Assembly (NCBI RefSeq): GCF_036826855.1
Contig: NZ_CP104578.1
Location: 3,224,001 to 3,288,000, forward strand
DNA length: 64,000 nt
Source of the DNA: Streptomyces sp. SJL17-4
GTDB taxonomy: Bacteria > Actinomycetota > Actinomycetes > Streptomycetales > Streptomycetaceae
Reading direction: 5' to 3'
Part shown: piece by piece, positions 1 through 64,000 of the stretch
Position numbering within the stretch: position 1 is the first letter of the stretch
How the letters are laid out: the number at the start of each line of letters is the position of its first letter
Position numbers and translations under genes: made by a program
The notes under the pieces: model-generated
Seen by the model: the letters and a program-made list of their open reading frames with translations, nothing else
The model's database searches: none
Told to the model about the DNA's origin: nothing

Positions 1-52
1 AGTGGTCCGCGCGGTCGTCCACGCGGAAGCCGTCCGTCGGACGGCACGAAGA

Positions 53-83
53 GGGGCGCCCCCATGTGCGGTGGGGGCGCCCC
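53..83. terminator. Hairpin terminator downstream of the WhiB-like gene
   Basis: A perfect 11-bp inverted repeat (GGGGCGCCCCC at 53-63 and its complement at 73-83) with a 9-nt loop lies 37 bp beyond the stop codon of the minus-strand WhiB-like gene. It is a strong GC-rich stem without a clear U-tract, as is common in Streptomyces. Confidence 0.6.
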
Positions 84-120
84 TTCCCGTACGGAACGAC
101 GGTGGTGGACCGCGCTCCCG

Positions 121-492
121 TCAGCCCGCCTGGGCGATGCGGTCGGTCGCGGCCGCCTTCCGCAGCTCCACCTCGCGCCGCCGGCGGCGGGCCAGGGCGA
201 CGCGGCGCTCCGCCGCCGTGAGCCCGCCCCACACCCCGTACGGCTCGGGCTGGAGGAGCGCGTGCTCCCGGCATTCGACCATCACGGGACAGCGGCCGCA
301 GACCCGCTTGGCCGCCGCCTCACGCGCGAGCCGGGCGGCGGTCGGCTCCTTGGAGGGGGCGAAGAACAGTCCGGCCTCGTCCCGGCGGCACACCGCCTCC
401 GCATGCCAAGGACCGGCCTCGTCCTCCCGTGCAGGGGCGCGCTGAGAGGGCACGGCGGCGACCTGGAGGGGCTGATGCGGCAGTTGCAGCAC
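121..492 (-). CDS. WhiB-family iron-sulfur transcriptional regulator
   Basis: This 123-residue protein has the WhiB-like (Wbl) signature: an isolated cysteine (AVCRRDEAGLFF), then C-x2-C-x5-C (VCGRCPVMVEC), the GVWGG turn, and a basic C-terminal tail (ARRRRREVELRK). In the family the four cysteines bind a [4Fe-4S] cluster that responds to oxygen or NO, and the protein binds DNA with a primary sigma factor. It is longer at the N-terminus than WblA or WblE. Its position beside the class I fumarase recalls the locus of WblI in S. coelicolor, but that assignment is from memory. It is monocistronic, read toward the window edge, and ends at a hairpin. Confidence 0.9.
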   Translation of the reverse strand: MLQLPHQPLQVAAVPSQRAPAREDEAGPWHAEAVCRRDEAGLFFAPSKEPTAARLAREAAAKRVCGRCPVMVECREHALLQPEPYGVWGGLTAAERRVALARRRRREVELRKAAATDRIAQAG

Positions 493-635
493 GGTCTACT
501 CCTGACGACGGCTTCGCGAGCGAGCGGCGATGCACCAGCCCTACCCGCTGTGCGCGCGCCTATGCACTGCGTGCCGCGCCGTTCCGCACTGCGGATACCC
601 CAGGGCGAATTCCGGTCACTCCCACGCCGCCTCGC

Positions 636-675
636 GCGTCACCGTCGCCGCGTCGCCGTCGCCGCGTCAGTGACC
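636..675. repeat. 14-bp tandem repeat overlapping the stop codon of the DUF1707 gene
   Basis: Units start at 636, 650 and 664: GCGTCACCGTCGCC, GCGTCGCCGTCGCC, then the gene end GCGTCAGTGACC. The TCA at 667-669 is the stop of the minus-strand DUF1707 gene, and another TCA recurs in the first unit. See the finding on stop-anchored repeats. Confidence 0.6.
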
Positions 676-1395
676 GAGATGCTTGCGCAGCTTGTCCTGG
701 AGGTCGGTGATCCACTTGCCGCGCTTGGGTCTCGCCTCGACGTTCCCGAAGACCGAGTAGCCGTTGATGACGACGACCGGGGCCTGCGGGTCGACGCCCT
801 CCAGGGTCACGACCTCGAAGTTGCCGAAGATCCCGCTGCCGTTGCCACGCAGGCTGATGTTCTCCGGGACCCGCACCTCCACGTTGCCGAAGATCGACGT
901 GGCATTGATGGTGGTCAGCCGCTGCGCGAAGATCGCCTCGGTCAGGTCGATCTCGATGTTCCCGAAGAGCGCGAACGCGTTCGTCCGGCGGCTCACGCGC
1001 CACCGCCCCTTGCGGGTGGTGCTGGAGAAGATCGCGACGAGGTTGGCCGGGGGGCCGTCGGCTCCCTCCGGGCCGTAGCCGTAGTCCGGCGCGGGCTCCT
1101 GGCGGGTCCGGGCGCCCGGCAGGTCACGGACGATCGGCTCCAGCTCCCCGACGGTCTTCGCCCGGTACACCGCGTCGATCCGGTCCGAGTGCTCCTCGGC
1201 GTCGATCCGCCCCTCGGCCAGGGCGTCCCTGAGGATGTCCGCGATCCGGTCCCGGTCCGCGTCCGAGGCCCGCAACGAGCCCTGTGGGTCGGCGAAGACG
1301 GTCTCCGCGGAGGCGGGCTCGGCAGGCTTGGCGGGCGCGGCCTGCCGCTGCGGCTCCGGCTGCATTTCGGGTTCGGGCTTCTTTTCGAGGTCCAC
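667..1395 (-). CDS. DUF1707 (SHOCT-like) domain protein with a LiaF-like C-terminal region
   Basis: The protein has 242 residues. Residues about 1-40 are a charged, Pro/Ala-rich leader. Residues about 40-95 carry the DUF1707 signature (LRASDADRDR, LAEGRIDAEEHSDRID, AKTVGELEPIVRDLP). The C-terminal half repeats an FGN motif (FALFGNIEIDL, SIFGNVEVRV, GIFGNFEVV, SVFGNVEA), like the beta-helical C-terminal domain of cell-wall stress proteins of the LiaF/VraT type. No transmembrane segment is obvious, so it is probably cytoplasmic or peripheral. A role in envelope stress is an inference from the fold. It faces away from the fumarase gene, so 1396-1613 holds divergent promoters. Confidence 0.8.
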   Translation of the reverse strand: MDLEKKPEPEMQPEPQRQAAPAKPAEPASAETVFADPQGSLRASDADRDRIADILRDALAEGRIDAEEHSDRIDAVYRAKTVGELEPIVRDLPGARTRQEPAPDYGYGPEGADGPPANLVAIFSSTTRKGRWRVSRRTNAFALFGNIEIDLTEAIFAQRLTTINATSIFGNVEVRVPENISLRGNGSGIFGNFEVVTLEGVDPQAPVVVINGYSVFGNVEARPKRGKWITDLQDKLRKHLGH

Positions 1396-1613
1396 GTCGC
1401 CAGCCTAGCGAAACGCGATAGATCGCGACCAGGGGGCGGGCCGGGCCCTGTGGACAAGGTCTCGAACCGGAAGCCGAAACACGCCACTCCGGCACGGTCC
1501 CCGCCCCAAGTGAGCCTTACCTCACAGGACCGCGCCCGGGCCCGCGTTCTACGCTGGAGGGCGCACTGCCAACGGAGGCGGTGCGCCGTCTTGCCGAGTG
1601 AGGAATGGCCCCC

Positions 1614-3284
1614 ATGCCAGAGTTTGCGTACTCCGATCTGCTCCCCCTGGGAGAGGACACCACGCCCTACCGCCTGGTGACCTCCGAAGGTGTCTCCACC
1701 TTCGAGGCCGACGGCCGTACGTTCCTCAAGGTCGAGCCGGAGGCGCTGCGCACGCTGGCCGCCGAGGCGATCCACGACATCCAGCACTTCCTGCGGCCGG
1801 CCCACCTGGCCCAGCTGCGCCGGATCATCGACGACCCGGAGGCGTCGAGCAACGACAAGTTCGTCGCGCTCGACCTCCTCAAGAACGCGAACATCGCCGC
1901 CGCGGGTGTCCTGCCCATGTGCCAGGACACCGGCACCGCGATCGTCATGGGCAAGCGCGGGCAGAACGTGCTGACCTCCGGCCGCGACGAGGAGGCCCTG
2001 TCCAAGGGCGTCTACGACGCGTACACCAAGCTCAACCTGCGGTACTCGCAGATGGCCCCGGTCACCATGTGGGAGGAGAAGAACACCGGCTCGAACCTGC
2101 CCGCGCAGATCGAGCTGTACGCGACCGACGGCGGCGCGTACAAGTTCCTCTTCATGGCCAAGGGCGGCGGCTCCGCCAACAAGTCCTTCCTCTACCAGGA
2201 GACGAAGGCCGTCCTCAACGAGGCGAGCATGATGAAGTTCCTGGAGGAGAAGATCCGCTCGCTCGGCACGGCGGCCTGCCCGCCGTACCACCTGGCGATC
2301 GTCGTCGGCGGCACGTCCGCCGAGTTCGCGCTGAAGACCGCGAAGTACGCCTCCGCGCACTACCTGGACGAGCTGCCCACCGAGGGCTCGGCCGAGACCG
2401 GCCACGGCTTCCGCGACAAGGAGCTCGAGGAGAAGGTCTTCGAGCTGACGCAGAAGATCGGCATCGGCGCGCAGTTCGGCGGCAAGTACTTCTGCCACGA
2501 CGTCCGCGTCGTCCGCCTCCCCCGCCACGGCGCCTCGCTGCCCGTCGCGATCGCCGTCTCCTGCTCGGCCGACCGCCAGGCCGTCGCGAAGATCACCGCC
2601 GAGGGCGTCTTCCTGGAGCAGCTGGAGACCGACCCGGCGCGCTTCCTGCCCGAGACGACCGACGCGCACCTCTCCGAGGAGAGCGATGTCGTCACCATCG
2701 ACCTCAACCAGCCGATGGACGACATCCTCGCCGAGCTGACCAAGTACCCGGTCAAGACCCGCCTCTCCCTCAACGGCCCGCTGGTCGTGGCGCGCGACAT
2801 CGCGCACGCCAAGATCAAGGAGCGCCTGGACGCGGGCGAGGAGATGCCGCAGTACCTGAAGGACCACCCGGTCTACTACGCGGGCCCGGCGAAGACCCCC
2901 GGGGGGTACGCCTCCGGTTCCTTCGGTCCGACGACGGCCGGCCGGATGGACTCGTACGTCGAGCAGTTCCAGGCGGCGGGCGGCTCCAAGGTCATGCTGG
3001 CCAAGGGCAACCGCTCGCAGCAGGTCACGAACGCCTGTGGCAGCCACGGCGGCTTCTACCTCGGCTCGATCGGCGGCCCGGCGGCGCGGCTCGCGCAGGA
3101 CTGCATCAAGAAGGTCGAGGTCGTCGAGTACGAGGAGCTCGGCATGGAGGCGGTCTGGAAGATCGAGGTCGAGGACTTCCCGGCGTTCATCGTGGTGGAC
3201 GACAAGGGCAACGACTTCTTCCAGAACCCGGCCCCGGAGCCGACGTTCACCCACATCCCGGTGCGGGGCCCCGGCCTCGGCTGA
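1614..3284 (+). CDS. Class I fumarate hydratase (Fe-S dependent)
   Basis: This enzyme reversibly hydrates fumarate to malate in the TCA cycle, in the cytoplasm, using a [4Fe-4S] cluster. The 556-residue single-chain form (fused alpha and beta parts) matches the family: N-terminal [12 protein letters not shown] and [15 protein letters not shown]-terminal [16 protein letters not shown], with the cluster cysteines in these blocks. I place the start at the ATG at 1614 because GAGTGAGGA lies at suitable spacing; the ATG at 1605 touches that ribosome site. A class II fumarase lies 7.7 kb away, so this genome carries both oxygen-sensitive and oxygen-stable forms. A GC hairpin follows the stop. Confidence 0.95.
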
Positions 3285-3305
3285 GACGCCCCCAGAACCA
3301 CCAGA

Positions 3306-3328
3306 GCCCCCGGCGCCCCGCCGGGGGC
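3306..3328 (+). terminator. Hairpin after the class I fumarase
   Basis: A perfect 9-bp stem (GCCCCCGGC / GCCGGGGGC) with a 5-nt loop lies 22 bp after the fumarase stop. Confidence 0.5.
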
Positions 3329-3444
3329 GGGCCCGTGGGTGGCGAGATGCGTCGCGGCGGGAACCCGCCGTTCCGCAAACGCTCCGACGCGTCGGCCCTC
3401 CGCCAGGATGGGCACGGGGCGGGCAGGCGGGAGGGGTGGCGGAC

Positions 3445-4257
3445 GTGACGCACATGACGGATGTCCAGAACCGGTGCGGGGAGGGCCCCGACCCCTTCGA
3501 GGGGCTCGTCCTCAGACGCCTGGACGAGATCCGGCAGGCGCTGCGGTGCGCCGAGACCGGACCGCCGCCTCCGGGGACCCTCGCCGGGACCGACGTGGAG
3601 GTCGTCACCGGGGCGCCGGCCATCGCCGAACGGTACGCGGCGCTCCAGCGCTCGGCCCGGCGCGAGATCCTCGCGCTCTCCGCCGGGCCCGCCGTCGCGG
3701 TGCCGGCGGCGGCCAACTCCGGGCAGCGGGAGGCGATGCGGGCGGGGGTGCGGTACCGGGTGGTGTACGAGCGGGACACGCTCACCCACTCCGACACCCC
3801 GCCGCTGCTCGAACACTGGGCTTCGCTGGGCGAGGAGATGCGGGTCGCGTTCGGACTGCCGCTGAAGGTGGTGCTCGTGGACCGGGCGCGGGCGCTCGTC
3901 GTCCCGCTGGTGGACGACGAGCGGGAGGGCGCCCCGGGGAAGGACGACGAGCCGACCGCCACGGTGCTGCGGTCGCGACCGCTGATCGATGCGCTCGGCT
4001 GGATCTTCGACCGGGTCTGGGACAGCGCGCTGCCGGTGCCTGTGGCGCTCGCGGCGGCGGTCGACGGGCCGTTGACCGCGGAGGACCGACGGCTGCTGAC
4101 ACTGCTGCTCAACGGGTACACGGACCAGGCGATCGGGTCCCAACTGGGCGTGTCGGAACGGACGGTGCAGCGGCGGGTGCGGAGGCTGCTGGCGCTGGCG
4201 GGGGTTCGGAGTCGGCTGCAGCTCGGCTGGCACGCGGCCCGTCACCACTGGCTCTGA
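3445..4257 (+). CDS. LuxR-type helix-turn-helix regulator with a TrmB-like sensor region
   Basis: The 270-residue protein ends in a LuxR/GerE DNA-binding domain (LTAEDRRLLTLLLNGYTDQAIGSQLGVSERTVQRRVRRLLALAGVRSRLQLG). The middle (AALQRSARREILALSAGP through LKVVLVDRARALVVPLVDDE) resembles the phospholipase-D-like sensor region of TrmB-type regulators in actinomycetes. No receiver aspartate pocket is seen, so it is not a response regulator. The start is chosen as the GTG at 3445 because GGGAGGGG precedes it by 8 nt; the GTG at 3436 and the ATG at 3454 are alternatives. The target is unknown; the adjacent secreted protease gene is one candidate. Confidence 0.8.
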   Translation: MTHMTDVQNRCGEGPDPFEGLVLRRLDEIRQALRCAETGPPPPGTLAGTDVEVVTGAPAIAERYAALQRSARREILALSAGPAVAVPAAANSGQREAMRAGVRYRVVYERDTLTHSDTPPLLEHWASLGEEMRVAFGLPLKVVLVDRARALVVPLVDDEREGAPGKDDEPTATVLRSRPLIDALGWIFDRVWDSALPVPVALAAAVDGPLTAEDRRLLTLLLNGYTDQAIGSQLGVSERTVQRRVRRLLALAGVRSRLQLGWHAARHHWL

Positions 4258-4430
4258 CCCCCTGCGAACCGCCCACACCGCGCGTGCCGCGCCGGCCTGT
4301 AGCCCGTACGGGCCGCGCCCGCCCGGCCGAGTGCGGCGTACACCGGCCCTGGCCGCAGGGCACGACGGGACGGCGGCGGTGTCGGGTTCACGACACGGCG
4401 GTAAGGCGACAGGGGCGAGGGCCTGTTGGG

Positions 4431-4460
4431 ACGGCGGACGCGTGGCAACGTGTCCGCCGT
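4431..4460 (+). promoter_or_regulatory. Inverted repeat upstream of the subtilisin-like protease gene
   Basis: ACGGCGGAC (4431-4439) and its exact complement GTCCGCCGT (4452-4460) flank a 12-nt spacer, 32 bp before the protease ATG. It could be an operator or a leader hairpin. Apart from this dyad and the ribosome site GGAAGGA at 4481, I see nothing in 4258-4492. Confidence 0.4.
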
Positions 4461-4492
4461 TCGCACAACAGGACGCCGCCGGAAGGACATCC

Positions 4493-7117
4493 ATGTCCCG
4501 TCGCAGATCGACCGCGATATCCACCGCCCTCGCACTGGCCGCCGCCTCTCTCGCCCTCACCGTGGGCCCCGCAGCGGCAGACGCCGACCCCGCCCCCGCC
4601 CCCGTGGCCGACAAGCTGGGCGCCCACGACCGCGCCCTGCTCGCGCGGTACGAGCGGCAGCACGCCACCGCCCGGAGCGCGGCCGCCGCGCCCGGCTTCG
4701 CCACCCTGATCGTCGCCGTCGCCGAAGGCCGTACCGCCGAGGCGGAGGCCGCGCTCGCCGAGCTGGGCGCGGGCGTGAAGACGGTCCGTACCGACGATTC
4801 CGTCGGCTACCTCAAGGCCAATGTCCCCTTCGGTCTCGTCGAGCAGGTCGCCGCCCTCGACTCCGTCGCCGCCGTCGACCTCGACGAGCTCCTCGAGATC
4901 GAGGACACACGTGTGGACGGCGCGGCCGCGGCGGGCGCCACGGCCGCCCGCACGCCCGGTGCCGCGCTGCCCGCCGCCCCCTCCGCCGCCACGCCGGACG
5001 CCAATCCGTACATGCCGACCCGTGAGACCGGGTCCACGGACTTCAAGGGCGACCACCCGACCTTCGACGGGCGGGGGGTGACCATCGGGATCATGGACAC
5101 CGGTGTCGACCCGACGCACCCGGCGCTCGCGCGGACGACGACCGGCGAGAACAAGCTGGTCGAGTCGGTGACGGGCACCGACCCGAACAACTTCATCGAC
5201 CTGATCTTCGACTCCAGCTGGTTCCTGATGGGCCGGCAGCAGTCCGGTCCGACCGTCGTCACCCCCGACGGACAGGCCTGGACCGGTCCGTCCGGCTCCG
5301 ACCTGCGGGTGCAGAACCGCCTGCTGTCGATGCCCGGCGGCAAGCAGCGGAGGATCGGTGTCCTCTTCCGTGACGGGGACGGTTCGATCCGGGTCGACAC
5401 GGACGGCGACTTCGACTTCACCGACGAGGAGGCGATGCGGCAGTTCGGCGTCGACCGCCAGATCGGGTACCTCGGCACGGACGACCCCGCGACGCCGGTC
5501 AACGAGCGCGTCCCCTTCACCGTCCAGTGGAAGAAGGTCAACGCCACCACCATCGGTGTGAACGTCAACGTCATCACCGAGGCGCACGGCACCCACGTCG
5601 CCGGCATCACCGCCGCGCACGGCCTGTACGGCGGCGCCATGGACGGGCAGGCGCCGGGCGCGAAGCTCGTCTCGATGAAGGCCTGCCACGCGGCCGGCTG
5701 CTCCTCGGCCGCGCTCACCGACGGCATGATCGACCTCGCCACGCGGTACGGCGTCGACGTCATCAACATGTCGATCGGGTCGAGCCCCGAGCTCAACGAC
5801 GGCCAGAGCGCCCGCGCGCTCGTCTACAACCGGCTGATCGACACCACCGGCGTCCAGCTCTTCATCTCCGCCGGCAACTCCGGCGCGGGGACGAACACGG
5901 TCGGCGACCCGACCGGCGGCGACAAGGTCGTCAGCGTCGGCGCGGCCGTCTCGGACGCCACCTGGTGGGCGAACTACGGCTCGCGGACGAAGGACGCCCG
6001 CGCCATGTTCCCGTTCTCCTCGCGCGGCCCGCGCGAGGACGGCGGCTTCAAGCCGGACGTCACCGCGCCCGGCTCGGCCGTCTCCACCACCCCCGACTGG
6101 ATCGCTCCCTCCTCCGTCCCCGAGACCGGCTACGAGCTGCCGCCCGGCTACTCGATGCTGAACGGCACCTCGATGTCGTCCCCGCAGGCCGCCGGCGCCG
6201 GTGCCCTGCTGCTCTCGGCCGCGAAGCAGTCCGGGGTCTCCGCCTCGCCCGCCGAGCTGCGGGCCGCGATCTACTCCACCGCCCGCTGGAACGGCAAGGC
6301 CGACGCGGTCGCCCAGGGCCGCGGCCAGTTCGACGTGCCGAAGGCCTGGTCCGTCCTCGGTCAGGGCAAGGCGGCGACCTCCGACACCGTCACCGTCTCG
6401 GCTCCCGTGTGCACCCCGCTCTCCGGCCAGCTCGTCACCCCGCACCGGGGCAGCGGCCTCTTCAACAGCTGCGCCCCCGGGGCGGGCGGCCAGGCCGTCG
6501 GTGAGGAGCGCGCGTACGCGCTGACCGTGACCCGCACCACCGGCTCCGACCTTCCCGTACGGTACGAGGTCGGGCTGAAGGGCGGCGACGACACCTACTC
6601 CGTGCCGTCCTCCGTGGTCCTCGCCAAGAACGTGCCGACCACGCTGATGGTGACGGCGAAGCCGCCCACCCAGGGCGTCCACTCCGCGGTCCTCGTCCTC
6701 GACGACGGGAACACCCGGGCCGTCGAGCAGCACACGATGCTCGCGGTCGAGGCCGCCGTCCCGCTGGAGATCGGCGGGACCCCGCTGACCGTCACCGGCG
6801 TCACGTACCGCAACGACACGGTGCACTACACGGTGGCCGTGCCGGCCGGGGCGAGCACGCTGACCGTCTCGATGGACGGCCTGGACGAGGGCAGCCAGAC
6901 CCGCTGGTGGGCCTTCAAGCCGACCGGCGTCTCCGGTGAGACCTCCGCCGGCGGCACGATCTACTGCTACAACGGCTACCTCGACGGCTACGGCTGCGAC
7001 CCGAAGTCCCGGACGTACGACAAGCCCGCCGCGGGTGTCTGGGAGCTGGTCGTGGAGTCCCGGCGCACGTCCCCGCTGTGGGCGAACCCGTACACGCTGA
7101 CGGCCACCGTCTCCTGA
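4493..7117 (+). CDS. Secreted S8 (subtilisin-family) serine protease
   Basis: The 874-residue preproprotein begins with a twin-basic signal peptide (MSRRRSTAIS, then a hydrophobic alanine-rich core ending near DADPAPA) and an I9-like propeptide. The catalytic triad is visible: Asp202 in TIGIMDTGVD, His365 in EAHGTHVAG and Ser560 in NGTSMSSP, with the oxyanion asparagine in SAGNSG. The 163-residue Asp-to-His gap is far larger than in subtilisin, implying an inserted domain like that of KP-43 or tripeptidyl-peptidase-like enzymes. Residues after about 640 form beta-sandwich-like modules. The start follows GGAAGGA by 5 nt. It likely degrades extracellular protein during growth on polymers or mycelial recycling. 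Confidence 0.93.
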   Translation: MSRRRSTAISTALALAAASLALTVGPAAADADPAPAPVADKLGAHDRALLARYERQHATARSAAAAPGFATLIVAVAEGRTAEAEAALAELGAGVKTVRTDDSVGYLKANVPFGLVEQVAALDSVAAVDLDELLEIEDTRVDGAAAAGATAARTPGAALPAAPSAATPDANPYMPTRETGSTDFKGDHPTFDGRGVTIGIMDTGVDPTHPALARTTTGENKLVESVTGTDPNNFIDLIFDSSWFLMGRQQSGPTVVTPDGQAWTGPSGSDLRVQNRLLSMPGGKQRRIGVLFRDGDGSIRVDTDGDFDFTDEEAMRQFGVDRQIGYLGTDDPATPVNERVPFTVQWKKVNATTIGVNVNVITEAHGTHVAGITAAHGLYGGAMDGQAPGAKLVSMKACHAAGCSSAALTDGMIDLATRYGVDVINMSIGSSPELNDGQSARALVYNRLIDTTGVQLFISAGNSGAGTNTVGDPTGGDKVVSVGAAVSDATWWANYGSRTKDARAMFPFSSRGPREDGGFKPDVTAPGSAVSTTPDWIAPSSVPETGYELPPGYSMLNGTSMSSPQAAGAGALLLSAAKQSGVSASPAELRAAIYSTARWNGKADAVAQGRGQFDVPKAWSVLGQGKAATSDTVTVSAPVCTPLSGQLVTPHRGSGLFNSCAPGAGGQAVGEERAYALTVTRTTGSDLPVRYEVGLKGGDDTYSVPSSVVLAKNVPTTLMVTAKPPTQGVHSAVLVLDDGNTRAVEQHTMLAVEAAVPLEIGGTPLTVTGVTYRNDTVHYTVAVPAGASTLTVSMDGLDEGSQTRWWAFKPTGVSGETSAGGTIYCYNGYLDGYGCDPKSRTYDKPAAGVWELVVESRRTSPLWANPYTLTATVS

Positions 7118-7135
7118 CGGACACTCCACAACGGC

Positions 7136-7181
7136 GCGGCCCCGGTCCTTGGTGAGCCTCACCGCATGGGACCGGGGCTGC
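7136..7181 (+). terminator. Terminator after the S8 protease gene
   Basis: Arms 7136-7148 and 7169-7181 pair over 13 positions with one G-U pair. The loop contains a second small hairpin (GGTGAG/CTCACC). Confidence 0.6.
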
Positions 7182-7299
7182 GGCTTCGTCGATCTCCGCT
7201 CAGAAAGTCGCTACCGACCGGTAGCCAATTCGTTGCCTACTGTCCAGTATTGAGCGCGAGCATGCCAAAGTCCTGAGCTGGTCGACCAAGGAGCCCCCC

Positions 7300-7941
7300 A
7301 TGCCCGTCACGCCCTTCCGCAGGCGCGCCGCCGCCGGAACCACCGCCACGCTCGCGCTGACCGCCTTCCTCGTCGTCGGCCCCGCCCCCACCGCCTCCGC
7401 CTCCGACCCGGACGGCCACAGCACGTCGACCGCCGCCTTCAAGGACGTCGACTACACGACCTGGCGCCGTGACGTGGCGGCCGTGGTCGCGCAGGCCCGC
7501 CCGTACATCGAGGAGCGTTCCAAGAACGCCGGCACCGAGAAGCAGGCGATCGTCCTCGACATCGACAACAGCTCGCTGGAGACGGACTTCCACCCCTTCT
7601 GGGAGCTGCCCACCCCGGCCATCGCCGATGTGCGCGCCCTCGTCCGCGACGCCCACGACCGCGGGGTCGACGTCTTCTTCGTCACCGCCCGCCCGGGGAT
7701 CATCCACTCCCTCACCGACTGGAACCTGAAGCAGGCCGGCTACCCGGTCGACGGGCTGTACGTGCGCTCGCTTCCCGACCTGTTCGCCGAGGTCAGCGCG
7801 TACAAGACGGAGCAGCGCGCCAAGATCGAGGGCAAGGGCTACACGATCATCGCGAACATCGGCAACAACACCACCGACCTGGTCGGCGGCCACGCCGAGC
7901 GGACGTTCAAGCTCCCGGACTACGGCGGCAAGCTCTCCTGA
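7300..7941 (+). CDS. Secreted HAD-superfamily acid phosphatase
   Basis: This is a 213-residue exported protein: residues 1-35 are a signal peptide (RRRAAAGTTATLAL... TASA). HAD motif I is AIVLDIDNSSLETD, motif II is VFFVTAR, and a late acidic motif is weak (ANIGNNTTDLVGG). It resembles class B or plant-vegetative-storage-type acid phosphatases that release phosphate outside the cell. Motif I reads D-x-D-N-S, where most relatives have D-x-D-x-T, and the usual late DD is replaced by NN. Substrate range and full activity are therefore uncertain. It ends only 15 bp from a convergent gene. Confidence 0.85.
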   Translation: MPVTPFRRRAAAGTTATLALTAFLVVGPAPTASASDPDGHSTSTAAFKDVDYTTWRRDVAAVVAQARPYIEERSKNAGTEKQAIVLDIDNSSLETDFHPFWELPTPAIADVRALVRDAHDRGVDVFFVTARPGIIHSLTDWNLKQAGYPVDGLYVRSLPDLFAEVSAYKTEQRAKIEGKGYTIIANIGNNTTDLVGGHAERTFKLPDYGGKLS

Positions 7942-7956
7942 ACACGCGAACACGGC

Positions 7957-8457
7957 TCACCTGGTGATGTGGAACTCCAGTCGTGAGTAGTCCCCGTCCG
8001 GGGTCGAGCGGATGGTGCCGCGCGCGTCCTTGAAGTCACCGGTCCCGCCGGTGACGGCGATGTCGAACGCGGCCCGTTCCTCGGAAGCCGGGTCGACCGA
8101 CAGCAGGGTCTGCCCCGTCAGTTGCCCACCGGGACCACCGTTCAGCACGAAGGTGCCCACGCACATGATGTCGTTGGGATTCCCGGTGCGTACGACGGTG
8201 CAGGCCACGCCGTCCCGGCCGACCTTCTCTCCGCCCTTGGACTTGAAGAGGTCGTCGGCGAAGGCGAACGAGGTCCCGAGCTCGGGCGGCGGCCCGGTCG
8301 CGTCGTCGTCACCCTGACCGGTCGGGATCTCCTTGGCGTAGACCGTGAACTCGAACCCGTCGGCAGCCGAGGCCGGGACGGCGGCGACGGCGGAAAAGGC
8401 ACCTGCGGCGACCGCGGTGACTCCGAGAACGCCGATCCTCCTGAAGCTGCGGAACAT
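7957..8457 (-). CDS. Secreted allene-oxide-cyclase-barrel-like (dirigent-like) protein
   Basis: The 166-residue protein has a signal peptide (MFRSFRRIGVLGVTAVAAGAFSAVAA...ASA) and one beta-barrel domain. Key blocks are SFAFADDLF, GVACTVVRTGNPNDIMCVGTFVLNGG, GQLTGQTLL and the closing FDIAVTGGTGDFKDARGTI. That last stretch is the conserved end of allene oxide cyclase or dirigent barrels. In plants such barrels bind or guide small hydrophobic substrates; in Streptomyces the function is unknown. The ATG at 8457 follows GCAGGAGGCAGG, a strong ribosome site. Confidence 0.8.
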   Translation of the reverse strand: MFRSFRRIGVLGVTAVAAGAFSAVAAVPASAADGFEFTVYAKEIPTGQGDDDATGPPPELGTSFAFADDLFKSKGGEKVGRDGVACTVVRTGNPNDIMCVGTFVLNGGPGGQLTGQTLLSVDPASEERAAFDIAVTGGTGDFKDARGTIRSTPDGDYSRLEFHITR

Positions 8458-8595
8458 GTCCTGCCTCCTGCGGGGAGCCCCCCTCGGGATCTTCGGACCT
8501 GCTGCGGACCTGCTTCGGACCTGCTTCACATTGTGCGATGCCCGCCCTGGATACGCCCGTCCGGGGGACGCCGGCCCCGCACTACGCTGACGCGC

Positions 8596-9258
8596 ATGAG
8601 ACACCCCATACGGACCCTGGCCCCGGCCGCCGCCGCCCTGGCGGCGGGGCTGCTGCTCGCCGGCTGCGGCGACGTCGAGCCGATGCCCGAGGTCACGCAG
8701 GGCGCACGCCCCACGGCGGCACCCGCCACAGAGGCGGCGGCACCCGCCACGAAGGCGCCCGCGGCCGCCGCGTCGCACCTGACCGTCGGCGGTCCGGGGA
8801 CGGCCTGCGCACTGCCCGTCTCCTTCGGTGTGGCGGAGAAGTGGACGCCCAAGGCGATCGAGGACCCCGAGAACCCGGAGTTCGCGGCGTTCACCCGGCG
8901 GGGGCCGGCCACCATGCGCTGCGAGGTGGACGCCAAGCCGGCCGGTCACGTCGGCTTCCTGCGGGTCTGGACGTCCGGGAAGGGCTCGGCCAGGACGGCA
9001 CTCGAAGGGTTCGTGAAGGCCGAGCAGAACACCTCCGAGGTCACCTACAAGGAGGGCGCGTCCGGCGCGGGGCCCGTCACCGAGGTGACGTACACCGTCT
9101 ACAACGAGCTGATGGAGGAGTCGAAGGAGGAGCGCGCCTTCGCCGTCTCGACGCCGAAGGGGACGGTGATCGTGCACCTCGGCGGGCTCGACACCGCGGA
9201 GCACCGGGCGATGATCCCGGCCTACGAACTGGCCAGGAGCACGCTCAAGACACTGTGA
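8596..9258 (+). CDS. Putative lipoprotein, function unknown
   Basis: The 220-residue protein has a type II signal sequence with lipobox LLAG-C at about residues 20-24, an Ala/Pro/Thr-rich linker to about residue 55, and a compact mixed domain (ACALPVSFGVAEKW ... TVYNELMEESKEERAF ... VIVHLGGLDT). The cysteines at ACALP and MRCEV could form a disulfide. It is probably anchored to the outer face of the membrane. Nothing in it indicates an enzyme. Confidence 0.8.
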   Translation: MRHPIRTLAPAAAALAAGLLLAGCGDVEPMPEVTQGARPTAAPATEAAAPATKAPAAAASHLTVGGPGTACALPVSFGVAEKWTPKAIEDPENPEFAAFTRRGPATMRCEVDAKPAGHVGFLRVWTSGKGSARTALEGFVKAEQNTSEVTYKEGASGAGPVTEVTYTVYNELMEESKEERAFAVSTPKGTVIVHLGGLDTAEHRAMIPAYELARSTLKTL

Positions 9259-9284
9259 GCCCGCCCCCCGTGCCGAGCACGGCC

Positions 9285-9316
9285 GTGGCCCCCGTCCGAT
9301 CCCGGACGGGGGCCAC
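9285..9316. terminator. Bidirectional terminator between lipoprotein and GDSL lipase genes
   Basis: A perfect 14-bp stem (85-98 with 303-316 of this stretch) and a 4-nt loop, followed by GTTTCC, serves two convergent genes. Confidence 0.75.
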
Positions 9317-9341
9317 GTTTCCTGAAGGGACGGTACGTCGG

Positions 9342-10871
9342 CTACGCGAACTTCTGGTTCGCCGAGCCGTCGCAGGTCTGGAGCCTGATCGGCTGCTTCG
9401 CCGCGCTCTGGGTGAGGCAGAGGCCGGTCGCCTCGGCCGGGCGGATCGTGGCGCCGTCGCGGACGAACTTCTGGTTGCCGCCGCCGTGGCAGTTCCACAG
9501 GACGAGCGCCTTGCCCGCCTGGTAGCCGGACGCGGGGACGTCCAGGCAGCGGTCCTGGGTCAGCTCGGTGTGGACGGTGCGACGGGTGGAGTCGTACCAC
9601 CAGCCCTGGTTGCGGCCGCCGTGGCAGTCCCAGCCGAGGACGGCGGTGCCGTTGGACGAGGTGGCCGCGTCGACGTCCAGACAGTTGCCCGTCGCCTGGT
9701 TCTTCAGCGGCTTGTACGCGTCGTCCCAGGCGAGCGGGAAGAGCGTCGGCGTGCCCGAGGAGTTCACGTCGGCGCAACTGGCCTCACGCGCCCCCGAGTC
9801 GTAGATCTGGGTGAGGCAGGACGCGAAGGCGGCGTGCCCGCGCGCGTTGGGGTGGAAGGACTGCCGTACGGAGTTCTCGTCCGGGGTCCCGGGCTTGGAG
9901 AGGTCGATGTAGAGGCCGCGGGCCCAGGCGTCCTCCATGCAGACCTCGTGGCCGTGGAAGAGCCGCGAGTTGTCGAGGTAGACGGCGCCGGTGGAGGCGG
10001 CCGCCGCGCGCATCCCGCGCTCGAACGCGGGGACGGCGGTGTTGCGGCCCCAGACGGTGTCGGAGTCGTAGCCGAGTCCGCCGCAGATCAGCTTCCCGGG
10101 GAAGTCGGGGTTGTCGTGGAAGTCGGGGCCGATGGGGCTGGGGTAGCCCATGACGACGAGCTTGTAGTCGCCGTCGGCGTAACCGGCGTCGCGCATCACG
10201 GTCTTGAGGTCGCGCACGGTCTGCTCGACCTTGGGGACGAGCGCGTCGACGCGGGCCTGCCAGCCACCCGCGTACTTGGGCTCGCAGGCGCCCTGGAGGA
10301 GGAGGTAGCGCGTTACGCAGTCGGTCATGACGGGCCCGAACTGCAGGTCGTCGTTGGCGCCGGCGACGAGCGTGATCATCTTGATGCGGGTGTTGCGCGC
10401 CTTGACGGCCAGGTTGTCGCTCTGGACGAGCTCGTCGGCGTACTGCTTCGAGCCGCCGATCCGGATGTTGCCGGTGTACGCGCCGGAGCAGGACACGTTG
10501 AACGTGAGGTCCGCGGGGATTCCGGTGCGGTGGATGGCGGCGTCGGGCGAGCGGTGGCACCAGTTGGTGGGACCGTTGGTGGGGGGCTCGTAGGTACCGA
10601 CGCCCTCGCCGGAGATCTCGCTGTCGCCGAGCGAGATCAGACCGGTCTTGCGCTGGGCGAGCGGGCGCTCCTCGGGGCTGCCGTAGATCTTGGTGGCCTC
10701 GGCGGCCCGGATCGCCTCCAGCTCCGGCGGGAGCGGTACGGAAGCGGCGACCGATGCTGTGAGGGTGCCGGCCGCTCCGGCGGGGGCGGCGGCGGTCATC
10801 GTGCCGAGCGCGGCGGCGGCCGCGGCGACGACGGCGATGGGCCAGCGGAGTCTGTACCTGGTGCGCCTCAT
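9342..10871 (-). CDS. Secreted SGNH/GDSL-family lipase with C-terminal ricin-type lectin domain
   Basis: The 509-residue protein has a signal peptide (residues 1-34), an SGNH hydrolase domain (about 55-350) and a beta-trefoil lectin domain (about 365-509). Catalytic blocks are [11 protein letters not shown] (nucleophile Ser), [10 protein letters not shown], the oxyanion block AGANDD and the SFHPNARGH histidine. The lectin part repeats GNCLDV, DRCLDV and GLCLTQ with QxW-like ends (NQGWWY, NQKFV, NQKFA), the gamma, alpha and beta subdomains. It probably hydrolyses lipid or acyl esters while bound to polysaccharide. The start follows GGAGGCGC, and the gene is divergent from fumC. Confidence 0.92.
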
Positions 10872-10977
10872 TGCGCCTCCTGGAAGTGGGGTTACCCACG
10901 GTTTTTACTGGCCGGTACGCCCGATGGGAATACATCGAACAAGACAAGTGCTCATCTTTTACAGGAGGTTGAGGAAC

Positions 10978-12387
10978 ATGAACGACACAGACCAGGCCGA
11001 CGGTCACCGGATCGAGCACGACTCCATGGGTGAGGTGCGGGTCCCCGCGCACGCCAAGTGGCGGGCCCAGACCCAGCGGGCCGTGGAGAACTTCCCGGTC
11101 TCCGGGCAGCGCCTGGAGCGCGCCCACATCGAGGCCCTCGCCCGGATCAAGGCCGCCGCCGCCCAGGTCAACGCCGAGCTCGGCGTGATCGACAAGGACC
11201 GCGCCGAGGCCATCGCCGCGGCGGCCGCCGAGGTCGCCGAGGGGCGCTGGGACGAGCACTTCCCGGTGGACGTCTTCCAGACCGGCTCCGGCACCTCGTC
11301 CAACATGAACACCAACGAGGTGATCGCCACCCTCGCCACCGAGCGACTCCCCGAGGGCCGCGAGGTCCACCCCAACGACCATGTGAACGCCTCCCAGTCC
11401 TCCAACGACGTCTTCCCGTCCTCGATCCACATCGCGGCCACCGGAGCCGTCACCCGCGACCTGATCCCCGCCCTCGACCACCTGGCCGCTTCCCTTGAGC
11501 GAAAATCGGCCGAATTCGCGTCGGTGGTGAAGTCCGGCCGTACGCACCTCATGGACGCCACCCCGGTCACCCTCGGCCAGGAGTTCGGCGGCTACGCGGC
11601 GCAGGTCAGGTACGGCGTCGAGCGGCTGCGCTCGGCACTCCCCCGGCTCGCCGAACTCCCCCTCGGCGGTACGGCGGTGGGCACCGGCATCAACACCCCG
11701 GCCGGCTTCTCCGCGGCCGTCATCGCGGAGGTCGCCCGCGCGACCGGCCTGCCGCTGACCGAGGCCCGCGACCACTTCGAGGCGCAGGGCGCCCGGGACG
11801 CCCTGGTGGAGACGTCCGGGCAGCTCCGCACGATCGCGGTCTCCCTCACCAAGATCGCCAACGATCTGCGCTGGATGGCCAGCGGGCCCCGCACGGGACT
11901 CGCCGAGATCAACCTCCCCGACCTCCAGCCCGGCTCGTCGATCATGCCGGGCAAGGTGAACCCGGTGATCCCCGAGGCGGTCCTCATGGTCGCCGCGCAG
12001 GTGACCGGAAACGACACCACGGTGGCGGTGGCGGGCGCGGCCGGGAACTTCGAGCTCAACGTGATGCTCCCGGTGATGGCCAAGAACCTCCTGGAGTCCG
12101 TACGACTCCTGGCCAACGCGTCCCGGCTGCTCGCCGACCGCACGGTCGACGGGGTCACGGCCAACGTCGAGCGGGCCCGCGAGTACGCCGAGTCCTCGCC
12201 GTCCGTGGTCACCCCGCTGAACAAGTACATCGGCTACGAGGAGGCCGCCAAGGTCGCGAAGAAGTCGCTGGCCGAGCGGAAGACCATCCGCGAGGTGGTC
12301 CTGGAGTCCGGGTACGTGGAGCGCGGCGACCTGACGGTCGAGCAGCTGGACGAGGCGCTGGACGTGCTGCGGATGACGCGCCCGTGA
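10978..12387 (+). CDS. fumC: Class II fumarate hydratase
   Basis: The 469-residue soluble enzyme hydrates fumarate to L-malate without a metal cluster. Family blocks are present: [13 protein letters not shown], the active-site histidine region [15 protein letters not shown], and the signature [12 protein letters not shown]. The ATG at 10978 is preceded by two overlapping ribosome sites (AGGAGG and GAGGA). The upstream stretch is AT-rich for this genome (CTCATCTTTTAC), probably the promoter shared back to back with the lipase gene. The coding end merges into a diverged repeat family. Confidence 0.96.
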
Positions 12388-12478
12388 GAGAACGTGCCGC
12401 GGATGCGCTGCGGATGTGCCGCGGATGCGCTCGGACGACGCACCCGTGAGAGACGTGCTCGGATGACTCAACCGTGAT
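12362..12478. repeat. Diverged repeat family spanning the fumC stop codon
   Basis: Three copies of the gene end, each carrying an ACGTGCT/C...CGGATG...CCGTGA core, end in TGA at 12385-12387, 12447-12449 and 12475-12477. The middle copy is itself expanded, with TGCCGCGGATGCGCT present twice. The first copy is the fumC 3' end. Confidence 0.6.
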
Positions 12479-12521
12479 CCATGCCGCTGCGGTCGTGGGA
12501 GCGCGCCCCTAAGATCTGCGC

Positions 12522-13187
12522 ATGACAGGATCGGGCGGCTCTCAGCATTGGGCGCCGGGGGAGCACATCCTCTGGCGCTACCGCGGCAACGGCACCGGAG
12601 ACGTGCACATCTGCCGACCGGTGACGGTCGTCCAGGACACGCCGGACCTCCTCGCCGTCTGGATGGCACCCGGCACGGAATGCGTCCGCCCGGTGCTCGC
12701 CGACGGCACGCCGGTGCACGAGGAGCCGCTCGCCACCCGCTACACCGCGCCGCGCACCACGGAACGCGCGCGGTGGTCCGGCAGCGGCGTCCTGAAGCTG
12801 GCGAGACCCGGAGACCCGTGGTCGGTGTGGCTGTTCTGGGAGCGCGGCTGGCGCTTCCGCAGCTGGTACGTGAACCTGGAGGAGCCGCGGGTCCGGTGGT
12901 CCGGCGGCTTCGACTCCGAGGACCATTTCCTCGACATCTCCGTCTACCCCGACCGCAGCTGGCTGTGGCGGGACGAGGACGAGTTCGCGCAGGCGCAGCG
13001 GTCCGGCCTGATGGGTCCGGAACAGGCCGCACGCGTGCGTGGCGCCGGGCAGCTGGCGGTGGACCGCATCACGGCGTGGGGGGCGCCGTTCTCGGACGGC
13101 TGGGAGAACTGGCGGCCGGATCCGGCATGGCGGGTTCCGGAGCTGCCGGCCGACTGGGACCGCACTCCGGCGCACACGGCACCGTGA
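12522..13187 (+). CDS. DUF402 domain protein
   Basis: The 221-residue protein resembles the DUF402 beta-barrel family. Visible blocks are ILWRYRG, GTECVRPVLADG, WSVWLFWERGWRFRSWYVNLEEP and the acidic pair DHFLDISVYPDRSWLWRDEDEF. Some DUF402 members are nucleoside di- or triphosphate phosphatases that use clustered acidic residues and a divalent metal, and related domains are found in RNA-associated proteins; here the activity is an inference. It is monocistronic. Confidence 0.8.
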   Translation: MTGSGGSQHWAPGEHILWRYRGNGTGDVHICRPVTVVQDTPDLLAVWMAPGTECVRPVLADGTPVHEEPLATRYTAPRTTERARWSGSGVLKLARPGDPWSVWLFWERGWRFRSWYVNLEEPRVRWSGGFDSEDHFLDISVYPDRSWLWRDEDEFAQAQRSGLMGPEQAARVRGAGQLAVDRITAWGAPFSDGWENWRPDPAWRVPELPADWDRTPAHTAP

Positions 13188-13192
13188 GACCC

Positions 13193-13223
13193 TTGATGCG
13201 CCCCCGGGGTTCAAACGTAGGAT
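13193..13223 (+). promoter_or_regulatory. Candidate promoter of the SpoIIE-type phosphatase transcript
   Basis: TTGATG (13193-13198) and TAGGAT (13218-13223) are separated by 19 bp, in the non-coding stretch before the small coupled ORF. The spacing is long for a housekeeping promoter. Confidence 0.4.
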
Positions 13224-13337
13224 CGTCCTCCGCACGGCAGAGGCGGACCGAACGGCACGTCAGACCGATCGAGCAGCACGTCAACGACCGAACGCAGCAC
13301 AGGACCTGACCAGAAGTCATCCACGAGGGGGAGAGCA

Positions 13338-13502
13338 GTGCCGGACGTCTGCCCGGGTGTTCCGACGCCCGCCGGTGCCGCCGCTCGCGGAGCCCTCACA
13401 TCCACCGCACACAAGGGGTTTAGCCCCGCCGAAGGCGCGGCATCGGCGAGAAGAGCGAGTGCATCGCACCACCGGCCCGGACGGACGGAATCCCACGCGT
13501 GA
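13338..13502 (+). CDS. Candidate 54-residue leader ORF coupled to the phosphatase gene
   Basis: A GTG at 13338 follows a very good ribosome site (GAGGGGGAGAG). The frame stays open for 54 codons and its TGA overlaps the GTG start of the next gene (GTGA at 13499-13502). The peptide (VPDVCPGVPTPAGAAARGAL...) has no recognisable domain. Third positions are about 70 percent G/C, lower than neighbouring genes, and a tandem pair of rare AGA arginine codons occurs at codons 38-39. It may be a coupling leader peptide rather than a functional protein, or chance. Confidence 0.4.
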   Translation: MPDVCPGVPTPAGAAARGALTSTAHKGFSPAEGAASARRASASHHRPGRTESHA

Positions 13503-15454
13503 CGGAGCATCCCACCTCCCACGAAGGCCGGCAGCCCCTGGCTGCCCGGTCGCAGGAACGCGCGCGCCCTCGCCAGGAGGCGGCAGCCGGCCTGCCCTCC
13601 GACGTGCCCGCACAGCCGGGCGGGCCGGCGGCCACCGCGACCCCGGGCGCGGAAGCGCCCACGCCCCCGCCGCCCACGGCCCCCGGCGGCCCGGGAACCA
13701 TGGCCGTCGCCGTGTCGGCGCAGCTCCCGGGCGGCGGCCGCGGCGGGGACACCGTCGCACGGCGCGAGGGCGAGAAGCTCCGGTTCGTCGGGGCGGCGAC
13801 GCGGCGCATCGCGCGCGGCATCGACCTGGACGAGATCGTGCTCGGTCTGTGCCGGGCGACCGTGCCGACCTTCTCCGACGAGATCCTGGTCTATCTCCGC
13901 GATCCGCTGCCGGTGGGCGACGAGCGGCCGGTCGCGCCGTTCGTGTTGCGGCTGCGCCGCACGGACCGGCTCCGGTTAAGCGATCTGGAGGGCGAGGAGC
14001 TCGTCCTCGTACCCGATCCGGATCCGACCCCCGCGGCCGAACTCTGCGAGGTGCGGTCCGGTGGGGCACTGGCCGAGGTACTGCGGGGGGTGCGGCCGGT
14101 GTTCGGCGACTCCGCCGCCGCCAGGACCGCGCTGACCGAACTGCTCGGCCCGGACCATCCGCTGCCCGGCGGGCTGCGGGCCGTTCTCGCGCCGCTGCGC
14201 GGCCGGCGCCGGGTGATCGGCGCCGCCGTGTTCCTGCGCCGCCCGGAGCGGGCCGGTTTCGAGCCGAACGACCTGCTCGTCGCGGCGCAGTTGGCCACGC
14301 ACACGGCGCTCGGCATCGACAAGGCCGTCCTGTACGGCCGTGAGGCGTACATCGCGGACGAGCTCCAGCGGACGATGCTGCCGGACTCGCTGCCGCAGCC
14401 GACCGGCGTCAAGCTCGCCTCGCGCTATCTGCCGGCGGCCGAGACGGCCCGGGTGGGCGGCGACTGGTACGACGCGATCCCGCTGCCCGGCAGCCGGGTC
14501 GCGCTGGTCGTCGGTGACGTCATGGGCCACTCGATGACCTCGGCGGCGATCATGGGCCAGCTGCGCACGACCGCGCAGACCCTGGCCGGGCTCGACCTGC
14601 CGCCGCAGGAGGTCCTGCACCATCTGGACGAGCAGGCGCAGCGGCTCGGCGAGAACCGGATGGCGACCTGTATGTACGCGGTGTACGACCCGGTCTCGCA
14701 CCGGATCACCGTGGCCAACGCCGGTCATCCGCCGCCGATACTCCTCCACCTGGGCGGCCGTGCCGAGGTGCTGCGGGTGCCGCCGGGCGCCCCGATCGGG
14801 GTCGGCGGGGTGGACTTCGAGGCGGTCGAGCTGGACGCCCCGGCCGGTGCCACGCTGCTGCTCTACACGGACGGTCTGGTCGAGTCCCGGCTGCGGGACG
14901 TGTGGACCGGCATCGAGCAGCTGCGGGAGCGCCTCGCGGCGACGGCGCAGCTGACCGGGCCGGACCACTCGCCGCCCCTGGAGGCGCTCTGCGACGACGT
15001 CCTGGACATGCTGGGTCCCGGGGACCGGGACGACGACATCGCGCTGCTCGCGGCGCGGTTCGACGGCATCGCGCCGAGCGACGTGGCGTACTGGTTCCTG
15101 GAGCCGGAGGACGCGGCTCCGGGGCGGGCCAGGCGGCTCGCCCGGCGGGCGCTCGTCCGCTGGGACCTGGAGGAGCTGACGGACTCGGTCGAGCTGCTGA
15201 TCAGCGAGGTCGTGACCAACGCCGTGCGGTACGCGGAGCGGCCGGTGACGCTGCGGCTGCTGCGGACGGACGTGCTGCGCTGCGAGGTCGGCGACGACTC
15301 GCCGCAGCTGCCCCGGCAGCGGCGGGCGCGCGACACCGACGAGGGCGGGCGAGGTCTCTTCCTGGTGAACCGGCTGGCACGGCGGTGGGGGGCGACCCGG
15401 CTCTCGGGCGGCAAGGTGGTCTGGTTCGAACTGGCCACGCCGAGCCACCCGTAG
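13499..15454 (+). CDS. GAF-PP2C (SpoIIE)-HATPase regulatory phosphatase
   Basis: The 651-residue protein starts with a Pro/Ala-rich segment to about residue 85. A GAF-like sensor follows (about 95-285), then a SpoIIE-type PP2C phosphatase (about 290-530; VGGDWYDAIPL near residue 320, VVGDVMGHSMTSA, GHPPPILL, LLLYTDGLVESR, DDIALLAARF). A C-terminal HATPase kinase-like domain comes last (about 540-650; LLISEVVTNAVRYA, DEGGRGLFLVNRLARRWG). Such proteins usually control an anti-sigma or anti-anti-sigma partner switch. No partner genes lie next to it. The GTG start overlaps the stop of a small upstream ORF. Confidence 0.9.
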   Translation: MTEHPTSHEGRQPLAARSQERARPRQEAAAGLPSDVPAQPGGPAATATPGAEAPTPPPPTAPGGPGTMAVAVSAQLPGGGRGGDTVARREGEKLRFVGAATRRIARGIDLDEIVLGLCRATVPTFSDEILVYLRDPLPVGDERPVAPFVLRLRRTDRLRLSDLEGEELVLVPDPDPTPAAELCEVRSGGALAEVLRGVRPVFGDSAAARTALTELLGPDHPLPGGLRAVLAPLRGRRRVIGAAVFLRRPERAGFEPNDLLVAAQLATHTALGIDKAVLYGREAYIADELQRTMLPDSLPQPTGVKLASRYLPAAETARVGGDWYDAIPLPGSRVALVVGDVMGHSMTSAAIMGQLRTTAQTLAGLDLPPQEVLHHLDEQAQRLGENRMATCMYAVYDPVSHRITVANAGHPPPILLHLGGRAEVLRVPPGAPIGVGGVDFEAVELDAPAGATLLLYTDGLVESRLRDVWTGIEQLRERLAATAQLTGPDHSPPLEALCDDVLDMLGPGDRDDDIALLAARFDGIAPSDVAYWFLEPEDAAPGRARRLARRALVRWDLEELTDSVELLISEVVTNAVRYAERPVTLRLLRTDVLRCEVGDDSPQLPRQRRARDTDEGGRGLFLVNRLARRWGATRLSGGKVVWFELATPSHP

Positions 15455-15536
15455 CCGCGGCGAGGCCATAGCCGGAGCGAGGTCGTAGCCGCAGCGAGGT
15501 CGTAGCCGCAGCGAGGTCGTAGCCGCAGCGAGGTCA
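15452..15536. repeat. Five 17-bp tandem units starting at the phosphatase stop codon
   Basis: Units of the type TAGCCGCAGCGAGGTCG start at 15452, 15469, 15486, 15503 and 15520. The first TAG is the phosphatase stop codon. Because 17 is not a multiple of three, the five TAGs fall in all three frames. Confidence 0.85.
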
Positions 15537-15549
15537 TGGAAGCAGTGAG

Positions 15550-15581
15550 AAGGGCCGGACCCCCGGTGGGGTCCGGCCCTT
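15550..15581. terminator. Bidirectional terminator between phosphatase and penicillin-binding protein genes
   Basis: A perfect 14-bp stem (AAGGGCCGGACCCC and its complement) with a 4-nt loop. It is flanked by T or A residues on both sides and serves the convergent genes. Confidence 0.8.
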
Positions 15582-15608
15582 TCGCGTCGTCGGCGCGGCG
15601 GCCGCTCG

Positions 15609-17831
15609 CTACTGCAGCGGGCGGTCGGTGCTGCCCTGGCTCGTGCCCGGGTCGGGCGGCTCGATCGACGGCGGCGGTGACGGCTCGTCGGTGACCGGCG
15701 GCGGGGTCGTGTGCGTCGGCGGCGTGGTGACCGGGTCGCGCGTCGGCTCCCGCGGCGTGGTGGTCGTGGAGGTCGGCGGGGTCGTCGGGTCCGGGGACCG
15801 CGTGGTCGGCTCCTCGGTCGGCTCGTCCGTCGGCTCCTCGGTCGGCTCGCTGCTGCTGCTGCCGGTGGGCGTCGGGTCCGGGTCGTAGGGGGTCCAGCGG
15901 TCCGTCTCCAGGTCGAAGGAGGCGTCGGAGCCGCCGTCGAGGGCGCCGGTGGTGTAGTCGCCCCAGATCTGGGCCGGCGTACGGCCACCGTTGGCGCGGC
16001 CCGGGTTGATGGTGTCGGTGAGGGTGACCTGGTTGCCCTTGGCGTCCTCGCCGAAGAGGCCGACGGCGGTGACGAGTTCGGGGGTGTAGCCCACGAACCA
16101 GGCGGAGCGGTTGTTCTCGGAGGTGCCGGTCTTGCCGGCGGCCTCGTACTCGCCGGCGGCGCGGAAGCCGGAACCGTTCCGCACGACGCCCGTCATGGCC
16201 TGGGTGACGGTGTCGGCGGCCTCGCGGCTGATGACCTGCCCGCCGATCCCCTTGGTGGCGGAGAGCGTGCGGTCCTTGTGGACGGCGCCCTTCACGAGGG
16301 TCGGGGTGACCTTCTTGCCGTGGTTGTCGAGGGTGGCATAGACGCCGGCCATGTCCATGGTGGAGGCGCCCATGGTGCCGAGGGACATGGCGGGGGTCTC
16401 GCCGAAGTCGGCTCCGTCCTTCATGCCGAGGGCGAGGGCGGTCTCCTTGGTCCTGGCGGGTCCGACGTCCACGATCATCTGGGCGTAGACGGAGTTGATG
16501 GAGCTGTTGGTGGCCTTCTGGACGGTGACGGAGCCGTAGCTCTCGTCGTCCTCGTTCTCGGGTGCGAAGGGGATGTCGCTGCCGACGACCTTGCGCTTGC
16601 TGGTGCCGTCGTAGATCGTGCCGAGGCCGATCTCCCGCCCGTCCTGGGTGACCGAGCGGTTGTCGAGGGCGGAGGCGAGGACGATCGGCTTGAAGGTGGA
16701 GGCGGGCTGGTAGTCACGGCGGGTCGCGTTGGACGTCCAGTGCTCGGTGGCGCCGACGCCGCCGTACAGCGCGACGACCTCGCCGGTCTTGGGGTCGACG
16801 GAGGTGGCGCCCGCCTGGACGGTGGCGTCCTTCTTGTCGCCCTTGCGGTCGAGCTTGGCCTCCAGCTGCCGGTCGACGGCCTTGACGAGGTCCTTCTGCC
16901 GCTTCTCGTCGATGGAGAGGGTGATCGTCCAGCCGCCGGCCTTGATGTCCTCCTCGCTGACGCCCTGGCGCATCAGCTCCTGGTTGGCGGCCTCGACGAT
17001 GTAGCCGGTCTGGCCCTCCATGCCGGGGAGCGGCTTGGGCTTCTGCGGGACGGGGAACTTCATGGCGGCGCGCTCGGCCTCGGGGAGCCAGCCCTCGCCG
17101 ACCATGTTGTCGAGGACGTAGTTCCACCGCTCCTCGACGAGCTTGCGGCCGGTGGGGCTCGCGGAGGTCCAGTCGTACTGGTTGGGCGCCTGGAGCAGCG
17201 AGGCGAGGTAGGCGCCCTGGGCGGTGGTGAGCTGGGTGGCGTCGACGCCGTAGTACGAGCGGGCGGCGGCCTGTATGCCGTAGGCGCTGCGGCCGTAGTA
17301 GCTGGTGTTCATGTACCCGGCGAGGATCTCGCTCTTGGTCGACTCCTGGTCGACCTTGATGGCGATGACCATTTCCTTGAGCTTGCGCGTCGCGGTCTGG
17401 TCCTGGCTCAGGTAGTAGTTCTTGACGTACTGCTGGGTGATGGTCGAACCACCCTGCTTGCCCTTGCCGGTGATGGTGGACCAGGCGGCGCGGGTGGTGC
17501 CCTTGATGTCGACGCCGTTGTCCTTGTAGAAGGTCTTGTTCTCCGCGGCGACGAACGCCTTCTGGACCTTCAGGGGGATCTTGTCGAGGCCGACGATCTC
17601 GCGGTTGATCTTGCCGGTGCGGGCGAGGACCTTGCCGTCGGCGTACTTGTAGATGTTGCTCTGCATGGTCGCCTCGGCGTTGGCCGTCGGGACCGGGACC
17701 AGGAGGTAGACGACGTACAGGGCGCCCATGGCGAGCAGGCAGGCCACGAAGAAGGTGCCCAGGAGCTTCTTCCAGGAGAAGAAGCGGCGCAGGCCGCGTT
17801 TCTTCACCTTGCTCTTGTCCGGTCGGCCCAT
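15609..17831 (-). CDS. Class A penicillin-binding protein (transglycosylase/transpeptidase)
   Basis: This 740-residue bifunctional peptidoglycan synthase has a cytoplasmic basic N-terminus, one membrane anchor (about residues 24-46, LLGTFFVACLLAMGALYVVYLLV) and a GT51 glycosyltransferase domain (VAAENKTFYKDNGVD, GGSTITQQYVKNYYL). The transpeptidase has PASTFKP with Ser378 as nucleophile, SIN in NSSINSVYAQ, and AGKTGTSENNRSAWFVGYTP. The final 90 residues are a Thr/Pro/Glu-rich tail (EEPTDEPTEEPT...) expected to lie in the cell wall. The glycosyltransferase motif has ENKTFY in place of the usual ED-x-x-FY. It is transcribed alone, toward the phosphatase gene. Confidence 0.95.
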   Translation of the reverse strand: MGRPDKSKVKKRGLRRFFSWKKLLGTFFVACLLAMGALYVVYLLVPVPTANAEATMQSNIYKYADGKVLARTGKINREIVGLDKIPLKVQKAFVAAENKTFYKDNGVDIKGTTRAAWSTITGKGKQGGSTITQQYVKNYYLSQDQTATRKLKEMVIAIKVDQESTKSEILAGYMNTSYYGRSAYGIQAAARSYYGVDATQLTTAQGAYLASLLQAPNQYDWTSASPTGRKLVEERWNYVLDNMVGEGWLPEAERAAMKFPVPQKPKPLPGMEGQTGYIVEAANQELMRQGVSEEDIKAGGWTITLSIDEKRQKDLVKAVDRQLEAKLDRKGDKKDATVQAGATSVDPKTGEVVALYGGVGATEHWTSNATRRDYQPASTFKPIVLASALDNRSVTQDGREIGLGTIYDGTSKRKVVGSDIPFAPENEDDESYGSVTVQKATNSSINSVYAQMIVDVGPARTKETALALGMKDGADFGETPAMSLGTMGASTMDMAGVYATLDNHGKKVTPTLVKGAVHKDRTLSATKGIGGQVISREAADTVTQAMTGVVRNGSGFRAAGEYEAAGKTGTSENNRSAWFVGYTPELVTAVGLFGEDAKGNQVTLTDTINPGRANGGRTPAQIWGDYTTGALDGGSDASFDLETDRWTPYDPDPTPTGSSSSEPTEEPTDEPTEEPTTRSPDPTTPPTSTTTTPREPTRDPVTTPPTHTTPPPVTDEPSPPPSIEPPDPGTSQGSTDRPLQ

Positions 17832-18071
17832 GTGTCCTGTCGCTCCGCTCGTCGTGTGTCCCGGCGTGCCTCGGCCCGTGTCCCCGCGCCGGATCGGCTC
17901 AGCTAGTCAGCTAACACCGACGATGCAGACAAAGGACAACCGATCACGCCTTTTCCGGACGTGAGAATCAGCACCCATGCCCAGAGGAACCGACGCCCGG
18001 GCGGGGCCGATGGTTGCGCGAAGGAGCCCTTCCGCTTTGCGGCAGGGTCTCGTCGGCCCCGCAAGGGAAGC

Positions 18072-18088
18072 TATACATCGTAGGTATA
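18072..18088. promoter_or_regulatory. Inverted repeat in the PadR promoter
   Basis: TATAC (18072-18076) and GTATA (18084-18088) flank a 7-bp spacer and overlap the likely -10 region (TAGGTAT/TATACA) immediately before the PadR gene. A PadR regulator repressing its own operon here would fit family habit. Confidence 0.5.
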
Positions 18089-18101
18089 CACACCATGTAC
18101 A

Positions 18102-18635
18102 GTGACGCGTATGTCCATCGGTCACACCCTCCTGGGACTCCTGGAGTCCGGCCCGCGCCACGGTTACGACCTCAAGCGCGCCTTCGACGAGAAGTTCGGC
18201 CACGACCGGCCGCTGCACTACGGTCAGGTCTACTCGACCATGTCCCGGCTCCTGAAGAACGGTCTCGTCGTCGTCGACGGCATCGAGGCGGGCGGCGGCC
18301 CGGAACGGAAGCGGTACGCCATCACCGAGGCGGGCATCACCGATGTCGCCCAGTGGCTCACCACCCCCGAGAAGCCCGAGCCGTACCTCCAGTCCACGCT
18401 CTACACCAAGGTCGTCCTGGCCCTGCTCACCGGCCGCGGCGCCGCCGAACTCCTCGACGCCCAGCGCGCCGAGCACCTGCGCCTGATGCGCGAACTCACC
18501 CGGCGCAAGAAGGACGGCGACCTCGCCGACCAGCTCATCTGCGACCACGCCCTCTTCCACCTGGAAGCGGACCTGCGCTGGCTGGAACTGACCGCCGCCC
18601 GCCTCGACCGGCTCGCCGAGGAGATCCGCCGATGA
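18102..18635 (+). CDS. PadR-family transcriptional regulator
   Basis: The 177-residue regulator has an N-terminal winged helix (LLGLLESGPRHGYDLKRAFDEKFG, YGQVYSTMSRLLKNGLV, GPERKRYAITEAG) and a C-terminal helical PadR dimer domain (LQSTLYTKVVLALL, HLRLMRELTRRKKDG). No ribosome site precedes the GTG at 18102 or the ATG at 18111. A -10-like sequence lies only about 15 bp upstream, so the mRNA may be leaderless from the GTG. It heads a three-gene operon: its TGA overlaps the ATG of the ABC ATPase (ATGA). It likely represses the exporter genes until an inducer binds. Confidence 0.9.
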   Translation: MTRMSIGHTLLGLLESGPRHGYDLKRAFDEKFGHDRPLHYGQVYSTMSRLLKNGLVVVDGIEAGGGPERKRYAITEAGITDVAQWLTTPEKPEPYLQSTLYTKVVLALLTGRGAAELLDAQRAEHLRLMRELTRRKKDGDLADQLICDHALFHLEADLRWLELTAARLDRLAEEIRR

Positions 18636-19315
18636 GCTCCACCCCGCTCCTGACCGCCACCGGCCTCGACAAGGCCTACGGCCCGACCACGGCGCTCGCC
18701 CGCGCCTCCTTCGCCCTCCGGGCCGGCGAGGTCGTCGCCATCATGGGACCCTCCGGCTCCGGCAAGTCGACCCTGCTGCACTGCCTGGCCGGAATCGTGC
18801 GCCCCGACGCGGGCACGATCACCTACGACGGACGCGAGCTGACCGCGCTCTCCGACACCGCGCGCAGCGCCCTGCGCCGTACCGACTTCGGTTTCGTCTT
18901 CCAGTTCGGCCAGCTCGTCCCCGAGCTGACCTGCGTCGAGAACGTGGCCCTCCCGCTCCGCCTCAACGGCGAGAAGCGGAAGGCCGCCGAGGGCCGGGCC
19001 GCCGAGTGGCTGGCCCGCCTGGAGGTCGACGACACCGCCCACAAGCGCCCCGGCGAGATATCCGGCGGCCAGGGCCAGCGCGTCGCCGTCGCCCGCGCGC
19101 TCGTCACCGCCCCGCGGGTGATCTTCGCCGACGAGCCGACCGGCGCACTCGACTCCCTCAACGGCGAGCGGGTCATGCGGCTGCTCACCGACGCCTCCCG
19201 GGACACCGGCGCCGCCGTCGTCCTCGTCACCCACGAGGCCCGCGTCGCCGCCTACTCGGACCGCGAGATCGTCGTACGCGACGGAGCCGTGCGCGACGCG
19301 GAGTGGGTGGCATGA
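18632..19315 (+). CDS. ABC transporter ATP-binding protein (MacB/LolD type)
   Basis: The 227-residue ATPase has Walker A GPSGSGKST, Q-loop FVFQFGQLVPELT, signature SGGQGQR, Walker B RVIFADEPTGALDS and the switch histidine VLVTHEA. This architecture pairs with FtsX-like permeases in lipoprotein, peptide or antibiotic exporters rather than importers. It overlaps its neighbours by 4 nt on both sides, so translation is coupled across the operon. Confidence 0.95.
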   Translation: MSSTPLLTATGLDKAYGPTTALARASFALRAGEVVAIMGPSGSGKSTLLHCLAGIVRPDAGTITYDGRELTALSDTARSALRRTDFGFVFQFGQLVPELTCVENVALPLRLNGEKRKAAEGRAAEWLARLEVDDTAHKRPGEISGGQGQRVAVARALVTAPRVIFADEPTGALDSLNGERVMRLLTDASRDTGAAVVLVTHEARVAAYSDREIVVRDGAVRDAEWVA

Positions 19316-21684
19316 CGCTCCGCACCTGGACCCGCGACCTGGCGCTCGGCGCCCGGTTCGCGGTCACCGGAGGCCGCTCGGGCCTCCTCCGCACCCTGCT
19401 GACCGCGACCGGGATCGGCTTCGGCGTGGCCCTGCTGCTGCTCGCCTCCTCCCTGCCGAACATGCTCTTCCAGCGGGAGGTACGCGAGTCCGTCCGCGCC
19501 GTCGACGGCAGCGAGCAGGTCACCGCGCCGCGGGCCGACTCCTTCCTCCACCTCGGCAGGACCACCGGCTACCGGGACGACGTCATCAGCGGCCTGCTGC
19601 TGCGCCCCGAGGGCGACGCGCCCCCGGCGCCCCCGGGCACCTCCGGCGTCCCCGCACCCGGCGAGATGCTGGTCTCCCCCGCGCTCCGCGAGCTGCTCGC
19701 ATCCCCCGAGGGCGCCCTGCTCAAGGAGCGCCTCCCCTACAAGGTCGCCGGGACGATCGGCGCGGCCGGACTCATCGGCCCCGCCGAGCTGCGGTACGTC
19801 GCCCACGTCGACTTCCTCACCACCGACAACTTCGACGGGCGCGGCACCCGGTACGGCTGGTCGGTGCCCGAGGAACCGATGAACGCGTTCCTGATCCTCC
19901 TCGTCGTCGTCGCCTGCGTCGTCCTGCTGCTGCCCGTGCTCGTCTTCATCGCGACCGCCGTCCGCTTCGGCGGCGAACAGCGCGACCGACGGCTCGCCGC
20001 GCTCCGTCTCGTCGGCGCCGACACCGCCATGACCCGGCGGATCGCGGCCGGCGAGTCCCTCGCGAGCGCGCTGCTCGGCCTCCTTGTGGGCCTCGGACTC
20101 TTCGCGGTGGCCCGGCAGTTCGCCGGGGCGTTCACCATCTGGGACGTCAACGCCTACCCGTCCGACGTCGTGCCGATGCCCGCGCTCGCCGCGCTCGCCC
20201 TCGTCGCCGTCCCGGTCTCCTCGGTCGTGGTCACCCTCTTCGCGCTGCGCGGCGTGGTGATCGAGCCGCTCGGGGTCGTCCGGACCTCCACCCCCCGCCG
20301 CCGCCGGCTGTGGTGGCGCCTGCTGCTCCTCGCGGCCGGGGTGGCCCTGCTCGTCCCGCTCATGGGCGAGGTCCGGGTGACCGAGACGAGCCTCGACACC
20401 GTGGGCGTGGCGACCGGCACCACCCTCGCCCTGATCGGTCTGACCACGCTGCTGCCGTGGCTCGTCGAGGCCGGGGTGAAGCGGCTGCACGCGGGCCCGG
20501 TGGCCTGGCAGCTCGCCGTCCGCCGGCTCCAGCTGAGCAGCGGCACGGCGGCCCGCGCGGTCAGCGGCATCGTCGTCGCGGCGACGGGCGCGATCGCGCT
20601 CCAGATGCTCTTCCAGGCGATGGAGAACGACTTCACCGAGTTCACGGGCGAGGACGTGTCCCGTGCCCAGATCGCGATCGGCGCCCATGCCGCGGACTCC
20701 GGCGAAGCCCGCGAGATGATCTCCCGCTTCGAGCGGACCAAGGGCGTCACCGGCGTGATCGGCATCGTCGAATCGCGGGTGTGGCGTCCCGGACCCCTGA
20801 AGGGGAGCGAGGAGTTCGCCCCGGGGGCCTCGCTCAGGGTCGGCGACTGCGCCTCCCTCGGGGAGTTCGCCACGCTGCCCTCCTGCACGGACGGCGACGT
20901 GTTCGTCTTCCTCGCGCACGGCGCGCAGGGCAACCCGGACGACTCCTTCGTCACCAGGTCGGCACGGCCCGGCGCCACGGTCGTCCTGCGCGACCCGCAT
21001 CCCCACCCGAGCGAGCCGAAGCGCGCCGGGGGCGGCCCGCTGCCGCAGTGGCGCATCCCCACCACCGCCCGGGTCGTGGACTCCCGCCCCGACCCCACGG
21101 GCATGTACCAGTACGGCGTCCTCGCCACCCCGTCGGCGATCGACGCCGCCCGGCTCGACCGGCCCGACGCGCAGACCATGGTCCGGCTCGATCCCGCCGT
21201 GCCCGACGCCGCCGAGTACGTACGGAACACGGCGGAGGCCATCGATCCGACGTCCTGGGTCCGCACCCTCGCGGACACCGAGCGGGACGCCGCGTTCAGC
21301 AGCGTCCGCACCGGCATCCTGGTCGGCTCCACCCTGACGATGCTGCTCGTGGCGGCCTCGCTGCTGGTCGCGACCCTGGAACAGCTCAGGGACCGCAAGC
21401 GGCTGCTCTCCTCGCTGGTCGCCTTCGGCACCCGGCGCTCCACCCTGAGCTGGTCGGTCCTGTGGCAGACGGCGGTGCCGATCACCCTCGGTCTGGTCCT
21501 CGCGGTCGCGGGCGGCCTCGGCCTCGGGGTCGTCCTGCTGAAGATGGGCGGGCAACAGGTCCGGGACTGGTGGGTGTTCCTGCCCGTCGTCGGGATCGGG
21601 CTCGGCCTGATCGCGGCCGTGACCCTGCTGAGCATGCCCGTCCTCTGGCGCCTGATGCGGGCGGACGGGCTGCGCACGGAGTAA
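19312..21684 (+). CDS. FtsX-like ABC transporter permease
   Basis: The 790-residue membrane protein has an N-terminal helix (LLTATGIGFGVALLLLASSLP) followed by a large extracytoplasmic loop. An FtsX domain follows (about 195-330; MNAFLILLVVVACVVLLLPVLVFIATAV, GLFAVARQFAG, VPVSSVVVTLFAL), then a second soluble region (about 410-650) and the closing FtsX domain (MLLVAASLLVATLEQLRDRKRLLSSLVAFGTRRSTL and later helices). A double FtsX layout is usual for MacB- or BceB-like exporters. With PadR control it is likely an inducible drug or peptide exporter; the substrate is unknown. Confidence 0.92.
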   Translation: MTLRTWTRDLALGARFAVTGGRSGLLRTLLTATGIGFGVALLLLASSLPNMLFQREVRESVRAVDGSEQVTAPRADSFLHLGRTTGYRDDVISGLLLRPEGDAPPAPPGTSGVPAPGEMLVSPALRELLASPEGALLKERLPYKVAGTIGAAGLIGPAELRYVAHVDFLTTDNFDGRGTRYGWSVPEEPMNAFLILLVVVACVVLLLPVLVFIATAVRFGGEQRDRRLAALRLVGADTAMTRRIAAGESLASALLGLLVGLGLFAVARQFAGAFTIWDVNAYPSDVVPMPALAALALVAVPVSSVVVTLFALRGVVIEPLGVVRTSTPRRRRLWWRLLLLAAGVALLVPLMGEVRVTETSLDTVGVATGTTLALIGLTTLLPWLVEAGVKRLHAGPVAWQLAVRRLQLSSGTAARAVSGIVVAATGAIALQMLFQAMENDFTEFTGEDVSRAQIAIGAHAADSGEAREMISRFERTKGVTGVIGIVESRVWRPGPLKGSEEFAPGASLRVGDCASLGEFATLPSCTDGDVFVFLAHGAQGNPDDSFVTRSARPGATVVLRDPHPHPSEPKRAGGGPLPQWRIPTTARVVDSRPDPTGMYQYGVLATPSAIDAARLDRPDAQTMVRLDPAVPDAAEYVRNTAEAIDPTSWVRTLADTERDAAFSSVRTGILVGSTLTMLLVAASLLVATLEQLRDRKRLLSSLVAFGTRRSTLSWSVLWQTAVPITLGLVLAVAGGLGLGVVLLKMGGQQVRDWWVFLPVVGIGLGLIAAVTLLSMPVLWRLMRADGLRTE

Positions 21685-21710
21685 CCCTCCGGGCGGATGT
21701 ACGAGGAGAT

Positions 21711-21755
21711 GGGCGGCGGTTCCTGACACCCGGGGGGTCTCAGGAACGGCCGCCC
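21711..21755. terminator. Hairpin between the permease gene and oxyR
   Basis: GGGCGGCGGTTCCTGA (21711-21726) pairs with 21740-21755 with one mismatch across a 13-nt loop. The right arm belongs to the first 43-bp repeat unit, so repeat and terminator are built from the same sequence. Confidence 0.6.
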
Positions 21756-21910
21756 ACCACCCGTACCAGCGGGTCCCGGGCCTCAGGAACCGCCACCCAC
21801 CACCCGTACCAGCGGGTCCCGGGCCTCAGGAACCGCCGCCCACCACCCGTACCGGCGCGTCCCGGGGCTCAGGAGCCCCCGTCGAGCACCCGTACCGGCA
21901 GGCCCCGCAT
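21739..21910. repeat. 43-bp tandem repeat copying the 3' end of oxyR
   Basis: Three units (21739-21781, 21782-21824, 21825-21867) precede a fourth, more diverged copy that is the coding end of oxyR (from 21868). Each unit contains CTCAGGA, so each carries the TCA (TGA) stop and would encode an oxyR-like tail on the minus strand. Confidence 0.85.
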
Positions 21911-22822
21911 CGCGCCGCGCAACTCCGCAGCCAGCTCCTCGAATTCGGCGTGCCGGGCCGCGCCCGTCCGCATCGCGAGGGCGATCCGCCGGGCGGGCGC
22001 CGGTTCGGTGAAGAGCCCGGTCCACAGGGCGTTGTTACGGGCGGTCTCGACCGTGACGGCGGTGCGGGGCAGCAGGGTCACCCCGAGACCGCCGGCCACC
22101 AGCTGCACCAGGGTGGCGAGCCCCGCCGCCGTGGTGGTGACCTCGGCGCCGTCCGTGCGCCCGGCCTCACGGCAGATGTCGAGGGCCTGGTCACGCAGGC
22201 AGTGCCCCTCGTCGAGGAGCAGCAGCCGCAGCTCCTTGAGGGCCTCGCGCGGAATGTCGTCCCGGCCGGCCAGCGGGTGCCCCTGGGGCGTGACCAGCAC
22301 GAAGTCCTCGTCGAAGAGAGGAAGTTCGGTGACCCCGGGCACACCGAGGGGCACGGCGAGCAGCAGCAGGTCGAGCCGCCCGGCCGCCAGCCCGTCGAGC
22401 AGGGAGGAGGTCTGCTCCTCGTGGACCTGGAGGTCGAGGTCCGGGTAGCGGCGGTGTACCAGCCGCAGCACCGTCGGCAGCAGGTACGGGGCGACCGTCG
22501 GGATCACCCCGAGCCGCAGCACCCCGGTGAACGGCGCCTGGGCCGCCTCCGCCTCCTCCATCAGCTCCGCCACGGCGTCGAGGACCACCCGGGCGCGGAC
22601 CGCGAGCCGCTCCCCCGCGGGCGAGAGCAGCACCTTTCTCGTCGTACGCTCGAGGAGCTGGACACCGAGTGCCTCTTCGAGTGCCGACACCGCGCCCGAG
22701 AGTGCGGGCTGGCTCATGCCGATGGCGGCCGCCGCATCGCGGAAGTGGAGATGTTCGGCCACCGCCGAGAAGGCTCTGAGCTGGGACAGGCTGGGTTGTT
22801 TCACACGTCGTGCCGGGATCAC
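21869..22822 (-). CDS. oxyR: OxyR, LysR-family peroxide-sensing regulator
   Basis: The 317-residue protein has an N-terminal winged helix (SLSQLRAFSAVAEHLHFRDAAAAIGMSQPALSGAVSALEEALGVQLLER) and a LysR effector domain. Two cysteines nine residues apart (GHCLRDQALDIC) match the redox pair that forms the OxyR disulfide when peroxide is present. It is divergent from ahpC, its classical target, with about 130 bp between. The GTG at 22822 is chosen because AAGGTGG lies 6 nt before it; the GTG at 22804 is the alternative. The coding end is repeated downstream. Confidence 0.93.
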   Translation of the reverse strand: MIPARRVKQPSLSQLRAFSAVAEHLHFRDAAAAIGMSQPALSGAVSALEEALGVQLLERTTRKVLLSPAGERLAVRARVVLDAVAELMEEAEAAQAPFTGVLRLGVIPTVAPYLLPTVLRLVHRRYPDLDLQVHEEQTSSLLDGLAAGRLDLLLLAVPLGVPGVTELPLFDEDFVLVTPQGHPLAGRDDIPREALKELRLLLLDEGHCLRDQALDICREAGRTDGAEVTTTAAGLATLVQLVAGGLGVTLLPRTAVTVETARNNALWTGLFTEPAPARRIALAMRTGAARHAEFEELAAELRGAMRGLPVRVLDGGS

Positions 22823-22953
22823 TGATAACCACCTTCGATCAACACGACCCACTCTAGCTATTTCACTGATCAATGCACTCCGTGCCATGCTGTGAGCCGT
22901 CCAACCCCCATGGAAGCCCCAAAAGGGACCCTTCCTGTCTGCAAGGAGAGCGC
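22823..22953. promoter_or_regulatory. oxyR-ahpC divergent promoter region
   Basis: This 131-bp stretch must hold both promoters and the OxyR sites. A direct repeat GATCAA occurs twice (CGATCAACACG and TGATCAATGCA), with TAGCTAT between. The exact OxyR footprint cannot be fixed by eye. Confidence 0.5.
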
Positions 22954-23508
22954 GTGCTCACTGTCGGTGACAAGTTCCCCGCCTACGACCTGACCGCCTG
23001 CGTGTCGCTGGAGAGCGGCAAGGAGTTCGAGCAGATCGACCACAAGGCCTACGAGGGCAAGTGGCGCGTGGTGTTCTTCTGGCCGAAGGACTTCACCTTC
23101 GTCTGCCCCACCGAGATCGCCGCGTTCGGCAAGCTGAACGACGAGTTCGCGGACCGCGACGCCCAGATCCTCGGCGTCTCCGGCGACTCCGAGTTCGTGC
23201 ACCACGCCTGGCGCAAGGACCACGCCGACCTGCGTGACCTGCCCTTCCCGATGCTGGCCGACTCCAAGCACGAGCTCATGAGCGACTGCGGCGTCCGTGG
23301 CGAGGACGGCTTCGCCCAGCGCGCCGTCTTCATCGTGGACCCGAACAACGAGATCCAGTTCACCATGGTGACCGCCGGCTCCGTCGGCCGTAACCCCAAG
23401 GAGGTCCTGCGGGTCCTCGACGCCCTGCAGACCGACGAGCTGTGCCCCTGCAACTGGAACAAGGGCGAGGGCACCCTCGACGCCGCCGCGCTCCTGTCGG
23501 GCGAGTGA
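22954..23508 (+). CDS. ahpC: Alkyl hydroperoxide reductase subunit C (peroxiredoxin)
   Basis: This 184-residue 2-Cys peroxiredoxin reduces peroxides and peroxynitrite in the cytoplasm. The peroxidatic cysteine is in FTFVCPTEI, and the resolving region DELCPCNW contains two cysteines. Blocks WPKDFTF, GVSGDSEFVHHAW and FIVDPNN are typical. The GTG start follows AAGGAGAG. It is coupled to ahpD 6 bp downstream, whose product supplies electrons in actinobacteria that lack AhpF. Confidence 0.97.
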   Translation: MLTVGDKFPAYDLTACVSLESGKEFEQIDHKAYEGKWRVVFFWPKDFTFVCPTEIAAFGKLNDEFADRDAQILGVSGDSEFVHHAWRKDHADLRDLPFPMLADSKHELMSDCGVRGEDGFAQRAVFIVDPNNEIQFTMVTAGSVGRNPKEVLRVLDALQTDELCPCNWNKGEGTLDAAALLSGE

Positions 23509-23514
23509 TCTGAC

Positions 23515-24054
23515 ATGGCTCTCGACGAACTGAAGTCCGCCATACCGGACTTCGCCAAGGACCTGAAGCTGAACCTCGGTTCGGTCATCGGCAACAGCGA
23601 GCTGCCGCAGCAGCAGCTCTGGGGCACCGTCCTCGCCTGCGCGATCGCCTCGCGCTCGCCGAAGGTCCTCAAGGAGCTGGAGCCCGAGGCCCAGGCCAAC
23701 CTGAAGCCCGAGGCGTACCAGGCGGCCAAGTCCGCCGCCGCGATCATGGCGATGAACAACGTCTTCTACCGGACCCGGCACCTGCTGTCGGACCCCGAGT
23801 ACGGGACGATGCGCGCCGGTCTGCGGATGAACGTCATCGGCAACCCGGGCGTCGAGAAGGTCGACTTCGAGCTGTGGTCGCTCGCGGTGTCCGCGATCAA
23901 CGGCTGCGGCCAGTGCCTCGACTCGCACGAGCAGGTCCTGCGTCAGGCCGGGGTCGACCGTGCCACCATCCAGGAGGCCGTCAAGATCGCCGCGGTGATC
24001 CAGGCGGTCGGCGTCACCCTCGACGCGGAAGCGGTCCTCGCCTCCGCCGAGTAG
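23515..24054 (+). CDS. ahpD: Alkyl hydroperoxide reductase AhpD
   Basis: The 179-residue all-helical protein carries the E-x7-C-x2-C-x3-H active site in [16 protein letters not shown]. It acts as a thiol adaptor that re-reduces AhpC, usually fed by lipoamide and dihydrolipoamide dehydrogenase. It follows ahpC by 6 bp and ends at a strong hairpin, so ahpCD is a two-gene operon under OxyR. Confidence 0.97.
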
Positions 24055-24073
24055 GACGTCACAGCACGCACGA

Positions 24074-24108
24074 GAAGGGCCCCGGGGCTGCGCGCCCCGG
24101 GGCCCTTC
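24074..24108. terminator. Strong terminator after ahpD
   Basis: A perfect 15-bp stem (GAAGGGCCCCGGGGC and its complement) with a TGCGC loop, 19 bp past the ahpD stop. Confidence 0.85.
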
Positions 24109-24140
24109 CGTCACGTCCGGAGGTCACCCCCCGAGCGCGG

Positions 24141-24191
24141 TCACTTCTTCAGCGGGGTCACTTCTTCAGCGGGGTCACTTCTTGAGCGCGG
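24141..24191. repeat. 17-bp tandem repeat copying the end of the following minus-strand gene
   Basis: Two units of TCACTTCTTCAGCGGGG (from 24141 and 24158) precede the gene's own end TCACTTCTTGAGCGCGG (from 24175). Each unit encodes, on the minus strand, LKK plus a stop. Confidence 0.8.
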
Positions 24192-24849
24192 CCATGAGGG
24201 CCAGCATGTCCTGCGCGAGCGGGATCTCGATCCCGGAGAGGTCGATCGGTTTCGTCTCCCGGACGACCTCACCCGTGTCCTCGTCCCAGCTGGACATCGA
24301 GCTGAAGTTGATCTCGATCTCGACCTGCCCGTCGAGCACCAGAAGCTGTGCCCCGAACTCGCCGTCGATCTGCAGGTAGGCCTTCTCCCCCAGCCCTTCG
24401 TACAGCTCCATGTCGAACCGCTTGGCCCGGGCGTCGAACTCGGGCCCCGGGTCGGTCACCAGGTGCCGCGTGTACTCGACGCCCCCGCTGTATCCGGTCT
24501 CGGACGACCCGAACAGCACCGGGCAGTGCTGCGTCTCCAACGCCGGATCGGCGGTCGCCTCCCCCTCGGTGTCCGAGGACCGCTTGCCCAGGATGGTGCT
24601 GAGCGCCCCCAGCTCGGCCGTCTCGCAGAGATTTTCCACGGCCTTGTACCCCCGCATGTCCGGCCCGGGTTCCTCGCCCCGCTGGACGGCGTAGAGTCCC
24701 CCGCCCCACACCGCCGACGCCACCACCGCGCCGCCGAGCGCCCACAGCCAGGGCCGCCGCGCCCGGGGTGGACGCGGCGGCGGGGTCTCGGTGAGCACCT
24801 CGGGGTCGTCGAACTCCACCGCGCCCACGAGCTCGGGTTCCGATATCAC
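24175..24849 (-). CDS. Membrane-anchored protein of unknown function
   Basis: The 224-residue protein has a short acidic cytoplasmic N-terminus, a Pro/Arg stretch (PPPRPPRARRP), one transmembrane helix (about 28-50, WLWALGGAVVASAVWGGGLYAV) and an extracytoplasmic domain with two cysteines (NLCETAEL, QHCPVLFG) that could pair. I recognise no family. Its GTG overlaps the stop of the AI-2E transporter gene (GTGA), so the two are co-translated. Confidence 0.75.
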   Translation of the reverse strand: MISEPELVGAVEFDDPEVLTETPPPRPPRARRPWLWALGGAVVASAVWGGGLYAVQRGEEPGPDMRGYKAVENLCETAELGALSTILGKRSSDTEGEATADPALETQHCPVLFGSSETGYSGGVEYTRHLVTDPGPEFDARAKRFDMELYEGLGEKAYLQIDGEFGAQLLVLDGQVEIEINFSSMSSWDEDTGEVVRETKPIDLSGIEIPLAQDMLALMAALKK

Positions 24850-26387
24850 TTGGCGTCCCCCGCGGCGACGGACGCGCCCGGTGCCGGGATCGGCGCCACC
24901 TCGAACGCGGTCGCCCCGCGCGGTTCCGGCGTGCTGCGCAGCGCCTGCTCCGTGCTGTAGGCGCGGAGATAGCCGACCACCGTGTTGACGACGGCGACCA
25001 GGGGGACCGCGACCACGGCGCCGCCGATGCCCGCGGTCAGACCGCCGGCCGCGACCGCGAGGACGACGGCCAGCGGGTGGACCCGTACCGCGCGGCCGAG
25101 GATGAACGGCTGCAGCACATGGCCCTCGATCTGCTGTACGGCGAGGACGACGACCAGCACCATGAGCGCGGTGAACGGCCCGTTGGTGACGAGGGCGACG
25201 ACGACCGCGAGGGCGCCGGAGACGACCGCGCCGACCAGCGGGATGAAGGCGAAGAGGAAGATGAAGACGGCGAGCGGCACGGCCATCGGCACGTCGAGGA
25301 ACCAGAGTCCGAGGCCGATGAAGACCGCGTCGATGAGGGCGACGAGCACCGTGCCGCGCACATAGGCGGTGAGGGTGCGCCAGGCGCGGGGTCCCGCGCC
25401 GGCGACGCCGGGCCGGGCCTGGGCGGGCACCAGCTTGAGCGTCCACTCCCAGACCTTCTTCCCGTCGTACAGCAGGAAGAGCGTCGAGAACATGGCGAGC
25501 AGGATGCCGGTCATCGCCTCGACGAAGACGGCGACGCCCTGCAGTCCGACGGAGGTGATCTGCTCGGCGTTGGCGCCGATGGTGTCGTTGAGGTTCTTCG
25601 CGATGTCGTTGATCTGGCGCTCGGTCACATGGAACGGGCTGTCCAGGGCCCAGCGCTTGAGCTCCTCGATGCCGTCCTTGACGCGGTCGGTCAGGTTGTC
25701 GATGTTGTCCATCACCTGCCAGACCACGAACCAGCCGACCAGACCCATCACGACGAAGCCGGAGACGGCGGTGACGGCGGTGGCGAGCCCGCGCGGCAGG
25801 CCGCTCCTGCGCAGCATGGCCACGGTGGGCTGGAGCAGGGCGGTGATGAGGAGCGCGGCGACGAAGGCGAGGACGACCAGCTGGACGGAGCTGATCACCT
25901 TCATCAGCACCCAGACGGTGCCGGCGAAGACGAGCAGGCGCCAACTCGCCTCGGCGGCCACCCGCATGCCCCAGGGGATCGCGGCGGCGGGGTCGGGCCG
26001 GGCGGCGACGGCCGGTGCGTACGAGGGGGGTGCGGGGACGGAGCGGCCGGGCTCGCCGGCCGTGACGGCGGCCGGCTCCGGGACGGGTGCGGCGATGTTC
26101 GGGGCCACGTCGGGGCGGGCGGGCACAGTCGCGTGCACACCTTCGGCGGCGGTCCCGGCTCCGGGGGTTCCCGCTCCGGACGTTGCCGCTCCGGACGTTG
26201 CCGCTCCGGACGTTCCGTCGGCCGGGCCCTGCGGCGCGGCGGCCTCGTGTGCGGCCTCGCGCGGGTCCTCGTACGGCGGGTGGATCGGATCCTCCCGTTC
26301 CGCCTCGGCTCTGCGCGCGTCGAGGCGCTCACCCATGCTGCTCAGGCCTGCGCCCAGCCGACCCAGCCACTCCGGCACTCTCGACAT
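24846..26387 (-). CDS. AI-2E family transporter
   Basis: The 513-residue protein has a low-complexity N-terminus with SGAAT/SGAGT repeats (about residues 50-75) and about eight transmembrane segments. Typical AI-2E/PerM blocks are present: LVVLAFVAALLITALLQPTVAML, FSTLFLLYDGKK, and the late signature IEGHVLQPFILGRAVRVHPLAVVLAVAAGGL. The family includes the AI-2 exporter TqsA and Na+/H+ antiporters, so the substrate is open. The ATG at 26387 (MSRVPEW) is favoured by GAGGAAA just upstream. Confidence 0.88.
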   Translation of the reverse strand: MSRVPEWLGRLGAGLSSMGERLDARRAEAEREDPIHPPYEDPREAAHEAAAPQGPADGTSGAATSGAATSGAGTPGAGTAAEGVHATVPARPDVAPNIAAPVPEPAAVTAGEPGRSVPAPPSYAPAVAARPDPAAAIPWGMRVAAEASWRLLVFAGTVWVLMKVISSVQLVVLAFVAALLITALLQPTVAMLRRSGLPRGLATAVTAVSGFVVMGLVGWFVVWQVMDNIDNLTDRVKDGIEELKRWALDSPFHVTERQINDIAKNLNDTIGANAEQITSVGLQGVAVFVEAMTGILLAMFSTLFLLYDGKKVWEWTLKLVPAQARPGVAGAGPRAWRTLTAYVRGTVLVALIDAVFIGLGLWFLDVPMAVPLAVFIFLFAFIPLVGAVVSGALAVVVALVTNGPFTALMVLVVVLAVQQIEGHVLQPFILGRAVRVHPLAVVLAVAAGGLTAGIGGAVVAVPLVAVVNTVVGYLRAYSTEQALRSTPEPRGATAFEVAPIPAPGASVAAGDAK

Positions 26388-26535
26388 CGCTTTCCTCATC
26401 CCCCGCTCGCTCTTCCCCACCGGTTCCCCACCCGTTTCCCACCGTTCCCCCGGAGACCGCGGGCCTTCGAAACTACACGCACGAAGCCCCTCACCGTAGG
26501 ACGGTGAGGGGCTCCCCAAGGTTGAGCACGCCGTA

Positions 26536-27246
26536 CTAGTACCAGCGGTGGGACAGCCAGAACGACCAGGCGCCACACGGGCTGCCGTAGCGGTCGTTCA
26601 TGTAGTTGAGGCCCCACTTGATCTGAGTGGCCGGGTTGGTCTGCCAGTCGGAGCCCGCGCTGGCCATCTTGTTGCCCGGGAGTGCCTGGACGAGGCCGTA
26701 GGCGCCCGAAGACGGGTTGACCGCCTTGTAGTTCCAGGTGGACTCGTGGTCCACGATGTTGCTGAAGCACTGGAACTGCGAGGCCGGGATCATCTGGCGG
26801 GCGATCGCCTTGACCTCGGAGACGGAGTACGAGCCCTGCGCGCTGAAGGACGAGGCGTCGCGGACCGCGGAACGACTGGCGCGCTCCTCCGCCTCCTTGC
26901 GCTCCTTCTCGGCCTTCTCCTCGGCGGCGGCCTTGTCGGCCGCCTCCTTCTTCGCCTCGGCGTCCTTGGCGGCGCGGAGACGGGCCGTCTCCTCCGCGGA
27001 CTTCTTGGCGATGGAGTCGGCAGCGGCGGCCTGGACGTCGGCCTGCTCCGAGAGGGACGAGACCTGTACCTGGGCCTGCTCGCCCACGGGAATGTCCGCG
27101 AGCAGCGTGGCGTCGGCCGCGGCGGCCTCGAAGTTGTCGTCCGAGGACTGAGCGGCGTTACCCGACGCAACGCCCATGACGGCGCCGACGGTGGTGACCG
27201 CAGTGGCCGAAGCCACCGCGAATCCCCGGACCGAGATCCGGCTCAC
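26536..27246 (-). CDS. Secreted transglycosylase SLT-domain protein
   Basis: The 236-residue protein has a signal sequence (ISVRGFAVASATAVTTVGAVMGVASGNAA) and an Ala/Glu/Lys-rich coiled-coil-like region (about 85-135, EETARLRAAKDAEAKKEAADKAAAEEKAEKERK in part). A C-terminal SLT domain follows (IVDHESTWNYKAVNPSSGAYGLVQALPGNKMAS, WGLNYMNDRYGSPCGAWSFW). The glutamate in HESTWN is the expected catalytic acid. It cleaves peptidoglycan glycan strands. The GTG at 27246 follows GGAAGGA by 6 nt. A leader of about 290 nt precedes it. Confidence 0.88.
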   Translation of the reverse strand: MSRISVRGFAVASATAVTTVGAVMGVASGNAAQSSDDNFEAAAADATLLADIPVGEQAQVQVSSLSEQADVQAAAADSIAKKSAEETARLRAAKDAEAKKEAADKAAAEEKAEKERKEAEERASRSAVRDASSFSAQGSYSVSEVKAIARQMIPASQFQCFSNIVDHESTWNYKAVNPSSGAYGLVQALPGNKMASAGSDWQTNPATQIKWGLNYMNDRYGSPCGAWSFWLSHRWY

Positions 27247-27361
27247 ACGGTTTCCTTCCAGCATCGTCCGCACAGGTGACCACGCGGCCGAAATCGTGCC
27301 CCTGGCGCTGGTCTTCGACATACGGGGTCACAGAAGACACGGGCCCGTGGTGCTGTGGGCG

Positions 27362-27428
27362 GCATACGGCGAACGACTGTGGAGTTATGTGGTGCTTGTG
27401 CGCCTGAAGGTGCACGGGTGCCGTATGC
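27362..27428 (-). promoter_or_regulatory. Long leader with a long-range stem upstream of the SLT-domain gene
   Basis: Between phoH and the SLT gene, 27247-27546 holds no gene. GCATACGGC (27362-27370) pairs perfectly with GCCGTATGC (27420-27428) across 49 nt. Streptomyces cell-wall hydrolase genes often have structured leaders (the c-di-AMP riboswitch is the known case). I could not match its core here, so this is only a structured-leader candidate. Confidence 0.3.
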
Positions 27429-27546
27429 GGGGCCTGACGGAAGCAAGACTCTGCCGGACGGCGACCGCGCAAGGCAATTCTGCGTTGCGTGTGAAAGCTC
27501 ACACCTGGGCGGGGGCAGGTGTTTTTGAAGATAAGGCGGACATGGG

Positions 27547-27588
27547 GGCGCCGCCCGGCTAAGCTCCTGCGCTCTGCCGGGCGGCGCC
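27547..27588 (-). terminator. Terminator after phoH
   Basis: A perfect 13-bp inverted repeat (GGCGCCGCCCGGC / GCCGGGCGGCGCC) with a 16-nt loop, 35 bp beyond the phoH stop. A 12-bp palindrome CGTACGCGTACG (27595-27606) lies between them. Confidence 0.75.
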
Positions 27589-27623
27589 AACTTCCGTACG
27601 CGTACGGACGCGTACGAAACGGG

Positions 27624-28949
27624 TCAGATCTGAACGTCCTCCAGCATCTCCGTCACGAGCGCCGCGATCTGGGAGCGCTCGGAGCGGGTGAGGGTGACAT
27701 GGGCGAAGAGCGGATGCCCCTTCAGTTTCTCGACCACGGCGACGACTCCGTCGTACCGGCCGACCCTGAGGTTGTCGCGCTGGGCGACATCATGGGTCAG
27801 AACGACCCGCGAATTCGCCCCGATTCGTGACAGAACGGTCAACAGGACGTTCCGCTCCAGGGACTGGGCCTCGTCCACGATGACGAACGCGTCGTGCAGC
27901 GAACGGCCCCGGATGTGGGTGAGCGGCAGGACCTCCAGCATCCCGCGGCCGAGCACCTCCTCCACCACCTCACGGCTCGCGACCGAGGACAGCGTGTCGA
28001 AGACGGCCTGAGCCCACGGGCTCATCTTCTCCGCCTCGCTGCCCGGCAGATAGCCGAGCTCCTGGCCCCCGACCGCGTACAGCGGACGGAAGACCATCAC
28101 CTTCTGGTGCTGACGGCGCTCCAGGACCGCCTCCAGGCCCGCGCAGAGCGCGAGCGCGGACTTGCCGGTGCCGGCCCGTCCGCCCATGGAGATGATGCCG
28201 ACGTCCGGGTCGAGGAGCAGATCCAGCGCGATCCGCTGCTCGGCACTGCGGCCGCGGAGCCCGAAGGCCTCCCGGTCGCCGCGGACCAGCCGTACGTTCC
28301 CCTCGGAGGTGACCCGGCCGAGCGCCTTGCCCCGCTCGGACTGGAGCACCAGGCCCGTGTGGACCGGAAGCCCGGCGGCCTCCGGCACGTACAGCGACTC
28401 CTGGTCGTAGAGCAGGTCCACCTGCTCGCCGGAGAGCGCCAGGTCGGACATACCGGTCCAGCCGTTGGCGTCCGTGATGGCCAGTTCGGCCCGGTACTCC
28501 TCGGCGAGGAGCCCGACCGAGGAGGCCTTGATGCGCAGCGGCAGGTCCTTGGAGACGACCGTGACGTCGTACCCCTCCGCCTGGAGGTTCCGCGCGACCG
28601 CGAGGATCCGTGAGTCGTTGTCCCCCAACCTGTAGCCGGCGGGCAGTACGCCGGGGTCGGAATGGTTGAGTTCGACACGCAGGCTGCCGCCCAGCTCCCC
28701 GATGGGGAGCGGGGCGTCGAGGCGCCCGTACCTGACCCGGAAGTCGTCCAGGAGGCGCAGGGCCTGCCGGGCGAAGTACCCGAGTTCGGGATGGTGCCGC
28801 TTGGCCTCGAGCTCCGTCACCACGACGATCGGGAGCACTACCTCGTGCTCCTCGAAGCGTGACATGGCGTTGGGGTCGGCCAGCAGGACGCTGGTGTCGA
28901 GAACATAGGTGCGCCGGTCGTTAAGGCGGCGCTTCGTGCTTGTCACCAC
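27624..28949 (-). CDS. phoH: PhoH-family protein (PIN domain plus PhoH ATPase)
   Basis: The 441-residue protein is of the PhoH2 type: an N-terminal PIN ribonuclease domain ([43 protein letters not shown]) joined to a PhoH helicase-like ATPase (Walker [14 protein letters not shown], Walker [23 protein letters not shown]). Relatives unwind and cleave RNA. The start is the first of two adjacent GTGs (28949), giving MVTSTKRR, the usual N-terminus in this group. It is transcribed alone. Confidence 0.93.
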
Positions 28950-29135
28950 GGAAGGACAGACCCCCTCTGAAGACCCCATAGAGGTCGGGGCGCGACGGAA
29001 CCGGTGTCGCAACGGAATGGGACCGGGTTCAGGCCGCGATGCGCGGGCCGAACCACGGCCCTCCGCTTCTCCCGTACGTGTCCCGCACGGTCGTCCTGGT
29101 GCAACGGGCCTCCCGGGTGGCGGTCTCCGTGCCGC

Positions 29136-29201
29136 TCACTTCACCAGGGATATGCCCTCGAACAGGCTCTGCCATGCCATGGCATATGACGACGTGTTCA
29201 T
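29136..29201 (-). CDS. Candidate small ORF (21 residues) between phoH and uppS
   Basis: On the minus strand an ATG at 29201 opens a 21-codon frame (MNTSSYAMAWQSLFEGISLV plus K) ending in TGA. The peptide is non-repetitive, amphipathic and aromatic, and it uses AT-ending codons (TCA, TAT, GCA, ATA) unlike its surroundings. No ribosome site is visible; a GTG two codons upstream is an alternative. It lies downstream of uppS. The rest of 28950-29259 holds no gene that I can see. Confidence 0.3.
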   Translation of the reverse strand: MNTSSYAMAWQSLFEGISLVK

Positions 29202-29208
29202 GAACACG
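29193..29208. promoter_or_regulatory. 16-bp perfect palindrome
   Basis: CGTGTTCATGAACACG is exactly self-complementary and covers the start codon of the candidate small ORF. A second dyad (GATCGG TT CCGATC) follows at 29213-29226. It could be a regulator site. Confidence 0.45.
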
Positions 29209-29235
29209 AGGTGATCGGTTCCGATCGGTGTCCCC

Positions 29236-29252
29236 GGGCCCCTCCGGGGCCC
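29236..29252 (-). terminator. Small hairpin after uppS
   Basis: GGGCCCC / GGGGCCC with a 3-nt loop, just past the uppS stop codon. Confidence 0.5.
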
Positions 29253-29259
29253 TTGGGAC

Positions 29260-30021
29260 TCAGGTTCCGTAACGCCGGTGCCGGGCGGCGTAGTCGCGCA
29301 GCGCCCGCAGGAAGTCGACCTTGCGGAAGGCCGGCCAGTGCACTTCACAGAAGTAGTACTCGGAATGGGCGCTCTGCCACAGCATGAATCCGGACAGCCG
29401 CTGCTCGCCACTGGTGCGGATGACCAGGTCCGGGTCGGGCTGACCGCGCGTGTAGAGGTGCTCCGAGATGTGCTCGACGTCGACGATCTCGGCGAGCTCC
29501 TCGAAGCTCGTGCCGCGCTCCGCGTGCTCCAGGAGCAGCGAGCGGACCGCGTCCGCGATCTCCTGCCGGCCGCCGTAGCCCACGGCCACGTTCACGAGTA
29601 TCCCCGTGTTGTCGTGGGTGGCCTGCTCGGCCTCCTTGAGCACCGACTGCGTACGGGCGGGCAGCAGGTCCATCGTGCCGACGTGGTTGACGCGCCAGCG
29701 GCCGTCGGCGGCGAGCGCGCGTACGGCGTTCTCGATGATGCCGAGCAGCGGGACGAGCTGCTCCTCGGGCCGGTTCAGGTTGTCCGTGGAGAGCATCCAG
29801 AGCGTGACGACCTCGACGTCGGTCTCGGCACACCAGCCGAGCAGCTCCTGGATCTTGTCCGCGCCCGCCTTGTGTCCCTGCTCGGGCGTCCCGCCCGAGG
29901 CCTTGGCCCAGCGGCGGTTCCCGTCGAGGATGACCCCGATGTGCTTGGGCACCTGGTCATGGTCGAGGCGGCCTTCCACCCGGCGTGCGTAGAGCCCGTA
30001 CACCAGGTCGCGCAGGTTCAC
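29260..30021 (-). CDS. uppS: Isoprenyl (cis-prenyl) transferase, UPP-synthase family
   Basis: This 253-residue cis-prenyltransferase condenses IPP onto an allylic diphosphate to make a polyprenyl carrier for wall synthesis. Conserved blocks are HIGVILDGNRRWA (catalytic Asp), GHKAGADKIQELLGWC, TLWMLSTDNLNRP, NVAVGYGGRQEI, PDLVIRTSGEQRLSGFMLWQSAHSEYYF and WPAFRKVDFLRAL. Streptomyces often carries more than one paralogue, so chain length is uncertain. The GTG start at 30021 (VNLRDLVYGLY) follows GGAGAGG. Confidence 0.93.
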   Translation of the reverse strand: MNLRDLVYGLYARRVEGRLDHDQVPKHIGVILDGNRRWAKASGGTPEQGHKAGADKIQELLGWCAETDVEVVTLWMLSTDNLNRPEEQLVPLLGIIENAVRALAADGRWRVNHVGTMDLLPARTQSVLKEAEQATHDNTGILVNVAVGYGGRQEIADAVRSLLLEHAERGTSFEELAEIVDVEHISEHLYTRGQPDPDLVIRTSGEQRLSGFMLWQSAHSEYYFCEVHWPAFRKVDFLRALRDYAARHRRYGT

Positions 30022-30148
30022 TGTTCTATACCTCTCCATGCAGCGGCGGTCCACCCGGCAGCGGCGGTCCGCAAGCCGCCACACTACTGCGCACGGGCGA
30101 CAGGCTCCCAGCCCGGGACTGTCACAAGTCCGTGATAAGCAGAGATAC

Positions 30149-31186
30149 GTGACTGATTCCCGCCTGTACCGCGCCGCCGCGGACCGTTATGACGCCATGG
30201 AGTACCGCCGCTCGGGCCGCAGCGGCCTCAAGCTCCCCGCGATCTCCCTCGGCCTCTGGCACAACTTCGGCGACGACCGCGCGCTCGACACCCAGCGCGC
30301 GATCCTGCGCCGCGCCTTCGACCTCGGCGTCACCCACTTCGACCTGGCGAACAACTACGGGCCGCCGCCCGGCTCCGCCGAGCTGAACTTCGGCAAGCTC
30401 TTCGCCCAGGACTTCGCGCCCTACCGCGACGAGCTGATCATCTCCACCAAGGCCGGATACGAGATGCACCCCGGCCCGTACGGCGAGTGGGGCTCCCGCA
30501 AGTACCTGCTGTCCTCGCTCGACGCCTCCCTGAACCGGATGGGCCTCGACTACGTCGACATCTTCTACTCGCACCGCTTCGACCCGCACACCCCGCTGGA
30601 GGAGACGATGGGGGCCCTGGCCTCCGCCGTCCAGCAGGGCAAGGCGCTGTACGTCGGTGTCTCCTCGTACAACAGCGAGCAGACCGCCGAGGCCGCGCGG
30701 ATCCTGCGTGAGCTGGGTGTCCCGGCCCTCATCCACCAGCCCTCGTACTCGATGATCAACCGCTGGACCGAGGACGACGGCCTCCTCGACACGCTGGAGG
30801 ACGCCGGCATGGGCTGCATCTCCTTCGTGCCGCTGGCACAGGGGCTGCTCACCAACAAGTACCTGAAGGGCATCCCGGAGGGCTCGCGGGCCACCCAGGG
30901 CAAGTCCCTCGACCCGGACCTGCTCTCCGACGAGGTGCTGCGGCGGCTGCGCGGCCTCGCGGACATCGCGGGCCGGCGCGGGCAGTCGCTGGCGCAGCTG
31001 GCGCTGTCGTGGGTGCTGCGCGACGAGCGGATGACCTCGGCGCTGATCGGCGCGTCCAGCGTCGCCCAGCTGGAGGAGAACGTGGCCGCGCTCGCGGGTG
31101 CGCCGCTGACCTCGGACGAGCTGGCGGAGATCGACTCGTTCGCCGTGGACACCCAGGGCACGAACATCTGGGCCGGCCGGGGCTGA
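30149..31186 (+). CDS. Aldo/keto reductase (L-glyceraldehyde-3-phosphate reductase-like)
   Basis: The 345-residue NADPH-dependent reductase has the AKR barrel: GVTHFDLANNYGPPPGSAE (active-site Asp and Tyr), ISTKAGY (Lys), LDYVDIFYSHRFDP (His), LIHQPSYSMINRW, FVPLAQGLLTNKYL, SALIGASSVAQLEENVAAL. The long PPPGSAE insertion is typical of the YghZ/KCNAB-like subgroup, which detoxifies aldehydes such as methylglyoxal. Start GTG at 30149. Confidence 0.92.
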   Translation: MTDSRLYRAAADRYDAMEYRRSGRSGLKLPAISLGLWHNFGDDRALDTQRAILRRAFDLGVTHFDLANNYGPPPGSAELNFGKLFAQDFAPYRDELIISTKAGYEMHPGPYGEWGSRKYLLSSLDASLNRMGLDYVDIFYSHRFDPHTPLEETMGALASAVQQGKALYVGVSSYNSEQTAEAARILRELGVPALIHQPSYSMINRWTEDDGLLDTLEDAGMGCISFVPLAQGLLTNKYLKGIPEGSRATQGKSLDPDLLSDEVLRRLRGLADIAGRRGQSLAQLALSWVLRDERMTSALIGASSVAQLEENVAALAGAPLTSDELAEIDSFAVDTQGTNIWAGRG

Positions 31187-31204
31187 CGCTCCCGGAGTGA
31201 CCGG

Positions 31205-31268
31205 GGGCAGGCCCTGAGGGGATCCAGGGCAGGCCCTGACGGGATCCCGGGAGGCCCTGGCGAGACCC
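31205..31268. repeat. 22-bp tandem repeat just after the aldo/keto reductase stop
   Basis: Two 22-bp units (31205-31226, 31227-31248) and a third shortened one share GGGCAGGCCCTGA. They start 18 bp past the stop codon. Confidence 0.7.
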
Positions 31269-31280
31269 GGGAAAGAAAAA

Positions 31281-31316
31281 CGGGCCGGTCCGTGGGGGGG
31301 GATACGGACCGGCCCG
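31281..31316 (-). terminator. Terminator for the prepilin peptidase gene
   Basis: A 13-bp stem (CGGGCCGGTCCGT and its complement) encloses a G-rich loop. On the minus strand it is followed by TTTTTCTTTC, a classical U-tract. The remainder of 31317-31542 shows only a small GTCCCTC-CGAA-GAGGGAC hairpin (31464-31481) and a run of nine G. Confidence 0.8.
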
Positions 31317-31542
31317 AGGGGGGGTTTCCACCATAACCCTTCGATAGTCGTGTTGCGCGCCACGTACGCCGAACGAACCTCGGCGAATTCTCCGGAGCCC
31401 AGTCGGCACAAGGGATGCAGGGACCTGTGGCGGGTTTGCGCCCCGGCGCGGCGGCGGACTTCCGTCCCTCCGAAGAGGGACCGTCCGGGCCGGGCGCCGC
31501 GTTGACGGGGGGGGGCGGGCGACGGGCCGACGGGCACGGGGT

Positions 31543-32280
31543 TCACGGAAAGGCGGTGAACGCGCCGAGGAGGAGCCCCAGCAGCCCGCCCGCGAGCATG
31601 AACGGGCCGAAGGGGATCGCCGAGGAGCGGTCGGCGCGGCGGAGGAGGACGAGACCGAGGCCGTACACCGCGCCGAGCAGGAACCCGGCGAAGGCTCCGA
31701 AGAAGAGGATGTCCCAGCCGTACCAGCCGAGCGCCGCGCCCAACGGCAGCGCCAGCTTGACGTCACCGAGGCCGAGCTCGCCCGGACTGATCCTGTGGAG
31801 CACCAGATAGGCGCCGCCGAGGACGAGCGCGCCCAGCACGGCGTGGCGCCAGGAGCCCGCGTCGTACGGGAGGAGCTCGGCGACCCCGAGGAGCAGCGGG
31901 ACGACGGCGGCCAGCGACAGGGTGAGCACGTCCGGAAGCCGGTGCACGCGCGCGTCGACACTGGCGAGGAGAACGGCGAAGGGCGCGACGAACAGCCAGA
32001 CCGCCAGCTCGGGCCGGGGTCCGCCGGTCGCGGCGGCGAGCACGGCGCACGCGAGCGCGGTGAGCAGCGGTGCCGTGTGCGGACTTCCGGTCGTCGCGCA
32101 GTCCTGCCGCCCCGGCCCACCGAGCCAGCCGCGCGCGGGCCCGGCGAGGACGTGCTCGGCGGGGCAGCGGTCGCGCCACGGCTCCTCGGGTGCCACGGAG
32201 AGCCGGTACGCGGCACGCGGCACGAGCAGCCCGACGGCGGCGCCCCAGAGGACGGCGAGGATGATCGTCGTGACGTACAC
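31543..32280 (-). CDS. A24-family prepilin peptidase (CpaA/TadV-like)
   Basis: The 245-residue membrane aspartyl protease has about six helices and the two catalytic motifs: SVDARVHRLPDVLT (first Asp) and ELGLGDVKLALPLGAALGW (GxGD, second Asp). It lacks the N-methyltransferase cysteines of PilD. It would cut the leader of Flp pilin and pseudopilins such as the GDRGQTAVEY and DRGQVAVEF proteins encoded 8-12 kb away, where no other prepilin peptidase is present. The ATG at 32280 leaves 41 bp to the divergent DUF192 gene. Confidence 0.9.
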   Translation of the reverse strand: MYVTTIILAVLWGAAVGLLVPRAAYRLSVAPEEPWRDRCPAEHVLAGPARGWLGGPGRQDCATTGSPHTAPLLTALACAVLAAATGGPRPELAVWLFVAPFAVLLASVDARVHRLPDVLTLSLAAVVPLLLGVAELLPYDAGSWRHAVLGALVLGGAYLVLHRISPGELGLGDVKLALPLGAALGWYGWDILFFGAFAGFLLGAVYGLGLVLLRRADRSSAIPFGPFMLAGGLLGLLLGAFTAFP

Positions 32281-32321
32281 GGAGCCGACCCTAGGGTCGG
32301 CGGGCCGCTACGGTCTGGCAC

Positions 32322-32738
32322 ATGGGGAAATGGGCGGACGGGACGGGGACGCTGGCGACCGACACGGTCCGGGCGGTGCCGCTGGAGGTGGCGGCCTCGT
32401 ACCGCGCGCGGCGGCGGGGACTGCTCGGGCGGGACGGGATCGCGGGGGCGATGCTCATCGTCCGGACGAACAGCGTGCACACCTTCGGGATGCGGTTCGC
32501 GATCGACGTGGCCTATCTGGACGGCTCGTTCACGGTCCGCTCCGTCGTGACGATGCGGCCGGGGCGGCTCGGCATGATCCGGCCGCGCGGCCGGCACGTC
32601 CTGGAGGCGGAGGCGGGCGCGATGGCGGACTGGGGGCTGCGGCCGGGGGTACGCGTGCGCGTGGAGACGGGCGGGGACGTGATCGGGGACGGGGACGGGG
32701 ACGGGGACCTCACGGCGGGCCCGAACCCAGCAGGGTGA
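32322..32738 (+). CDS. DUF192 family protein
   Basis: The 138-residue protein has DUF192 blocks (ARRRGLLGRDGIAGAMLIVRTNSVHTFGMRFAIDVAYLD, RHVLEAEAGAMADWGLRPG). Relatives are small beta-barrels of unknown function, sometimes linked to secretion. The C-terminus is a GDGDGDGD run made by a 6-bp repeat that overlaps the end of the convergent mannosyltransferase gene by 29 bp. Divergence from the prepilin peptidase gene suggests, but does not show, a link to pilus export. Confidence 0.82.
   Translation: MGKWADGTGTLATDTVRAVPLEVAASYRARRRGLLGRDGIAGAMLIVRTNSVHTFGMRFAIDVAYLDGSFTVRSVVTMRPGRLGMIRPRGRHVLEAEAGAMADWGLRPGVRVRVETGGDVIGDGDGDGDLTAGPNPAG
32685..32712. repeat. GGGGAC hexamer repeat abutting the mannosyltransferase stop codon
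   Basis: Four GGGGAC units run into CCTCA, where TCA (32710-32712) is the minus-strand stop. On the plus strand they encode the GD repeats of the DUF192 protein. Confidence 0.6.
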
Positions 32739-33864
32739 AGGCCCCGTACCCGGCGGAGGCGAGCGCGAGTCCGGCGAGGACCGGCACGGCGGTCCTGGTC
32801 CGCAGCCGCGCGAGGGCCACGGCGGGCGGGAGCAGCAGCCCGAAGGCGGGCATCATCAACCGGGGCCGGGAGCCGAAGTACGCGGCGCCGACGAGCGAGA
32901 CGAACACGACCCCGATCGTGTGGACGAGCACGGGCAGCGGCTGCCGCTGCCGTACGCAGAGGACGACCAGCCCGCCGAGCAGCGCGAGGGCCACGCAGAG
33001 GCCGAGGGCGGCGGGCCACGGCAGGCCCAGGATGAACCGGGCGAGGGCGACACCGCCGTCGATGGAGTTGCCCCAGGCGGCCTGAACCTCGAAGTACGCG
33101 GTCGGGCTCCCCTCACGGACACCGACGTACGCGATGTACGCGAGCCAGCCGAGCGGCGCGATCAGGACCCCGACGAGCGTCCGCAGGGGCAGTCGCCGGT
33201 CCCGTACGAGCGTGACGAGGGCGGTGATCCCGAGGGCGGCGATCAGCGCGACGGCCGTCGGCCGGGTGAGCCCGGCGGCCACGCACAGGGCGCCGGCCAG
33301 GATCCAGCGCCCGCGCAGGACGGCGTGGAGCGACCAGGCGGCGAGGGCGGTGAACAGCGTCTCCGTGTACGCCATCGACTGGACGAACGCGGTCGGGTAC
33401 ACGCCCCACAGAACGGCGAGCAGTACGCCGGCGCGTGCGCCGAAGGCCTGCTCGCCGCACTTGTACATGCCCCAGGCGGCGGCGAGCCCGGCGGTCCAGG
33501 ACACGAGCAGTCCCGCGGTGGCCGCGTCCAGCGGGAGGACGGCGGAGAGGCCGCGCTCCAGGGCCGGGAAGAGCGGGAAGAAGGCCAGGTCGGGGTGGAC
33601 GTCGCCGTTCGGCAGGGTGGTCTGGTACCCGTAGCCGTTCTCGGCGATCCGCACGTACCAGACGGAGTCCCAGCGGCCCTTGAGCCGGTGCAGCCCGTCC
33701 TCGCCGGTGACGGCGGAGGCGATCGCGAGGACCGCGAGGCCGATGAGGCGGGTGACGGCGTACCCGCCGACGGCGAGGACCACGGGGTCGACGGTGCGGA
33801 GGGTACGGAGGGGACGGATGACACGGGTGGGACTGCTGAGTGCGGGCGGGGACGGCGGGGACAT
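32710..33864 (-). CDS. Mannosyltransferase-family integral membrane protein
   Basis: The 384-residue protein has about ten transmembrane helices. Early RWDSVWYVRIAENGYGYQ and DLAFFPLFPALERGLSAVLPL match bacterial relatives of the GPI mannosyltransferase II/PIG-V family, in which an acidic residue of the first loop is catalytic and polyprenyl-phosphate-mannose is donor. The acceptor is unknown; glycolipids or glycoproteins are possible. Confidence 0.8.
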   Translation of the reverse strand: MSPPSPPALSSPTRVIRPLRTLRTVDPVVLAVGGYAVTRLIGLAVLAIASAVTGEDGLHRLKGRWDSVWYVRIAENGYGYQTTLPNGDVHPDLAFFPLFPALERGLSAVLPLDAATAGLLVSWTAGLAAAWGMYKCGEQAFGARAGVLLAVLWGVYPTAFVQSMAYTETLFTALAAWSLHAVLRGRWILAGALCVAAGLTRPTAVALIAALGITALVTLVRDRRLPLRTLVGVLIAPLGWLAYIAYVGVREGSPTAYFEVQAAWGNSIDGGVALARFILGLPWPAALGLCVALALLGGLVVLCVRQRQPLPVLVHTIGVVFVSLVGAAYFGSRPRLMMPAFGLLLPPAVALARLRTRTAVPVLAGLALASAGYGAFTLLGSGPP

Positions 33865-33921
33865 GCGTCCGATTATCCCGGCGGCGCGCGTGGCTCCGGC
33901 CCAGCGGCCTTGTTGCCTTGT

Positions 33922-34323
33922 TCAGCCCAGCGGCCTTATGCGGCCGAACCTCGCGGCCATGACGGGACCGAGCTGCCGGACGATGGCGTGCCCCGGCTCG
34001 TGCGGGGAGGGCAGGTCTCCGAGGAAGGAGGTGACGATGACCTCGTCGACGCCGAGGACACCACGACAGCTCTGCTCCTCCAGGAAGGCGAGGGTGCGGC
34101 GCCAGTCGGCCGCGCACGGGGACTCGCCGAGGAAGGAGCGGACGGTGTCCTGGACGACGTCCCAGAAGAACACGTGCGGCTGCACACCGCCCTGATGGAA
34201 GACATGGTTCTCGTACACGTCCCGGAACTCGGGGATCCGGGTGACGAGGTCACTGACCAACTGCACACTCTGCGCGCTCTGCACACTCGGGGCCGCGCCC
34301 GGAGTGTCGCCCGTCGTCGTCAT
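33922..34323 (-). CDS. Uncharacterised protein resembling DUF7674
   Basis: The 133-residue soluble protein contains LVSDLVTRIPEFRDVYENHVFHQGGVQPHVFFWDVV, LAFLEEQSCRGVLGVDEVIVTSFLGDLP and LGPVMAARF. This small helical family is often seen beside toxin-like or polymorphic-toxin genes. The start is the ATG at 34323, with AGGAG 12 nt away; an upstream in-frame ATG at 34404 is less likely. It is divergent from a restriction-like gene. Confidence 0.65.
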   Translation of the reverse strand: MTTTGDTPGAAPSVQSAQSVQLVSDLVTRIPEFRDVYENHVFHQGGVQPHVFFWDVVQDTVRSFLGESPCAADWRRTLAFLEEQSCRGVLGVDEVIVTSFLGDLPSPHEPGHAIVRQLGPVMAARFGRIRPLG

Positions 34324-34445
34324 CTGTCCAGAATGCTCCTGGCCGGCGGGGATGTCCCCCCGCCTTTGCGTTTTCCTGACGACGGCTTTCGGCAGGTTTT
34401 CCACAGGGGGTGCGAAGTATCCCTCTTCCGTGGATCGTTGGGCGT

Positions 34446-35366
34446 ATGTACGAGTTGGCGATCCTCGCGAGGGGCGGGGTCCTCCTGACGGTCTGGGCGG
34501 TCGCGGCGGGCTGGCCGCCGGGCCGCCTGACCGGCCGTCTGCGCGGGGACGGCTGGCAGCGGATCTGCCGGGGCGCGTGGGCGGCCCCGGGGAAGGAGGT
34601 GGACTGGCGGGTGCGGGCGACGGCCGTCCAGTTCCTGCGCCCGGAGTGGATGTGCAGCCACGGGACGGCGGCGCGACTGCACCGCATCGAGCGACTGGGG
34701 GCGACGGGACGGGTCGACCACCTGGAGTTCACGGCCCCGGCACCGGCCCGATCACTGTCCGGCGAGGGGATACGGGTCCACGGCACGAGGTTCCTGACGG
34801 CCGGGGACGGGTCGATACGACGGGGCCTGCGGACGACGACCGCCGTGCGGACGGTCGGCGACCTGATACGGGCCGCCGGCAGCCGGGAGGAGGCGGTGGT
34901 GGCCGCCGACTCGGCACTCGCGCGGCGGGCGGTCGAGGGGGTGCGGCGCGAGGCACTCGTCCGGTACGAGGACCTCACCGCCGAACTCGCGGCGCCCCGA
35001 CGGGGAGCGCCCCGCGCCCGTTCGTGGCTGCGGCTCGCCGAGCCGGCGTCGGGCTCACCGGCGGAGACCGTGGCGAGGCTGCGGATGGGGGACGCGGGCC
35101 TGTTCCCCGAGTCCCAGCCGATCCTGCGACCGGCGGCGGGACCGCCGCTGCGCCCGGACTTCCTGTTCCGCGCGGAGGGACTGGCCGTGGAGGTGGAGGG
35201 CTACGCCTTCCACGGCACCCGCCGCGCTCACGAACGGGACGTGGCCCGCTTCAACGCACTGCAGTCCTGCCCGGAGATCCGCCGGGTGCTGCGGTTCACG
35301 GCGGGCGAGGTCTTCCGGCACCCGGACCGGATGACGGCCACGATCAGGGCGGCGCTGACTCCCTGA
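34446..35366 (+). CDS. AbiEi-like / DUF559 (Vsr-like nuclease fold) protein
   Basis: The 306-residue protein has an N-terminal region like AbiEi antitoxin-type winged helices (ILARGGVLLTVWAVAAGW, LRGDGWQRICRGAWAAPG, WMCSHGTAARLHRI). The C-terminal DUF559-type endonuclease-like fold shows LRPDFLFRAEGLAVEVEGYAFHGTRRAHERDVARFNAL and VLRFTAGEVFRHP. The D...E-x-E pattern suggests metal binding as in very-short-patch nucleases. Role unknown; defence or genome maintenance is conceivable. The stop codon lies inside an 8-bp repeat. Confidence 0.7.
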   Translation: MYELAILARGGVLLTVWAVAAGWPPGRLTGRLRGDGWQRICRGAWAAPGKEVDWRVRATAVQFLRPEWMCSHGTAARLHRIERLGATGRVDHLEFTAPAPARSLSGEGIRVHGTRFLTAGDGSIRRGLRTTTAVRTVGDLIRAAGSREEAVVAADSALARRAVEGVRREALVRYEDLTAELAAPRRGAPRARSWLRLAEPASGSPAETVARLRMGDAGLFPESQPILRPAAGPPLRPDFLFRAEGLAVEVEGYAFHGTRRAHERDVARFNALQSCPEIRRVLRFTAGEVFRHPDRMTATIRAALTP

Positions 35367-35432
35367 CTCCCTGACTCCCTGACTCTCTGGCTCTCTGGCT
35401 CTCTGGCTCCCTGGCTCTCTGGCTCTCTGACG
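35355..35432. repeat. 8-bp tandem repeat spanning a stop codon
   Basis: Nine CTGACTCC/CTGGCTCT-type units run from 35355 to 35426, with a partial tenth. The first four carry TGA and one of these is the stop (35364-35366) of the preceding gene. Later units have GA changed to GG, so the array is graded. Confidence 0.9.
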
Positions 35433-35578
35433 AGAGGGACCAACGAGACGCACGATAAAGTCCGTTGGCTGCGACGCGATCATCACCGCAGCACGCCCCT
35501 GCCGCGCCATCCCGCCATCGGAATGCGGGGCGGAAGGAGCCCCTCTCCACCAACACCAGAGAGAAACAGGGAGTTTCG

Positions 35579-36466
35579 GTGTCCACGGCCCCCATGCCTC
35601 CGAGCAACCACCCGCACCAGAACGCCGGTTCGCCCGGCGGGTCGTTCCCGCCGCCTCCCCCGCAGCCGCCCCGACGGCAGGGCTGGTTCGGCAGACAGAG
35701 CGAGGGCGTCCGGATCACCATCATCGGTGCGGTGATCGCCGGCGTCTTCTCCCTGGCCGGCGCCGTCCTGACGACCGCGCTGACGGACAAGGGGGAGAGC
35801 ACGTCGAACGCGAATGCACCGACGCAGCCGCCCACGGCCACCGAGGCGGACACGACGCCCCCGGTGTCCTCCGAGGAGACGCCGTCGGGAGAGCCGACGG
35901 CGCCGACGACGCCATCGGGGCCGTCGGAGCAGGAGAGCGACGCCCCCTCCCCCCATGACTCCTCGACGGCGACGACACCGACGACCGTGTCGTACGAGCC
36001 CTTCTACACGAAGCAGGCCATGTCCCTCGGCCTGCCGCCCGGTTCCGACCTCGGCACCATCGACTTCGACGCGCCGGCCACACGCCGGTACACCGAGGAC
36101 GAGTGGAACAAGGCGAAGGAGAAGGCCGAGCAGAGCGGTGTCCCCGTCGAGGCCGATCTGACCTACCAGGACACCCTGGAGGGCTACCTGTCCCTGCGCA
36201 ACGGCCGCAACGCGGCCCAGCTCCAGCCCACGGACGCGTCGGAGAAGGCCGCGGACTGCGCCCGCGCGGCCCGGGTCGGCGGCTTCACCGAGTCCGAGAT
36301 GGCCACGTGGGAGCTCCCCGCCAAGACGGTCCTCTGTGTCCTGACCGACAAGGGGAACATCGCCCGGGTCGTGATCTCCGGCTTCATCGGCGGCAACCCC
36401 CAGTCCACGGTCGCACCGCCCACCCAGATCTCCCTGGAGGTCACCCTCTGGAAGCCGGGCGCCTGA
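35579..36466 (+). CDS. Single-pass membrane protein with Thr/Pro/Ser-rich stalk, unknown function
   Basis: The 295-residue protein has a Pro-rich cytoplasmic N-terminus (PPPPPQPPRRQGWFG), a transmembrane helix (about 38-60, ITIIGAVIAGVFSLAGAVLTTAL), a Thr/Pro/Ser/Glu stalk to about residue 140, and a folded C-terminal domain. Blocks in that domain are FDAPATRRYTEDEWNKAKEKAEQSGVP, DCARAARVGGFTESEM and TVLCVLTDKGNIARVVISGF, with two cysteines. The last resembles small extracellular domains seen in Streptomyces kinase-like sensors, but I cannot name it. Start GTG 35579 follows CAGGGAG. Confidence 0.7.
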   Translation: MSTAPMPPSNHPHQNAGSPGGSFPPPPPQPPRRQGWFGRQSEGVRITIIGAVIAGVFSLAGAVLTTALTDKGESTSNANAPTQPPTATEADTTPPVSSEETPSGEPTAPTTPSGPSEQESDAPSPHDSSTATTPTTVSYEPFYTKQAMSLGLPPGSDLGTIDFDAPATRRYTEDEWNKAKEKAEQSGVPVEADLTYQDTLEGYLSLRNGRNAAQLQPTDASEKAADCARAARVGGFTESEMATWELPAKTVLCVLTDKGNIARVVISGFIGGNPQSTVAPPTQISLEVTLWKPGA

Positions 36467-36479
36467 CCGTCGGAGGCGT

Positions 36480-37064
36480 TCAGAAGATGTCGGGCGTACG
36501 GTTCAGGAACCGGCCCGGCAGGGAGTACCAGCGGCCGCCCTGGGCGAGGTGCCGGGTGTAGACGCCCTGGAGGAGCAGGGCCAGGGAGAGGTCCACGGCG
36601 TCGGCCTGGCCCTCGGTCCTGACGTCGAGCGTCACCGGCCTGTTCCAGTCGTCGCGGGTGACCCGGACGACGATCCCCTGCCGCAGCAGCTCGTGGACCC
36701 TCTTGTCGTGCCCCCGCCGGTACCGGTACGCCCGGCCGGCGAGGCCGATGCGCAGGGCGCGGCCGTCGCGGGACAGCCCGCTGCGGCGACGGCTCAGGGT
36801 GCCGACGTACTCACCGACCTGGAGCCTGGCGCGCGAGGGCAGCGGCGCCCGCCCGAACCTGATGCCGCTGAAGACCCCCTGCGGCAGGCGCTCTCCGGTG
36901 ACCGAGAACTGCGCGAAGCTGTCACCCCGCCCGACGGCGTTCCCGTACCGCAGATCCACGAACCCGAGCCCGGGGATCGTGCCGGCCCAGGAGGGAGCGG
37001 GGGCGAGCCATCTGGACGCGGCCTCGGGGTCGGTGTGGCGGAGAGTGAATCCGGCGGTGCTCAT
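36480..37064 (-). CDS. Conserved hypothetical protein
   Basis: The 194-residue soluble protein is rich in arginine and glycine and ends with RHLAQGGRWYSLPGRFLNRTPDIF. Blocks such as AGTIPGLGFVDLRYGN and WYSLPGRFLNR look conserved, but I recognise no family. The ATG at 37064 (MSTAGFTLRH) is the best start. It converges on the preceding membrane protein gene with a 13-bp gap. Confidence 0.6.
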   Translation of the reverse strand: MSTAGFTLRHTDPEAASRWLAPAPSWAGTIPGLGFVDLRYGNAVGRGDSFAQFSVTGERLPQGVFSGIRFGRAPLPSRARLQVGEYVGTLSRRRSGLSRDGRALRIGLAGRAYRYRRGHDKRVHELLRQGIVVRVTRDDWNRPVTLDVRTEGQADAVDLSLALLLQGVYTRHLAQGGRWYSLPGRFLNRTPDIF

Positions 37065-37191
37065 GACACGCCAGTATGCCCGTTGGGCATGTGGGACCCA
37101 TGGGCCCGCGTGCTGTGACCGGGATGGTCCACCGTGGCCGGAAGGCGGCTCGCGGGACGAGCGCACGCGAAGCGGCTGGTATTACTGGGGC

Positions 37192-37569
37192 ATGCAGGAT
37201 GAGACCGCACGCTCCGCGATCGACACGTTCATCTCCGCGTTCAACGCCTCGGACGACAGCTATGTGACTGCCCTGCTCTCCCAGGCCCTGACCTCAGATG
37301 TGGTCTTCTGGGGGCCGTTGGGCCGCAGCGAAGGAATCGCGGCGGTCGAGCGGTTCGTACTGGACATCCGGCGCCACCCAGCGGGGACCGGCACGATGGT
37401 GCGCTGCTCAGCGGTGGACATGCCTGACGAGTGGGCCCGGTACAAGTGGGTCTTCACCACGCCGGATGGAGGCCCCCGCCTGGCGGGAACGGACGTCGTC
37501 CATCTGCGGCGGAGCCTCATCGACCAGGTCATCGTCTTTGCGGGGGAGATCGAGCCGTCAGCCTCCTGA
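37192..37569 (+). CDS. SnoaL-like / NTF2-fold protein
   Basis: The 125-residue protein fits the SnoaL-like fold: an N-terminal helix (ARSAIDTFISAFNASDD), VTALLSQALTSDVVFWGPLGRSEGIAAVERFVLDI, and a closing beta strand (LRRSLIDQVIVFAGE). The family includes cyclases, isomerases and binding proteins; no catalytic pair can be assigned. It is a single gene next to a transposase remnant. Confidence 0.7.
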   Translation: MQDETARSAIDTFISAFNASDDSYVTALLSQALTSDVVFWGPLGRSEGIAAVERFVLDIRRHPAGTGTMVRCSAVDMPDEWARYKWVFTTPDGGPRLAGTDVVHLRRSLIDQVIVFAGEIEPSAS

Positions 37570-37659
37570 GTCATCCTTCTGTCGCTGTCCTTCTCCTGAA
37601 CTTGCCCTTCGGCGCTCGGGGGCTGCGGTTCGCAGGTGGTCAGGCTGCAGTGCTGACGG

Positions 37660-37834
37660 GGCGTCCGCCCCAGCGGATGCCTTCCAGGATGATGTGGATC
37701 GGGGCGCCGTCGGGTCGACGGCGCGGATCGACTTGAGCGCGGCCAGGGTGTTGGCGGTGCCCTTGCGACGGCGGTTGACGCCCCACAGGCGGTCGTCGCC
37801 CACGGAGCAGCAGGCGTGGAAGGAGGTCTCGGGG
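37660..37834 (-). pseudogene. Remnant of an IS630-family transposase
   Basis: Minus-strand translation gives SFHACCSVGDDRLWGVNRRR and then KGTANTLAALKSIRA, which I recognise as the middle of an IS630-type DDE transposase. After DPTAP the frame shifts by one and continues as APIHIILE, the block expected next. Both ends are missing and no terminal repeats are visible. It abuts the stop codon of the OmpA-like gene. Confidence 0.75.
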
Positions 37835-38455
37835 TCAGGGCGCGACGGGAGGCGTGGTGCGGGGGAAGGAGATCTCGACGCGACGGTTCTTCTTGCGGCC
37901 CTCCTCGGAGCCGTTGTCGGCGATCGGGTAGTCCTCGCTGTAGCCGCGGATGTCGAAGGTCGTGCCCGCGTCGAGGCTCCGCGCGAGCACCTGCTGCACG
38001 GCGACGGCACGCTCCTTCGACAGCTTGAGCCCGTGCTCGTACGTCCCGAGGTTGTCGGTGAACCCGAAGACACGGACGCGACCGGAACCGAGCTTGTTGA
38101 TCTCTGCGGCGATGGCGGCGATACGGGCGTTGGCGGCGGGCGAGAGCTTGGCGCTGTTCTTCGGGAACAGCACCTCGGCCTGCAGCGCGAACGTCACGTC
38201 CACGTTGGTGTCCTGCCGCCGCTGCTCACCGCCCTCGTCCTCGACGATCTGCTTGATGTCGAGCACCTTGGCGGCGGCGAGGGTGGCACCGTCGGGGAGC
38301 ATGAGCCCAGGGGAGTTGGGGTCGATGGCCGGGGGCGGGGAGGCCGTGGCGGCGGACCCGGGGGGATCGTCGGCGTACGCCACGGGCACGACGAGGGGCC
38401 CCAGGGCGACGGAGGCGACCAGGAGGGCGGCGAGGCGGCGGGATGTCGTCGTCAT
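37835..38455 (-). CDS. OmpA-family (peptidoglycan-binding) secreted protein
   Basis: The 206-residue protein has a signal peptide (LAALLVASVALGPLVVPVAYA) and an OmpA C-terminal-type domain (about 88-195; LFPKNSAKLSPAANARIAAIAAEI, VFGFTDNLGTYEHGLKLSKERAVAVQQVL, EDYPIADNGSEEGRKKNRRVEISF). NGSEEGRKKNRRVE is the classical peptidoglycan-binding signature. In Tad loci it may anchor the machine to the wall. It follows the lipoprotein gene by 9 bp. Confidence 0.88.
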   Translation of the reverse strand: MTTTSRRLAALLVASVALGPLVVPVAYADDPPGSAATASPPPAIDPNSPGLMLPDGATLAAAKVLDIKQIVEDEGGEQRRQDTNVDVTFALQAEVLFPKNSAKLSPAANARIAAIAAEINKLGSGRVRVFGFTDNLGTYEHGLKLSKERAVAVQQVLARSLDAGTTFDIRGYSEDYPIADNGSEEGRKKNRRVEISFPRTTPPVAP

Positions 38456-38464
38456 GGCGTCGCC

Positions 38465-39037
38465 TCAGGAGAGTTTGAGGGTGGCGGGTTCGAAGGTGGG
38501 GAGCTGGAAGCTGACTTCGGTGGTGGCCGGGGGCGGTGCAGGGAACTGCATGAAGACCGGGATCGACAGGTCCGCGCCGAGATTGGAAAGTCCGGACGTG
38601 GTCAGCGGACGTCCATCCGTATCTCTCAGCACGTAGTACCGCTTCTTCCCCAGCGAGTCGATCAGCGTAGCTCCACCAAGGGAGTTGCCGTGCTTCACGA
38701 CCTCTGTCTCGTCACCACTCAAGCGTGAGGAAATGATGGTTGGGGTGCTGGACGTGTTCTTCAGCTGCCCCTTGACCGTAAGGAAACCGCCGGCGTCTCG
38801 TTCCACCGAGTTGATGGCCAGCTCAAGGCCCTTCTGCCCCTTGAGGAGGGCCAGTACTTCCGTCGGCTCCTCGGCACTCGGCTGCTCCTGACCGGCTGAG
38901 GTCTTCTGAGGCGAGGCAGTGGTCGCGGCCGGCTTGTCCGCCTTCGGCTTCTCCTCGGCCCCGCAGCCGACCACGAGGAGGGCCACCGACGCGACCGCGA
39001 AGGAGGCCAGCCCCTTTCGTGCGTACCGAACATCCAT
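38465..39037 (-). CDS. Lipoprotein associated with the Tad locus
   Basis: The 190-residue protein has lipobox LLVVG-C at about residues 20-25, a Lys/Pro/Ala linker, and a beta-rich domain (EVLALLKGQKGLELAINSVERDAGGFLTVKGQLKNTSSTPTIISS in part; RYYVLRDTDGRPLTT; PPPATTEVSFQLPTF). It lies between the tadG-like gene (15 bp) and the OmpA-like gene (9 bp), so it is probably in the pilus operon and displayed at the membrane. Function unknown. Confidence 0.8.
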   Translation of the reverse strand: MDVRYARKGLASFAVASVALLVVGCGAEEKPKADKPAATTASPQKTSAGQEQPSAEEPTEVLALLKGQKGLELAINSVERDAGGFLTVKGQLKNTSSTPTIISSRLSGDETEVVKHGNSLGGATLIDSLGKKRYYVLRDTDGRPLTTSGLSNLGADLSIPVFMQFPAPPPATTEVSFQLPTFEPATLKLS

Positions 39038-39051
39038 GAAGCGCGCTTCCT

Positions 39052-39672
39052 TTACTCGTCGTCGCCGGCCAGTCGGACAGTGAAGAGATCTACAGCGCTG
39101 GGCAGTACCGGGTCTCCGGGGTCGATCGTCCAGTCCTCCTCACCGCAGGTGAGCCCGGTGATCGGCTCCGGTTCCGGTTCCGGCTCAGGTTCCTCCTCCG
39201 GTTCCGTGGGATCGGGATCCGGCTCGGTTTGCTCCGGTTCCGGCTCCTCCGGAGGTGTGAAGAAGCATTTCGGCTCGATCAGGGCCTTCGCGGTTGCCGT
39301 GGCCTGCCGCGCCTCCGTTCCCGGGAGACCGACGCTTTTCTGCGTACGCACGGTGACGCTGAAACCCTGTTGTCCCGCAAGAGGTACACAGTCGACTGGG
39401 AGCGCTCCGCCGTTCTTGGCTGCGAAGACCGCTGCCTGCTGACACGCAGGGGAAGTGTCATACGCCTTCCCCTGGAGAAACCCGTCCCACTGCTCAGGGG
39501 CGAGAATCACGCCGAGCCACCCCTCGCGGAGCTGGGTCCGGGCATCCTCTGCGGCGGCGAGTGCCGCCGCGTCGGCTGCCGTCTGGGCGCTGCTACGCGT
39601 AGCCGCGGCCTGCCCCACCACGAAGTAGACGAACGCCAGGAACAGCAAGCCCCCGATAGCGGCGATGTACAC
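39052..39672 (-). CDS. TadG-like / TadE-related pilus assembly protein
   Basis: The protein has one N-terminal helix (DAGQAFPVYIAAIGGLLFLAFVYFVVGQAAATRSSAQTAADAAALAAAEDART, quoted here only as its pattern of GQAFP, helix, then TAADAAALAAA) and an extracytoplasmic domain ending in a Glu/Pro-rich repeat. This is the typical TadG-like arrangement. The only normal start codon is the GTG at 39672, which falls after the GQAFP motif. The coding pattern clearly extends at least to 39699, where no ATG, GTG or TTG is found in frame, so the true start is unresolved. Confidence 0.75.
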   Translation of the reverse strand: MYIAAIGGLLFLAFVYFVVGQAAATRSSAQTAADAAALAAAEDARTQLREGWLGVILAPEQWDGFLQGKAYDTSPACQQAAVFAAKNGGALPVDCVPLAGQQGFSVTVRTQKSVGLPGTEARQATATAKALIEPKCFFTPPEEPEPEQTEPDPDPTEPEEEPEPEPEPEPITGLTCGEEDWTIDPGDPVLPSAVDLFTVRLAGDDE

Positions 39673-39716
39673 CGGGAACGCCTGCCCCGCATCACTCCGC
39701 CCCCGAAGCGCGACTG

Positions 39717-39926
39717 CTAGCCGCCCGTCAGCTCGGTGATTTTTGTGGCGATCGCATCCTTGATCGACTGCCCGATGTCCGTGCCGGTGATCGCCACAAC
39801 AATCGCCACCACCACCACAATGATCCCCAAGTACTCCACCGCCGTCTGCCCGCGATCCCCTCGCAGCAGACGCACAGTCACTCCCACCTTGGCCCTCGTC
39901 AGGGCCTTCAGCATCGCGTCGTTCAT
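39717..39926 (-). CDS. flp: Flp/Fap-type pilin
   Basis: The 69-residue prepilin has a basic leader (MNDAMLKALTRAKVGVTVRLLRGDRG), the cleavage region GDRGQTAVEYLG with the conserved Glu at mature position about 5, a hydrophobic helix (IIVVVVAIVVAITG) and a short tail. It is the structural subunit of the Tad pilus, exported and assembled by TadA, TadB and TadC after cleavage by the prepilin peptidase. GGAGGGG precedes the ATG. The last codons contain an AAAAA run, and the stop TAG lies in the lead of the tadG-like gene. Confidence 0.93.
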   Translation of the reverse strand: MNDAMLKALTRAKVGVTVRLLRGDRGQTAVEYLGIIVVVVAIVVAITGTDIGQSIKDAIATKITELTGG

Positions 39927-40019
39927 CGTGGTCCCCTCCGCGTTCAGACGCCTGTGCTTGGGCGCGGTTCGCCGACGGGTGGGTCGGCGGACAGGGCCCG
40001 TGGGCCGTGTGGGCCCTGG

Positions 40020-40118
40020 TCATCGGGTGGGCCTGGTGCCCAGCCAGGAGGCTATGGCCTCGGCGCGTGCGCGGGGGGCGGTTTGACGGTTGTCGAGGCT
40101 CGTCGCGACCACGTCCAT
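40020..40118 (-). CDS. Candidate 32-residue ORF upstream of flp
   Basis: An ATG at 40118 follows GAGGGAGGGGGAG, one of the best ribosome sites in the window. The frame of 32 codons (MDVVATSLDNRQTAPRARAE...) ends in TGA at 40020-40022. About 84 percent of third positions are G/C. No domain is recognised. It sits in the 291-bp gap between tadC and flp and may be a leader peptide or a small accessory protein. Confidence 0.4.
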   Translation of the reverse strand: MDVVATSLDNRQTAPRARAEAIASWLGTRPTR

Positions 40119-40217
40119 CACTCCCCCTCCCTCACACTCAGTCCGCACTGTGGCACATCCTGTTGCGCGCGCGAAGGTCTTTCCCCCGAATATGTCACCG
40201 GCCGCCTCGGCGGAAAC

Positions 40218-41105
40218 TCACTCGCCCGTCACCGACCCGAAGTCCGTCCCCGTGCCCAGGAACAGGCCCGCGCCCAGCAGGATCATCGTCGCCGGGACCA
40301 TCAGCGTCGTGATGACCATCGTCGCCTTCGGGACCGCCTTCGCCGCCTTCCTCCGCGCGTTCTGCGCGTCCGTGCGCCGCATGTCGTTGGCGATCTGTAT
40401 CAACGTGTCCACGATCGGCGCGCCCAGCTCCTCGCCCTGCTGCAACGCCGTCACGAACTGCGCCACCTGCTCCGAGTCGTTCCTGCGGCGCAGTTCGTCG
40501 AAGGCCTGGCGGCGGCTGACGCCCATGTCCATCTGCCGGAGCGTGATGCGGAGTTCGTCCGCCCACGGACCTTCGTACTTCTCCGCCACCCTTTCCAGCG
40601 CCTGCCGGAAGCCCAGGCCCGCCGAGACCACCACCGCCAGCACGTCCAGGAAGTCCGGCAGCGTCCGTTCGATCTGGTCCTTGCGGATGCGGACCGCCGA
40701 CCAGATGCCGACCTCCGTCCAGAACGCGCCGAACGCGAAGAGGAGGACGGCCACCAGGAAGGAGCCCCTGCTCAGCATCAGCAGGCCGCCCAGGCCGCCC
40801 AGGAAGCCGTAGACCGCCCGCCTCGCCCCGTACCGGTCGATGGTGAGGCCTCCGGGGTTGCCCGCCAGGTCGATGCGGCGCCGGACGGTGTTGACCCGCT
40901 TGGGGCCCATCAGCCGGAGCACGGTCGGCGACCAGCGCATGCCCAGGCGGTCGACGGCCGAGTCGACGGCCCCCGTGCGGGTGGCGCCGACCTCCAGGGC
41001 GAGCCTGAGGTCGTCGGGGAGCTTGGCGTCCGCGCGATAGAGCCGGACGCCGTACGCGGCCCCGGCCACGGCGAGCCCGGCGAGGAGGGCGAGGAGGAGG
41101 TCCAC
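40218..41105 (-). CDS. tadC: Type II secretion system F family protein (TadC)
   Basis: The 295-residue inner-membrane protein has about four helices and the T2SSF core (TLPDFLDVLAVVVSAGLGFRQALERVAEKYEGPWADEL and GVSRRQAFDELRRRNDSEQVAQFVTALQQGEELGAPIVDTL in part). With TadB it forms the membrane platform that couples TadA ATP hydrolysis to Flp assembly. The GTG start lies 15 bp after tadB. Confidence 0.92.
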   Translation of the reverse strand: MDLLLALLAGLAVAGAAYGVRLYRADAKLPDDLRLALEVGATRTGAVDSAVDRLGMRWSPTVLRLMGPKRVNTVRRRIDLAGNPGGLTIDRYGARRAVYGFLGGLGGLLMLSRGSFLVAVLLFAFGAFWTEVGIWSAVRIRKDQIERTLPDFLDVLAVVVSAGLGFRQALERVAEKYEGPWADELRITLRQMDMGVSRRQAFDELRRRNDSEQVAQFVTALQQGEELGAPIVDTLIQIANDMRRTDAQNARRKAAKAVPKATMVITTLMVPATMILLGAGLFLGTGTDFGSVTGE

Positions 41106-41120
41106 GGTGGCAGTCCGTCC

Positions 41121-42062
41121 CTACACGTCGATCTTCGAGAAGCGGCGGATGGCGATGAAGCCCACCACGTACAGGGCGAACGCGGCGACGACGGCGAACT
41201 GCCCGAGGGCCGAGCCCGTCATCCGGTCCAGCGCGCCGGGCTGCATGTTGTCGATGAGCAGGAGCGAACCGACGCCGATGACCGGGACGGAGTACGCGGT
41301 CATGCTCACCTGGGAGAGCTGGGTACGGACCTCGCGCCGGGTCTCCTTGCGTTCCTCCAGCGTCTCGGTGAGGTTCCGCAGGGAGGAGACGACGGTGCCG
41401 CCGGCCCGGTTGGCGAGGACCAGGGTGGTGACGAGGACGACGAGTTCGCGGGACGGCAGCCGCTCGGCGAGTTCCCCCAGGGCGTCGTCGAGCGACGTAC
41501 CGACGGCCAACTGCTGCGCCACCTTCTCCAGTTCGTCCCCGGCCGGCGCCTCCATCTCGTCGGCGGCCAGGCTGAGGGCCATCCGCAGCGCGAGGCCCGC
41601 CTGGGTGGCGTTGGCCAGGATGCGGGAGAGTTCGGGGAGTTGGTTGATGAACCTCTCGATGCGCTTCTGGCGCTGCCAGCCGAGATAGCCCATGGCGACC
41701 CAGATGCCCAGCAGTCCGCAGATCGGGCCGAAGAACGGCGACAGCGCCGCCTGGCCGACGACCCACAGGACGGCCACCGTCGCCGCGAGGGCCACCGTGA
41801 ACTCGCCCGGGGTGATGTCGAGGCCGGTGGCCGCGATCCGCAGCTCCAGTTTCCGGCCGAGGGCCGTCCGGCGGACCCGCCGGTCGACGCTCTGGAAGCG
41901 GCGCCTGCGGCGGCCGGTGGCCTCGGGCGCGCCCGACTCGTCGAGCCGGGCGACGAGCGCCGCGTGCCGGCGGGCCCCGCTCGCGTACAGCTGGACGCCG
42001 ACGATGCCCAGCACGCAGGCGAGCAGTGTCACGCCCGTGGTCAGCCAGAAGGGGTCGGTCAT
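41121..42062 (-). CDS. tadB: Type II secretion system F family protein (TadB)
   Basis: The 313-residue membrane protein has N-terminal and C-terminal helices and a T2SSF domain (INQLPELSRILANATQAGLALRMALSLAADEM, VGTSLDDALGELAERLPSRELVVLVTTLVLANRAGG). It partners TadC as the platform protein. A GTG at 42068 overlaps the tadA stop (GTGA) and would add two residues; the ATG at 42062 is equally possible. Confidence 0.92.
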   Translation of the reverse strand: MTDPFWLTTGVTLLACVLGIVGVQLYASGARRHAALVARLDESGAPEATGRRRRRFQSVDRRVRRTALGRKLELRIAATGLDITPGEFTVALAATVAVLWVVGQAALSPFFGPICGLLGIWVAMGYLGWQRQKRIERFINQLPELSRILANATQAGLALRMALSLAADEMEAPAGDELEKVAQQLAVGTSLDDALGELAERLPSRELVVLVTTLVLANRAGGTVVSSLRNLTETLEERKETRREVRTQLSQVSMTAYSVPVIGVGSLLLIDNMQPGALDRMTGSALGQFAVVAAFALYVVGFIAIRRFSKIDV

Positions 42063-42064
42063 CG

Positions 42065-43411
42065 TCACTTCGCTTCGCGGGTGGTGAGGTGGGCTTCCGT
42101 CACGGCCACGCCGAAGGCCTGCGGAATGGGCTGGCCTGCCAGGTAGAGCCGCTCCGCGACCCGCCTCGGCAGCGGGTGGTACGTGAACTGCCCGTACACC
42201 CGCCCGTCCGCGGCCACCGGCTGCGCCTGGAAGCGGCACACCGTGGCGAGCAGGAAACGCTCGCGCCCGTGGGAGGCGAGGACGGAGATCTCGGTGATCC
42301 GGCGGGTGCCGTCGGGATGCCGCGTGAGCTGGACGAGGACGTCCACGGCGCTGTTGATCTGGTCCCGGAGCGCCTCGAACGGCACCTTGACCTCAGACAT
42401 CGACGCCAGGGTCTGGAGCCGCATCAGTGCGTCCTCGGCCGAGTTGGCGTGGACGGTGGCGAGCGAACCGTCGTGGCCGGTGGACATCGCCTGGAGCATG
42501 TCGAGGGTCTCGCCGCCACGGACCTCACCGACGATGATCCGGTCGGGCCGCATGCGGAGCGAGTTGCGGACGAGATCGCGGATGGAGATGGCTCCGCGTC
42601 CCTCGATGTTCGGCGGGCGGGCCTCCAGGCGGATCACGTGGGACTGCTGGAGCTGGAGTTCGGCCGAGTCCTCGATGGTGATGATCCGCTCGCCGTCGGG
42701 GACGAGACCGGAGAGGGCGTTGAGGAGGGTGGTCTTCCCGGTGCCGGTGGCGCCCGAGACGATCAGATTGAACTTGGCCTGAACCAGTCCGGACAACAGG
42801 AGCAGCATCTGCTCGTCGAGCGAGCCGAGGCCGATCATCTCGTGGAGCGTGTACGCCCGGGGGAAGCGGCGGATGGTGAGGGTGGCCCCGGTGAGCGAGA
42901 GCGGCGGGATGATGACGTTGACACGCTCGCCGGACGGCAGCCGGGCGTCGACCATCGGGTTCGACTCGTCGACGCGCCGGTTGACGGTGGAGACGATCCG
43001 CTCGATGGTCTGCATCAGCTGGTCGTGGGAGGCGAAGCGGAGCGGCAGCAGTTCGACGCGGCCGGCCCGCTCGATGAAGATCTGGTCGGGGCCGTTGACC
43101 ATGATCTCCGTGATGGAGGCGTCTTCGAGGAGCGGTTCGAGTACGCCGAGCCCGAGGGCCTCGTCGACGACCCGGCGGATCAGCTGGGCCCGCTCGGCGG
43201 TGGAGAGGACCGGGCCTTCGCGGCTGATGATGTGGCCGAGGACGCGTTCGAGCCGTGCGCGCCGCTCGGCGGCGGCGAGCGCGGACATCTCGGTGAGGTC
43301 GATCTCCTCCAGGAGCTTGGCGCGGAAGGCGGCGACCAGATGGCCGTCCTCCCTGGCCGCCGCGCCGCCACCGTGATCCTCGGGGGCGTTGATCCGGGCC
43401 CGCAGACTCAT
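42065..43411 (-). CDS. tadA: CpaF/TadA-family secretion ATPase
   Basis: The 448-residue hexameric ATPase powers pilus assembly at the inner membrane. N-terminal helices are followed by [27 protein letters not shown], Walker [16 protein letters not shown], Asp box [12 protein letters not shown], Walker [35 protein letters not shown] and the His box. It is coupled to tadB downstream (GTGA) and follows the second tadE-like gene by 16 bp. Confidence 0.96.
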
Positions 43412-43427
43412 GATTCGTCGTCCCTTC

Positions 43428-44000
43428 TCACTCGTCCTCCTCGTCGGGCAGGGGCATGGTGGCGGTCTTCGTCACTTCGCCGAAGTCGTCCACGAACGGC
43501 ACGACGGAGGGGATGGTGACGGTGACGGAGACGGTGAACTCGTCGGCCCCCGGGTAGCTGACGACGACAGGATCGATCCAGCCGCTCACGGCGGCCGTGG
43601 CGGCCGCCCCGGCGTCCGGCCCGTCCTCCGCGTCGCTGCTCTCCGCGCGGGCCGCGGCACGGGCCGCCGTGCCCGCCTGCTGGGCGGCGTACGCGGCGAT
43701 GCCGAGCTGAAGCCCGGCGAGGCCGACGATCAGCAGGATGGGCAGGAAGCCGAGGTACTCGATGGCAGCCTGGCCACGGTCGCGGCCGCGTACAGGGGCC
43801 TGGCCTCGCTCGCGGCCTCTCACAGGAGCCTGGCCTCGGTCGCGGCCTCTCACGACGACGACGGCGGTCCGGCCACGGTCGCGGCCTCTCACGGCGGCGA
43901 CGGCGGCCGGGCCTCGCTCGCGGCCGCTCACGGCGGCGATGACAGCCCGGCCTCGGTCGCGCCGCTGCGAGCCCCGTCCCTCGCTCAGGTCTCTCCTCAT
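43428..44000 (-). CDS. TadE-like pseudopilin with expanded N-terminal repeat
   Basis: The 190-residue protein ends in a normal TadE-like unit: RDRGQAAIEYLGF, helix LPILLIVGLAGLQLGIAAYAA, and a beta domain. Ahead of it the leader is stretched by five R-D/E-R-G-x-A...V-R-G repeats (about residues 15-75), each resembling the prepilin cleavage region. Its ATG overlaps the stop of the upstream tadE-like gene (ATGA). It is probably a minor pilin or assembly protein. Confidence 0.88.
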   Translation of the reverse strand: MRRDLSEGRGSQRRDRGRAVIAAVSGRERGPAAVAAVRGRDRGRTAVVVVRGRDRGQAPVRGRERGQAPVRGRDRGQAAIEYLGFLPILLIVGLAGLQLGIAAYAAQQAGTAARAAARAESSDAEDGPDAGAAATAAVSGWIDPVVVSYPGADEFTVSVTVTIPSVVPFVDDFGEVTKTATMPLPDEEDE

Positions 44001-44374
44001 CGCGTGAGGCCCTCCTCGTCCACGGCTCCCGCCTCGCCCACCACCGGGAAGAGGCCTCCCATCCCGGGGACGAGGACCGGAACCTCGACGGAGACCCGGA
44101 CGTGGACCATGCCGCCGCTCACGTCTCCGCAGTCCCCGCCGCGGACGCTCCAGGCGCCGTCGATGTGCCGGCCGGCGGCCGCCGGCCCGTCGTCGCCGAC
44201 GGCGCACGCCCGCGCCGCCTCGTCCGCCGCGTTCCCCGCGAGGGTGTACGTGTAGCCGACCAGGACGATCTGCCAGAGCAGCGCGAGGGTGAGCAGGATC
44301 AGCGGCACCATGCCGAGGAACTCGACCGCCACCTGCCCCCTGTCGTCCCTGCCCGAGCCCTGGTGGATACGCAT
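43997..44374 (-). CDS. TadE-family pseudopilin
   Basis: The 125-residue protein has the leader MRIHQGSGRDDRG, cleavage region GQVAVEFLG, helix MVPLILLTLALLWQIVLVGYTYTLAG, then NAADEAARACAVG typical of TadE. Two or more cysteines in the extracytoplasmic part may form a disulfide. It lies 3 bp after tadZ and overlaps the next gene by 4 nt. Confidence 0.92.
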   Translation of the reverse strand: MRIHQGSGRDDRGQVAVEFLGMVPLILLTLALLWQIVLVGYTYTLAGNAADEAARACAVGDDGPAAAGRHIDGAWSVRGGDCGDVSGGMVHVRVSVEVPVLVPGMGGLFPVVGEAGAVDEEGLTR

Positions 44375-44377
44375 GGT

Positions 44378-45646
44378 TCAGCGCCCTCCGGCGCGGCGCC
44401 GCAGCCCCAGCGAGCCCCGGTCGCCCGCCCGCGCGAGCTGCTTGCCGGGCTGCCCGGCCGCCGTCGCCGCCGACGGGGCCTGGACCAGGCCCAGTTCGCC
44501 CGCGAGAGCCCACAGCGCCTGCTTGACCGTCGACTTGGCGTCGAGCTCGTGCAGCCGGCCCGCGTCGACGACCGCCTGGAGCTCCTTGAAGTGGGCGGGG
44601 ACGGCGACGCCCGCGACCCGGGTGCCGGTGATCTTCTGGACGAGGGGCGGCTGGATCTCGGTGGCGCGGTGGTGGCGGTTGACCAGGGTCACCGTCTCCT
44701 CGGCCTTGCGGACCTGGAGCCGTTCCCACATGCGTACGGTCCGCTTGGCCGCCCGGACGGCGACCACGTCCGGCGTGGCGACGAGGACGGCGGTGTCGGC
44801 CATCTCGATCGCGGCGGCGTTGGCGCTGTTGAGCTGGGAGCCGCAGTCGACGACGACGACCTCGTGCCGGCCGCGCAGGGCGCTGACGATCTGGCGGGCT
44901 GCGCGGTCGGTGACCTCCTCACCGCGCTCGCCCTCCGCCGGGGCGAGGAGCAGGGAGAGGCCGGTCTCGTGGACGTACACGGCGTCCTGGAGGACGCGCG
45001 GCGAGATGTCGGCGATGGAGGCGAGGTCGGCGACGGAGCGCCGGAACTGGACGTCCAGGTAGGAGGCGATGTCGCCGCTCTGGAGGTCCATGTCGACGAG
45101 CGCGACGGTACGCCCGGAGGCGCGGGCCGCGAGGGCGAGGTGGACGGCGGTGACGGTGGCGCCGACGCCGCCCTTGGCGCCGCTGACGGTGACGACGGTG
45201 CCGCCGGGGCCGGTGACCTGGTCGGCCCCCGCGCCGAGGTGGCGGCGGACGCCGACGGACCACTGGGCGGCGGCCTGGACGCGGCTGGCGAGTTCCTCGT
45301 AGCCGAGGGGCAGGGTGACGAGCCCCCGCGCGCCGGAGTCCATGGCGGCGGAGAAGAGGACGGGGCTCGCGTCGGCGGTGATGAGGACGACGCCGACGGC
45401 GGGGAAGCGGAGGGCGACCTCGCGGACGAGTTCGAGCGCGGGGACGGGTCCGATCCGCTCGTGGACCAGGACGACCTCGGGGAGTTCGTCGAGCGATGCG
45501 GCGGCGAGCCGCGCGAGGGTGTCGACGAGCTGGGTGGAGTCGGTGACCGGAAGGGCGGGCTCGGCGTCGGGGAGCTGGCCGATGAGGGTGGTGACGGACC
45601 GGGCCGCGTCGGGGTCGCCGACGGCCGGCAGGATCCTGGTGGTCAT
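44378..45646 (-). CDS. TadZ/CpaE-like ParA-superfamily ATPase
   Basis: The 422-residue protein has a receiver-like N-terminal domain (MTTRILPAVGDPDAAR ... GVVLITADASPVLFSAAMDSGARGLVTLPLGYEEL in part) and a MinD/ParA ATPase domain (deviant Walker A VSGAKGGVGATVTAVHLALAA, VALVDMDLQSGDIASYLDV, VVVDCGSQLN). Such proteins position the Tad machine. Its ribosome site AGGTGAGG lies just before the point where the TnpB element is inserted, so translation is intact but it is cut off from cpaB. Confidence 0.9.
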   Translation of the reverse strand: MTTRILPAVGDPDAARSVTTLIGQLPDAEPALPVTDSTQLVDTLARLAAASLDELPEVVLVHERIGPVPALELVREVALRFPAVGVVLITADASPVLFSAAMDSGARGLVTLPLGYEELASRVQAAAQWSVGVRRHLGAGADQVTGPGGTVVTVSGAKGGVGATVTAVHLALAARASGRTVALVDMDLQSGDIASYLDVQFRRSVADLASIADISPRVLQDAVYVHETGLSLLLAPAEGERGEEVTDRAARQIVSALRGRHEVVVVDCGSQLNSANAAAIEMADTAVLVATPDVVAVRAAKRTVRMWERLQVRKAEETVTLVNRHHRATEIQPPLVQKITGTRVAGVAVPAHFKELQAVVDAGRLHELDAKSTVKQALWALAGELGLVQAPSAATAAGQPGKQLARAGDRGSLGLRRRAGGR

Positions 45647-45736
45647 ACCGGCCTCACCTGGTTCATCCGAAGGTGCCCTGGGAGCTGAGAGGCATTGCGG
45701 CACCAGCCAAGCAGGGCGGGCACGGAAGAGCTGCCG

Positions 45737-45895
45737 TCAGGGCTGCTCGCCTCCTGGCGAGGCGACGTCCCGCTCGGACTCCAACCGGTGGACGATCTCG
45801 GAATTGAGAGACCTGCGAGCGGACTTCGCCTCGACTGCCAACCACGCGTGGAGGTCGGCAGGCAGGCGGAGGGTGATGCGCTTCTCTTCATCCAT
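45737..45895 (-). CDS. Arc/CopG-type ribbon-helix-helix protein
   Basis: The 52-residue protein has a beta strand and two helices of the MetJ/Arc fold (EEKRITLRLPADLHAWLAVE, AKSARRSLNSEIVHRLESE). Such small regulators are common partners of TnpB-type elements in Streptomyces. It is divergent from tnpB with a 50-bp gap containing a near-palindrome, so it probably represses tnpB and itself. Confidence 0.85.
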   Translation of the reverse strand: MDEEKRITLRLPADLHAWLAVEAKSARRSLNSEIVHRLESERDVASPGGEQP

Positions 45896-45928
45896 GGCTC
45901 CACTGTAATGACCCCGCGACGCCTAGAT

Positions 45929-45945
45929 GGTGACATAATGACACC
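45929..45945. promoter_or_regulatory. Near-palindromic operator and leaderless tnpB promoter
   Basis: GGTGACATAATGACACC is an inverted repeat with one mismatch per arm. It contains a -10-like CATAAT (45934-45939) ending 6 bp before the tnpB ATG. No ribosome site is present, so tnpB is probably leaderless and blocked when the ribbon-helix-helix protein binds. Confidence 0.6.
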
Positions 45946-47172
45946 ATGGCGACACGAGGCGGAGTGGGCGGAAATACCGGACGTGCCCGGTACACCTACC
46001 GGCTTCGCGTCTCGACGACTGCTCGTACCGCACTCCTCGCGGAGTGGGCGCGGTGCCGATGGATCTGGAACGAGAGCTGCGCCCGCTCGAAGAGGGCGTA
46101 CGCCGACAAAGAGCCGTGCGGCCCGGCCCGGCTGGACAAGATGCTGACAGAGGCCCGCTCCGCGAACAGCTGGCTTCGAGAGGGTAGTTCCGTCCCGCAG
46201 CAGCAGACCATCCGCGATTTCGCCAAGTCCCGTGCGAAGGCGCTGAAGGACATCAAAGCTGGGTTGCCGCAGCGACATCGGGCCGGGATGCCGAAGCACA
46301 AGAGGAAGCGCGCGGCCGCCCCGACTCTGAACTACACGCAACGTGGGTTCCGACTGAAGGACGGGCGCCTGCGACTCGCAGGCGGCATCGACCTGACGGT
46401 TGTGTGGTCTCGCGACCTCCCCGGCCCGCCGTCCTCCGTCCGCGTTCACCGCGACAGCCTTGGCCACTGGTACGCCTCGTTCGTCGTGACCGCGCCCGTC
46501 GAGGCACTGCCGACCACCGGCCGTGTGATCGGGATCGACTGGGGCGTCCGGGAGACGGCCACCACCACCTCGGACACCCACGACCTCGCTCACGCGCAGC
46601 ATGGGAGGGCGGCCGCGCAGCGCCTTACCCGCTATCAGCGCATGATGGCCCGCCGCCGGCCCAAGCATGGCCAATCGGCGTCGAAGGGATACCGGCAAGC
46701 CAGCCGCCAGGCCGCCAAGGTACACAAGAAGGTCTCCCGCCAGCGGCAGGACACCGGACGCAAGTGGGCCAAGCGCGTGGTAGCCGACCATGACATCCTG
46801 GCCATTGAGGACTTCCAGCCGAAGTTCCTCGCGAAGACGACCATGGCACGCAAGGCGGCGGACGCTGCGATCGGCGCCACCAAGGCAGCCCTGATCGAGA
46901 TGGGCCGCAAGCACGGGCGAGACATCCGCCTCGTGCATCCCGCGCACTCCACCATGGACTGCGCACAGTGCGGAGCGAGAACCAAGCACGCGCTACCTCT
47001 CTCAGAACGTACCTATCACTGCATCACGTGCGGAGCCGTGTCCCCCAGGGACAAGAACTCCGCCCGCGTCATGCTGATCCGGGCTGGTCTCAACCCGGCT
47101 GGTGCCGATCGTGCAAGTGCTGTTGGACCGCCGGTCCACAGCCAACGTGAGCCAGGAATCCCCTCCCGCTAG
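45946..47172 (+). CDS. tnpB: TnpB RNA-guided endonuclease
   Basis: The 408-residue protein is a full-length TnpB: an N-terminal OrfB HTH/wedge region (YTYRLRVSTTARTALLAEW), then a split RuvC nuclease with Asp198 (GRVIGIDWGV), Glu288 (ILAIEDFQ) and Asp369 (VSPRDKNSA). A zinc ribbon between them has two CxxC pairs (DCAQCGA, CITCGA). All catalytic residues are present, so it is likely active. TnpB uses an RNA from the right end of the element to cut DNA next to the target-adjacent motif. Confidence 0.93.
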   Translation: MATRGGVGGNTGRARYTYRLRVSTTARTALLAEWARCRWIWNESCARSKRAYADKEPCGPARLDKMLTEARSANSWLREGSSVPQQQTIRDFAKSRAKALKDIKAGLPQRHRAGMPKHKRKRAAAPTLNYTQRGFRLKDGRLRLAGGIDLTVVWSRDLPGPPSSVRVHRDSLGHWYASFVVTAPVEALPTTGRVIGIDWGVRETATTTSDTHDLAHAQHGRAAAQRLTRYQRMMARRRPKHGQSASKGYRQASRQAAKVHKKVSRQRQDTGRKWAKRVVADHDILAIEDFQPKFLAKTTMARKAADAAIGATKAALIEMGRKHGRDIRLVHPAHSTMDCAQCGARTKHALPLSERTYHCITCGAVSPRDKNSARVMLIRAGLNPAGADRASAVGPPVHSQREPGIPSR

Positions 47173-47188
47173 GGAGGGGAGGATTCAA
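47050..47188 (+). ncRNA. Probable omega RNA at the tnpB 3' end
   Basis: In this family the guide RNA overlaps the tnpB 3' end and the right end. Here the terminal CCCCTCCC-GCTA-GGGAGGGG hairpin and the closing TTCAA fit that pattern. The guide would begin at 47189 (TTGTCCTTTTCGAGCGTGTA). The 5' boundary is a guess. Confidence 0.55.
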
Positions 47189-47892
47189 TTGTCCTTTTCG
47201 AGCGTGTAGGTGCGGTCGCGCTGGTCGGCGGGGGCGCCGCCGGTGGTGGGGGCGACCAGGGCGAGGCGTACGTGCTCGGCGAAGGACTCGGCGTACGCGA
47301 CGCGCTGGGCGTCGAGGGTGGAGAGGGCGAAGGAGATCGGCACGGCGTCGTTGGCGCGCGCCGAGCCCTGGGAGCTGTCCCGGATCGACGTGAGTTTGCC
47401 GACGTCCAGGACGCGGGCGCCTGCGACGATCATGCGGGACTGGGAGGGCTCGCCCTTCTTGTCGCCCGCGAAGGTGGCGTAGATGTTGACGGTGGCGCCC
47501 GCGGTGATCTTCCCGGCGACACCGGTGGCGGCGTCGACCATGATCGCGATCTCCTGCTGGCCCGGCTGGAGTTCGGGCCGCTCGACGATCATGTCGGACT
47601 GGAGGAGCGAACCGGCCTTGAGCCGGGTGACGGCGATCCGGCCCTCGATCTGGCGGAGGTCGGTGACGGCGGTCTCCGAGAGCCACCGCTCGGGCATCGA
47701 GATCTTCTCGAACTGGTCCGCCCTCAGGGGGGCGTACGGCTCCACGTTGCGCTTGATCCGGTACGCGGTGGTCTCCGGGCCGACCTTGGAGTTCACGTCG
47801 CTGATGACGGCGAGCACACCGGCGAAGGCGCCGATCGCGCACAGGACGGACAGCAGCAGCAGGATCACGCCGCGGCGCTGGCGGGAGTTCAT
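47185..47892 (-). CDS. cpaB: CpaB/RcpC-like Flp pilus assembly protein (SAF domain)
   Basis: The 235-residue protein has one N-terminal helix (GVILLLLSVLCAIGAFAGVLAVI), a SAF domain (about 40-115; EPYAPLRADQFEKISMPERWL, LKAGSLLQSDMI) and a C-terminal domain (EIAIMVDAATGVAGKITAGATVNIYATF). CpaB acts at the periplasmic or wall face of Tad systems. The final codons GAC AAT TGA use bases of the TnpB element; the ancestral end appears to be GAC AAA TGA, so only the last residue changed. Confidence 0.88.
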   Translation of the reverse strand: MNSRQRRGVILLLLSVLCAIGAFAGVLAVISDVNSKVGPETTAYRIKRNVEPYAPLRADQFEKISMPERWLSETAVTDLRQIEGRIAVTRLKAGSLLQSDMIVERPELQPGQQEIAIMVDAATGVAGKITAGATVNIYATFAGDKKGEPSQSRMIVAGARVLDVGKLTSIRDSSQGSARANDAVPISFALSTLDAQRVAYAESFAEHVRLALVAPTTGGAPADQRDRTYTLEKDN

Positions 47893-47974
47893 GGCCGTAC
47901 TACCTCGATCGGAGACGTGGGTCCGGGGCGGACGGGAGCGGGCGGTCGGAGGCGGGAGGAGGAGTGTTCACGAA

Positions 47975-48030
47975 GGGGGCGAGGCGGGGGGTCGGAGGGG
48001 GCGAGGCGGGGGGGCGGAGGGGGCGCGGGG
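47975..48030. repeat. 22-bp G-rich tandem repeat after the stop of the zinc-ribbon gene
   Basis: Units 47975-47996 and 47997-48018 (GGGGGCGAGGCGGGGGGTCG-type) and a partial third run up to the minus-strand stop at 48035-48037. Confidence 0.75.
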
Positions 48031-48034
48031 CTGC

Positions 48035-49066
48035 TCACGGCAGGGCACGGGTCGGGTTCACCTGCACGTTCACCGGGGTGAGCTGGGCGTACGACGAGGC
48101 CGGGTGGGCCGGGTGCGCGCCCGCCTGTGGGGTCGTCTGCGCTCCGGGCCCGAGTACGCGCGTGCCGCCGTCGCGCCCGCCGCCCCCGCCCCCGCCCCCC
48201 GAGCCGCCGGTCAGCGCGCGACCGCCCTGCTCCGGCACCGATCCGACCTGGAGGGGTGCCCCGCAGAAGCCGCAGCGGTCGCCGATGAGTTCCATCGCGC
48301 ACCAGTGGCAGGTCTCGCGCCGTACGGAGGAGACGAGCTGGTAGAGGACGGGCAGGTCGGGCAGGTACGCGGCGAACTCGACGAGCTTCCCCGTCCCCCA
48401 CCAGCGGGGCGAGGCCTCGGGCAGCGGTGTCTCCAGGACGGCGCCCTGGATCCGCCACCCGGGCACGAGCGTGGTCGTGGGCCAGTCGGTCTGGAGCTGG
48501 CCCCGGGCGAGCAGGAGCTCGGTGGTGAACTCCGGTCCCGGAAGGGCCACCTCCCCGCTGCCGACGCGGGTGATCTGCGCGGTGGGTCCGGCGAGTACGG
48601 CGAAGTGGGCGCCGGGCAGCCAGCCCTTGAGGTGGGAGCCGAGGCTGACGGGGACGCGGTCGAGCCGGGAGACGGAGCCGAGGACGGCGCCGGCGTAGAT
48701 GTAGTGGGCGAGCAGCCGGGCGGCGGAGGCGAGGACGCCGGGGCTGAAGTCGCAGCCCGCCAACTGCCGGAGCTGGCGGACGAGTACGGCCGCTCCGAGG
48801 GGTGGCAGGTCGGTTCCGACCAGGGCGATCCGGTCGCTTTCGAGCAGGGCGCGGACGGCGCGCAGTCGTTGCTCGACGGCGGGCGGGGCGGAGGTGGGGC
48901 AGACGACGACCACGTGTCCGTACCGCGCGAGGAGCTGCTGCATGTCGGCGATCGAGGCGTCGAGCGACTGGGTGTCGGGGGCCGGGAGGACGGTGGCGTG
49001 CGGGGTCCCGGGGTCGGTCGGCGGCAGCGCCAGGTCGGCACTGGTGACCGCGATCGCTGTCGGCAC
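48035..49066 (-). CDS. Zinc-ribbon protein at the head of the Tad locus
   Basis: The 343-residue protein has an N-terminal alpha/beta region with a hydrophobic strand (YGHVVVVCPTSAPPAV), a middle domain (GWLPGAHFAVLAGPTAQITRVG, WWGTGKLVEFAAYLPDLPVLYQL) and a C-terminal CHWC...CGFC zinc ribbon. A Gly-rich tail follows. It is read in the same direction as cpaB, 142 bp upstream of it. I recognise no named family; a regulatory or assembly role in the pilus locus is an inference from position. Confidence 0.7.
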   Translation of the reverse strand: MPTAIAVTSADLALPPTDPGTPHATVLPAPDTQSLDASIADMQQLLARYGHVVVVCPTSAPPAVEQRLRAVRALLESDRIALVGTDLPPLGAAVLVRQLRQLAGCDFSPGVLASAARLLAHYIYAGAVLGSVSRLDRVPVSLGSHLKGWLPGAHFAVLAGPTAQITRVGSGEVALPGPEFTTELLLARGQLQTDWPTTTLVPGWRIQGAVLETPLPEASPRWWGTGKLVEFAAYLPDLPVLYQLVSSVRRETCHWCAMELIGDRCGFCGAPLQVGSVPEQGGRALTGGSGGGGGGGGRDGGTRVLGPGAQTTPQAGAHPAHPASSYAQLTPVNVQVNPTRALP

Positions 49067-49299
49067 GTCGGACCCCCCGTCCCCTCCGGCCTCCGGTGTC
49101 CCGGGAGCCGTGGATCACTTACCGCGTTCACGGCATCACCGCAGGGTGCTGCCGCCTCTGCACCTTATCCGCGTCCCCCGGGGTGGTGAACACACAATCC
49201 GCCAAGCTGTCCCGCTTTCTCGGGGATCCGGAGGCCGGACCCGCCGAGCCTGTGCGCGCTGCTGTCACCCGCTCCGAACAGGGCTTGCTGCCAGAGGTC

Positions 49300-49328
49300 T
49301 TGACAACACGATTGGTCTGGACCAACTT
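49300..49328 (+). promoter_or_regulatory. Chitinase promoter with DasR-type operator
   Basis: A -35 TTGACA (49300-49305) and a weak -10 CAACTT (49323-49328) at 17-bp spacing enclose ATTGGTCTGGACCAACT (49311-49327). Its core TTGGTC-TG-GACCAA is a perfect palindrome and matches the published DasR responsive element of Streptomyces chitin genes at most positions. DasR bound here would block RNA polymerase until N-acetylglucosamine 6-phosphate rises. Confidence 0.8.
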
Positions 49329-49379
49329 GTCCCCACAGCGGTGGCCACCGCCCGCACGCCCCGTACGCCCCGTACCGCC

Positions 49380-49530
49380 CGCACCTCCCGCACCTCCCGC
49401 ACCTCCCGCACCTCAGGCAGCCTCTGCACCCCCATACCCCCCGTACCGCCTCGTACCCCCGTACGAGCCCCTCCGTACGACGACGTACGGCACCTCCACA
49501 TCCCCCACATCCCCAACTCCCCTCCGGAGG
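49380..49530 (+). promoter_or_regulatory. C-rich repetitive leader of the chitinase mRNA
   Basis: Four CCCGCACCT-type 9-bp units (about 49378-49412) and several CGTAC-containing pieces fill the leader between promoter and start. CACCTCC units are complementary to the GGAGG ribosome site at 49526-49530, so they could pair with it. Between 49067 and 49299 I see nothing else. Confidence 0.4.
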
Positions 49531-49536
49531 ATGCAC

Positions 49537-51246
49537 GTGGACCGCACCACCACCCGCCCGCACGGACGCCGCTGGCTCGGCGGGGCGCTCGCGCTCGCCG
49601 TCGGCTCCGGGCTCGTCCTCGTCGGCGGAGCCGGCACCGCGCAGGCGGCCGACGTCAACGTCGCCAAGAACGCCGGTTTCGAGAACGGCCTGACCAACTG
49701 GTCCTGTTCCGCCGGGAGCGGCGCCGCCGTCTCCTCCCCGGTCCGCACCGGGGCCGGCGCGCTCCGGGCGACCCCGGCCGGGCTCGACAACGCCAAGTGC
49801 GTGCAGACCGTGGCCGTGAAGCCCAACTCGACGTACACGCTGAGCGCCTGGGTCCAGGGCGGCTACGCCTACCTCGGCGCGACCGGCACCGGGACCACCG
49901 ACGTCTCCACGTGGACGCCCGACAGCCCCTCCTGGAAGCAGCTCACGACCACCTTCACCACCGGCGCGAGCACCACTTCCGTCCAGATCTACACCCACGG
50001 CTGGTACGGGACCTCCCCGTACTCCGTCGACGACGTCAGCGTCTTCGGGCCCGACGGGGGCGGCGGCCAGGACCCCGACCCGGTCGTGCCGTCCACCCCG
50101 GCCGGTCTCGCCGCGGGCACCGTCACCTCCTCCTCCGTCGCCCTGAGCTGGGGCGCGGTCTCCGGCGCCACGGGCTACAAGGTGTACCGGGACGGCGGCA
50201 ACCCGCAGACGGTGAGCGGCACGTCGACCACGATCACCGGACTCACGGCCGACACGGCGTACCAGTTCCAGGTCGCCGCGACGAACTCCGCGGGCGAGTC
50301 CGCGAAGTCCGGCGCCGTCTCGGCCCGTACGGCCAAGGTCACCGACCCGGGCCCCGGCCCGGCCGTGCCCAAGCACGCCCTCACCGGCTACTGGCAGAAC
50401 TTCAACAACGGCGCCACGGTCCAGAAGCTGCGGGACGTGCAGTCGCAGTACGACATCATCGCCGTCTCGTTCGCCGACTCGACGACCACGGCGGGCCAGA
50501 TCGTCTTCAACCTCGACCCGGCCGTCGGCTACGCCTCGGTCGCCGACTTCAAGGCGGACATCGCCGCGAAGAAGGCCGCCGGCAAGTCGGTCATCATCTC
50601 GGTCGGCGGCGAGAAGGGGAACGTCACGATCAACAGTGACGCCTCGGCGACCGCCTTCGCGAACAGCGCGTACGCCCTCATGCAGGAGTACGGCTTCAAC
50701 GGTGTCGACATCGACCTCGAGCACGGCATCAACTCGACGTACCTGACCAAGGCGCTGCGTCAGCTGTCCGCCAAGGCCGGTTCGTCGCTGGTCCTGACGA
50801 TGGCCCCGCAGACGATCGACATGCAGAACACGGGCACGGAGTACTTCAAGACCGCGCTCGCCGTGAAGGACATCCTCACGGTCGTCAACATGCAGTACTA
50901 CAACAGCGGTTCGATGCTCGGCTGCGACGGCAAGGTCTACAGCCAGGGCTCGGTGGACTTCCTCACCGCGCTCGCCTGCATCCAGATCCAGGGCGGTCTC
51001 TCCCCGTCGCAGGTCGGTCTGGGCGTTCCCGCCTCCACGCGGGGTGCGGGCAGCGGCTACGTCGACCCGCAGATCGTGAAGAACGCGCTGGACTGCCTGA
51101 CCAAGCTCACGAGCTGCGGCACCTTCAAGCCGGCCCAGGCCTGGCCGACGCTCCGCGGCGCCATGACCTGGTCGACCAACTGGGACGCGACGGCCGGCAA
51201 CGCCTGGTCGAACGCGGTGGGTCCGCACGTCCACAACCTGCCGTAA
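49537..51246 (+). CDS. Secreted GH18 chitinase with CBM and fibronectin III domains
   Basis: The 569-residue protein has a signal peptide (to about AQAA, residue 38), a carbohydrate-binding beta-sandwich (about 40-170; NAGFENGLTNWSCSAGSG), one FnIII domain (about 182-270) and a GH18 catalytic barrel (about 280-569). The catalytic motif is FNGVDIDLEH with Glu395 as acid. It cleaves chitin outside the cell. GGAGG touches the ATG at 49531, so the GTG at 49537 (MDRTTTRPHG) at 6-nt spacing is preferred. Confidence 0.95.
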   Translation: MDRTTTRPHGRRWLGGALALAVGSGLVLVGGAGTAQAADVNVAKNAGFENGLTNWSCSAGSGAAVSSPVRTGAGALRATPAGLDNAKCVQTVAVKPNSTYTLSAWVQGGYAYLGATGTGTTDVSTWTPDSPSWKQLTTTFTTGASTTSVQIYTHGWYGTSPYSVDDVSVFGPDGGGGQDPDPVVPSTPAGLAAGTVTSSSVALSWGAVSGATGYKVYRDGGNPQTVSGTSTTITGLTADTAYQFQVAATNSAGESAKSGAVSARTAKVTDPGPGPAVPKHALTGYWQNFNNGATVQKLRDVQSQYDIIAVSFADSTTTAGQIVFNLDPAVGYASVADFKADIAAKKAAGKSVIISVGGEKGNVTINSDASATAFANSAYALMQEYGFNGVDIDLEHGINSTYLTKALRQLSAKAGSSLVLTMAPQTIDMQNTGTEYFKTALAVKDILTVVNMQYYNSGSMLGCDGKVYSQGSVDFLTALACIQIQGGLSPSQVGLGVPASTRGAGSGYVDPQIVKNALDCLTKLTSCGTFKPAQAWPTLRGAMTWSTNWDATAGNAWSNAVGPHVHNLP

Positions 51247-51274
51247 CGGAACGATCCCGCTCCCCGCACCACCC

Positions 51275-51304
51275 GCGGCGCCGCCGGTCTCCCGGCGGCG
51301 CCGC
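51275..51304. terminator. Terminator between chitinase and kinase genes
   Basis: A perfect 13-bp stem (GCGGCGCCGCCGG and complement) with loop TCTC, 28 bp past the chitinase stop. Confidence 0.75.
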
Positions 51305-51310
51305 GTCGTT

Positions 51311-51345
51311 TCACCTGGGCCTCAGGCGTCGGGCCTCACCTGGGC
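51311..51345. repeat. 25-bp duplication of the kinase gene end
   Basis: TCACCTGGGC occurs at 51311 and again at 51336, where TCA is the kinase stop. The 25-bp offset puts the copied stop in another frame. Confidence 0.55.
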
Positions 51346-52775
51346 AGGAACCGGGCCAGAACCCGGTCGAGCCCGGTGACCCACTCCTCGACCCTGGCCG
51401 CCCGGCGGCCGTCGATCTCGCAGAGGTAGCTGGTGCCGTCGTAGAGGTCGACGGAGATCCGCAGCCACCGGCCGCGCCGGGTCCGCTCGTACCGTACGGC
51501 TCCGATCTCGGGCCAGGTGAACTCCGCCTCGTCGTCGAGGAGCTGGAGACAGATTCCGGCGCCGTCCACGACGACCCCGTACACACTGTCCGCGGCCACG
51601 AAATCCGGCACGGGCTGCGGGGGCGCGACGGGCGGCGGCGGGACGAAGAGGGTGGGGGTGGGCGGCCCGAACCCCGGCGGGACCGAGTCGTGCGGAGACG
51701 GGGACGCGTACGGCGACGGGACCACGGCCTGCGGCGGCACGGGCGTCGAGGGGAGGACGCCGGGCGCCGGTCCGTACGACGGCGGGATCGAGTCATGCGG
51801 CGGCACGGGCGTCGACGGGACGACTCCCGGCGCCGGTCCGTACGACGGCGGGATCGAGTCATGCGGCGGCCCGAACCCCTGCGCGGCCGGATGCCGCGGC
51901 GTCGCGGGCGCGTCGACGACCGTCGGCGGCGGCACCGTCCCCGCCGGGCCCCGCGGCCCCTCCCCCAGCACGTCCAGGATCTCCTCCGGCGTGGGCCGTT
52001 CGGCCGGGTCCTTCGCGAGGCATCGGCCCACGAGCCCGCGCAGGGGCTCCGGTACGGAGGCGAGGTCCGGGTCCTCGTGGACCGCGCGGTACATGAGGCC
52101 CATCGGCGTCCCGTCCCCGAAGGGGCGGCCGCCCGCCGCGGCGACCAGTACGGCGCCCAGCGCGAAGACGTCCGCCGCGCCCGTGACCTCCTCGCCGAGG
52201 GCCTGTTCGGGGGCGAGGTAGCCGGGGGTGCCGAAGGCGGAGCCGGTGGCGGTGAGCCGGGTCGACTCCAGCGCGCGGGCGATGCCGAAGTCGAGGACGC
52301 GCGGCCCGTCGGGGGCCATGACGATGTTGCCGGGCTTGAGGTCGCGGTGGACGAGCCCGCAGGCGTGGATGGCCTCCAGGGCCTCGGCGAGCGCGGCACC
52401 GAGCGAGCGCAGCCGTCCCTCGTCCATCGGGCCCTCGGCGGTGACGAGCGCCGCGAGGGTGGGGCCGGGGATGTAGGCGGTGGCGAGCCAGGGCGCCTCG
52501 GCGTCGGGGTCGGCGTCGACGACCTGGGCGGTGTGGAAGCCGCCGACCTGTCGGGCGGCGGCGACCTCGGCGCGGAAGCGGGCGCGGAAGGAGGGGTCGG
52601 AGGCGAGTTCCGGCCGGGCCACCTTGACGGCCACGGCGCGCCCGCCGCGCGATCGGGCCAAATAGACGGTGCCCATGCCGCCTTCGCCTAGCTTGTGCTC
52701 GATGACGTATCTGCCGATGAGGGTCCCCACCGGGACAGTATGGCCGAACTCCCCATCTTGACCGGTCCATGACAC
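51336..52775 (-). CDS. Serine/threonine protein kinase (PknB-type, soluble)
   Basis: The kinase has 479 residues from the GTG at 52775; a GTG at 52730 would shorten it by 15. Kinase motifs are complete: [50 protein letters not shown]. After about residue 290 comes a Pro-rich linker with a 22-residue tandem repeat ([16 protein letters not shown] ..., 66-bp units near 51745-51870). A C-terminal folded domain follows ([34 protein letters not shown] in part). No transmembrane helix is seen. It is divergent from the carboxypeptidase gene. Confidence 0.9.
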
Positions 52776-52887
52776 AGCCTCACCATGTGGCCGAACGCGG
52801 AACTCGAACACGGAAGACGGAACCCAGCACACCGAACCACCCGCACGAGCTTGTCGCACCCCCCACCCTCCCCACCCAGGAGACAGC

Positions 52888-54252
52888 ATGCGACGTCCCA
52901 CCCGCGGCAGAAGGTCCGCCACCCTCGCGGCCCTCGTGGCGCTCGCCCTCGCGGCGCCCCTCTCCGCCCTCACCACACCCGCCGGGGCCGACCCGTCCTC
53001 GGCCGCCGCCCGACTCGCCGTCGGCGCCGACGAGGTGATCCGGCAGTACGAGGTCGCCGGGCCCTCCACCCCCGCCGCCCGGAGCGCGCTGACCGCCACC
53101 GGCGTCTCGATCGACGAGGTCGACGCCCGGTCGGTCGTGGTCAGCGCCAACACCGAACAGCTCGCGAACCTCAAGGCGCTCGGCTACAAGCCGGTCGCCC
53201 TGCCCGGCCCGCCGAACCGGAACACCGCCGAGGACGGGCACAGCCACGCCGCCGGTCCGCTCGACTTCCCCTCCGCCGACGCGAGGTACCACAACTACGC
53301 GGAGATGAACGCGGAGATCGACCAGCGGCTCGCCGCCTACCCCTCGATCATGCGCAAGCAGGTGATCGGGAAGTCGTACCAGGGCCGGGACATCGTCGCC
53401 ATCAAGATCAGCGACAACGTCGCCACCGATGAGGCCGAGCCCGAGGTGCTCTTCACCCACCACCAGCACGCCCGCGAGCACCTCACCGTCGAGATGGCGC
53501 TGTACCTCCTGCGCGAGCTCGGCGCGGGGTACGGCAGCGACTCCCGGATCACCAACGCCGTGAACGGCCGCGAGATCTGGATCGTCCCGGACCTCAACCC
53601 GGACGGCGGCGAGTACGACATCGCCAGCGGCTCCTACCGCAGCTGGCGCAAGAACCGTCAGCCCAACTCCGGCTCCTCGTACATCGGTACGGACATGAAC
53701 CGGAACTGGGACTACAAGTGGGGCTGCTGCGGCGGCTCTTCGGGCTCCAAGGGCTCCGAGACCTACCGCGGCACGGCCCCCGAGTCCGCCCCCGAGGTCA
53801 AGGTCGTCGCCGACTTCGTCCGCTCCCGGGTGGTCGGCGGCAAGCAGCAGATCACGGCGGCCATCGACTTCCACACGTACAGCGAGCTCGTGCTCTGGCC
53901 CTTCGGCTGGACCACGGCCAACACCGCGCCGGGCATGACGCTCGACGACCGGAACGCCTTCGCGGCGGTCGGCGGCAAGATGGCGGCCAGCAACGGCTAC
54001 ACGCCCGAGCAGTCCAGCGACCTCTACATCACGGACGGCTCGATCGACGACTACCTGTGGGGCACGCACCGGATCTTCGGGTACACCTTCGAGATGTACC
54101 CGTCCTCGTCCGGCGGCGGCGGCTTCTACCCGCCCGACGAGGTCATCGAGCGCGAGACGAGCCGCAACCGCGACGCCGTCCTCCAGCTCCTGGAGAACGC
54201 CGACTGCATGTACCGCTCGATCGGCAAGGAAGCGCAGTACTGCGCGGCCTGA
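52888..54252 (+). CDS. Secreted M14-family zinc carboxypeptidase
   Basis: The 454-residue preproprotein has a signal peptide ([27 protein letters not shown]), a propeptide to about residue 118, and an M14 catalytic domain. Zinc ligands are His194 and Glu197 ([12 protein letters not shown]) and His329 (IDFHTYSEL); the catalytic Glu is 402 (TFEMYP). [11 protein letters not shown] is the substrate-carboxylate arginine block. It trims C-terminal residues from extracellular peptides. CAGGAGACAGC precedes the ATG. Confidence 0.95.
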
Positions 54253-54270
54253 CGGTCCGTACGTGACGGA

Positions 54271-54299
54271 GTGCCCCGGCCGCTCATGGACCGGGGCAC
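54271..54299. terminator. Terminator between carboxypeptidase and RidA genes
   Basis: GTGCCCCGG / CCGGGGCAC with an 11-nt loop between convergent genes. Confidence 0.7.
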
Positions 54300-54306
54300 G
54301 CCCGTG

Positions 54307-54720
54307 TCAGCCGAGGACGGCCAGCGCGTCGATCTCGATGAGGAGGCCGGCCGGGAGGCCGACGTAGACGGTCGTACGGGCGGAGGCGGGGGCCTTGAGG
54401 CCCTGCTCCTCGAAGTACTGGTTGTAGATCGCGTTCATCTCGGCGAAGTGCTCCACGTCCGTCAGGTAGACGCGCATCATCATCACGTCGTCCCAGCTCG
54501 CGCCGCCCTCCTCCAGGATCGCCTTGACGTTGGCGAAGGTCTGGAGGGTCTGCTCGCGCAGGGTCGGGCCGGCGACCGTCGGGGCCTGGCCCTCGACGGC
54601 GGGCAGGAAGCCGACCTGGCCCGCGACCTGGAGGATGTTGCCCTTCTTCACGCCGTGCGAGAACTTCGCGGGCGGGGCGGTGTGGGTGGCGGGGGTGAGG
54701 GCGATCTTCTCGGTCGTCAT
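54307..54720 (-). CDS. ridA: RidA family enamine/imine deaminase
   Basis: The 137-residue trimeric protein has HTAPPAKFSHGVKKGNILQVAGQVG, a central QTLQTFANVKAILEEGGASWDDVMMMRVYL, and the end ARTTVYVGLPAGLLIEIDALA with the active-site Arg. RidA hydrolyses reactive 2-iminoacids released by PLP enzymes, which fits its place beside a PLP-dependent amino-acid deaminase. Its ATG overlaps the IclR stop (ATGA). Confidence 0.93.
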   Translation of the reverse strand: MTTEKIALTPATHTAPPAKFSHGVKKGNILQVAGQVGFLPAVEGQAPTVAGPTLREQTLQTFANVKAILEEGGASWDDVMMMRVYLTDVEHFAEMNAIYNQYFEEQGLKAPASARTTVYVGLPAGLLIEIDALAVLG

Positions 54721-55478
54721 ACGGAGTCCTTGGTCGGGGCGGTGCCGGAGTACTCCCGGCTGATGGCATCCGCGGTGCGGCGCACCTGCGGGAGGAGGGA
54801 GAGGAGTTCCTCGGCCGTGACGACCACGTTGGGCGCCGAGACCGACATGGCGGCGACGACCCGCCCGTCGGCTCCGCGGATGGGTGCGCCGACGCAGTTG
54901 ATGGACTCCTCGTGGCCGCCGAGGTCGGTGGCCCAGCCCTGTTCGCGTACGGTCGCGAGCTCCTTGAGGAACGCGGCGGCGTTCGGCGTCGAACGGGGCG
55001 TGTACGGGGGGTAGTCGAGCTTCGCGGCGACGGCACGCCGTTCGGGCTCGGGCAGGTCGGCGAGGAGCAGTTTGGCGACGGCGGCGACGGTGATCGCGAC
55101 CGGTCTGCCGATGCGCGAGTACATCCGGACCGGGTAGCGGCTCTCGACCTTGTCGATGTAGAGGACCTCGCCCTCCTCGTAGACGGCGAGGTGGATCGTG
55201 TGCCCGATCCGCTCGTTCAGTGCCGCGAGGTACGGGTGGGCGATCTCGCGGATGTCGAGGTTCTCGACGGCTTCCTGCGCGAGCGCGAAGAGGCGGGCGC
55301 CGAGCCGGTAGCGCTGGTCCTGCTGCCGGTGGACGAGCCCGTGCTCGTGGAGGGTGCGCAGCAGCCGCAGCGCCGTGGACTTGTGGACGCCGAGCTCGTC
55401 GGCGACCTGCCCGAGGTCGGCGGGGCCACGGGCGAGCAGCGGCAGGATGCTGAGCGCCCGGTCGACGGTCTGGCTCAT
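54717..55478 (-). CDS. IclR-family transcriptional regulator
   Basis: The 253-residue regulator has an N-terminal winged helix (VDRALSILPLLARGPADLGQVADELGVHKSTALRLLRTLHEHGLV in part) and an effector domain (GHTIHLAVYEEGEVLYIDKVES, INCVGAPIRGADGRVVAAMSVSAP). It sits in the middle of a three-gene minus-strand operon (kinase, iclR, ridA) with 4-nt overlaps on both sides. It likely controls the divergent promoter at 56.65 kb. Confidence 0.93.
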   Translation of the reverse strand: MSQTVDRALSILPLLARGPADLGQVADELGVHKSTALRLLRTLHEHGLVHRQQDQRYRLGARLFALAQEAVENLDIREIAHPYLAALNERIGHTIHLAVYEEGEVLYIDKVESRYPVRMYSRIGRPVAITVAAVAKLLLADLPEPERRAVAAKLDYPPYTPRSTPNAAAFLKELATVREQGWATDLGGHEESINCVGAPIRGADGRVVAAMSVSAPNVVVTAEELLSLLPQVRRTADAISREYSGTAPTKDSV

Positions 55479-56596
55479 GGCGTACGTACCTCCTGGTCGT
55501 CCCCCGGCTGACAGGGGTCCCCCGTCCAGCCGGGGCCGAGGTGAAGTGTGCCCCAGGCCGCGTCGTCGAGCGCGGCCAGCCGGTCGGCGTGGCCGCGCCG
55601 GGGAGGCGCGGCCAGATCACCGGGGACGGTGAGGGCGGCGGCGGCCATGAGGTGCCCGTGCCGGAGCCGGGCGGTCGCGCCGAGCCCGCGGAGGGTGGCG
55701 GAGAGGAACCCGGCGGCGAAGGCGTCCCCGGCGCCGACGGGGGCGACGATGTCGACGCGGGGGGCGGGGACGTGGGTGACGGTCTGAAATTCAGCCCCGC
55801 CGGCGTTTGAGGCGCGGGGGTCCGGGGGCAGAGCCCCCGGTTCGGGAAGGGGCGGGGTGGGGAAGGAAGCCGCGCAGCGCTCGAACACCACCGCCCCCTC
55901 CCCACCCCGCTTCACCACCAACACCGCCGGCTCCGGCAGCACACCCCTGATCGCATCCGCCTCACCGACCCCCCACAACGCCTCCGCCTCATCGGCCCCG
56001 ACGAAGACGAGGTCGGCACGACGGGCGAGTTCCAGCAGTACGTCCCCGGCGGCGCCGTCGCGCCACAGCCTCGGCCGGTGGTTGACGTCGAAGGAGACCA
56101 GCGGCCGCCCGGGCCGCGGCGCGGTGAGCTCCCGCATCAGGGCGAGACAGTCGGCGGACAGCGCGGCCGTGATGCCGGAGAGGTGCAGGATCCGGCCGTC
56201 GGCGACGGAGTCGTACGGCACGGTCGCCGGCGACATCGCGGAGGCGGCCGACCCGGCCCGGTAGTAGGCGACCTCGTGGGCGTCGGTGGCCCGGTCGGCG
56301 GCGGTGCGGAAGTAGACCCCGGTCGGCCGGTGCGGGTCGCGCCCGACGGCGCCGACGTCGACTCCGTACCCGCCGATCGTCTCGACGAGGTGGTCGCCGA
56401 AGCCGTCGCGGCCGACGCGGCCGACCCACCGGACCCGGTGCCCCGCGGCGGCGAGCGCGCAGGCGACGTTGGACTCGGCGCCCCCGATCGCGCGGGCGAA
56501 GGAGGGGACGTCGGCGAGGCGGCCCGGCCGGGAGGGGAGGAAGGTGACCATGGACTCACCGAGGCACACGAGTTCGGGGGGCGCGTGTCCGCTCAC
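55475..56596 (-). CDS. PfkB-family sugar kinase (2-keto-3-deoxygluconate kinase-like)
   Basis: The 373-residue kinase has N-terminal LVCLGESMVTFLP and IGGAESNVACALAAAGH, middle SFDVNHRPRLW, and the catalytic GAGDAFAAGFLSA anion hole with its Asp. The pattern is closest to KdgK. Residues about 245-285 (SFPTPPLPEPGALPPDPRAS...) are absent from relatives and come from an inserted repeat element, in frame. It starts the minus-strand operon with iclR and ridA. Confidence 0.88.
   Translation of the reverse strand: MSGHAPPELVCLGESMVTFLPSRPGRLADVPSFARAIGGAESNVACALAAAGHRVRWVGRVGRDGFGDHLVETIGGYGVDVGAVGRDPHRPTGVYFRTAADRATDAHEVAYYRAGSAASAMSPATVPYDSVADGRILHLSGITAALSADCLALMRELTAPRPGRPLVSFDVNHRPRLWRDGAAGDVLLELARRADLVFVGADEAEALWGVGEADAIRGVLPEPAVLVVKRGGEGAVVFERCAASFPTPPLPEPGALPPDPRASNAGGAEFQTVTHVPAPRVDIVAPVGAGDAFAAGFLSATLRGLGATARLRHGHLMAAAALTVPGDLAAPPRRGHADRLAALDDAAWGTLHLGPGWTGDPCQPGDDQEVRTP
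55784..55860. repeat. Streptomyces-type dispersed repeat inserted in a coding region
   Basis: A roughly 77-bp GC-rich element centred on CCGGGGGC-AGA-GCCCCCGG (55822-55840), with a CCGCCGGCGTTTGAGGCGCG flank that I recognise from many Streptomyces intergenic regions. It lies in frame in the sugar kinase gene. Confidence 0.75.
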
Positions 56597-56671
56597 TCTC
56601 GGGCTCCCTGTGACTCCACGGGTCCATTGACCCGGCCTTGGCCCGGATGTTAGACAGCCATGAGCACAATA

Positions 56672-56698
56672 CGCAATGACCGTTGCATACAGCGCAAC
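56672..56698. promoter_or_regulatory. Candidate IclR operator in the divergent promoter
   Basis: Three half-sites GCAA (56673), TTGC (56683) and GCAA (56694) alternate in orientation at 10-11-bp steps, giving two overlapping inverted repeats just before the aldolase gene. Confidence 0.55.
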
Positions 56699-56715
56699 AG
56701 CGACGAGGAGGCCCC

Positions 56716-57990
56716 GTGCCCGACCTGCCCGACCTGGCGAACGAGCGCGTCGACCACCGCTTCAAGGCCCTGCCCCCGGACGCCGAGGGCCTGACCGTCG
56801 GTGAGCTCGCCGCCCAGCGGCGCAACCTCTTCACCGGCGGCTTCACCACCCCCGTCCTCGCCCTCTCCGCCGAGTCCGTCGAGCACAACCTCCGCCTCCT
56901 GGAGACGTACGCCGAGCGCCACGGCCTCGTCTTCGCCCCGCACGGCAAGACCTCCATGGCCCCCCAGCTCTTCGACCGCCAGCTGGAGCACGGCGCCTGG
57001 GGCATCACCGCCGCCGTGCCCCACCAGGCCCGCGTCTACCGGGCCCACGGCATCGCCCGGATCTTCCTCGCGAACGAGGTCGTCGACCCGGTGGCCCTCC
57101 GCTGGATCGCCGACGAGCTCGACGCCGACCCGACCTTCCGCTTCCTCTGCTACGTCGACTCCGTGCGCGGCGTCGAGCTGATGGACGGGGCCCTGCGTGC
57201 CGCGGGCGCCACCCGCCCCGTGGACGTCGTCGTCGAGCTGGCCGCCGGCGCGACGGGGCGTACGGGCGTACGGACCGAGGCGGAGTGCGCGGCCGTCGCC
57301 GACGCGGTCGCCGCCGCCCCCGCCCTGCGGCTCGTCGGCGTCGCCGGGTACGAGGGCACGATGCCGGGGGCCGACGGCGACCGGGTCAGGGAGTGGCTGC
57401 GCCGGCTGGTCGGGCTCGCGGCCGCCTTCGACAAGGCCGGCCGTTTCGACCCCGCCATCGGCGAGATCGTGGTGAGCGCGGGCGGCAGCGAGTGGTTCGA
57501 CGCGGTCGCGGACGTGTTCGCGGAGATCCCCGGACTCTCCCTCCCCGTCCTGAAGCTGCTGCGCTCCGGCGCGTACGTCTCGCACGACGACGGGCAGTAC
57601 CGCGAGCGGACCCCCTTCAACCGGGTCCCGGAGGAGGGCGCCCTGGAGCCCGCCTTCCGCCTCTGGTCGCAGGTCGTCTCCCGCCCCACGCCCGAGCAGG
57701 CCTTCACGAACGCCGGCAAGCGCGACGCCGCCCACGACCTGCACCTCCCCGAGGCGCAGGTGGTCCGCGACGCCCGCACCGGCGAGATCCGTCCCGCCGA
57801 CGGCCTGACCGTCACCGGCCTCTCCGACCAGCACGCCTGGGTGGCGACGGAGGAGGGCGCCGACCTGGAGGTCGGCGACTGGCTCGGCATGGGCCTGTCC
57901 CACCCGTGCACGATCTTCGACAAGTGGCAGCTGATCCCGCTGGTCGAGGCGGACGGCACGGTCGTCGACTACATCCGCACGTTCTTCTAG
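56716..57990 (+). CDS. PLP-dependent amino-acid deaminase/aldolase (alanine-racemase fold)
   Basis: The 424-residue protein has the N-terminal alanine-racemase-type barrel with the PLP lysine in FAPHGKTSMAPQLF, VDVVVELAAGATGRTGV, SAGGSEWFD and the C-terminal D-serine-dehydratase-like metal domain (DQHAWVA, GDWLGMGLSHPCTIFDKW). His and Cys in the last blocks are the zinc ligands of D-threonine aldolase or D-serine dehydratase. It likely degrades a D-hydroxy amino acid. GTG start after GAGGAGG; it is co-transcribed with the deacylase gene. Confidence 0.88.
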   Translation: MPDLPDLANERVDHRFKALPPDAEGLTVGELAAQRRNLFTGGFTTPVLALSAESVEHNLRLLETYAERHGLVFAPHGKTSMAPQLFDRQLEHGAWGITAAVPHQARVYRAHGIARIFLANEVVDPVALRWIADELDADPTFRFLCYVDSVRGVELMDGALRAAGATRPVDVVVELAAGATGRTGVRTEAECAAVADAVAAAPALRLVGVAGYEGTMPGADGDRVREWLRRLVGLAAAFDKAGRFDPAIGEIVVSAGGSEWFDAVADVFAEIPGLSLPVLKLLRSGAYVSHDDGQYRERTPFNRVPEEGALEPAFRLWSQVVSRPTPEQAFTNAGKRDAAHDLHLPEAQVVRDARTGEIRPADGLTVTGLSDQHAWVATEEGADLEVGDWLGMGLSHPCTIFDKWQLIPLVEADGTVVDYIRTFF

Positions 57991-58001
57991 GAGGAGTCGG
58001 T

Positions 58002-59582
58002 ATGGACCTCGTCTTCCGCGACGCGGAGGTCGTCGACGGCAGCGGCGGCGCGTCGTACCGTGCCGACGTGGCGATCGAGGGCGGCCGTATCGCCGCGATC
58101 GTGCAGGAGGGCGCGGCGGCCGGCTGTCAGCGCCCCACCGCCCGCCGCGTCGTGGACGCCGAGGGCCTCGCCCTCTCCCCCGGCTTCATCGACATGCACG
58201 CCCACAGCGACCTCGCGCTGCTCCGCGACCCCGACCACAGCGCGAAGGCCGCGCAGGGCGTGACGCTGGAGGTCCTGGGCCAGGACGGCCTGTCGTACGC
58301 CCCGGTCGACGACCGCACGCTCACCGAGGTGCGGAAGGCGATCACCGGCTGGAACGGCTCGGGGGACGACATCGACTTCGACTGGCGCACGGTCGGCGAG
58401 TACCTGGACCGGCTCGACCGGGGCATCGCCGTCAACGCCGCGTATCTGATCCCGCAGGGCACGGTGCGGATGTACGCGGTCGGCTGGGACGACCGCCCGG
58501 CGACGGAGTCCGAGCTGGACCACATGCGGCGGCTGGTCGCGGAGGGCATGGAGCAGGGTGCGGTCGGGATGTCCTCCGGCCTGACCTACACGCCGGGGAT
58601 GTACGCGAAGGACGCCGAGCTCACGGAACTCTGCCGGGTCGTGGCGGGGTACGGCGGCTACTACTGCCCGCACCACCGCTCGTACGGGGCCGGGGCCCTG
58701 GAGGCGTACGCGGAGATGGTGCGGCTCACCGCCGAGGCGGGCTGCGCCCTCCACCTCGCCCACGCCACCATGAACTTCGGTGTCAACGAGGGCCGGGCCC
58801 CGGACCTCCTCGCCCTCCTGGACGAGGCACTGGACGCGGGCGCGGACATCAGCCTCGACACGTACCCGTACACACCCGGCTGTACGACCCTGGTGGCCGT
58901 GCTGCCGAGCTGGGCGAGCGAGGGCGGCCCCGAGGCGGTGCTCGCCCGCCTGCGGGACGACGCGACGGCGGAGCGCATCCGCCACCACCTGGAGGTCCTC
59001 GGCTCGGACGGCTGCCACGGGGTACCGGTGGACTGGGACACGATCGAGATCTCGGGAGTGTCGGAAGGGACGCTCGCGGACTGGGTGGGCCGCCGGCTGG
59101 ACGGCTGGACGGCGGCCCGCCGGCTCCTCCTTGAGGACCGGCTCGGGACGACGATCCTCCAGCACGTGGGCCACGAGGAGAACGTCCGGACGATCATGCG
59201 GCACCGGGTGCACACGGGCGGCTCGGACGGCATCCTCCAGGGCCTGAAGCCGCACCCGCGCGCGTACGGCACGTTTCCGCAGTACCTGGGCCGGTACGTA
59301 CGGGACCTCGGCGTCCTCACCCTGGAGGACTGCGTGGCCCACCTGACCTCCCGCCCGGCGGCCCGCCTGGGCCTGACGGACCGGGGTCGCGTCCGCGAGG
59401 GCCACCGGGCGGACCTGGTCCTCTTCGACCCGGAAACGGTGGGAGCGGGAGCGACGTACGAGTCCCCGAGAACCCTCCCGACGGGAATCCCGCACGTCCT
59501 GATCAACGGCGAGTTCGTCATGGAGGACGGCCGGCGGACAGACGCCCTGGCGGGCCGCGCGATCCGCCGGACGCCCGTTTAG
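58002..59582 (+). CDS. N-acyl-D-amino-acid deacylase (amidohydrolase)
   Basis: The 526-residue metal hydrolase has GFIDMHAHSDLALLRDP (metal His pair and Asp), EVLGQDGLSYAPV, AVGMSSGLTYTPGMYA, CPHHRSYG, HLAHATMNFG, ISLDTYPYTPGCTTL and a late Asp (HTGGSDGILQG). It frees D-amino acids from N-acyl forms, which the upstream PLP enzyme can then use. It follows that gene by 11 bp with GGAGGAG. It ends with a 4-nt convergent overlap (TTAG). Confidence 0.92.
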   Translation: MDLVFRDAEVVDGSGGASYRADVAIEGGRIAAIVQEGAAAGCQRPTARRVVDAEGLALSPGFIDMHAHSDLALLRDPDHSAKAAQGVTLEVLGQDGLSYAPVDDRTLTEVRKAITGWNGSGDDIDFDWRTVGEYLDRLDRGIAVNAAYLIPQGTVRMYAVGWDDRPATESELDHMRRLVAEGMEQGAVGMSSGLTYTPGMYAKDAELTELCRVVAGYGGYYCPHHRSYGAGALEAYAEMVRLTAEAGCALHLAHATMNFGVNEGRAPDLLALLDEALDAGADISLDTYPYTPGCTTLVAVLPSWASEGGPEAVLARLRDDATAERIRHHLEVLGSDGCHGVPVDWDTIEISGVSEGTLADWVGRRLDGWTAARRLLLEDRLGTTILQHVGHEENVRTIMRHRVHTGGSDGILQGLKPHPRAYGTFPQYLGRYVRDLGVLTLEDCVAHLTSRPAARLGLTDRGRVREGHRADLVLFDPETVGAGATYESPRTLPTGIPHVLINGEFVMEDGRRTDALAGRAIRRTPV

Positions 59583-60010
59583 CGGGTCAGCTGTTCGCGC
59601 ACCCAGGCCGGGTCGGGGTTCACGTGCGCCCGGCCCGCCACGACGACGGTGGGCACGGTCTCGTCGCCGCCGGTGGCCGCACGCACCACCGCCGCCGCCT
59701 CCGGGTCGCGCCAGATGTCGACCCAGTGCGCCCGGTGGGCGCGGCCGGCGAGCCGCACGCGGAGCCGCAGGCAGAACACGCAGCCCGGCCGCCAGTAGAC
59801 GACCGGTCGGCCGTCGGCCGCGGCGCGGCGCCCGGCTTCCGCCGCGCCGGTCGACCTCGGGAAGACCAGGGGTGAGGCGGCGGCCGCGAGCAGCACGAAC
59901 AGCAGCAGGAGGGCCACGGCCGCGCCGGGGCTCCCTCCGGCGGCCCGTCCCGACGCGACGAGCGCACCGCAGAGCAGCAACAGCACCGGCAGGATCCAGG
60001 CACGCGTCAT
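59579..60010 (-). CDS. Membrane-anchored glutaredoxin-like protein
   Basis: The 143-residue protein has two hydrophobic segments (about 4-22 and 30-52) and a glutaredoxin domain (about 68-143; PVVYWRPGCVFCLRLRVRL with CxxC, then ETVPTVVVAG). Such proteins are called mycoredoxin-like in actinobacteria; anchoring suggests thiol exchange at the membrane. The stop TAA overlaps the convergent deacylase stop. Confidence 0.82.
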   Translation of the reverse strand: MTRAWILPVLLLLCGALVASGRAAGGSPGAAVALLLLFVLLAAAASPLVFPRSTGAAEAGRRAAADGRPVVYWRPGCVFCLRLRVRLAGRAHRAHWVDIWRDPEAAAVVRAATGGDETVPTVVVAGRAHVNPDPAWVREQLTR

Positions 60011-60021
60011 GGTGCCGGAGG

Positions 60022-61455
60022 CTATCGGGAAGGGGCGCTCTGCGGCCACGGGTGTTCCCCGGCCGGCACGGCGGCAGGCCACGGGTCCCGCCGGAGCCAC
60101 ACGAGGCCGAACGCGAGGACGAAGCCCGCGAGGACGAAGCCGTACCAGGGCGTGTGCCCCGAGGGGGCCGTCTCGTACACCAGCGCCGCCGAAAGCACGG
60201 CGAGGACCTGGCCCGCCCGTCCGCGCCAGGCGACCGCCGCGACGACGACCGTCCCCCACAGCAGGTACCAGGGCTGGACCATCGGCGACAGGGCGACGAG
60301 CGCCACCAGCGAGAGACCGAGGCCGAGGACCGGGTCGAGGGCCCCCTTCCACGACCGCCACGCCAACGCCACGATGACGGCGAGGGCGACGAGCAGCCCC
60401 AGCTTCTGCACGACGCCCCGCACGGGGTCGGGGTCGTCGCCGAGGAGCAGCCCGAGGCCGAGGCCGAGATCGCTGGTCACCGACAGCGCGGTGTGGATCG
60501 AACCGGCGACGCTCTGGGTGCGCAGCCACCCGAACCCGGTCCCGGCGAGCACCGTCGCCGTCGCGGCCACCGCGCCCGCGACGGCTCCCGGCAGTACGAG
60601 GCCCTTGACCAGCCCCCGTACGCCCCCGTCCCGGCGCGCGACCATCACGCCGATGAACAGCAGCGCGACCGCCGCCGGCGACTTGATCATCATCGCGAAG
60701 CCGACCAGGACACAGCCGAGCACCCACCGCCCGCGCGTGGCGAGCAGCATGCCGCCGAGCACGAGGCCGACCATCAGGCCGTCGTTGTGCATGCCGCCGA
60801 CGACGTGGACGAGGAGCAGCGGGTTGAGGGCGGCCAGCCAGAGCGCGCCCGCGCGGCCCCCGGGTCCGCCGCCGAGCCCGCGCACGGCCCAGACGATCAG
60901 GGCGAGCGCGGCCAGGGCGATCAGCCGCATGCCGAGGACGGCGGGCACGACGGCGCCACCGGTCAGCTTCACCACCGCCGCGGCGAGGAGCAGGAAGACG
61001 GGCCCGTACGGCGCGGGGGTGTCCGTCCAGTTCCCGCCGACGCTCGCCGCCGCGTCCGCCCCGAGTTCGTCGGGGCGGAGGAGGGAGGGCCCGCCGCCGT
61101 ACACGTCGTGGCCTTCGAGGACCATCGCGCCCTGCGCGATGTAGCTGTAGACGTCCGCGCTGTGCAGGGGCGGGGCGAGGAGCAGCGGCGCGGTCCAGCA
61201 GGCGAGGGTGGTGAGCACGCCGTCCCGCAGTCCTCGGGCGAGGAGGACGCCGTACCGCCACCAGGCGGCGACCAGCAGGGTCAGGGCGAGGTAGGCGAGG
61301 ACGGCGCCGGCCAGGGTGAGCGCGGAGCCGCGCGGCTCCCACAGCCCCCAGCCGCCGCGTACCGGCAGCGTCCCGGCGGCCCATCCGCCCACGGCGACGC
61401 CGAGGGACCCGCCCGCACCCAGCCACCGGCATCCGGAGGCACTCATCACCCACAT
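60022..61455 (-). CDS. MptB-like polyprenol-phosphomannose-dependent alpha-1,6-mannosyltransferase
   Basis: The 477-residue membrane protein has about 13 helices. SADVYSYIAQGAMVLEGHDVYGGG and NWTDTPAPYGPVFLLLAA are the GT-C first-loop blocks of MptB-type enzymes, with the catalytic acid in SADVYSY; HVVGGMHNDGLMVG and SPMVQPWYLLW also fit. In mycobacteria these enzymes extend the lipoglycan mannan core; in Streptomyces the product is unclear. It may begin at ATG 61446 instead. It precedes the glutaredoxin gene by 11 bp. Confidence 0.88.
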   Translation of the reverse strand: MWVMSASGCRWLGAGGSLGVAVGGWAAGTLPVRGGWGLWEPRGSALTLAGAVLAYLALTLLVAAWWRYGVLLARGLRDGVLTTLACWTAPLLLAPPLHSADVYSYIAQGAMVLEGHDVYGGGPSLLRPDELGADAAASVGGNWTDTPAPYGPVFLLLAAAVVKLTGGAVVPAVLGMRLIALAALALIVWAVRGLGGGPGGRAGALWLAALNPLLLVHVVGGMHNDGLMVGLVLGGMLLATRGRWVLGCVLVGFAMMIKSPAAVALLFIGVMVARRDGGVRGLVKGLVLPGAVAGAVAATATVLAGTGFGWLRTQSVAGSIHTALSVTSDLGLGLGLLLGDDPDPVRGVVQKLGLLVALAVIVALAWRSWKGALDPVLGLGLSLVALVALSPMVQPWYLLWGTVVVAAVAWRGRAGQVLAVLSAALVYETAPSGHTPWYGFVLAGFVLAFGLVWLRRDPWPAAVPAGEHPWPQSAPSR

Positions 61456-61515
61456 GACGGGCCAACCTATCCCGGCGGGCCGAGGGCCCCTGCGTGTCCC
61501 CCCGCCCCGCCCCCG

Positions 61516-62034
61516 CTACCTCGGGCGCTTGGTCTGGCCCCGGCCCCGCCCCGGCTTGCCCTGCTGTCCGCCTTCGGCGGAGGCGGAGGCGTCGGCGGAG
61601 GCGTCGGCGGACACGGTGGACGAGGGGGCGGCCGTCCCCGAGCCGTCCCCGGACGGAGCAGTCGTCGGGCCCGGGTCCGCGGCCGTCGGGGAAACGGCGG
61701 GTTCCGTGCCGCCGGTCCCGTCTCCGCCCGCCTTCCGCCCGGCCGCGCCGGTGGAGTCCGGAGAGCCGGCCGGGTCCTGGGCGCCGTAGGTACCGCCGGG
61801 CCCGTCGGTCGGGTCTGCCTGGATCAGCGCGGGCGGCCCGTCGTTCCCGCCGCCGCGGGGGCCCCCGGTTCCGCCGTCGTCACCGGCGCCCGCGGCGAAC
61901 AGCACGGCGCCGACCCCGAGGATCGCGACGCCGCCCGCGGCGAGCAGCCGGACCGCTCCGCGGCCTCGGCTCGCGGGGGCATGACGGCGACGATCGGGTC
62001 GGGGTGCGGCGGCTCCGGAAAGCGGGTGGCTCAT
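61516..62034 (-). CDS. Single-pass membrane protein with low-complexity tail
   Basis: The 172-residue protein has a basic N-terminus, one transmembrane helix (about 29-50, LLAAGGVAILGVGAVLFAAGA) and a long Gly/Asp/Ser/Thr/Pro tail (DASADASASAEGGQQGKPGRGRG). I recognise no family. Tail composition suggests an exposed wall-spanning stalk. Confidence 0.65.
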   Translation of the reverse strand: MSHPLSGAAAPRPDRRRHAPASRGRGAVRLLAAGGVAILGVGAVLFAAGAGDDGGTGGPRGGGNDGPPALIQADPTDGPGGTYGAQDPAGSPDSTGAAGRKAGGDGTGGTEPAVSPTAADPGPTTAPSGDGSGTAAPSSTVSADASADASASAEGGQQGKPGRGRGQTKRPR

Positions 62035-62214
62035 GAGCCCGGATTGTAGGGAGCACGACACTTTCGTGCGACGCGGGTCACACCGGCCCGCGCGGGCCGG
62101 GCGCCCGGCAGCCACGAGGAGAGACCCCCGGGGCGAGCGCCCCGGTGTCCGACGTGTGTCCGACGTGTCCCAAAACACGAAGCGTCCCGGCCGCCCCGGC
62201 CGTAAGCTCTCGTC

Positions 62215-63426
62215 ATGCAGGTGATCCAGTCCACGAAGCTCGCCAACGTCTGTTACGAAATCCGGGGTCCGGTGCTCGAAGAGGCGATGCGGCTTGAGGC
62301 TGCGGGTCATCGCATCCTCAAGCTCAACACGGGAAACCCGGCCGCCTTCGGCTTCGAGTGCCCGCCCGCCATCCTCGAGGACGTGCTGCGCAACCTCTCC
62401 GAGGCGCACGGCTACGGCGACGCGAAGGGGCTGCTCTCGGCCCGCCGCGCGGTGATGAGCCACTACGAGACCAAGGGCATCCCGCTCTCCGTCGAGGACA
62501 TCTACCTGGGCAACGGCGTCTCGGAGCTGATCCAGATGTCGATGCAGGCGCTGCTCGACGACGGTGACGAGGTCCTCGTCCCGGCCCCGGACTACCCGCT
62601 GTGGACGGCGTCGGTCTCGCTCGCGGGGGGTACGGCCGTGCACTACCGCTGTGACGAGCAGGCGGACTGGATGCCGGACCTGGCGGACATCGAGCGGAAG
62701 ATCACCGATCGCACGAAGGCGATCGTGATCATCAACCCGAACAATCCGACGGGTGCCGTCTACGACGACGAGATGCTCCGCTCCCTCACGGAGATCGCCC
62801 GCCGCCACAACCTGGTCATCTGCTCGGACGAGATCTACGACAAGATCCTCTACGACGGCGCCACGCACACCCCCACCGCCGCCATCGCCCCCGACCTGCT
62901 CGTCCTGACCTTCAACGGGATGAGCAAGAACTACCGGGTGGCCGGCTTCCGCTCGGGCTGGCTGGCGGTCTGCGGACCGAAGCACCACGCGACCTCGTAC
63001 ATCGAGGGCCTCACGATCCTCGCCAACATGCGCCTCTGCGCGAACATGCCGGCGCAGCACGCGGTGGCCGCCGCGCTCCAGGGCCGGCAGTCGATCGAGG
63101 ACCTCGTCCTGCCGGGCGGGCGGCTGCTGGAGCAGCGGGACACGGCGTACGAGCTGCTGACGCAGATCCCGGGTGTGACGTGCGTGAAGCCGAAGGGGGC
63201 GCTGTACCTGTTCCCGCGGCTCGACCCGAACGTCTACAAGATCAAGGACGACCGGCAGATGGTCCTGGACCTGCTGCGGGCCGAGAAGATCATGGTGGTG
63301 CACGGGACGGGCTTCAACTGGCACGAGCCCGATCACTTCCGGATCGTCACGCTGCCGGCGGCGGCGGACCTGGCGGACGCGGTGACCCGGATCGGCCGCT
63401 TCCTGGACGGCTACAGCCAGCCCTAG
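62215..63426 (+). CDS. PLP-dependent aminotransferase (alanine aminotransferase-like)
   Basis: This 403-residue class I/II aminotransferase has LNTGNPAAFGFECP, YGDAKGLLSARRAV, VPAPDYPLWTASVSLAGG, IINPNNPTGAVY, ICSDEIYDKILYDG and the PLP lysine in GMSKNYRVAGFRSGW. The N-terminus MQVIQSTKLANVCYEIRGPV is characteristic of the AlaA/AlaT group that interconverts alanine and pyruvate. It is monocistronic. Confidence 0.93.
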   Translation: MQVIQSTKLANVCYEIRGPVLEEAMRLEAAGHRILKLNTGNPAAFGFECPPAILEDVLRNLSEAHGYGDAKGLLSARRAVMSHYETKGIPLSVEDIYLGNGVSELIQMSMQALLDDGDEVLVPAPDYPLWTASVSLAGGTAVHYRCDEQADWMPDLADIERKITDRTKAIVIINPNNPTGAVYDDEMLRSLTEIARRHNLVICSDEIYDKILYDGATHTPTAAIAPDLLVLTFNGMSKNYRVAGFRSGWLAVCGPKHHATSYIEGLTILANMRLCANMPAQHAVAAALQGRQSIEDLVLPGGRLLEQRDTAYELLTQIPGVTCVKPKGALYLFPRLDPNVYKIKDDRQMVLDLLRAEKIMVVHGTGFNWHEPDHFRIVTLPAAADLADAVTRIGRFLDGYSQP

Positions 63427-63453
63427 CGCCCCGCTGCGAGACCCCGCTCAACT

Positions 63454-63476
63454 TTAGACTGAATCTAAGCTAGGAT
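63454..63476 (+). promoter_or_regulatory. Inverted repeat over the promoter of the last gene
   Basis: TTAGA-CTGAA-TCTAA (63454-63468) lies directly before a -10-like TAGGAT (63471-63476). The shape resembles Fur/PerR-family boxes in actinobacteria, but the family assignment is a guess. Confidence 0.45.
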
Positions 63477-63503
63477 GGCCCCAGAGCACTAGGAGGCCGT
63501 CCC

Positions 63504-63905
63504 ATGTACGAACCGATCCGCACCAAGTCGGTCCACCGGATGGCCGACGACGCCCACGCCGCCTATCCGCACCGCTCCCGCGAGGAGGAGCTGGACATCC
63601 AGCTCGCCGGACACCTCTCCGCCCTGCTCGCCGTCACCGACGAGCTCGGCGACACCGAGGCCGGCGACGTGATCGCCCGGCAGGTGGCCCGGCTGCGCGG
63701 CGCACCGCCCGCGCGGCACGCGGGTCTGAGCGGCTCGTCCGCGCCGGACCTGCACCGCAGGGCCCACGCCCTCGCGGGCCGCGCCCTGGTCGTCGCCGCC
63801 TCCCGGGCCGACACGGCCGCCGCGATCCTCGCCGCGGAGCGCATGGACGCGCACACCGCGGCGCTGGCCGGGGAACCCACCCTGGCCGCGGCCGGCACCC
63901 CCTGA
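63504..63905 (+). CDS. Conserved hypothetical helical protein
   Basis: The 133-residue protein is mainly helical (REEELDIQLAGHLSALLAVTDELGDTEAGDVIARQVARL in part; LHRRAHALAGRALVVAASRADTAAAILAAERMDAHTAAL). No signal peptide, membrane segment or known family. AGGAGG precedes the ATG by 7 nt. Its promoter carries an inverted repeat and it ends in a strong hairpin. Confidence 0.7.
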   Translation: MYEPIRTKSVHRMADDAHAAYPHRSREEELDIQLAGHLSALLAVTDELGDTEAGDVIARQVARLRGAPPARHAGLSGSSAPDLHRRAHALAGRALVVAASRADTAAAILAAERMDAHTAALAGEPTLAAAGTP

Positions 63906-63909
63906 CGGC

Positions 63910-63943
63910 CCCGGTCCGCGCGCCACGAACCGCGCGGACCGGG
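63910..63943. terminator. Terminator after the last gene
   Basis: A perfect 13-bp stem (CCCGGTCCGCGCG and complement) with an 8-nt loop. Nothing further is seen to the window end. Confidence 0.75.
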
Positions 63944-64000
63944 CGCCACCCACCGGGGATACGGCACCCCCGGCTCCGGTTCGGTACCGGGATCGCTCCT

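Follow-up and report, generated by a model that had tools for sequence, protein, structure and literature searches.

Mostly private tandem repeat arrays at the ends of Streptomyces genes, probably minisatellites that survive where duplication is harmless

Arrays at gene ends in the window and beyond

The window analyzed here (the whole 64-kb stretch G000:C1:3224001-3288000, part of an 8.54-Mb single-contig Streptomyces genome, hereafter the own genome) carries short tandem repeats at the ends of genes (Table 1). Among its 59 complete genes, 11 have a TRF array (score of at least 50) over the stop codon or within 20 bp of it. A preliminary description had listed ten stop-anchored repeats. Nine of these are TRF arrays that overlap the stop or lie no more than 18 bp from it, and the stop codon itself is covered at five of the ten loci; the tenth, at the kinase gene, gave no TRF call even at a score of 30. 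Two similar arrays had been overlooked. At the 24.2-kb gene the stop is copied in every unit, and the LysR/oxyR gene is convergent with an FtsX-domain gene.

Table 1. Tandem repeats at gene ends in the window (window coordinates; copy number after the multiplication sign).
Repeat	Position	Strand	Gene and relation to its stop codon	Basis
14-bp array × 2.5	635..669	-	over stop of DUF1707 gene (667-1395 -)	TRF, Pfam
23-bp array × 2.3	9265..9318	+	6 bp past stop of gene 8596-9258; absent from preliminary list	TRF
22-bp array × 2.0	12394..12435	+	6 bp past stop of fumC (10978-12387)	TRF, Pfam
17-bp array × 5.1	15450..15535	+	over stop of SpoIIE-type phosphatase gene (13499-15454); convergent region	TRF, Pfam
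43-bp array × 4.0	21735..21907	-	over stop of LysR/oxyR gene (21869-22762 -)	TRF, Pfam
17-bp array × 3.4	24134..24191	-	over stop of gene 24175-24849 (-), the 24.2-kb gene	TRF
22-bp array × 2.5	31205..31259	+	18 bp past stop of aldo/keto reductase gene (30149-31186)	TRF, Pfam
6-bp array × 6.2	32672..32708	-	1 bp past stop of mannosyltransferase-labelled gene 32710-33864 (-), PMT_2 match below cut-off	TRF
8-bp array × 9.6 (alternative reading 24 bp × 3.2)	35355..35431	+	over stop of DUF559/REase-like gene (34446-35366)	TRF
22-bp array × 2.4	47974..48025	-	9 bp past stop of "zinc-ribbon" gene 48035-49066 (-)	TRF
10-bp direct repeat, 25-bp spacing	51311..51345	-	over stop of kinase gene (51336-52730 -)	read by eye, Pkinase
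23-bp array × 1.9	63912..63955	+	6 bp past stop of gene 63504-63905; absent from preliminary list	TRF

Pfam supports the gene labels DUF1707, FumaraseC, SpoIIE, Aldo_ket_red, LysR, and Pkinase. Support is weaker, with matches below the Pfam cut-off, for the mannosyltransferase and DUF559-like labels, and the 24.2-kb and "zinc-ribbon" (48-kb) genes have no Pfam match. The window also holds arrays within genes, namely 30-bp and 39-bp arrays at 43767-43961 in a called TadE-like gene (43428-44000, minus strand) and a 66-bp array (2.5 copies) at 51707-51870 in the kinase gene, all with units divisible by three.

Our own-genome sample comprises 1.264 Mb, i.e., the window, where the pattern was first seen, and 1.2 Mb added beyond it, with genes called by a custom codon-usage script and their starts approximate. 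It contains 205 intergenic arrays scoring at least 50, whereas five dinucleotide shuffles average 8.6; 114 of the 205 lie in tandem, 60 in convergent, and 31 in divergent regions (shuffles: 4.2, 3.2, and 1.2). An array is present at the stop in 145 of 1119 genes and at the start in 27 of 1119. Arrays scoring at least 80 are densest in convergent regions (1.32 per intergenic kb), followed by tandem (0.73) and divergent (0.25) regions, and the same order emerges when 80 SpoIIE loci are pooled at a score of at least 50 (2.16, 1.10, and 0.41). This usual order is absent in G012 and G013, which have few arrays (convergent vs. divergent, 1.41 vs. 1.48 and 1.46 vs. 1.58 per kb). Other 100-kb samples, taken for taxonomic spread, had few arrays, too few to support a claim: per intergenic kb, arrays scoring at least 50 numbered 0.93 (G026) and 0.61 (G033) within the same taxonomic order, and 0.05 (G077), 1.01 (G070), 0 (G051), and 0.55 (G048) in four further samples. 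None occurred in the 53 intergenic regions (22.6 kb) of G007:C1:5000001-5100000 (L200-L204; Streptomyces genus, GC 0.686).

Units are unrelated between loci, as first described, with 6 similar pairs among 173 units vs. 4 after shuffling. MIRUs, the repeat units known from mycobacteria, overlap with stop and start codons. Units of the MIRU type (named in PMC2734929) resemble ours as intergenic tandem units in an actinomycete, but they constitute one dispersed sequence family, and a shared family of this kind is ruled out here by the count of similar pairs. The further claim that most units are not multiples of three stands at nine of the ten listed loci but is weak genome-wide, where it applies to 105 of the 190 intergenic arrays scoring at least 60 in the 1.264-Mb sample (units of 6–106 bp); the other 85 of 190 exceed one third. 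Inside CDS of the own genome, units are divisible by three in 321 of 342 arrays scoring at least 50.

The arrays thus have the form of minisatellites, with head-to-tail units of about 6–100 bp occurring beyond chance. Bacterial minisatellites and VNTR are portrayed in the relevant passages of "Satellites in the prokaryote world" (PMC6749651) in like terms, as units of 10–100 bases repeated head to tail that are locus-unique and either non-coding or, in genes, divisible by three. That survey, which lists S. coelicolor with 38 satellites, counts only arrays of at least four units, whereas most arrays here have two or three copies.

Array position relative to the stop codon

Arrays are enriched near stop codons over other intergenic positions, the point on which the preliminary description turned. 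Of the 112 arrays in tandem regions of at least 100 bp, 52 are no more than 20 bp from a stop (26.5 expected under uniform placement, sd 4.2); in convergent regions of this length, the figure is 30 of 47 against 26.6 expected. The tandem excess is what a mutational hotspot would produce, i.e., if duplications near stops were favored by what happens as translation or transcription finishes (e.g., R-loop formation, or polymerases colliding behind the last ribosome). Convergent regions, however, show little of it, and on all the evidence, including that presented below, we regard a hotspot as unlikely.

Array cover drops almost to zero near starts. For tandem regions, with 160 bp or more left to the next start, cover is 0.134 at 0–15 bp past the stop, rises to 0.195 at 15–30 bp and 0.189 at 30–60 bp, and then declines to 0.138 (60–100 bp), 0.110 (100–160 bp), and 0.093 (160 bp and beyond). 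The 5′-edge, unit-edge, and stop-spanning counts given next, like the frame and second-stop counts further below, come from a pooled set of 2704 ends (own genome, seven other Streptomyces genomes, and the 80 SpoIIE loci), in which each convergent-region array is entered once per gene end and the 80 loci are mutually homologous. In its tandem regions, with a 60-bp guard kept before the start, array 5′ edges number 39 per 19.0 kb at -20 to 0 bp from the stop, 45 per 17.2 kb at 0–20 bp, 15 per 15.4 kb at 20–40 bp, 43 per 35.0 kb at 40–100 bp, and 15 per 39.9 kb at 100–220 bp. Selection to cover the stop codon itself was considered and rejected, as cover is not clearly above that under uniform placement: at a score of at least 50, 27 arrays cover it in tandem regions (18.5 expected, sd 3.7) and 18 in convergent regions (19.8, sd 2.8), and at a score of at least 80 the counts are 16 (12.3, sd 3.1) and 15 (17.2, sd 2.5), so that only the first of these is raised.

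Measured in units, the arrays obey a simple first-copy rule, in that they start no more than about one unit before the stop. Specifically, for 160 arrays with units not divisible by three (in regions with at least 120 bp of room), 5′ edges set in abruptly at one unit before the stop, with 3 in [-2,-1), 29 in [-1,0), 35 in [0,1), and 12 in [1,2) units from it. An onset at exactly this point is the prediction of selection alone, and argues against a hotspot. Among stop-spanning arrays, only 7 of 85 with units not divisible by three begin more than one unit upstream (50.9 expected at random), as do 3 of 33 with divisible units (20.5 expected), although the rule is partly open to artefact given that the first in-frame stop defines the end of an ORF. 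Protein ends bear on that artefact. In all 35 comparisons where an array spans the stop (19 genes from three genomes, some of them entering twice), the protein ends within two residues of its ortholog, and without arrays such agreement is found in 95% of 711 comparisons. Because the ends agree in 35 of 35, the old stop has been kept rather than made by the array, which rules out arrays that create the stop.

The copied stops raise the possibility, offered in the preliminary description, that arrays are selected as backup stop codons. A second in-frame stop within 10 codons does occur in 20.7% of the 87 ends whose stop is covered by an array, compared with 14.4% of 764 ends without an array, but copying alone would give more second stops in stop-covering ends, and the proportion is only 4.4% of 91 where the array starts 0–30 bp past the stop. 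Stop-copying arrays show no frame preference (32, 37, and 43 with unit lengths of 0, 1, and 2 modulo 3), and copied stops are not in-frame above chance, as tandem backup stops would be. Ho and Hurst likewise report that in eubacteria fail-safe stops lack evidence of selection (PMC6764699). We therefore consider this function highly improbable.

Turnover between related species

The SpoIIE gene illustrates how narrowly arrays are distributed. The 80 loci returned for it are all Streptomyces by title except one, [Kitasatospora] papulosa, and the nearest is from S. flavochromogenes (98% protein identity in the best segment); two were dropped as the gene was not found, leaving 78 compared, of which one (L095) is probably from the same genome as the relative G004. 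An array scoring at least 50 is present at the SpoIIE 3′ end in 12 of these 78 loci (18 at a score of at least 40), and none of the 144 between-species unit pairs reaches 90% identity. The 17-bp array of the window is missing from G015, from G004, and from every one of the 78 loci, where the best match to its unit is 0.69 and shuffled units reach 0.88. Another array, upstream of the SpoIIE gene at a distance of about 200 bp (13246-13300), has a related 21-bp array in G004; this shared pair looks homologous rather than recurrent, and would be among the few conserved between species.

A broader comparison used the two relatives G015 and G004 (93–94% median coding identity to the own genome) over G000:C1:3144001-3368000. 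In 93 orthologous regions, arrays are found in the own genome only in 19, in G015 only in 3, in both in 10, and in neither in 61; for G004 the figures are 15, 4, 8, and 52 of 79. Array-bearing intergenic regions are thus about twice as numerous in the own genome (29 vs. 13 for G015 and 23 vs. 12 for G004), and the own-only excess is marked (19 to 3, P = 0.0009; 15 to 4, P = 0.019). Arrays inside genes, by comparison, are equally common (0.315 per CDS kb in the own genome vs. 0.327 and 0.328 in the relatives). Co-occurrence at the same regions slightly exceeds prediction from class and length (10 vs. 6.8, P = 0.025; 8 vs. 4.6, P = 0.014), an excess that a hotspot would explain.

Individual loci show the single-copy state from which arrays could arise. 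By alignment, the 17-bp unit at gene 24175 is single-copy in both G015 and G004, and G004, the relative compared for the DUF559-like gene, has about one copy of that gene's 8-bp unit, with the protein end unchanged; the 43-bp LysR/oxyR array corresponds to about one unit in the relatives. Conversely, at the FtsX-gene stop G015 carries a private 22-bp duplication whose sequence is single in the other two genomes. Of 53 array-by-relative comparisons, 24 yielded a single match to the unit, 5 yielded two or more, and 24 yielded none. As the unit is absent in 24 of 53 and a shuffled unit finds at least one match in 12 of 53, many ancestral states are no longer readable. At single-copy sites, the microhomology that could seed a duplication has a mean run of 3.55 vs. 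2.83 (6 of 11 sites; small sample). In these between-species comparisons, arrays are mostly lineage-specific, and their presence and copy number shift quickly among related genomes, in the manner of minisatellites.

Gene-end structure, ordinary indels, and the origin of the arrays

The preliminary description had also offered 3′-end processing. If arrays were selected for 3′-end formation, they would act as hairpin terminators, Rho-loading sites, or 3′ exonuclease barriers; they do lie where terminators lie, and of the 40 stems of at least 8 bp at array-bearing convergent ends, 19 overlap an array. Yet stems of this length are found in 50% of 80 array-bearing ends vs. 62% of 74 array-free ends, and folding relative to shuffles is less stable for arrays (median z -0.70, n = 136) than for array-free 3′ segments (-1.12, n = 258). 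C-over-G skew does not differ between the compared ends (P = 0.25), and no Rfam family reaches threshold in the window. Hairpin terminators and C-over-G skew were rejected for lack of support in the stem, folding, and skew counts, and with no excess of stable stems the arrays would not be grouped with terminators or structured 3′ elements. As predicted from sequence, then, neither the hairpin nor the Rho form appears to apply, and since the array is also missing from most orthologous regions we find selection for 3′-end formation very unlikely.

What remains to be explained is placement near the stop, and here ordinary change provides the control. The control set comprised 140 pairs of orthologous regions free of arrays, drawn from three genomes, and excluded regions shorter than 30 or longer than 900 bp (shorter than 20 bp in the relative), those with any array scoring at least 40, and those aligned over less than 55%. 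In tandem regions, indels per 100 bp number 3.05 at 0–20 bp past the stop, a peak that gap placement at the CDS edge may sharpen, then 0.94 at 20–40 bp, 1.75, 1.99, and 1.35 in the following three 20-bp bins; past 100 bp the values are 0.72, 0.97, and 0.83. The corresponding convergent-region values are 6.57 (0–20 bp) and 3.78 (20–40 bp). Mismatches are likewise more frequent at 0–20 than at 20–40 bp past the stop (tandem, 0.113 vs. 0.077; convergent, 0.199 vs. 0.060). Array starts fall about 7-fold from 0–20 to 100–220 bp and indels about 3.6-fold from 0–20 to 100–250 bp, i.e., the array profile follows the shape of the indel profile, but with a stop bias about twice as steep. Because ordinary indels also peak 0–20 bp past the stop in array-free regions, no stop-specific process is needed, and free change in the first 20 bp is enough for most of the array placement.

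We conclude, with a probability of roughly 0.85, that the arrays are private, fast-turning minisatellites that arise as duplications and survive where they are harmless. The earlier suggestion that slippage is tolerated only past stops finds support in the placement rule, the turnover between species, and the indel control, with slippage as the mutational step, and neutrality, being what we infer from these patterns. Local tandem duplications would arise over the whole genome, most simply via replication slippage; variable segments flanked by repeats have been ascribed to slippage between short repeats (PMC2884548). A duplication would survive only if it neither changed a protein nor disturbed a promoter or ribosome-binding region. 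A unit spanning the stop should be harmless, as the original stop stays in the first copy and the remainder falls behind it, and the first 20 bp past the stop would be the intergenic part most tolerant of ordinary changes. Such a filter would concentrate arrays in the stretch that begins one unit ahead of the stop and extends some 100 bp beyond it, above all between convergent genes, so that anchoring on the stop would mark the edge of coding constraint, with no stop-specific device required.

Several observations fit this tolerance model less well: the twofold stop bias of arrays over indels, the slightly high co-occurrence at orthologous regions, the divergent regions of G012 and G013 (as array-rich as the convergent ones, on few arrays), the surplus of intergenic units divisible by three, and a seed microhomology signal that is not clear. 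A hotspot, if real, would account for the twofold bias and the recurrence at orthologous regions; it might also explain why the own lineage has a doubled load. The peak of indels and mismatches at the same place nevertheless speaks against it.

Known systems share parts of this pattern. In the passages of PMC2734929 that describe it, the Mycobacterium tuberculosis rnc-fpg1 array begins 40 bp past the rnc stop, varies among strains, and is missing in related species; its repeats were linked to expression of the downstream gene. Borg tandem repeats, as characterized in sections of PMC9879509, also have independent origins, evolve fast, and have units that are divisible by three within genes but mostly indivisible by three in intergenic positions; their units are perfect and A-rich and belong to archaeal elements, whereas those here are GC-rich and imperfect, with placement measured relative to stops. 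Such placement is not reported in the consulted passages of the minisatellite survey or the rnc-fpg1 study (PMC6749651, PMC2734929). Within the parts of the open-licence PMC literature covered, we found no report of bacterial minisatellites collecting at stop codons, which does not establish its absence in print.

If the tolerance model holds, a striking genome-wide pattern with a simple, measurable rule (array start no more than one unit before the stop) would follow from mutation and purifying selection. The first-copy rule offers a null model for claims of function for gene-end repeats, and the arrays provide many candidate variable loci for Streptomyces strain typing. A mutational cause for the small residual excess at stops, if established, would make gene ends places where DNA is unstable.

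Separately, a small dispersed GC-rich repeat family occurs in G000:C1:6200001-6400000, where it is common to the arrays at 6306894 and 6347407. One unit of this family used as a query gave 15 short matches in the sample, none of them inside called genes and 10 of them in 6200001-6400000.
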